27,001 nt of DNA from a virus. The notes below the pieces were generated by a model, which was not told where the DNA came from, searched no databases, and saw nothing but the letters and a program-made list of their open reading frames with translations. Both the position numbers and the translations under genes were made by a program. Positions 1 through 27,001 of the stretch are shown one piece after another (positions within the stretch are counted from its first letter, which is position 1; each line of letters starts with the position of its first letter). The stretch covers positions 1 through 27,001 of IMG/VR virus record IMGVR_UViG_3300032299_001609; one strand, 5' to 3'.

Positions 1-2924
1 CCGGTAGAGCTTCAGTGGCTTTAGGCGAAGGTAATGCAGCTAGCGGAAGTTACTCTACTGTAGCTGGCGGTTTTAGCAGTAGAGCTAGTGGCATATATTC
101 CTTTATTGGTGGAGGTGCTTGTAACAATACGGCTAGTGGTTATCGCGGAGCTACAGTAGCTGGTGGTATTGGTAATACAGCTAGTGGATATTGCGGAGCT
201 ACTGTTGGTGGTGGCATAAATAATACAGCTAGTGGTAGTTATTCTATTATAGCTGGTGGTCGTTGTAATACAGCTAGTGGTTATTATTCTACAGTAGGTG
301 GTGGTTATTGTAATACAACTAGCGGTTGGCGTTCTACTATAGGCGGTGGTTGTTGTAATACAGCTAGCGGTGCTTATTCTACTATAGCAGGCGGTTTTAG
401 CAGTAGAGCTAGCGGAAGTTACTCTACTGTAGCAGGTGGCTTTAGCAGTACTGCTAGTAGTGATCATTCTACAGTAGGTGGTGGTATTTGTAATACGGCT
501 AGTGGTGCTCGTTCTACTGCATTAGGTGGATATGGTAATACAGCTAGCGGTACTGGTTCCTTCGTTATCGGTATATCATCAGTTGCTTCAGGCAGATCTA
601 GCGTTGCTTTAGGTGAAGGTAATCTAGCTAGCGGTAATTATTCTACTGTAGCTGGTGGCTTTAGCAGTAGAGCTAGTGGTGGTAGTTCTGTTGTAGCTGG
701 TGGTCGTTGTAATACAGCTAGTGGTAATTATACTACAGCATCGGGGGGATATCGCAATACAGCTAGCGGTAATTATTCTGTTGTAGGAGGTGGTGATAAT
801 AATACAGCTAGTAACTACTCTAGCACTGTAGCTGGTGGTTATTGCAATACAGCTAGTGGTACTTATTCTAATATAGGTGGTGGGTGTAATAATACAGCTA
901 GTGGCGGTTATTCTACTATAGGTGGTGGTAGAAATAATACAGCTAGTGGTTATTTTTCTAATGTAGCTGGCGGGACATATAATATAGCTAGCGGTAGTGT
1001 TTCTAATGTAGCTGGCGGGACATATAATATAGCTAGCGGTAGTGTTTCTAATGTAGCTGGTGGTAGTTGTAACACAGCTAGCGGTGCTTATTCTACTATA
1101 GCTAGCGGTAATTGTAACACAGCTAGCGGTAGCTATACTAATGTAGCAGGTGGTCGTTGTAATACAGCTAGTGGTAATTATTCTACTGTAGTTGGTGGGT
1201 TTAGTAGTAGAGCTAGTGAAATAGGTTCATTTGCTACTGGTCTTTCATCAGTCGCCTCCGGTAGAGCTTCAGTGGCTTTAGGCGAAGGTAATGCAGCTAG
1301 CGGTAATTATACTGTAGTAGCTGGTGGTAGAAATAATACAGCTAGTGGTTATTTTTCTAATGTAGCTGGCGGGACATATAATATAGCTAGTGGTACTTAT
1401 TCTAATGTAGCTGGCGGTCGCAGTAATATAGCAAGCGGTAATTGTTCTAATATAGCTGGAGGTTTTATCAACGCAGCTTGCGGTAATTGTTCTACTGTAG
1501 CAGGCGGTCACAGTAATACAGCTAGTGGCTCGGCTTCTAATATAGCTGGAGGTTTTATCAACAAAGCTTGCGGTGATTATTCTAGTGTAGCAGGCGGTAG
1601 CCGTAATATTGCTTGTAGAGATTATTCTAATGTAGCTGGCGGCTTTAGTAATACAACTAGCGGCTCAGCTTCTAATATAGCTGGTGGTTGGGTTAATAAT
1701 GCTAGTGGATATACCTCTAATATAGCTGGTGGTTATTGTAATACAACTAGTTGTGATTATTCTAGTGTAGCTGGCGGACAATGTAATACAGCTTGTGGTA
1801 GTTGGTCTAGTGTAGCAGGTGGGTTAAAAAATACCGTCTGTGGTGACTATTCTACCGTAGCTGGTGGTTGTTGTAATATAGCTAGTACTCAGTATTCTAC
1901 CGTAGCTGGTGGTTGTTGTAATACAACTAGTTGTGATTATTCTAGTATAGGGGGCGGCGCGTTTAATATTGCTTGCGGTATTTACTCTACTATAGCTGGT
2001 GGTTATGATAACAACACATATAGTACTTATTCAGGATATTACGGCAACTGCCTTAACGGAGGAAATACTATAGGTGGTGGTTTTTGCAATAGGGCTGGTG
2101 CGCAAGGTGATCCTGGTTGTTATGGATTTACTACTATAGCTGGAGGTCGTAGTAATATTGCGTATAATGACTATTCTACCGTAGCTGGTGGTTGTTGTAA
2201 TACCGCTAGTGGTATTTATTCTACCGTAGCTGGTGGTTGTTGTAATATAGCAAGCGGTAGTTGGTCTAGTGTAGCAGGAGGTAGGCTCAATACCGCTAGT
2301 GGTAATTATTCTACTGTAGTTGGTGGGTTTAGTAGTAGAGCTAGTGGGTGCCTCTCTTTTGTAGGTGGAGGCAAATCAAATACAGCAAGTGGGTGCTTCT
2401 CTTTTGTAGGTGGAGGTGATTTAAATGTAGCTAGTGGGTGCCTCTCTTTTGTAGGTGGAGGTGATTTAAATGTAGCTAGTGGGTGTCGCTCTTTTGTAGG
2501 TGGAGGGTATAAAAATGTAACGAGCAGTTCTTTTTCAACTGTAGTAGGCGGATATAGTAGTAGAGCTACTTCTCAGTTTTCAAGTGTATTGGGAGGTATT
2601 TGTAATACCTCGAGTGGTATTTATTCTACTGTAGGTGGTGGTGCTAGTAATACAGCTAGTGGTTGCTACTCTACTATAGCTGGAGGTCTTAACAACGTAG
2701 CTAGTGGTAATAATTCCAGTATACTTGGAGGTGCTTGTAATAATATACGCTCTACAGCAACATGCGCTTCTATTATAGCAGGAGCAAGTATAATAGCTCT
2801 ATCAGCTAATACAGCGTATACACCATGTATAGTACTTACTAATGTACCTATTACCTCTGCTGGATTAGGAACAGGATCTGTATGGAGATGCACTACTAAT
2901 AATATACTATACATAGTACCATAA
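1..2924 (+). CDS. YadA-head-like repeat fibre/adhesin, 5' partial
   Basis: The frame is open from the first base and the window begins inside the protein, because bases 1-46 repeat in frame at 1258-1303. The GTG at 15 is therefore an internal Val codon. About 970 residues are visible, built almost wholly from some 60 units of about 15 residues with the pattern N-T-A-S-G-x-Y-S-T-V-A-G-G-x-x. This resembles the left-handed beta-roll head repeats of YadA/Hia-type trimeric adhesins (Hep_Hag family). A recurring variant, SSVASGRxSVALGEGN, appears three times. The last ~60 residues leave the repeat and end in SAGLGTGSVWRCTTNNILYI, similar in style to tail-fibre C-termini. More than 40 Cys residues occur, mostly at fixed repeat positions, which is odd for this fold. 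Likely a trimeric tail fibre or virion adhesin. The fold is inferred from motif pattern only, and the exact host-binding role is unknown. Confidence 0.75.
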   Translation, partial: GRASVALGEGNAASGSYSTVAGGFSSRASGIYSFIGGGACNNTASGYRGATVAGGIGNTASGYCGATVGGGINNTASGSYSIIAGGRCNTASGYYSTVGGGYCNTTSGWRSTIGGGCCNTASGAYSTIAGGFSSRASGSYSTVAGGFSSTASSDHSTVGGGICNTASGARSTALGGYGNTASGTGSFVIGISSVASGRSSVALGEGNLASGNYSTVAGGFSSRASGGSSVVAGGRCNTASGNYTTASGGYRNTASGNYSVVGGGDNNTASNYSSTVAGGYCNTASGTYSNIGGGCNNTASGGYSTIGGGRNNTASGYFSNVAGGTYNIASGSVSNVAGGTYNIASGSVSNVAGGSCNTASGAYSTIASGNCNTASGSYTNVAGGRCNTASGNYSTVVGGFSSRASEIGSFATGLSSVASGRASVALGEGNAASGNYTVVAGGRNNTASGYFSNVAGGTYNIASGTYSNVAGGRSNIASGNCSNIAGGFINAACGNCSTVAGGHSNTASGSASNIAGGFINKACGDYSSVAGGSRNIACRDYSNVAGGFSNTTSGSASNIAGGWVNNASGYTSNIAGGYCNTTSCDYSSVAGGQCNTACGSWSSVAGGLKNTVCGDYSTVAGGCCNIASTQYSTVAGGCCNTTSCDYSSIGGGAFNIACGIYSTIAGGYDNNTYSTYSGYYGNCLNGGNTIGGGFCNRAGAQGDPGCYGFTTIAGGRSNIAYNDYSTVAGGCCNTASGIYSTVAGGCCNIASGSWSSVAGGRLNTASGNYSTVVGGFSSRASGCLSFVGGGKSNTASGCFSFVGGGDLNVASGCLSFVGGGDLNVASGCRSFVGGGYKNVTSSSFSTVVGGYSSRATSQFSSVLGGICNTSSGIYSTVGGGASNTASGCYSTIAGGLNNVASGNNSSILGGACNNIRSTATCASIIAGASIIALSANTAYTPCIVLTNVPITSAGLGTGSVWRCTTNNILYIVP
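955..1060 (+). repeat. Perfect 45-bp tandem duplication in the fibre gene
   Basis: Two complete identical 45-bp units (955-999 and 1000-1044) are followed by a further 16 matching bases. The period equals one 15-residue protein repeat, so unit gain or loss keeps the frame. A related copy lies near 1345-1390. This identity at DNA level suggests recent slippage or unequal exchange. Confidence 0.9.
1167..1218 (+). repeat. 52-bp dispersed direct repeat, copy 1
   Basis: An exact 52-bp match to 2295-2346, 1128 bp (376 codons) apart and in frame. It encodes ASGNYSTVVGGFSSRAS. Recombination between the copies would delete or duplicate a 376-residue block of the fibre. Confidence 0.85.
1258..1303 (+). 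repeat. 46-bp dispersed direct repeat, partner at 1-46
   Basis: Identical to bases 1-46 of the window, 1257 bp (419 codons) apart and in frame. It encodes the GRASVALGEGNAAS variant unit. A diverged third copy lies near 590-635. The repeat shows that the gene extends left of the window. Confidence 0.85.
2295..2346 (+). repeat. 52-bp dispersed direct repeat, copy 2
   Basis: The partner of 1167-1218; identical over 52 bases and in the same reading frame. Confidence 0.85.
2398..2485 (+). repeat. 45-bp tandem duplication in the fibre gene
   Basis: Bases 2398-2440 are repeated exactly at 2443-2485, with a period of 45. The units encode SFVGGGDLNVASGC. The copies diverge by C to T immediately after, and a less similar unit lies on either side. 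It is in frame, as for the duplication near 955. Confidence 0.85.
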
Positions 2925-2940
2925 CCTTGAAAATTGCAAA

Positions 2941-2967
2941 TAGTCTACTAAATTATAGTAGTGACTA
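2941..2967 (+). promoter_or_regulatory. Imperfect hairpin overlapping the glycosyltransferase start
   Basis: Bases 2941-2950 can pair with 2956-2960 plus 2963-2967, giving two 5-bp stem halves with a 5-nt loop (2951-2955). The unpaired bulge is bases 2961-2962, the first two bases of the GTG start. The stem is AT-rich and weak. It could mask the start codon or be chance; no T-tract follows, so it is not a terminator. Confidence 0.25.
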
Positions 2968-3848
2968 AATCAGCAGTTTTTCATATTGAAGGCGGTATAG
3001 GTAAGCATATAGCAGCTACAGCTGTCGTTGAGTGTTATAAAAAACATAACCCTGATAGAGATATTGTAGTTGTATGTGCGTGGCCTGAGGTCTTTCTCAA
3101 CAATCCTTTTGTCGAACGAGTCTATAAATTGGGAAACGTACCGTATTTTTATCGGGACTTTATTTTAGATAAAGATGTTGAAATTTACGCTAATGAGCCA
3201 TATAAGACTACTTCTCACGTTACTAAAAAGAGTCATCTCATAGATACGTGGTGTAAAATGGTAGGTATTGAATATAGGGACGAAAAGCCTAGACTAGTGT
3301 TGAATTTTAGAGAAAGAGAAATAGCTTCTAAACTGATTAATAATACTTCCGGTAAGCCAGTATTGTTATTTCAGCCATTTGGAGGTCCAGGTAAGGAGCA
3401 TCAAGAGACGCCCTATTCGTGGATGAGAGATATACACCCTAATGTAGCTCAAACTCTAGTAGATAAATTAAATGAAAAGTATCAAGTCGTATATGTGTGT
3501 TATGATTTCCATCCACAGCTACAAAATTGCATTAGAATAGATCAAATTCTTCAAAAGAAAGTATTATTTGGGCTTTTAGAATTCTCAGAAGCAAGACTTT
3601 TAATAGACTCTTCTCTACAGCATGCAGCCGCCGCTTTAAACTTACCTTCTACTGTTGTTTGGGTTGCTACACAGCCAGAGATCTTTGGTTATAATATACA
3701 TAAGAACATTACTCCTAATGAATCGTTCCCTAGAGGTACAGCGGATTCATACCTACACGATTATAACTTCACAGGAGCTATCTACGAGTGTCCTTATATA
3801 GATCCAGATCAGATATTTAATATTGATGCTATTTTAGAAACTCTATGA
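2961..3848 (+). CDS. Glycosyltransferase family 9-like (heptosyltransferase-like)
   Basis: A 295-residue protein resembling GT9, the ADP-heptose:LPS heptosyltransferase family with a GT-B fold. The N-terminus has a Gly-rich loop (IEGGIGKHIAATAVV, about residues 9-23). The C-terminal half carries the family nucleotide-sugar signature as IDSSLQHAAAALNLPS (about residues 215-230, with D216 and H221), followed by a hydrophobic strand and a T-Q-P-E-I-F segment. GTG is taken as the start because an in-frame stop lies at 2949-2951 and no ATG is available. No Shine-Dalgarno is visible. It starts 36 nt after the fibre gene and overlaps the sulfotransferase by 4 nt (ATGA), so the three are probably co-expressed. 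The acceptor is unknown: it may modify host surface glycan or the phage's own fibres. Length and fold fit, but donor specificity cannot be read. Confidence 0.7.
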   Translation: MTKSAVFHIEGGIGKHIAATAVVECYKKHNPDRDIVVVCAWPEVFLNNPFVERVYKLGNVPYFYRDFILDKDVEIYANEPYKTTSHVTKKSHLIDTWCKMVGIEYRDEKPRLVLNFREREIASKLINNTSGKPVLLFQPFGGPGKEHQETPYSWMRDIHPNVAQTLVDKLNEKYQVVYVCYDFHPQLQNCIRIDQILQKKVLFGLLEFSEARLLIDSSLQHAAAALNLPSTVVWVATQPEIFGYNIHKNITPNESFPRGTADSYLHDYNFTGAIYECPYIDPDQIFNIDAILETL

Positions 3849-4663
3849 AAAAACTATTATTCAACTCATCTCTACCTAGATCTGGATCAACATTAATACA
3901 AAATATCTTCGCTCAAAATCCAGATTTTTATTGTACACCAACCTCAGGTACTCTTGAATTAATTTACGGTGCACGAGCTAATTATACTAATGATCCTACC
4001 TTCAAGGCGCAGGATAATGATCTAATGAAACAAGGATTTCAGAACTTCTGTAATAAGGGTCTTCATGGCTTTTACGATGCAGTAACAGATAGACCTGTAG
4101 TATTAGAAAAATCGCGTGGTTGGGGTATACATTATGATCTACTACAGTTTACTCTTAAAGAGCCTCCAAAAATAATTTGCATGGTGAGAGATATTAAACA
4201 AATAGTGGCTTCTATGGAAAAAAAGTTTAGATCTGCTCCTGAGACTGATTCTGGTATAGTTAATCACGGAGAGCTAAGAAACACCACAACACCTAAGAGA
4301 GTAGATCACTATCTCGCAACTCAACCACTAGGATTAGCAATAGAGCGGCTAGGAGAGATCTTTAGACAAGGACTTAACAAAAACATAATGTTTGTAAGGT
4401 ATGAAGATCTATGCAAGTCGCCAGAGAAGACACTCAAAACAGTATATAATTATTTTGAAATACCTTACTATGAGTTTCATAACTTTGAATATATAGACCA
4501 ACTTACACAGGAAGATGACTCCGTATATGGTATATTCGGTGATCATAAAATAAAATCAAAGTTGCTATTAACAGATAACAAACCTGAAGAAATATTAGGT
4601 AAGGATGTATGTAGTTGGTTAGATAATAATTTTAAATGGTATCGCGATATTTTTAACTACTAA
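3845..4663 (+). CDS. Sulfotransferase-family protein (PAPS-dependent)
   Basis: A 272-residue protein with both PAPS-binding signatures of sulfotransferases: a 5'-phosphosulfate loop LPRSGSTLIQNI at residues 10-21, and a 3'-phosphate motif with R115 and S123 (MVRDIKQIVAS), the usual eight residues apart. It continues with a RYEDLCKSPEKT segment near residue 180, also typical of the family. It should move sulfate from PAPS to a hydroxyl or amine, but the acceptor is not visible. Its ATG overlaps the stop of the glycosyltransferase (ATGA), which implies coupled translation and perhaps sequential work on one glycan. Sulfotransferase-like genes are known in some marine T4-like phages. The family call is firm; the substrate is open. 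Confidence 0.8.
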   Translation: MKKLLFNSSLPRSGSTLIQNIFAQNPDFYCTPTSGTLELIYGARANYTNDPTFKAQDNDLMKQGFQNFCNKGLHGFYDAVTDRPVVLEKSRGWGIHYDLLQFTLKEPPKIICMVRDIKQIVASMEKKFRSAPETDSGIVNHGELRNTTTPKRVDHYLATQPLGLAIERLGEIFRQGLNKNIMFVRYEDLCKSPEKTLKTVYNYFEIPYYEFHNFEYIDQLTQEDDSVYGIFGDHKIKSKLLLTDNKPEEILGKDVCSWLDNNFKWYRDIFNY

Positions 4664-4671
4664 CATAAATA
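4664..4671 (+). promoter_or_regulatory. T4-late-type promoter box CATAAATA
   Basis: CATAAATA followed by the 5-nt spacer ATAGT and the ATG at 4677. It matches the T4 late consensus TATAAATA except at the first base; a variable first base is the form reported for cyanophages. The same 16-base string recurs at 6166-6181. Confidence 0.75.
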
Positions 4672-4676
4672 ATAGT

Positions 4677-4922
4677 ATGAGCTTAAAAATTACTTTGAAT
4701 AACCCAATCACTATTGTCAAGCAACCTCTTATAGAAGAGACTATATCAGAGATAACAATAGATCGTATTGTGGATTTACCAAATGAGAAGAAGGTCTTTG
4801 TTTTTGTTAAAGGTGAAAGAATAGAATTAGAGCAACTCTCCGGAGACAATTACGATACTCCTAATGAGTGGACTAACGAAGATGTAGTTTCTGCTGTTAA
4901 AGCATATTACGGAATTAACTAA
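4677..4922 (+). CDS. Small conserved-looking unknown protein (81 aa)
   Basis: I do not recognise a family. The 81 residues are soluble, with beta-strand-like patterns in the first 55 residues (for example KKVFVFVKGERIELEQL) and an acidic, probably helical end (NEWTNEDVVSAVKAYYGIN). There is no signal peptide or membrane segment. The ATG is fixed by the late box 5 nt upstream. The gene has its own promoter and is closed by a strong hairpin terminator 22 nt after its stop, so it is a single-gene late unit, probably made in quantity. A small virion or assembly protein is the likeliest role, but that is inference from context. Confidence 0.7.
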   Translation: MSLKITLNNPITIVKQPLIEETISEITIDRIVDLPNEKKVFVFVKGERIELEQLSGDNYDTPNEWTNEDVVSAVKAYYGIN

Positions 4923-4943
4923 TATTTTTTTTATTAAAACATT

Positions 4944-4968
4944 AAAAAGCGCCCCCTAGGCGCTTTTT
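4944..4968. terminator. Bidirectional rho-independent terminator
   Basis: A 10-bp stem: AAAAAGCGCC (4944-4953) pairs with GGCGCTTTTT (4959-4968) around a 5-nt loop, with further T residues to 4970. The A-tract on the left serves as a T-tract for the minus strand. It lies between the convergent 81-aa gene (plus) and the neck gene (minus) and should end both transcripts. Confidence 0.9.
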
Positions 4969-4972
4969 TTTA

Positions 4973-5749
4973 TTAATAGTAGCTACCGTATATATCTGTA
5001 TCGTTAACAGACATATCCAAAACCTGCGTTTTAGATAAATTATCAACATCAAATAGATATGATTTACCCTCTGATGCACTAACACCGGGTATATTTGCTG
5101 ATATAACACCTGAGAAAGAATTTTCGTATATTTGCTGATTTTGTTTCTCACCAGATAATCCAGGTTCGAATGAATGCTCATATCTCTTAGCTCTTACTCT
5201 ATAAACATAATGTCCTAGGAGCGGGTTGAGTTGCGCTACGTCTTGATCAACCCGTTCAGTTATTTCAAACCATTTAGAACCTCTACCGTTAGGTCTATCG
5301 CAGCCTAGAGCTGTTAGTTCTATTATATCGCCTGATTTAGGCTCTATTACTTGATTAAACTGAGCGTAGTTTACAAGACTACTCATAGTATCAGTAAATG
5401 TTTGTATGTGTAGATAGCCGGTTAACTCATCATCAGAGGCAAATCCAAATTTAGATAAATTTATAGCATTTTCAGATAGTTCTATATACATTTGTAGCTC
5501 ATACGGTCCTAAGAATCTTCTTGTTGGATCCTCACCATATAGTAAATCAGCTGTTGAAAGATTAAATGTGTTAACATAATAGTTAACTGGTATACCGTAA
5601 CTATTAATTAAATCACCAAAAGAAGATTCATAAATAAGCTGCTCTGCTTGAAAATTGCCAGGATTAAAGAACTGACTGCAACCAGGACTAGCAACTGCAG
5701 CAAATACACCTTCAGGAGCGCACTGCGATCTGTTATTATTGCAGGACAT
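4973..5749 (-). CDS. 14: gp14-like neck (head completion) protein
   Basis: A 258-residue protein whose pattern fits the T4 gp14 neck protein family (T4 gp14 is about 256 aa). In order it shows YGIPVNYYVNTF, DLLYGEDPTRRF, a long strand region ending NLSKFGFASDDELTGYLHI, then EPKSGDIIELTALGCDRPNG, KWFEITERVDQD, and NPLLGHYVYRVRAKRYEHSF. The last three elements mirror the conserved (R)P-x-E/S-G-D, F-E-I/V-x and Y-Q/N-x-L-G-x-x-Y-V-Y-x-x-x-x-x-x-x-Y blocks of gp14. It would cap the filled head and form the collar for tail joining. Its start lies 14 nt inside the end of the upstream 124-aa gene, so translation may be coupled. It is read on the minus strand, far from the terminase, unlike the T4 13-14-15-16-17 order. 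The match is by remembered pattern, not by alignment. Confidence 0.65.
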   Translation of the reverse strand: MSCNNNRSQCAPEGVFAAVASPGCSQFFNPGNFQAEQLIYESSFGDLINSYGIPVNYYVNTFNLSTADLLYGEDPTRRFLGPYELQMYIELSENAINLSKFGFASDDELTGYLHIQTFTDTMSSLVNYAQFNQVIEPKSGDIIELTALGCDRPNGRGSKWFEITERVDQDVAQLNPLLGHYVYRVRAKRYEHSFEPGLSGEKQNQQIYENSFSGVISANIPGVSASEGKSYLFDVDNLSKTQVLDMSVNDTDIYGSYY

Positions 5750-6110
5750 TATTTTTCTTTCTATTTCTTAAAATTCCTCTCTGTAAACCTTCTCCATCTT
5801 CGTACATTTCTACTTCTACATCAGAATTTCCTAGTGTTTTAATACCAGGTTCAAAATTAACACCGTAAAGAGCTAAGACGGATAGTAGAGGCTGTCCCAT
5901 CATTTGTACATTATTAGTCTTTCCTCGACAAATATTATCTATAATAGGGTGTTTATGTTGATATTCTTGCTTAAAAGAGTTATCTTTTTCTCTACCTAGG
6001 GGATTTCCTAGTAGTTTGCCATTGTTACCAGCTCTAAGTTTTGATATACCAAAAAACCGACTGTTCTGCTTAGTAGCATACTCAATCAGATACTTTTTAA
6101 AAGTTACCAT
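5736..6110 (-). CDS. Unknown protein preceding the neck gene (124 aa)
   Basis: Not recognised. The 124 residues are basic in the first half (MVTFKKYLIEYATKQNSRFF) and carry a conserved-looking core, GQPLLSVLALYGVNFEPG, followed by an acidic stretch (VEVEMYEDGEG) and a basic tail (RGILRNRKKNN). There is no membrane segment. The ATG sits 5 nt from a late-type box TATAAGTA, which supports this start. Its end overlaps the neck gene by 14 nt in another frame, so the two form one minus-strand unit ending at the hairpin near 4956. In T4 the gene before 14 is 13 (another neck protein, about 309 aa); this protein is much shorter and I cannot claim homology. A head-tail joining role is a context guess. 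Confidence 0.6.
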   Translation of the reverse strand: MVTFKKYLIEYATKQNSRFFGISKLRAGNNGKLLGNPLGREKDNSFKQEYQHKHPIIDNICRGKTNNVQMMGQPLLSVLALYGVNFEPGIKTLGNSDVEVEMYEDGEGLQRGILRNRKKNNVLQ

Positions 6111-6115
6111 ATAAT

Positions 6116-6123
6116 TACTTATA
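6116..6123 (-). promoter_or_regulatory. Late-type promoter box TATAAGTA (minus strand)
   Basis: On the minus strand TATAAGTA is followed by 5 nt (ATTAT) and the ATG at 6110. It differs by one base from TATAAATA. It shares a 68-bp divergent gap with the CATAAATA box at 6166-6173. The fixed spacing is what supports it. Confidence 0.55.
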
Positions 6124-6165
6124 CAAAAAGGAGCGTTATTTTAATAGTTTTTTTTTGCTTTCTTG

Positions 6166-6173
6166 CATAAATA
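6166..6173 (+). promoter_or_regulatory. T4-late-type promoter box CATAAATA
   Basis: CATAAATA, spacer ATAGT (5 nt), then ATG at 6179. It heads the longest plus-strand unit (6179-18734). It also decides the start: the in-frame TTG at 6155 lies upstream of the box and is unlikely to be used. Confidence 0.75.
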
Positions 6174-6178
6174 ATAGT

Positions 6179-8743
6179 ATGCCTAATATTAGAATCTCGC
6201 AACTAGATACAGCTGCACAAATTCGAGGTACAGACTATTTAGTTGTTGATAATACCAGTACAACAAAACGCGCAACCTTTGATGCACTTTTTAGTTCAGA
6301 TGTTGCTAAGGAATTTAAAGGTAGTTCTATAACATTAGCTGACTATGGTGTTCGTAGTAACGACATACAAATAAAAGGTAATTTAGTTACCTCTCCTGGT
6401 AAGGGAATCGCTATTTATACTGCTGTTTATGTTAACAGTGTAGCAGGGAGACTGGTAGGTCAGACCGTAATAGGTAATATATCTAATAAAACAGGGACTA
6501 TTAAGAGTATAGATAGTTTAAATAAAATTCTCTATATAAAAGAAGATAGCGGTACAGTAAATGTTGACTTTCAAGTAGGAGAATTTTTTGGTAGTACTAA
6601 AATAACCAGAGTAGAGGATTTTAAGAAGACCTTACTAGCTAATCAAACTCTTAAAATATTTTATGCTACAGGTAACAATGGAAGTAATACCGTAGCAGCT
6701 AATGTAGATTTTCCACCTACAGTATTTCCGGTTGTTAATTCTAGTAATTTATACTCTCCAAAGTTAAAGTATACATATGATATAGCTCAGTTTAGATACG
6801 ATAACGGAAAAATTAGTAATACTACCTCGCAGCCGGTTACATGTAATAATATATATCCAGAGTTGTTAGATGACGGTAACTATAATAGATTAACTTTTAG
6901 ACGAACATCAACACAATACGGTGTTTTAGTTTACAGACAGTTAGGCACTGAGCCTATGAAGCTCATATCGGTTTTAGGTCAGAGAGAGTTGGGTTCATCT
7001 ACTACAGGTCTAACATACGATGATTTAGGTGGATTTTCAACATCACCGTGGGCAGAAGAATTTAAAAGTGAAGTTAATGGAAATATTAATTCTATATACT
7101 ATTTCCCTATATCAGCGAGTCAGATAAGCGGTAATTCCAACTACAAAGAGTTAGGTGGTTTTACAGCAGGTAGAATTGCTTCTATATCAGGAAGGAACAC
7201 AGTTAACTTAGATGCAAACATCTATAGTAATACCTCTAATATATTAGATATCTTTATAGATAGCGCTACCTTTAGCGATAATCAAGATAATATCGTAGGG
7301 GGATTTAATAAAGTAGCAGAAGATTTTGAAAATGGTGTAATTAGTAAGATAGGTCTACCACCCGGAACATATTATACATCTTCAATAACAATACCGTCAA
7401 ATTTCAATATTGAAGGTGACTCTAAAGGGTCAAGTATTATTAAATCTATTCCTTGGAACTTTAGCGACACTAAAGGTAATTGCATTTTTTACTGCACAGA
7501 CGCTAATAAAGTAACTATCAAAAATTTAACCGTAGATGGAAACTACAATAACAATACCGGTAACGCGTTGTTTAAAAATAACTTCCTAATAAACGGCGAG
7601 AACACTAAGTATTTAACCTTAGAGAATTTAAATGTTCAGAATAGTGTTGGTGGCGGTGTATATGCACCAAAATCAACAAACTTAAGATTGATCGGTAACG
7701 ATATAAATAGCGGTTCAATAGAGCTTAAGAGGGAAGAGAGCTATACAGGAGTATACGCACCTGAGTCTCAAGAATTTATTTTTAACTCTAATAATATTGA
7801 AGGCTGGGTAGGACCAGTAGATATATCAGTTTCGAGAATAGGTTCTGCTTCTAACAATATTATTAAGAATTGCGGTTCTGGGTTACTAGTTTATGGTTCA
7901 ACTAGTTTGACAGTATCTCCAAACATCATAGTCGGTCAAGATAATGAACAGCTTCCTATCGTAGATGTACATGATGATAATTTTGATTCCATCAATGTTA
8001 CACTAGAAGAAAGTGATATATATACTTCGGATATTATTTCTTATCTGAGAGACGGGCTGCCAGCATGGTTGAGCTCAACAGATAAGATACAAAATTTAAT
8101 ACCTGTACCAGGTACAGGAGTTTCTCTAAAAACACAAATTAAGGTTCTTGTTAAGCTTAACAATCAAGAATACCTACTTCCATCTAGCGTGTTAGATTTT
8201 AGTACCTATAATGGCTCTACCCCTACTATTTCGATTGTATCTTCTAATGAAGATCTCAAGGATGGGCTAGTTCAATTTAAACTTACATCAGCTGCGGTTA
8301 ATTCTTTACCTAACTACGGTGAACTATTAGATATTTATCAATACTTAGCTAGACCTACAGGCGAGCAATTAATAGGCTTAGTATATAAGATAATTGCTAA
8401 TGAGTACTTGTTTGTAGAGGGTGACGATAAAATATATCTAGATAGTTACAGATTTACCGATAGTACAACTCTAGAATTTACAGTAGATGATGCTTCGGCT
8501 CCATTAGTATCTGCGCTATCCGTAAATGATATTTTATATCCTATTAACGTAGCAACTGGAAGTACATTGTTTAATAAAACAGAGCTTAGAGTCAAAGAGA
8601 TAACAGGAACTCTCTCACCAGTTGTAAAGTGTCAATTCACGGGTTCCGTTACAGACCCACCAAATACCAGTATAGTGACGACAGGCTATATTGGTGTTAA
8701 AAATAACTTTGTCGTTTCAAAAGGTAGAATCAATAAATCATGA
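6179..8743 (+). CDS. Virion structural protein with parallel beta-helix region (tail-spike/fibre-like)
   Basis: 854 residues from the ATG at 6179. The N-terminus MPNIRISQLDTAAQIRGTDY is the short Q-L-x-x-A-x-x-x-x-G-T-D style often seen where phage fibres anchor to the virion. Residues of about 400-590 look like a right-handed parallel beta-helix of the pectate-lyase type: PPGTYYTSSITIPSNFNIEG, then regularly spaced hydrophobic short strands with N/G turns (VTIKNLTVDGNYNN, YLTLENLNVQNS, LRLIGNDI, FIFNSNNIEG, NNIIKNCGSGLLVYGS). No catalytic site can be assigned, so depolymerase activity is only possible. The remaining C-terminal ~270 residues are mixed beta and unrecognised. Its stop overlaps the next ATG (ATGA), so it is co-translated with the 1102-residue structural protein. 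Confidence 0.7.
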   Translation: MPNIRISQLDTAAQIRGTDYLVVDNTSTTKRATFDALFSSDVAKEFKGSSITLADYGVRSNDIQIKGNLVTSPGKGIAIYTAVYVNSVAGRLVGQTVIGNISNKTGTIKSIDSLNKILYIKEDSGTVNVDFQVGEFFGSTKITRVEDFKKTLLANQTLKIFYATGNNGSNTVAANVDFPPTVFPVVNSSNLYSPKLKYTYDIAQFRYDNGKISNTTSQPVTCNNIYPELLDDGNYNRLTFRRTSTQYGVLVYRQLGTEPMKLISVLGQRELGSSTTGLTYDDLGGFSTSPWAEEFKSEVNGNINSIYYFPISASQISGNSNYKELGGFTAGRIASISGRNTVNLDANIYSNTSNILDIFIDSATFSDNQDNIVGGFNKVAEDFENGVISKIGLPPGTYYTSSITIPSNFNIEGDSKGSSIIKSIPWNFSDTKGNCIFYCTDANKVTIKNLTVDGNYNNNTGNALFKNNFLINGENTKYLTLENLNVQNSVGGGVYAPKSTNLRLIGNDINSGSIELKREESYTGVYAPESQEFIFNSNNIEGWVGPVDISVSRIGSASNNIIKNCGSGLLVYGSTSLTVSPNIIVGQDNEQLPIVDVHDDNFDSINVTLEESDIYTSDIISYLRDGLPAWLSSTDKIQNLIPVPGTGVSLKTQIKVLVKLNNQEYLLPSSVLDFSTYNGSTPTISIVSSNEDLKDGLVQFKLTSAAVNSLPNYGELLDIYQYLARPTGEQLIGLVYKIIANEYLFVEGDDKIYLDSYRFTDSTTLEFTVDDASAPLVSALSVNDILYPINVATGSTLFNKTELRVKEITGTLSPVVKCQFTGSVTDPPNTSIVTTGYIGVKNNFVVSKGRINKS

Positions 8744-11700
8744 GCAACTATAGAAGAATTAATAACGACACATCAGTGGTAGTAGTAGGAAGAACTGCTC
8801 CAGTTATTCCAGGCCAGCAGTTAGCAGCAGGATCACTTCCTGTTGTCTTAGCTTCAGACCAGCCACCAGTACCGGTAGAAGAGCAAAATAAAATACAATC
8901 TGAAGTAGCGCTGTCGCTTCTAGGAATACCTAGATCTGAAGTTGCATTAGGTATTTTTGCTGACGTTAACACTTATGATGTTAACCCTACAGAATGGTCA
9001 GCTAATCCAGTTGAAAAGAAAGAGCTTATAGGAACAGGATCGTTCGAGCTTAGTGGTATTAATGTAACTATGGCATGGGGATTAACTCACATTCCAGAAG
9101 AGTCTGGAGCGTTAATTGAAGCTCCTGCTAACAAATCTACAGTTTTAACTTCGAAGAGATTTTTTAGATATCAGCCAGGTCGTGTTTCAGCTGCTACTTT
9201 TGGTGTAAAATCATCTGTTTCAGATAACTCCAACGTACCTGCTTTAGCATCTACACCTACTATTCCAGATCACGAATTAAGAAATCCACCTATTAGAAAA
9301 TATGGAATTTTTGATAATTACGACGGTTATTATTGGGAGACTAGAGGTACTGGTATAGGTGACCAGTTTGCTGTAGTTCGTAGAACCCAATCATTAATTA
9401 AAAGACCCCTAACTACTTACGGTAGTGGTGATGGAAATCAAAGCGAAGATTATGGTATAGTAGGTACAGGTACTGCCTCATCTACAACAATTAAAGCAGC
9501 TTCTGCTACAGTAGATGGAGCTATTTTAACAATAAAAGTATCGGATATTAGTAATGGTGGCGCGACAAACATTACTAAAAATATGGTACCGTATCTATCT
9601 GGCGGTAATTACAATTTCCCGGTAAGTACCGCTATACAGCAAGTGATCAACGCTGGATCGACTATAAAGGTTTATTTGAATAATTCACTTCCTAATAACA
9701 ATACATTATATAAGTTAGAGTTTTCAAATGCTGGTGACCTGGTAGTAGTTAGAGACGGTCTATTAATGACTCATGCAGCAATGTATGACAACTCTTTACT
9801 TAAAGACCCTACAACAATTAATATAATAGGTTGTACTACAGCAGGAGTGTTTACGCTTCAAGGTAACTCAGGCCTTAAATTAGGTCAATTAGTTAGATAC
9901 GATAGAGATTTAGACGGTACAAATATTATAGATACAACTTTACTCAAAACTTATATCTTTAAGGTCGAAAGTATATATAATAACGGCACTAACGATATTG
10001 TTACCTTAAAAACACTTAATCGTTTAGATACTAATATAGTACCTGCAACTGTTACTAATGGTAGTGTAACGAAAAATTATCTTAAAACGCCAGTACCGTT
10101 TATATTTCCTGAAGCACTATATAAGTCAGGATCATATACTGCAGCTGATATAATGTTCCCTCTAAAGAGAGATTATGGATTAACATCTACAGGTCAAAGA
10201 CAGACATTCTCAAATGATGATGGTCCACAAGGAGCTATCAATACAGCTATAGATGCTAACAATACAATAGCGTCATTTAAAGCACAAATAGATCTAGTCA
10301 ATGATGGTACAAAATGCTTTAGTTATAGTAATACTAATGCACAAGCTTCTGGAGTAGTTGATGGATGGCGTAGATGGATTTTAGATAATGTTAAACCTCA
10401 ATTTTATGGAGTGTATGAATACAGAATTCCAAGATCAAGATTCTCAGCTGACTTCCTCGACGTTTCAGCAGGTAGATCGGTAGTTTATTCTGATGTAGTT
10501 AGAGCAGCAGACGGTTCAGGAAATGATGTTGTAAAGTATCCAGGAGGATCAGTATTTGACGAAACTGGAGAAAGAGTGCTTAATAGAGATTCAGTATGGA
10601 ATATGGATTTCAGTAAGGTTACCATGAATAAAATTGAATTCTCATGGTATGGTGCTGTAGGCGCTTTATTCTTAGCTTATGTTCCAATTTCAAACAATGA
10701 AGCAAGATGGGTTAGAATTCACCATTTAAGAGCGTCTAACCAGCTGAAAGTTGCATCTTTAGGTAACGCCACTCTACCTATTACATATAATGTATATGGA
10801 GGTGGAGCAGAAAAAGCCTACGGTGTTAAAAATGCTACGAGACAAGAATATATAGGAGGAAAATCATCATCTGAATTCATTACAAAATATGGTGCTTCTT
10901 ATTATATTGATGGTGGTGATAGAGGAACAGTTAGACTCTATAATTACGCTCAAGATGATGCTACACCTGTAAGTACTTCAAGCTTTACTTTAACTGCAAA
11001 TACCCTAAGTGCAAATGCATCTGTTGATGGAGCTAGAGGTCCTTATTTGGTAATGCCATCAGATAAAATAAACGACTTGTTTATGTACTCTACTTTGAGT
11101 AGTGGTAATATAGCTAGCAACAATACTAAGGTAACCTTCATAGAGACAATGGCTGGTACAAGTCCGTTGAGTAGTAGAGTTTATTTAAGTAGAAGTGTAC
11201 CGATAGGTACTTCAAGAGACCAGATAAAATTTGTAGTTGATTCACCTCAGATAGTTTACGGTATTACATCAAAAACTGATATAACCACATCAACAGGGTT
11301 CAAGGTACGTAACAGAGTTCAGGTATACCCTACAAAACTAGCTACTGGATTAATAAACAGCAGTTCGATTGTATCTCTAAGATTGCTAAAAAACTGCACA
11401 TTCCAAACAGATGATGTATATGACTGGACTAAGACTATAAAGGCTAATACTACTATTGCAGTTCCTGTTTCATCTAGAAGACTTAACCCAGCAGGGCTTA
11501 CAACAAATATATCTCCAGGACTGTCTTCAACTGCTGGTGCAGATATAGCAGAAGGTAAACAAGTGTATGGTTGGTTTAGAGTTCATAGTACCGAGACCAA
11601 CATTCCAGCAAATCACTTTACATTATTTGGTATGTTGAGAAGAAACAACTCTACATACGAGTTTACACCTAAAGAAAGCTACTCCGGAAATGTATATCTA

Positions 11701-12048
11701 GTACCCGAGAATGAATTCTTACTAGCGAGAAATTACGATAGTCAAGGTAATGTAATATCAAATGCAGTTAATATTAACACTAATAAAGAGGAAATAGAGA
11801 GATTAAGCTCCGTTTTAATTGATCTGACAAATAGGCGTCCGATACCTAAAACAGGAATAGAACTTAGCAACTTCTTCTTAGCAAATGGAAGTGAAATATA
11901 TGATCTTATTTCTTACTTCGACTACAACAAAGATTATATCTCATACCCACTTACAGATATACCTGATAACTTATACTTAGCGGTTAAAACAACTCTAGGT
12001 ACAGACGCTCCTCAAATAGCGTGTAGCTTAACTTGGGAAGAACAATAA
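8740..12048 (+). CDS. Large virion structural protein, paralogue of the next gene
   Basis: 1102 residues of the type annotated as virion structural protein in marine T4-like phages; no enzymatic motif. It shares ordered blocks with the 1355-residue neighbour: SLLGIPRSEVALGIFADV (about residues 60-77), TSKRFFRYQPGRVSAATFGV (about 136-155), MNKIEFSWYGAVGALFLAYV (about 628-647) and KYGASYYIDGGD (about 716-727). The SKR-x-FRYQPGR block recurs in cyanophage structural proteins as I recall them. Long inserts between blocks are beta-rich and rich in Asn/Thr/Ser, as in fibres. It overlaps the preceding gene by 4 nt, has no visible Shine-Dalgarno, and lacks a late box at the conserved spacing. It probably forms part of a baseplate-attached fibre or collar appendage; its exact position is unknown. 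Confidence 0.75.
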   Translation: MSNYRRINNDTSVVVVGRTAPVIPGQQLAAGSLPVVLASDQPPVPVEEQNKIQSEVALSLLGIPRSEVALGIFADVNTYDVNPTEWSANPVEKKELIGTGSFELSGINVTMAWGLTHIPEESGALIEAPANKSTVLTSKRFFRYQPGRVSAATFGVKSSVSDNSNVPALASTPTIPDHELRNPPIRKYGIFDNYDGYYWETRGTGIGDQFAVVRRTQSLIKRPLTTYGSGDGNQSEDYGIVGTGTASSTTIKAASATVDGAILTIKVSDISNGGATNITKNMVPYLSGGNYNFPVSTAIQQVINAGSTIKVYLNNSLPNNNTLYKLEFSNAGDLVVVRDGLLMTHAAMYDNSLLKDPTTINIIGCTTAGVFTLQGNSGLKLGQLVRYDRDLDGTNIIDTTLLKTYIFKVESIYNNGTNDIVTLKTLNRLDTNIVPATVTNGSVTKNYLKTPVPFIFPEALYKSGSYTAADIMFPLKRDYGLTSTGQRQTFSNDDGPQGAINTAIDANNTIASFKAQIDLVNDGTKCFSYSNTNAQASGVVDGWRRWILDNVKPQFYGVYEYRIPRSRFSADFLDVSAGRSVVYSDVVRAADGSGNDVVKYPGGSVFDETGERVLNRDSVWNMDFSKVTMNKIEFSWYGAVGALFLAYVPISNNEARWVRIHHLRASNQLKVASLGNATLPITYNVYGGGAEKAYGVKNATRQEYIGGKSSSEFITKYGASYYIDGGDRGTVRLYNYAQDDATPVSTSSFTLTANTLSANASVDGARGPYLVMPSDKINDLFMYSTLSSGNIASNNTKVTFIETMAGTSPLSSRVYLSRSVPIGTSRDQIKFVVDSPQIVYGITSKTDITTSTGFKVRNRVQVYPTKLATGLINSSSIVSLRLLKNCTFQTDDVYDWTKTIKANTTIAVPVSSRRLNPAGLTTNISPGLSSTAGADIAEGKQVYGWFRVHSTETNIPANHFTLFGMLRRNNSTYEFTPKESYSGNVYLVPENEFLLARNYDSQGNVISNAVNINTNKEEIERLSSVLIDLTNRRPIPKTGIELSNFFLANGSEIYDLISYFDYNKDYISYPLTDIPDNLYLAVKTTLGTDAPQIACSLTWEEQ

Positions 12049-12058
12049 ATTATAATAT

Positions 12059-15000
12059 ATGCCTCAGTATATTTTTAGCCTGAACACAACAGCAATCCAG
12101 GGTGCTTCATCATTGAGTATTAGTACTCAGTCAGTAGATAAAGTAACTGGAGAGATAGTCAGCGTTAGTAATATCTTAAAACCTGGAGTTCTAGTATCTT
12201 CTCTAGGTAATGATATTATACCTGACTCGACATCAATAACTAAAGTAACAGAGTCGAGCAATTCTATTAAGATTGACCTTTCTTGTCAGTTGCAAAAAAG
12301 CATTCAGAGTGGAGAGGATATACTATTTAATATATTCATAAACAGAGTTAAAAAAGGAAAAATAGGCTTAGATAAAAGACCTGTACCGAGTATTTCAGAC
12401 TATCAGCAACTAGCAGATATTGTAACTGGGGATACCCTTATTGATGAAAATCTTAACCCTCTAGTATCTCTAACTAAAGTACCTGTAAGATCTCTTGCAG
12501 GAGCTGATAAATCAACTAGTGCAGTTTTAGGAACAGGAGTTGTTAAGATTAGGGAAGTTTTCCCAGAGACGTCTGAAGTAAGTACTTCGCTTCTAGGGGT
12601 ACCTAAAAGTGAAAGTCAGTTAGGTTTATTTTCGGATGTATCAGTTTTAGGTTACGATGATGATACCTGGGAGTATAAAACAGGGGAGAGAACAGGTAGT
12701 TTAGATGAATGGGAGCGTAGAAAGACTTTAAGTAATGATGATCACTACCCATCCGCTTTTAGAGAAGCTCCTATACAGCAAGCTTTAGAGTTAACCTGCT
12801 TTCCACCACCTTATAAATACCCATGGGCTCCACCAAATCATCTTACAATAAATAATCAGTTTGTTAAATTTAAGACCTTTATAGGATTAGGTAACAACCT
12901 ATACGACTATTTTAAAGGTAAGCCGCAATACGGTCCCGGGTTTGCTAATAACTTTCTAGATAAGAGTAAGGTTAAAATAGGTAGAATAAATTTTAAGGAT
13001 ATCAATGGTAACGTTACAAATAGGTTCTATGACAATCAAATAATTATAGATGGAGTTCCGCGGGATGAAGGGTTTTTATTAATAGATATATGGACCAATA
13101 CCTTTATTGATATAAACGCTAATGCTCTTATTGACATAACTACAGGGCTGCCTTTTACAACGCAGCAATTAAGAGATCTCACCGGTAAGTACGGGACAGG
13201 AGATGACCCGTTTGGAGACTCACAACCAGGATATATTCACCCTGTTGAACACGAGTATCAGAATGAAGTTTTATTACAATCTAAAAGAGCCTTTAGATAT
13301 CAGCCTGGAAGAATATCTGGATTTACCTTTGGTATCAAAGCCTCTTCTGACTCAGGATCTGAAAATAATATCGTAGAGTGGGGCACTCACAATCCGACTG
13401 ATCAATATTTGTTTCAGATAAGAGGATCAAGTATTAATATAGTAAGAAGATCTACTATTCCTCTTCCTGAGGAAGTAATAGAAACTTACGGTTTGACTAA
13501 AAATGATCAAACATCTACCACTTTCACAGACCCTACTACTGGACTTGTAAGAGATCTTTACGAGTTAGTAATACCAAGAAATTTATGGAACGTAGATTCG
13601 CTTGATGGTAATGGACCTTCAAAGTATCTACTTACATCAAAACAGGTAACAATGTATAAGATAGAGTTCTCCTGGTATGGAGCTATAGGAGCTAATTTTT
13701 ATGCTTATATACCTGTAGGTAGCGGTGAATGTAGATGGGTACTTGTAAACAGATTAATTATTGAAAATAAAATGGGTAAGGTATGCTTGGAGGATCCGTT
13801 CTTTAAGTTTAGATACTTTATAAAAATAAGAGACCCTAAAAATTTAAAATATCCTCAGTTCTTATACAAATACGGGGCTTCATATTATATAGACGGAGGT
13901 GATGAAGGATCTAACACGCAAGCTAGTATTACAGGAGCCGTAAAGAATACAGATAATGTTAATAGAAGTATATTAGTAGGAGTTCACCCAAAAGAATCAA
14001 TACAAAATGAGCAAGGGTTTAAGAAAGCTAATAAAAAAGTAATTATACCTACTAGCTTAACTGTAACTTCTACTAATGATCTTGCTAAAGTAGATATAGT
14101 AACTTGTAGAGCGTGTCCTGGTTTTGGATATACTTACGATCAGGGATTAACTGCTAAAGATGACATATCAAATAAAATTACATTTTATTACGATAATTTA
14201 GATTCATCTCCGAGAATAAGAACAAAATATTTATACGCTCTTTCCGGAATAGATTACAGCACGGCAGCAGTCACTGTTACAGCTGAAAATCTACCTTATA
14301 AGTTTAAGCAGGGTGATATATTTAAGTTTTACGACGTTTCTGATGCTCAAGACTTTGATGATTTAACAGATCCTGTTTATAAAATAGATAATATAGTTAT
14401 TAATGAAAATAACACGCTAACTTTCGATGTAAGCTCTTCAACTGGAGTGTTTCCAGCTTCTCCAGTACCTAAACTGAGTAGTTTAGAGATACAGCTCTAC
14501 AATCAACTTTTTACAGTAGATAATCACTTAAACAAAATATTTGTAGACGGGTTATATGGGATGTACACGGATATGCAGACTATTACTTCTGCCTCGGATA
14601 AAAATCAAATTTTAGTAGATACGGTAAATGGTAAAGAATATTATAGTGCATGTAACTTATACAAGTTGAGAATTCCTTATATTAAAGAAAAAATAACCCA
14701 AGAATCTCAAGAAGAATATAAATTATTTAGAGGTGAGACTGAATTCAATTGGAACATTAATGATTCTCAAAATGCAGCTATAAGTGGTGGTCTGGGATTA
14801 TTTGCAAATGATACATCTTCTATTAAGATCATTAGTCATGATTATTACACTGATAAAACATCAACGGGTGGTGAGGTAGTGTATTATCCTAGAGAGGCAG
14901 TTGTATCAAGCTTAAATAATGCAGTTGCTGCATCAGATCACCCCATTTATGGAATTAATACTGATATTCAATTTTTAATACCGCATACTGTTAGATACGA

Positions 15001-16126
15001 TTCAACTCATGTCGCAGATTTCTTAATAGGTGTAACAACCAAAAAGCCTGCTTTAATTGACGGTGAGATAAAATTTGATTATAACGGTACATATAAAGAT
15101 TTAGAGGATAGAGACTATCTGTTTATTGAATATATGCCAGATGCTGTACATATGCCTCAGAACTTCGATGCGTTTGAGGTTGTTTACGGATATAATGAGA
15201 GACTTATTATAGATCGCGAAATACCTGCTATAAATTATAGTGATGGAGGCGGTAGATGTAGTAGAATAAGCATAACTCTACCAGATACTATTAATATAGA
15301 AAGTTGCGACTATAAAACAGGTCAGCAGTTAATTGACGACTATCTTAGACCCGCGTCAAGTGTAGTACCAGGAAATATTTATATATTAACAAAAGATAAT
15401 AAACTCGAAGGCCTGCAAATGGACTTTATTGGTGGTGAGGTAGGTATAAATGGCTCTCCGACCGGAACCAAATTTACATCATCCCCTACAAAATTTACTT
15501 TCCAAGCAGAAGATTATTATTATATAGAAGTAACTGCATCTACAATATACACTAATTTTACATTAAATCTTTCTTTCATAAGATTGACCTACCCAACAGG
15601 TGATGGAATCCTTCATAAAAGATTTCAATATGTTGGTCCTAATTACAAGGATAAAATATTCAATTTTAACCCTTATCCTCTATATCTTGTAATAAAAATG
15701 TACGATAGGTCTAAAATTAATAGTATAACTATTAAAGAGAGCTTTGGCAATACCCAACAAGTAACCTCACCTTATTGGCTTGTTAATGCAGGAGCGGTAA
15801 TTGATACCGTAGGTGGAAAGGCTAAAAACAACACTCAACTAAACACATATTTCCCAGAAAACTTCGTAAGTAAAAATAGACTCGATGCATCTAGCTATGA
15901 TACGCAAGGTAATAGAAGACTAAGAGAATCTGTAACCGCTACCAAAGCCTCTTATTACGTAGGCCAAGGTGAAACTAAAAAAATAGATTTGGATAGTGTG
16001 TTTGGTTTGAGTAAAACTATAGTTACTCAAGATATTTACGGTTTAGATGCTATCTTTGTAACAGGTCAGAATGAGAATTTAGCTAACAATCAAATGCAAG
16101 TAACATTAAATATATCTGAACAATAA
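12059..16126 (+). CDS. Large virion structural protein, paralogue of the preceding gene
   Basis: 1355 residues. The blocks shared with its upstream neighbour occur in the same order: SLLGVPKSESQLGLFSDV (about residues 178-195), QSKRAFRYQPGRISGFTFGI (about 406-425), MYKIEFSWYGAIGANFYAYI (about 531-550), and KYGASYYIDGGDEG (about 603-616). After that it continues for some 740 residues of beta-rich sequence with no counterpart in the 1102-residue protein, so the pair looks like an old tandem duplication with domain gain or loss. The N-terminal 170 residues are also private to this protein. It starts 10 nt after the preceding stop; a degenerate AATAAATT lies 7 nt before the ATG but is not convincing as a promoter. 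It is followed after 1 nt by the leucine-rich-repeat gene. Structural role; location in the virion is not known. Confidence 0.75.
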   Translation: MPQYIFSLNTTAIQGASSLSISTQSVDKVTGEIVSVSNILKPGVLVSSLGNDIIPDSTSITKVTESSNSIKIDLSCQLQKSIQSGEDILFNIFINRVKKGKIGLDKRPVPSISDYQQLADIVTGDTLIDENLNPLVSLTKVPVRSLAGADKSTSAVLGTGVVKIREVFPETSEVSTSLLGVPKSESQLGLFSDVSVLGYDDDTWEYKTGERTGSLDEWERRKTLSNDDHYPSAFREAPIQQALELTCFPPPYKYPWAPPNHLTINNQFVKFKTFIGLGNNLYDYFKGKPQYGPGFANNFLDKSKVKIGRINFKDINGNVTNRFYDNQIIIDGVPRDEGFLLIDIWTNTFIDINANALIDITTGLPFTTQQLRDLTGKYGTGDDPFGDSQPGYIHPVEHEYQNEVLLQSKRAFRYQPGRISGFTFGIKASSDSGSENNIVEWGTHNPTDQYLFQIRGSSINIVRRSTIPLPEEVIETYGLTKNDQTSTTFTDPTTGLVRDLYELVIPRNLWNVDSLDGNGPSKYLLTSKQVTMYKIEFSWYGAIGANFYAYIPVGSGECRWVLVNRLIIENKMGKVCLEDPFFKFRYFIKIRDPKNLKYPQFLYKYGASYYIDGGDEGSNTQASITGAVKNTDNVNRSILVGVHPKESIQNEQGFKKANKKVIIPTSLTVTSTNDLAKVDIVTCRACPGFGYTYDQGLTAKDDISNKITFYYDNLDSSPRIRTKYLYALSGIDYSTAAVTVTAENLPYKFKQGDIFKFYDVSDAQDFDDLTDPVYKIDNIVINENNTLTFDVSSSTGVFPASPVPKLSSLEIQLYNQLFTVDNHLNKIFVDGLYGMYTDMQTITSASDKNQILVDTVNGKEYYSACNLYKLRIPYIKEKITQESQEEYKLFRGETEFNWNINDSQNAAISGGLGLFANDTSSIKIISHDYYTDKTSTGGEVVYYPREAVVSSLNNAVAASDHPIYGINTDIQFLIPHTVRYDSTHVADFLIGVTTKKPALIDGEIKFDYNGTYKDLEDRDYLFIEYMPDAVHMPQNFDAFEVVYGYNERLIIDREIPAINYSDGGGRCSRISITLPDTINIESCDYKTGQQLIDDYLRPASSVVPGNIYILTKDNKLEGLQMDFIGGEVGINGSPTGTKFTSSPTKFTFQAEDYYYIEVTASTIYTNFTLNLSFIRLTYPTGDGILHKRFQYVGPNYKDKIFNFNPYPLYLVIKMYDRSKINSITIKESFGNTQQVTSPYWLVNAGAVIDTVGGKAKNNTQLNTYFPENFVSKNRLDASSYDTQGNRRLRESVTATKASYYVGQGETKKIDLDSVFGLSKTIVTQDIYGLDAIFVTGQNENLANNQMQVTLNISEQ

Positions 16127-16127
16127 T

Positions 16128-18734
16128 ATGGGAGCTTTTCAAACACCAGTAATATACGGATTAGCATTAGGAAATAATTTATCAGATTTACCTGATAAAG
16201 ACAATGCTTTGAGGAGTTTAGGGTTAGAACCAACAGACCTAGCTAGTATTGGTAATATAAACGAATACATAGGACGTGACGGGTTTCAAATTATTAGTAA
16301 CCTTGACGAGCCAATACAACGTAAGTTATCTAGGTACAATACAGATATAATTAAACATCCGGAGATTTTAAATACTGGAATTGATCTTAAAAACATTAAT
16401 AGTAATGTTACTTTAAATGGTGCTATGGGGTCTTCTACTATTAGGTATTATTCTTTAGACTCTTACGATTCAACTAGAGATTTATTTACTCCAATAGATA
16501 TTTCGACAAGTAGAGCATCATCCTGGTCGGGATTTGGTGAAAATTTAAATTATGGAGCTGAGTTAAGAATTACTAATGGTGGTAGATTGAGTGCAGGTAC
16601 CTTAAAGTTTAATACCTCTTCAGAACCTAAAGTATTTGAAAGTTCAGAGATAGCAACCCATACAATAAAAACTAACATAAACGGTAAAGAATATGTTTTG
16701 TTTGCTATGAAAGACATTCCTTTAGTTTTTAACGGCAACTTTAGAACGTATGATGTAAGAGTAGGAGTATCTAATACAAGCGTACGTGTGAGTAGCAGAA
16801 TATATCTTACAGATAGTAAGAATGAAATGAGATTATTTCGTGATCTCAACTGGTCTGGTAGTGAAGCAACTATAGCTGGTGTAACTCCTAACTTGAGACC
16901 TAGAACTATTGAAATTTATTGCGATCCTAGAGTTCTTACTACACTGAATATAAACAGACTTGGATTATCTGATCTACCAGCAACACGTTTAACCTCATTA
17001 AGATCTCTTAATATATCTAGAAATTATTATACAGAGCTACCAAATATATCTGGATTTGCGCCTCAGCTTACATTTTTAGATATATCTAATAATGACCTAC
17101 ACAAATCTAACGATTTAAACTTACAAGCATTTACAGAAAAGTTCGTACAAAGGTTACCTCGTGTTAGTACTCTGGTTGCTGGTAATACGGTTAACGGTCA
17201 AATACAGACAATTATAGAAAATGGAGAGCCTATATCAGTTATTGAAAAATATTTACCTCTTACACAATTAAATCTAAGGAGAGATACCGGGTCATTCTTT
17301 TCAGGTATAACGCCTTCTGTTTCTTCTAGCTGTGTTATTTATAACATTCAAAACAACAATTTTACTGAGTTTCCAGTGAGAGGATTGTTTAGAAACTTTG
17401 CAGATAATAAAATATCACAATTTTTAATAAGTGGTAATAGAGATCTTTGTCTAACTCCACAGACTAGCGCTGCTTATTTAAATGGAGATAATTACTCTAA
17501 TGCTCTAGAGATATTTAATGCAGATGTTACGTTCGTACCTGTTCCTAATTTAACAGGTAAGCAAAACCTTAGAGAGGTACTTTTTAATTCTGCTGCGAGA
17601 AATTATGTATGGGGAGTAAATCAACACCCACTTGAAGCTATAAACTCAGAGTTCTCTTTAATTACCAAAGAAGGTGGTTATAAGTTTGCGAACTGTGACA
17701 ATCTCGAGAGATTGGTGTTTAGTTATACTGTGTTAGTAGGTAGAGTGCCTATAATAACAAACCCGAAACTAAAACAACTAGATTTAGGTTATTGTAATCT
17801 ATCTGCCGCAGTTAAACCAGCGGGTGTAACAGAAGATTACTCATTTTACGAGGGTACATTTGATGGCTGTAGAAACACTCTCGAGGTCTTCGGGTTATGG
17901 AATGTATTATCTGATAATCAGCGGTCAAATCCAGGTAATGATTATTTTACAAGACCTTTACAACCAGGTACGTTCGATAACTTTCCGCAACTTATTTATT
18001 TCCACTACGTAACATACAGAACTACAGGTGATACACCAAACTTTACAGGATGCTCTAAACTGAGAGATCTTCTAATGCATGTTAATGCATTTACAGGCAT
18101 TTCTACTATTTCTAGAGACTGTAAAAATACTCTCGAGACCGTTTATTTTCCATATAATCAAATAAATCAAGGAGAGGCTACCAGAACTATAGGAGACGTT
18201 TCAGGTATCCTAAGCTTAAGTAAACTATTTGATGGAGAGGCTCCTTTTACTAGAGTAATAAATATTGACTTTGAGTCTAATCAGCTTAACGGATTAGTGG
18301 ATATAGATAAAGTACCTAATTTACGAACCTTAAACCTTTCTAAAAATAGTATGGTTGGAGCTATACCAGACTTTTCCAATACACCTAATCTACAAACTCT
18401 TTTACTTAATAACAATAGATTTTCACTCTTTACACCAGGAGCTTTTAATAGATTAACCAAAGTAAAAAATATTAATCTTCTCAATAATGTAGAGAACGGT
18501 GTCAATACACTACCACTGTCGCAAATAGAATTAATTATCGATAGCCTATACTTAATGTTTAATAACTTCTCTAGAAGAAATAATAGAAATGTTACTGTTT
18601 ACTTAGCTTCTGATAGCAACCCTTTTATCATAACATCGAGTCTTACAATAGATCAAATAACATTTATGGAGAAGTCTGGTAATTATAAGTTTTTCGGATT
18701 GGTAAAACAAGCGGCTGGTGGAGGCACAGCATAA
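16128..18734 (+). CDS. Leucine-rich-repeat tail-fibre-like protein
   Basis: 868 residues. The N-terminus holds GNNLSDLPDKDNALRSLGL (about residues 15-33), the N-L-S-D-L-x-D-x-x-x-A-x-x-x-L-G-L motif widely found in phage tail fibres, which argues that the protein is virion-attached. Residues of about 270-330 and 545-790 carry leucine-rich repeats: LRSLNISRNYYTELPNISGF, LTFLDISNNDL, LKQLDLGYCNLS, LRTLNLSKNSMVGAIPDF, LQTLLLNNNRF. The repeats are irregular in length (roughly 20-30 residues) with the usual L-x-x-L-x-(I/L)-x-x-N core. Residues 30-270 form a beta-rich domain of unknown type. A curved LRR surface would suit receptor binding, and this is a candidate host-recognition protein. It begins 1 nt after its neighbour's stop. 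LRR proteins are not usual T4-type fibres, so the domain call matters and can be tested by profile search. Confidence 0.8.
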   Translation: MGAFQTPVIYGLALGNNLSDLPDKDNALRSLGLEPTDLASIGNINEYIGRDGFQIISNLDEPIQRKLSRYNTDIIKHPEILNTGIDLKNINSNVTLNGAMGSSTIRYYSLDSYDSTRDLFTPIDISTSRASSWSGFGENLNYGAELRITNGGRLSAGTLKFNTSSEPKVFESSEIATHTIKTNINGKEYVLFAMKDIPLVFNGNFRTYDVRVGVSNTSVRVSSRIYLTDSKNEMRLFRDLNWSGSEATIAGVTPNLRPRTIEIYCDPRVLTTLNINRLGLSDLPATRLTSLRSLNISRNYYTELPNISGFAPQLTFLDISNNDLHKSNDLNLQAFTEKFVQRLPRVSTLVAGNTVNGQIQTIIENGEPISVIEKYLPLTQLNLRRDTGSFFSGITPSVSSSCVIYNIQNNNFTEFPVRGLFRNFADNKISQFLISGNRDLCLTPQTSAAYLNGDNYSNALEIFNADVTFVPVPNLTGKQNLREVLFNSAARNYVWGVNQHPLEAINSEFSLITKEGGYKFANCDNLERLVFSYTVLVGRVPIITNPKLKQLDLGYCNLSAAVKPAGVTEDYSFYEGTFDGCRNTLEVFGLWNVLSDNQRSNPGNDYFTRPLQPGTFDNFPQLIYFHYVTYRTTGDTPNFTGCSKLRDLLMHVNAFTGISTISRDCKNTLETVYFPYNQINQGEATRTIGDVSGILSLSKLFDGEAPFTRVINIDFESNQLNGLVDIDKVPNLRTLNLSKNSMVGAIPDFSNTPNLQTLLLNNNRFSLFTPGAFNRLTKVKNINLLNNVENGVNTLPLSQIELIIDSLYLMFNNFSRRNNRNVTVYLASDSNPFIITSSLTIDQITFMEKSGNYKFFGLVKQAAGGGTA

Positions 18735-18737
18735 ATA
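18730..18737 (+). promoter_or_regulatory. T4-late-type promoter box CATAAATA
   Basis: CATAAATA followed by 6 nt (TTATTT) and the ATG at 18744; the only clear box here with 6 rather than 5 nt. It overlaps the last codon and stop of the leucine-rich-repeat gene. Confidence 0.65.
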
Positions 18738-18743
18738 TTATTT

Positions 18744-20060
18744 ATGAGCAGACGAGGGTTAGAATTATTAAAAGATTTATCTGAGGTAAGGGACGCAGTA
18801 ACGTCTTTAGATAATTTATGTATAGGGGCAGCTGAACCATTTAGTAGTGATGACTTTAAGGTTTTCACTTCCAATAAAAGAAATGTTTCAATTTTTACCT
18901 TTATACCTAATAATTTTAGTTTGCAGTTAAGTAGTTTTGGCGGTACAAGTGGTAGTTATAGGTTAGAGATTCCCAAATCGCAGGATGTTGATTTAGAACT
19001 AGTTAATTTAAATATTTATGTAGGAGATATCATAGCAGGATATGGTATTCAACCTAGTACTAAAATAGAAAGAGTTGATGTTTATGGTAATGAAAACAAT
19101 AGTTTAGGATTACCGGTTACTGAGCTGGTTCTAAGTAAACAACTAACAGCGATCATATTAGATAATACACAATATACTCTTATTAAACAAAACAGCGCTA
19201 CAATAACTGGAAACCGGTTCGTTTTAGGTCAAGATGTTACAAATAACTTTTATAACGGAGATAAGATCACAGCTATTTACTACCCACTTTCAACATCTAC
19301 TACCCCTATACTAAGCACTAACACTGTTGATCTTTATATAGTAGATAATAGTTTTAACTCCAGCAACCAATTCTGTTTTGGGTTATCTTTAAATGAGGGT
19401 GGTGAAAAAATTAATTTATCATCTGTTAATTCACTGTGCGCTATTGATTTTTTGAGATCTAACGAAGTCACTAAGAGAGATTTTAGAAATATTTTCTTAC
19501 CAGAAGCAGTAGATTATTTTGATGCTGATCCTAATTCTGGAGATGGTATTAGTTATGATGCAAGTAGAAGGTTTTACAGTCTTATAAGCTACGACACAGT
19601 AGATGAAGCTTTAACAGAATTAGAACAACAAGTAGACTTTACATCGAATGTTTTAAACGAAAAAATTGATACAACAAAAGATAATATTAATAGCAAAGGT
19701 ATTAATATTGAAGGTGTTTTAAGAGTAGCAGATCCAGGTGTTTTGAATAATGGGTCTATAAGTACGGATAATAGAGCTCCTTCTCTCTATATTTTAGATC
19801 CTACATCTACTAGTTTAACCGGAGTTAGAATATTTTCTACCTTCGATTCACCGTGGGTATCAACAACTAATTCTCTAAGCACTAATAAGAACATTAACGT
19901 CGGTAGTCTAGCATTCGAAAAAAATATATTCTTAGAAAACGCTACAGTTCAAACTATAACACCTACTACAATTACGTTTACACGTAAAATACCTGTATCA
20001 ATAGTAGGTAATGATGGATTTACCACCACCTACTATTTGTTAGCTAGCTCGCAAAATTAA
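18744..20060 (+). CDS. Virion structural/fibre protein (438 aa)
   Basis: Not matched to a named family. The N-terminus LLKDLSEVRDAVTSLDNLCI resembles the fibre-anchoring D-L-S-x-x-x-D-x-x-x-x-L-x-N-L motif of the LRR neighbour. The middle is beta-rich. A short segment around residues 285-325 (VDEALTELEQQVDFTSNVLN, then EKIDTTKDN) is likely a coiled coil or trimerisation helix, followed by a small beta-rich tip. The late box ends 6 nt before the ATG, so it probably has its own transcript. Its stop codon directly abuts the stop of the convergent 1156-residue gene. A short fibre or a connector for the neighbouring adhesins is the best guess. Confidence 0.65.
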   Translation: MSRRGLELLKDLSEVRDAVTSLDNLCIGAAEPFSSDDFKVFTSNKRNVSIFTFIPNNFSLQLSSFGGTSGSYRLEIPKSQDVDLELVNLNIYVGDIIAGYGIQPSTKIERVDVYGNENNSLGLPVTELVLSKQLTAIILDNTQYTLIKQNSATITGNRFVLGQDVTNNFYNGDKITAIYYPLSTSTTPILSTNTVDLYIVDNSFNSSNQFCFGLSLNEGGEKINLSSVNSLCAIDFLRSNEVTKRDFRNIFLPEAVDYFDADPNSGDGISYDASRRFYSLISYDTVDEALTELEQQVDFTSNVLNEKIDTTKDNINSKGINIEGVLRVADPGVLNNGSISTDNRAPSLYILDPTSTSLTGVRIFSTFDSPWVSTTNSLSTNKNINVGSLAFEKNIFLENATVQTITPTTITFTRKIPVSIVGNDGFTTTYYLLASSQN

Positions 20061-23000
20061 TTATATTGCTATTGAATAGACCCTGACGACTCCCTGTTCT
20101 GGTGAACCACTGTCAGTGGTAAATGGTGAACCTAGCAATACTCTGTTACCGGTATTATTAATAGATACGCTATACCCGGTACCATCTCCTACGGTAGGTA
20201 CAATGTCACCTTCTATCGAATTTGATAGCTGGTCCCATGATTGAGTTAGTGAGTTGTATATATATATTTTCACTTGACCTTTTTCTGTAGTAGTCGCAGC
20301 ACCTACAACTATACTATCTCCAGTGCTATTAATTGAAACACTATCACCGAATTGATTAGAACTAGCTCCAGTACCGATTATATCTTGACCATATTGAACC
20401 CAAGAATTTAATATCGAGCTATATTTATATACTCTAACAATACCAGGATCAGGACTATTTGCAAATGCATTAGGAGCACCTATTACTATAATATCACCAG
20501 CAGAATTGAGAGCAATACTGTTTCCGAACAAATAACCTGGAAATGGCCCGTCTATTGAATTAGCTATACGAGACCAAGTACCTGGCGATCCACCATTATG
20601 TTGAAACACACGTACTCTACCATAAAGATTATTATCAACTTTATAAAGAGAAGTTGCAGCTAAGATATCACCTGCTGTATTCATAGCTACACTATAACCA
20701 CACTCGTCATTAGCACTCTCACCTACAATATCATTACCTAATTGAGACCAGGAAACGCCACTATTAGTAGTAGCGTATGCCCGCACTCTACCTATGTTAG
20801 TATTAGGGGTTATATCTACTCCAGGAGCACCTACCGCTATTCTTGAGCCTGCACCATTTATACATACACTCCAACCAAATTTATTTGAAGTATCAAAAGT
20901 CGTACCTCCAGCTACAGCAGTCGTATCATTTATTACTGTTAGAGTTGAATAACTCGTTCCGTTGTTAGTACTTGATCTAACTGTTACACCACCATGACCT
21001 ACAATAGTCGAAGCAGCTCCTGCAAGATTATACCTACCGGGAGCTCCTACTACAGATACTAGCCCCGTATCATTAAGCTTTACACTAAAGCCTCTCTGAG
21101 CGTTTGTATTAACATCAACTACCGTATCAACGGTAGTCCACGACGACCCTACACGCTTGTAGACTTCTACTCTACCGACATCAGAATAGTTAATAGAACT
21201 AATAGTCTCATCATCTTTTGGTGCGCCAATTATTAAATATTCATCACCTGTACCAGCATTACCGTTTATAGCAGTGCTCCACCCAAATCTGTTAGACCCA
21301 ACAGGACCGGTGATTGTAGGTGTAACCTGTACCCAGGGTGGTATTGTAGTTGTAGTAGTGGTTGTAGTGGTTGAGTTAACATTACCTGTAGAAGCTATTA
21401 AGAAAAGCGTTAAATCATTAATATCCTTCACGGTAAGTAATGCGTTAATGTTAGAAGTAGTTCCATTAGGTATGGCATTAGTATTAGTGACTGTATCACT
21501 ATCTATAAAGGTGAATCTGTTAAATGTTGCAGTTCTATTTTCAATATCGACCCCAGACATAGCGGGTGTTGCTAAACCTTGTGTTGTACCTATAAAAGGC
21601 GTGACTGTTTCACCTGGAGGAAAGCACTCATAGCGAGGAGTATTGCCGGGTGGTCTGCTAGGGGTTGAAAGACTTATGTTTAATGCAGTACCAGACTTTA
21701 TAGCCTGCGTTAAGTTTTTAGATAGTGTAATTGTATTTAGTAGGGATGAAGCATTAGTTATACCAGTATTATTAGGAATTGCAGCATCGTAATTCACCTG
21801 GTATGCGCTAATTGCAGCGTTAATTGTGGCTAGATATGATATAGATACCCTGTTGCTTTCATAATCAAATATACTATTAGGATCTATAGTTAATATATTA
21901 GTACCAGCATTTGAAGTAGCTGTGGTTTTCGCGGTAACTAACTGTAGTACGTTTCCTCCTGTACAATAACCATCTAGGGAGATATTATCAATACCCCCTC
22001 TATAATAAAAAACGAGAGGCTGGTTGGTAGTTAGTGTATTTAGGAACGGACGAGTTACAATTATACTACCATCAGAAGAGATCGCTGAGACAGATGTAAA
22101 GCCACCCACTGTAAGACTATTGTGTAAAACAACATCTCTGGGTTTATAGGGATCACCTTTGTATTTAGTAACTCCTTTAAATACAGATAGTGAGGTGTTA
22201 GTGCTAATGTTATAATCCTGCGTATAGCCCTTAAGTCCCTTATGCTTAACGAAATATAAAGTCTCAGCTAATATAGACGCCGGGCTATCCTTAGTTAAAA
22301 ATACAGAACTCTCATTTATAATTTCTTGTACGTATGTAAAAGAAGAAAGAGTTTTAGAACCGTCTAACACCAGGTTACCAACCTGTATATTACTGGTATC
22401 ATTTATACCAGTAATATAATTCCTATTAGCAGCTAGATTGCCAGTTTTAGCTATAACAGTAGTACTATATAGTTTTGGCGGAGTGTAGTTAATAGTTAAA
22501 GCACCTGTAGTAAGCATTGCTTTATAAGAAGCAGGTTCTCCTCCACCTATAGAAAACTGCTCAACGTTATTTTTATAGCTATGAAAATTAGTGCCCATGA
22601 TAGGTAATTTATTATCATAAAAATTACCTAATCTACCCTTTAAATTATTTAAATAATCTTCATCGTACAGAAAATCGTAGTAAAAAACTCCATTGGAATT
22701 GAATATCACAGGTTGTTCGAAAGAAATTTCTGATTGATGCTTTAAATCTCTCTTTACAGTTTCTGGACTTCTAAGAAAATAAATCTTAATGTTATAAAAT
22801 TTAAATTTTTCAAGAGGTAGTGTTGTTCTAGTAAGACCTTGTCGTTCATCAAAATTAGGTTGGTAATATATAGGAGAGGACAGCATAGACTGCCCATTTT
22901 CATTAGTTAATTCAATTATTACACCACCATTTGATCCGCTTGTTATTCTAAACGTATGCACTCCAGATTGATATGGCTTTAAAAATCCAGTAAATGTCTG

Positions 23001-23531
23001 TATACCTTCTATTTTATTAATATTTTGAGACATTAATGTTGTCTTAAAACTAATGCTGCCTCTACCCCAAAAAATATCTGTATCAACAGGTAAAGGACCG
23101 TCCATAAAAACACTACTATCAAACTCTACTGGTAGGCTAGTAATAGAAGGATAAACACTACCCCATTCATAAGTTCTTCTAGTTAATCCATTACCACCTT
23201 GAAATCTTGGCTCACCTATTATTAAATTTAAAGAATCGAATCTATTTTTAAGGGTAGATACTGGTCTTATTATTTCCGAATTCTCGTTTAATTTTACAAT
23301 GTTTAGTAATTTTACTAACTGAGAGTCTAAAGATATAAATTGTTGGTTTCCGAGAATAGTGTCAGTGTCCGACTGTTCAATTTGTGATATATTTTCAAGA
23401 AAATCTAAATCCTCCTTTAAATATACAGCTCCACTTGCTAGCGTTGTTAATAAATTATTTAAAGCTATTGTCGGATTGATTATATCACCAAAGTTTTTAT
23501 CACGAAGTAATCCTTGTGTCTGTATACCCAT
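20061..23531 (-). CDS. Adhesin-like virion protein with PA14-like region and seven-bladed FG-GAP propeller
   Basis: 1156 residues on the minus strand. The N-terminus (GLLRDKNFGDIINPTIALNN) again resembles a fibre-anchoring segment. Residues of about 170-240 (TFTGFLKPYQSGVHTFRITS, then SNGGVIIELTNENG) fit a PA14/GLEYA-type carbohydrate-binding beta fold. A run of nine Thr ending in IPPW (about residues 718-731) forms a linker. Residues of about 745-1156 contain seven successive units of roughly 50-60 residues, each with F-G-x-S-V/I-x-x-N-x-x-G-D-x-x-x-x-G-A-P and then G-x-V-x-V-Y: a complete FG-GAP, integrin-alpha-like propeller. The start is set by a CCTAAATA box 5 nt upstream. The product is probably a surface-displayed receptor- or glycan-binding fibre. 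Its orientation is opposite to the main fibre run. Confidence 0.75.
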   Translation of the reverse strand: MGIQTQGLLRDKNFGDIINPTIALNNLLTTLASGAVYLKEDLDFLENISQIEQSDTDTILGNQQFISLDSQLVKLLNIVKLNENSEIIRPVSTLKNRFDSLNLIIGEPRFQGGNGLTRRTYEWGSVYPSITSLPVEFDSSVFMDGPLPVDTDIFWGRGSISFKTTLMSQNINKIEGIQTFTGFLKPYQSGVHTFRITSGSNGGVIIELTNENGQSMLSSPIYYQPNFDERQGLTRTTLPLEKFKFYNIKIYFLRSPETVKRDLKHQSEISFEQPVIFNSNGVFYYDFLYDEDYLNNLKGRLGNFYDNKLPIMGTNFHSYKNNVEQFSIGGGEPASYKAMLTTGALTINYTPPKLYSTTVIAKTGNLAANRNYITGINDTSNIQVGNLVLDGSKTLSSFTYVQEIINESSVFLTKDSPASILAETLYFVKHKGLKGYTQDYNISTNTSLSVFKGVTKYKGDPYKPRDVVLHNSLTVGGFTSVSAISSDGSIIVTRPFLNTLTTNQPLVFYYRGGIDNISLDGYCTGGNVLQLVTAKTTATSNAGTNILTIDPNSIFDYESNRVSISYLATINAAISAYQVNYDAAIPNNTGITNASSLLNTITLSKNLTQAIKSGTALNISLSTPSRPPGNTPRYECFPPGETVTPFIGTTQGLATPAMSGVDIENRTATFNRFTFIDSDTVTNTNAIPNGTTSNINALLTVKDINDLTLFLIASTGNVNSTTTTTTTTTIPPWVQVTPTITGPVGSNRFGWSTAINGNAGTGDEYLIIGAPKDDETISSINYSDVGRVEVYKRVGSSWTTVDTVVDVNTNAQRGFSVKLNDTGLVSVVGAPGRYNLAGAASTIVGHGGVTVRSSTNNGTSYSTLTVINDTTAVAGGTTFDTSNKFGWSVCINGAGSRIAVGAPGVDITPNTNIGRVRAYATTNSGVSWSQLGNDIVGESANDECGYSVAMNTAGDILAATSLYKVDNNLYGRVRVFQHNGGSPGTWSRIANSIDGPFPGYLFGNSIALNSAGDIIVIGAPNAFANSPDPGIVRVYKYSSILNSWVQYGQDIIGTGASSNQFGDSVSINSTGDSIVVGAATTTEKGQVKIYIYNSLTQSWDQLSNSIEGDIVPTVGDGTGYSVSINNTGNRVLLGSPFTTDSGSPEQGVVRVYSIAI

Positions 23532-23536
23532 GTATA

Positions 23537-23544
23537 TATTTAGG
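23537..23544 (-). promoter_or_regulatory. Late-type promoter box CCTAAATA (minus strand)
   Basis: On the minus strand CCTAAATA is followed by 5 nt (TATAC) and the ATG at 23531. One base differs from CATAAATA. It lies downstream of the hairpin terminator at 23580-23608, consistent with a fresh start for the propeller gene. Confidence 0.55.
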
Positions 23545-23579
23545 TTTGCTCTCTCTCTTTAATATATTTTTACATAAAA

Positions 23580-23608
23580 AACCCGGTAGCCTCAAGAGCT
23601 ACCGGGTT
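23580..23608 (-). terminator. Rho-independent terminator of the acidic-protein gene
   Basis: A perfect 11-bp stem (23580-23590 with 23598-23608, AACCCGGTAGC and its complement) with a 7-nt loop. Read on the minus strand it is followed by a run of six T residues, and it lies 18 nt after the stop of the 335-residue gene. It separates that unit from the propeller gene. Confidence 0.9.
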
Positions 23609-23626
23609 AAAGTTATAATTTAAGAA

Positions 23627-24184
23627 TTATTGTTCGAACATTGATTTGCCTGTCTTAAGCGAACCAACCTTATTGCTCTTACCCATGTTAGGCTGCTTAG
23701 CATTTACAAGAGCGTGACCATGATCGCCATCTGAACCTACTTTATCAGTATAAGCTGATGTAGCACCGCCTGATTGTGTTTTGAGATTACCAACTTTGTT
23801 GTTTTTACCGTAGTTAACTTCCTTAGTGAAATTATCTGCTCCAAGATCTTCTTCGTCTTCGTCCCAGAAACCTTCTTCTGCTTCTTCTGGCTTATCTTCT
23901 TCCATATCACCTTCTAACTCAGTGTCGCCTTCTTCGTCACCAAAGCCGCCCTCTTCTTCACCGCCGATAGCAGCTTGAAGAACGTCAATAAGCTTTTGAG
24001 CAGTTTCGCGATCAAGTGTGAAAGTAACTTCTTCACCAGTTTCTTCCATTCCTTCACTTTCACCCTCGATACCAAGAGCGTCGAGCTCATTAGCATCTTC
24101 CATTTCAGAACCCATAGGATTGCCTCCGTCTGGCTGACCCATTACGTTTTCATACAGTTTATCAAAGATTGATTTCTTTCTCAT
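23627..24184 (-). CDS. Nested C-terminal product (185 aa) of the acidic gene, from an internal late promoter
   Basis: The internal ATG at 24184 is codon 151 of the 335-residue frame and has CATAAATA exactly 5 nt upstream (spacer ATTTT), the same unit that precedes six other late genes in this window. The product would begin MRKKSIFDKLYENVMGQPDG, which reads like a natural N-terminus, and would contain the conserved-looking helix, the acidic run and the duplicated tail motif, without the Lys/Ala-rich N-terminal half. Either this is an in-frame nested gene or the long gene is a fusion of two older genes that kept the second promoter. Expression is not shown by the sequence. Confidence 0.45.
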   Translation of the reverse strand: MRKKSIFDKLYENVMGQPDGGNPMGSEMEDANELDALGIEGESEGMEETGEEVTFTLDRETAQKLIDVLQAAIGGEEEGGFGDEEGDTELEGDMEEDKPEEAEEGFWDEDEEDLGADNFTKEVNYGKNNKVGNLKTQSGGATSAYTDKVGSDGDHGHALVNAKQPNMGKSNKVGSLKTGKSMFEQ

Positions 24185-24634
24185 AAAATTATTTATGCTA
24201 GCCTTAGCAATTTTTCTACTTTCTTTTATAGTTTCTTCATCTTCTTCACCTTTATAAGTGCCTGCTTTCTTAGCTTTAGCAGCTCCTGCAATTTTTGACG
24301 CGGCTTTTTCACCGTATCCAGCTTTTTTAGCTTCTTTTTTAACTTTAGTAAACATTCCTTTTTTAGGCTTTTCAGTCTCTTCATCTTCTTCTAAGTTTTC
24401 GGGTTGAGATAGATTTTTGATATTATAAAGATTATCTTTAAGTTCTTTATCTGACATCTTCTTTCTATCTATTTTAGAAGGCACATAACCCGCTGTTTCC
24501 TGAGGTCCACCCTTTAAAAGTGGAACTTCTCCTATTTCACCAGTTTTACCTTCATATACTAGTTTATGTTTTATGCTATTTAACATTCCTCCATAAACTT
24601 GCCCAATACTTGCGAAGTCGTTTTGTTTTGACAT
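23627..24634 (-). CDS. Acidic low-complexity late protein (possible prohead core/scaffold)
   Basis: 335 residues, not assignable to a named family. In order: an N-terminal segment (MSKQNDFASIGQVYGGMLNS), a charged linker, a Lys/Ala-rich helical stretch at about 93-128 (KKEAKKAGYGEKAASKIAGA), an internal Met at 151 (MRKKSIFDKLYENVMGQ), one ordered-looking helix (VTFTLDRETAQKLIDVLQAA, near 203-222), a very acidic run at about 223-263, and a tail with two copies of G-K-x-N-K-V-G-x-L-K-T (near 276 and 317). There are no Cys and no membrane segments. Late promoter and terminator flank it as a single-gene unit, divergent from the terminase by 17 bp. Acidic, helical, disordered proteins near packaging genes are often head scaffold or core components; that role is inference. 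A late box inside the gene predicts a shorter second product. Confidence 0.7.
   Translation of the reverse strand: MSKQNDFASIGQVYGGMLNSIKHKLVYEGKTGEIGEVPLLKGGPQETAGYVPSKIDRKKMSDKELKDNLYNIKNLSQPENLEEDEETEKPKKGMFTKVKKEAKKAGYGEKAASKIAGAAKAKKAGTYKGEEDEETIKESRKIAKASINNFMRKKSIFDKLYENVMGQPDGGNPMGSEMEDANELDALGIEGESEGMEETGEEVTFTLDRETAQKLIDVLQAAIGGEEEGGFGDEEGDTELEGDMEEDKPEEAEEGFWDEDEEDLGADNFTKEVNYGKNNKVGNLKTQSGGATSAYTDKVGSDGDHGHALVNAKQPNMGKSNKVGSLKTGKSMFEQ
24190..24197 (-). promoter_or_regulatory. Internal late-type promoter box CATAAATA (minus strand)
   Basis: It lies inside the 335-residue gene, encoding part of A-S-I-N-N-F. Five nt (ATTTT) separate it from an in-frame ATG at 24184. Other ATAAATA strings inside genes that I checked by eye lack an ATG at this distance. 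Confidence 0.5.
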
Positions 24635-24639
24635 ATATA

Positions 24640-24647
24640 TATTTATA
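24640..24647 (-). promoter_or_regulatory. T4 late promoter box TATAAATA (minus strand)
   Basis: A perfect T4 late consensus on the minus strand, with 5 nt (TATAT) before the ATG at 24634. It lies in the 17-bp gap between the acidic gene and the terminase. No equally good box faces the terminase. Confidence 0.75.
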
Positions 24648-24651
24648 GAAT

Positions 24652-26355
24652 ATGTCTAAAAAATCCGACAAAACTGAGTTTTATTTAGGAAATCCTAATC
24701 TTCCAGCAGCTGGTGCAGTAATAGCTTACGAGCCATGGATGGTAAAAGAGCTTCAAAAAGCTAAAGATAATATATTATATTTTGCAGAAAATTTCTTTTA
24801 TATTATTAACCTAGATAGAGGTAGAGAAAAAATTAAGATGCATCCCTGCCAAAAGCGTGCTATTAGGAAAATGAGAGACAATAGATTCTTTATTCTTCTA
24901 GCATCTAGACAGATCGGCAAGTCTACCATGATGACCATCTACATTTTATGGCAAGCTTGTTTCTTGGATGATCAAAGAATTCTTCTAGTAGCTAACAAAG
25001 AAGCAACAGCTATTGAAATCTTCCAAAGAGTACGGCTAGCGTTCGAAGAGCTTCCAGTATGGTTAAAGCCTGGTGTTAAGGAGTATGGTAAGACTTCAAT
25101 GACACTAGATAATGGTAGTAGAATAGGTATTACAACTACAACCGGTACGGCTGCTCGTGGTCAATCCGTTAATTGCTTAGTAATTGATGAGATGGCCTTT
25201 ATCGAACCTCATTTAGTTGAAGAGTTTTGGAAATCAGTTTTTCCTATTATTACTTCATCTAAAAAATCTAAAGTGTTTGTTTGTTCTACTTCTAATGGTA
25301 CAGATAACTTATTTTATAAGTTATATGATGGCGCAGAAAAAGGAGAGAATGGATGGGCATATGATAAGATTAAATGGGATGAGGTACCAGGTAGAGATGA
25401 AAAATGGGCTGCTAACACTAGACAAGCTATTGGATCTATTGAAGCATGGCTTCAGGAATTTGAATGTCAATTCTTATCTTCAGGTGAATCGTCTATTGAT
25501 GAAGCTCTTTTCGCAGAAATGTCTCAGCAGTGTACCGAGCCTAAGATACTACTAGATGAAGGAAACTATAGAATATGGGAGGAACCAGACTCTTCTAGAG
25601 TGTATGTTGCAGGAGTTGATATATCTGAAGGGGTGGGTGTAGATGCATCTGTTATTCAAATTTTAGATATAACTGATTTGAGAGATATTAAGCAGGTTGC
25701 TACTTATCATAATAGACATATACCACCTTTAGAGTTTGCTAATAAAGTACACACCATACTTAAGAACTGGGGATCACCTTTAGCCTTAATAGAGAGAAAT
25801 AATTGCGGAGCGCAGGTAGTTGATAGATTAGCGTTTGATATGGGATATGAGAAGGTAGTATCCTATGGCGCTAAAGTAGCTAATAGAGCAAAACCTCAAA
25901 TGGGTATGATAGCTCATACTAATACCAAATATAAAGGTGTAATGAACATGAGGTATTTTATAAATGAAATGCGATCTGTTACTATAAGAGACATAGATAC
26001 ACTAAAAGAATTAAAAGACTTTGTAAGATATCCTAACGGTACTTGGAAGGCAAAAGGAGGGTATCATGATGATAGAGTAATGTCTTTAATGTATAGCTTG
26101 TTTATATTAGAAAAAGAATTAACTGAAAGATACTTTGAGATAGTAGAGTTAGATGATCATGGAAAACCTAGCTTTATAGAACCTATGGACTTTGGAGTAG
26201 CTATGTTTGAAGATCCTACCTCTATATATAGTGATTTTGAAGTAGTCGGACTAAATAATACATACATAACTCCTATAGTATTTGGTATGGGTGAGTCCAG
26301 TCAAAATGCTGAAATAGACTTTCTTATGCAGGAGGGATGGGTTCCTTATTCATAA
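24652..26355 (+). CDS. 17: Terminase large subunit (gp17-like)
   Basis: 567 residues, in the usual range for the gp17 family (T4 610 aa). The ATPase domain has a Walker A-type loop SRQIGKST (residues 85-92), a Walker B VIDEM with D179 and E180, and a coupling motif STSNG (residues 212-216). The RNase H-like nuclease domain shows its three acidic positions: D323 in AGVDISEG, E381 in ALIERNN, and D473/D474 in YHDDRV. The product should bind the prohead portal, translocate DNA with ATP and cut concatemers. The start is 17 bp from the divergent acidic gene, and the next gene starts 1 nt after its stop, so the tube gene is co-expressed. A small terminase subunit is not visible in the window. The start context has no Shine-Dalgarno and no clear plus-strand late box. 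Confidence 0.95.
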   Translation: MSKKSDKTEFYLGNPNLPAAGAVIAYEPWMVKELQKAKDNILYFAENFFYIINLDRGREKIKMHPCQKRAIRKMRDNRFFILLASRQIGKSTMMTIYILWQACFLDDQRILLVANKEATAIEIFQRVRLAFEELPVWLKPGVKEYGKTSMTLDNGSRIGITTTTGTAARGQSVNCLVIDEMAFIEPHLVEEFWKSVFPIITSSKKSKVFVCSTSNGTDNLFYKLYDGAEKGENGWAYDKIKWDEVPGRDEKWAANTRQAIGSIEAWLQEFECQFLSSGESSIDEALFAEMSQQCTEPKILLDEGNYRIWEEPDSSRVYVAGVDISEGVGVDASVIQILDITDLRDIKQVATYHNRHIPPLEFANKVHTILKNWGSPLALIERNNCGAQVVDRLAFDMGYEKVVSYGAKVANRAKPQMGMIAHTNTKYKGVMNMRYFINEMRSVTIRDIDTLKELKDFVRYPNGTWKAKGGYHDDRVMSLMYSLFILEKELTERYFEIVELDDHGKPSFIEPMDFGVAMFEDPTSIYSDFEVVGLNNTYITPIVFGMGESSQNAEIDFLMQEGWVPYS

Positions 26356-26356
26356 T

Positions 26357-26926
26357 ATGAGCGCTTATAAACAGTCAGTTTTAAATAAATCGAGAGTTGA
26401 TAAGTTTCGGCTTGTGTTTCAATTACCTAATGCTCTTAAAAAGATAAACAAATCGTCAGAACGTCAAAACTCCACTGTATATCAGGATTCTATGCAGTTT
26501 TCAATATATGGTACGGTAGTACCTGGTATTACAGTACCGGCTCTTGAGATTAGATACGCTGGTAACACACTTTACAACTCAACTCACAGTAAAAATTCAT
26601 ACCCACCAGTAACTGTAAATTTCACTATAGATAATGAATATAACAACTATTGGGTTATATATAAGTGGATAAACTTACTACACGATCAAAAATCCGGTAC
26701 TTTTGATAAAGACGAGCTTATACAAGACGATGTATTTAAAGATTACCAGACAGATTTAACGATATACGGTTTAGATGAGTTTAATAAAGAAAAAATAGCA
26801 TTTAATTATACAAAAGCCTTCCCCACAGACCTGGGAGGTATAAGTTTTAATTACAGAGAAAGTAACGAAATTGAATCTTCATTTACTTTTGTGTATTCTC
26901 AGCTACATACTACCCTTTTAGGGTAA
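26357..26926 (+). CDS. Tail tube family protein (gp19/gp54-like)
   Basis: 189 residues (T4 gp19 is 163 aa). The C-terminal half carries the tube-family signature: AFPTDLGGISFNYRESNEIE followed by SSFTFVYSQLH, matching the P-T-x-x-G-x-I-x-x-x-x-x-S-N-E-I-x-x-F block of T4 gp19. Upstream are a VPGITVPALEIRYAGNTL strand pair and a helical YNNYWVIYKWINLLHDQ segment, also in family order. It would be the main tube subunit or a related baseplate-tube initiator such as gp54; the sequence alone does not separate these. It lies between the terminase and the sheath gene, so tube precedes sheath, whereas in T4 sheath (18) precedes tube (19). It is co-transcribed with the terminase (1-nt gap). Confidence 0.75.
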   Translation: MSAYKQSVLNKSRVDKFRLVFQLPNALKKINKSSERQNSTVYQDSMQFSIYGTVVPGITVPALEIRYAGNTLYNSTHSKNSYPPVTVNFTIDNEYNNYWVIYKWINLLHDQKSGTFDKDELIQDDVFKDYQTDLTIYGLDEFNKEKIAFNYTKAFPTDLGGISFNYRESNEIESSFTFVYSQLHTTLLG

Positions 26927-26943
26927 AAATTACTTACAAAAGC

Positions 26944-26951
26944 CATAAATA
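26944..26951 (+). promoter_or_regulatory. T4-late-type promoter box CATAAATA
   Basis: CATAAATA, spacer ATTAC (5 nt), then ATG at 26957 of the sheath gene. It lies in a 30-bp gap after the tube gene. Confidence 0.75.
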
Positions 26952-26956
26952 ATTAC

Positions 26957-27001
26957 ATGGCTAAACGAACAATTAATTCTCCTGGTGTTGAGATTAGAGA
27001 A
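26957..27001 (+). CDS. 18: Tail sheath protein, 3' partial (first 15 codons)
   Basis: Only MAKRTINSPGVEIRE is inside the window. The S-P-G-V-E-I-R-E segment is the characteristic N-terminus of contractile tail sheath (gp18-like) proteins of marine T4-like phages; T4 gp18 itself begins with a similar L-S-P-G-I-E-L-K-E. It follows the tube gene after 30 bp and has its own late box, as expected for a very abundant protein. Confidence 0.8.
   Translation, partial: MAKRTINSPGVEIRE

Follow-up and report, generated by a model that had tools for sequence, protein, structure and literature searches.

Late transcription in phage T4, a textbook system, produces mRNAs that have leaders with ribosome-binding sites. 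The late promoters of T4 (TATAAATA, gp55/gp33/gp45) consist of a box without a -35 element, followed by an AT-rich spacer, and stand before virion genes. The box, the lack of a -35 element, the spacer and the place before virion genes are shared by the uncultured lineage described here, which also encodes a gp55 homologue. The two differ in the position of the start codon: most ATGs of T4 are found 12-31 nt beyond the box (49 matches), preceded by a Shine-Dalgarno motif, and 2 of 65 boxes are at 5 nt, whereas in the lineage the ATG falls at +1. Late promoters of the form NATAAATA have been described in the cyanophages S-PM2, Syn9 and relatives (PMC2984593). Leaderless mRNAs are known from Caulobacter, with 375 cases (PMC4117421), and from Mycobacterium (PMC4633059). 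There too the RNA runs from the start codon and has no Shine-Dalgarno motif, but these mRNAs come from host promoters and their 5' ends were measured, whereas the lineage would use a dedicated phage late promoter, as judged from sequence. The late promoters of phiKZ (TATG, with G as the start; PMC5312081) resemble those of the lineage in being minimal phage promoters that overlap an ATG-like word; they differ in belonging to another RNA polymerase and promoter and in starting at G, not A. In a literature search of partial coverage no description of leaderless late mRNAs from T4-like phages came up, and earlier publication is possible.

The window, that is the whole 27-kb stretch of DNA analysed, is by its PHROG matches a late-gene fragment from a T4-like myovirus lineage, with virion structural or fibre proteins encoded between 6179 and 18734 (Table 1). 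The gene cut by the window end is that of the tail sheath gp18, as its orthologue in the long contig G001, which begins at 5937, has a product matching gp18 of HTVC008M. Cultured phages are distant (best terminase match 38.6% identical), and close stretches in IMG/VR number in the hundreds. Four long contigs were read whole (G005, 171 kb; G008, 155 kb; G016, 122 kb; G001, 111 kb), and the wider set consisted of 80 related IMG/VR loci. The genomes of the lineage are AT-rich, with a coding density of 92-97%.

Table 1. Late boxes and genes of the 27-kb window
Feature	Position	Strand	Remarks
Late box CATAAATA-ATAGT-ATG	4664..4671	+	5 nt before ATG 4677; read directly
81-aa ORF, box-linked start	4677..4922	+	no function assigned
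Head closure Hc2	4973-5749	-	PHROG match; next gene after 5736..6110; no box
124-aa ORF, box-linked start	5736..6110	-	no function assigned
Variant late box TATAAGTA-ATTAT-ATG	6116..6123	-	one-base variant, 5 nt before ATG 6110
Late box CATAAATA-ATAGT-ATG	6166..6173	+	5 nt before ATG 6179
854-aa ORF, weak tail fibre family match	6179..8743	+	box-linked start
Late box CATAAATA-TTATTT-ATG	18730..18737	+	6 nt before ATG 18744
438-aa ORF, box-linked start (6 nt)	18744..20060	+	no function assigned
1156-aa ORF, box-linked start	20061..23531	-	no function assigned
Variant late box CCTAAATA-TATAC-ATG	23537..23544	-	one-base variant, 5 nt before ATG 23531
335-aa acidic ORF, two box-linked starts	23627..24634	-	no function assigned
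Internal late box CATAAATA-ATTTT-ATG	24182..24197	-	in frame within the 335-aa gene, 150 codons in
Late box TATAAATA-TATAT-ATG	24640..24647	-	5 nt before ATG 24634, in the 17 bp between this gene and the divergent terminase gene
Terminase large subunit gp17	24652..26355	+	PHROG match; no box in window
Tail tube gp19, terminase operon	26357..26926	+	PHROG match; no box in window
Late box CATAAATA-ATTAC-ATG	26944..26951	+	5 nt before ATG 26957
Tail sheath gp18 start, cut by window end	26957..27001	+	orthologue match

The original prediction placed a late box at a fixed short distance before seven gene starts. Direct reading of the sequence showed the box at all seven, six times at 5 nt and once, at 18744, at 6 nt, and each carries NATAAATA or a one-base variant of it. 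The window contains 6 copies of the pattern [ACT]TAAATA-N5-ATG versus 0.85 expected, and the highest of 200 simulations reached 5. The proposed count against shuffled controls gave the same answer: HTAAATA-N5-RTG was found 7 times versus 1.4, and 0 of 100 shuffles reached 7. Among the 679 ATGs of the window that are not gene starts a single one (24184, minus) has a box at 5 nt; at this rate the binomial chance that at least 6 of the 14 gene starts would have one is 3e-13. The association between box and gene start is real and far above chance. It had also been stated that genes inside operons lack the box. This was found for 3845, 5749 (minus), 8740, 12059, 16128 and 26357, all of which follow a same-strand gene, and the gene at 6179, which has a box, is the first in a four-gene same-strand run that ends at 18734. 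The exception is the terminase gene (24652), boxless within the window although it heads away from 24634 across a gap of 17 bp whose sole box serves the minus-strand gene. The terminase frame of G005 has a possible GTG start 5 nt after TTAAATA.

A peak in the distance between box and ATG was looked for in the window, in the 80 loci and in the four long contigs, and it was sharp at 5 nt, as had been anticipated, while sites at 6 nt formed a smaller class. ATAAATA in the 80 relatives (n=672) was followed by an ATG exactly 5 nt on in 298 cases and 6 nt on in 57, other distances being mostly represented about 10 times; because related contigs share ancestry, these and the other sequence counts are not independent events. 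Expressed as distinct gene starts, the 80 loci gave 213 at 5 nt, 60 at 6, 13 at 7, 19 at 23 and few elsewhere. Observed and simulated 5-nt counts in the four long contigs were 37/7.0, 20/4.5, 29/5.4 and 27/3.3. Of the 36 distinct orthologues of gp18, 35 carry the box exactly 5 nt before the start; in the listed ones the identity of the protein goes down to 43%. The same spacing was found in 24 of 25 distinct orthologues of the 24634 gene and in 4 of 4 of the 4677 gene; among the 10 distinct orthologues of the 6110 gene the box is intact and at 5 nt in 5, and at 6 nt in 3. The two controls, the operon-internal head-closure gene 5749 (minus) and gp17, had the box in 0 of 32 and 0 of 14 orthologues. 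The bases of the spacer and the flanks drift between orthologues while the spacing is constant. The spacing counts (298/672), the simulation and the orthologue counts are independent of the choice of gene starts; that choice favours box-linked starts in the figures given below for operon-internal genes (base composition; 23 of 236) and for Shine-Dalgarno motifs at box-linked starts (2 of 95), and in the box survey of G005.

As a predictor of gene starts the box proved good but incomplete, since the distance is 5 or 6 nt in about 65-74% of the genes whose last 50 nt contain a box. ATG, the only start codon noticed at first, is the commonest at 5 nt but not the sole one: the lineage uses 226 ATG, 46 GTG and 1 TTG at this distance. 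The use of GTG and the near absence of TTG fit a requirement for a purine at +1. In the relatives GTG starts stand 5 nt after a box at 72 distinct sites, for example at 18119 (plus) and 17001 (minus) of G005, the terminase frame of G005 among them, and automatic gene callers may misplace such starts.

The claim that the A of the ATG coincides with +1 of T4 numbering is arithmetically correct: the box begins at -13, and the five bases that follow it occupy -5 to -1. A pyrimidine before the start is usual at most bacterial transcription starts. The base at -1 was T or C in 212 of the 213 distinct 5-nt starts of the 80 loci (and in >98% of 5-nt sites), versus A in 41% and T in 45% of operon-internal genes. 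In sites with a more distant ATG, 7-9 nt (31/53) or 10-30 nt (32/60) away, the pyrimidine-purine (YR) step keeps to bases 5/6 past the box, where +1 lies in T4; at the flanking steps of these same sites YR occurs 10-18 times each. T4 likewise has a purine 6 nt after the box, and those of its boxes that are accompanied by a Shine-Dalgarno motif have R at position 6 in 79%. The signature thus goes with the box rather than with the start codon, and this speaks against a translation signal. Divergent ATGs in G005, G001 and G008 are 28-32 bp apart with back-to-back boxes between them (e.g. CATGTAATTATTTATGCTAGAGAATAAATATTTTTATG), which leaves no room for leaders. G occupies -14 in 43% of the box-linked starts of the lineage. 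These starts also have a GC preference directly after the ATG (+4/+5), which is, like the G at -14, an addition to the late box.

In the four long contigs 7-9% of the genes are preceded by a Shine-Dalgarno motif, versus 5-10% in a control stretch. The same comparison of genes with control gave 64 versus 9% in T4, 54 versus 13% in HTVC008M and 28 versus 8% in S-PM2. Among box-linked starts of the four contigs the motif was found in 2 of 95; with a broader motif set it was found in 24 of the 213 box-linked 5-nt starts of the 80 loci. The rate in the 80-locus set, 12% versus 7% in the control, is slightly above background, so that a small residue is possible. The mRNA just after the AUG was compared between box-linked and other genes and was no less structured, without difference between the two. 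A phage-encoded bS21 as the cause of unusual initiation was sought in ten records and was not found.

The spacing and its conservation, the signature of an initiator, the short gaps between divergent genes, the absence of Shine-Dalgarno motifs, the bias towards late genes and a gp55 homologue (see below), all seen in the sequence, together make it the best reading, and in our judgement a highly probable one, that the late promoters of this lineage are fused to start codons and that the late mRNAs are leaderless or have a leader of 0-1 nt. The boxes would be T4-type late promoters read by the host RNA polymerase with the phage gp55 sigma protein. To judge from the geometry and the initiator signature, the late mRNA that heads a transcription unit would begin at the start codon or one base earlier. 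A 5' end at the start codon requires leaderless initiation of the kind known from Caulobacter and Mycobacterium, which may proceed through recognition of the 5'-terminal AUG/GUG by the 70S ribosome or the initiator tRNA, and the downstream genes of the unit would also be translated without a Shine-Dalgarno motif. The absence of any leader, as originally proposed, is supported by the 5-nt peak, but it is not absolute: leaders of 0 or 1 nt are to be expected, and a minority would be longer. In the 6-nt class YR falls at 5/6 in 40 of 91 sites versus 34 and 33 at the flanking steps; this class lacks a clear initiator, and its transcripts may begin either at the A or with a leader of 1 nt.

The presence of this class and of a few 7-9-nt sites is what would be expected if the late promoter started transcription a few bases off, mostly giving leaders of 1-5 nt that are not strictly leaderless. 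The pyrimidine at -1 in nearly every 5-nt start and the constant place of the YR step relative to the box indicate the A itself, and we consider such short leaders unlikely as the general state.

The lineage has a homologue of the late sigma protein gp55, 145 aa long in G005 (phrog_234, E=1e-25) and present as well in G001 and G008; the window fragment itself is without one. The clamp loader gp44 was also found, and the sliding clamp gp45 was sought among ten candidate ORFs, none of which was recognised. The genes of G005 with a box include those for the tail sheath, portal and gp21, and those without are the genes for the polymerase, gp41, gp44, UvsX, gp46, gp47, gp55 and UvsW. A second promoter-like motif, RnGAACT-N4-TATAAT, occurs outside the window, mainly in G016 (L117, L118; many at ~68-84 kb) and also in G005 and G008. 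Of its 58 sites 11 have an ATG at 5 nt and 13 at 6 nt, with at most 4 at any other distance. If it is an early or middle promoter, its genes would be leaderless too. TATAAT at an equal distance from the ATG, and the likeness of ATAAATA to an AT-rich -10 element, would suit a box that serves as the -10 of promoters for the host sigma-70 or for another phage sigma protein, not gp55. However, -35 conservation is absent, since the lineage holds little information from -46 to -29 and a weak A/T preference at -26 to -28. Moreover, the box fits the T4 late consensus, it precedes virion and not replication genes in G005, and a gp55 homologue is encoded. This makes a sigma-70 type promoter distinctly improbable.

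The fixed distance to the start codon and the lack of Shine-Dalgarno motifs nearly everywhere could be accounted for by a box that acts in the mRNA as an AU-rich ribosome-binding signal and not as a promoter. At operon-internal genes, however, the box is mostly missing: it was found in 0 of 32 orthologues of the head-closure gene 5749 (minus) and in 23 of the 236 genes in the four contigs that start <10 nt after a same-strand gene. In addition, the pyrimidine-purine signature tracks the box and not the ATG, the box is the same as the late box of T4 and the cyanophages, the replication genes of G005 do without it, and the divergent genes would be left without room for any other promoter. A translation element is therefore very unlikely. 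Although the genomes are compact and AT-rich, compaction alone, with unrelated AT-rich words near starts arising from composition or from shared ancestry of a few sites, is hardly credible, since the peak stands at a single exact distance, simulations reach roughly a quarter of the counts at most, controls with the pattern reversed yield next to none, and the spacing is fixed where the bases around it vary.

The single box-linked ATG of the window that is not a gene start lies within the 24634 gene. Among distinct orthologue contexts carrying both box-linked starts, the internal box and ATG are kept in 40 of 40. In these 40 contexts the site opens with CTA, ATA or TTA, followed by AAT, by a further codon that is mostly AAT as well, and by TTT and ATG. 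Over the whole gene CTA accounts for 14% of the leucine codons and AAT for 61% of the asparagine codons, and a nearby leucine codon varies freely. Synonymous sites are thus fixed beyond what protein constraint alone would demand, and a promoter with a start codon inside the coding sequence is the simplest reading. The internal start would probably yield a nested C-terminal product of ~185 aa here and of ~160-210 residues across the orthologues.

The late motif of the cyanophages is that of the lineage and also stands before virion genes. Unlike in the lineage, the 5-nt peak is absent in S-PM2 (2/59) and in the Syn9 stretch, and part of the S-PM2 genes have a Shine-Dalgarno motif, as the rates given above show. 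Gene starts at 5 nt are missing from C48C1-like phages, whose counts rise broadly around 34. In HTVC008M (SAR11/Pelagibacter phage, Kyanoviridae) 9 of 45 ATAAATA have an ATG exactly 5 nt on, and 8 of those 9 ATGs are annotated gene starts. HTVC008M differs from the lineage in its frequent Shine-Dalgarno motifs and in that many other late boxes lie 12-31 nt upstream, which amounts to a mixed state. Its IMG/VR relatives have 20 distinct starts at 5 nt, of which 19 are directly preceded by T or C, and a Shine-Dalgarno-like motif precedes 2 of these 20 versus 60% of all their starts. The Rhizobium phage RHph_I1_18 has 5 of 29 boxes at 5 nt. From these comparisons of genomes the trait looks graded within the T4 superfamily and dominant in the lineage of the window.

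Relatives of the terminase were sought in bacterial genome contigs and none were found. A Bacteroidota host, an idea derived from the absent Shine-Dalgarno motifs, is disfavoured by the promoter words: the full TTTG/TAnnTTTG promoter motif showed no excess over the reversed control, and the words enriched instead were TATAAT and TTGATT. Several other features of the long contigs were noted. G005 has a one-piece tmRNA gene (L097 4252-4661, minus; Rfam RF00023, 133.7 bits), the predicted tag of which is unusually long, with 32 residues. At 143468-145525 (L096 3468-5525) this phage contig encodes a protein with CHASE2 and guanylate cyclase; the annotation of HTVC008M likewise includes an adenylate/guanylyl cyclase. 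A folE2-type GTP cyclohydrolase gene at 92597-93646 (minus) of G005 is perhaps connected with modified DNA bases or folate. In G016 an abiF RNA (L117 18338-18374, minus) matched Rfam above the gathering score.

A wider proposal is that the lineage has abandoned leaders and Shine-Dalgarno motifs altogether. In that case both the late promoters and those of the form RnGAACT-N4-TATAAT-N5/6-ATG would be fused to starts, nearly the whole transcriptome would be leaderless, and infection would need a host ribosome, or one altered by the phage, that starts on a 5'-terminal AUG/GUG. We put this forward tentatively, as a possibility falling a little short of an even chance.

In a T4-like lineage that recurs in many metagenome samples, late promoter and start codon appears to be the outcome of a merger into one element. 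If this is true, promoter, transcription start and gene start share a single 15-base signal (box-N5-ATG/GTG), which would help to correct gene starts in many metagenomic contigs. The mixed state of HTVC008M, together with its cultured host, makes the step from led to leaderless mRNAs testable in the laboratory. Leaderless translation, usually seen as a side route, would then be the main route for the virion proteins of this lineage.
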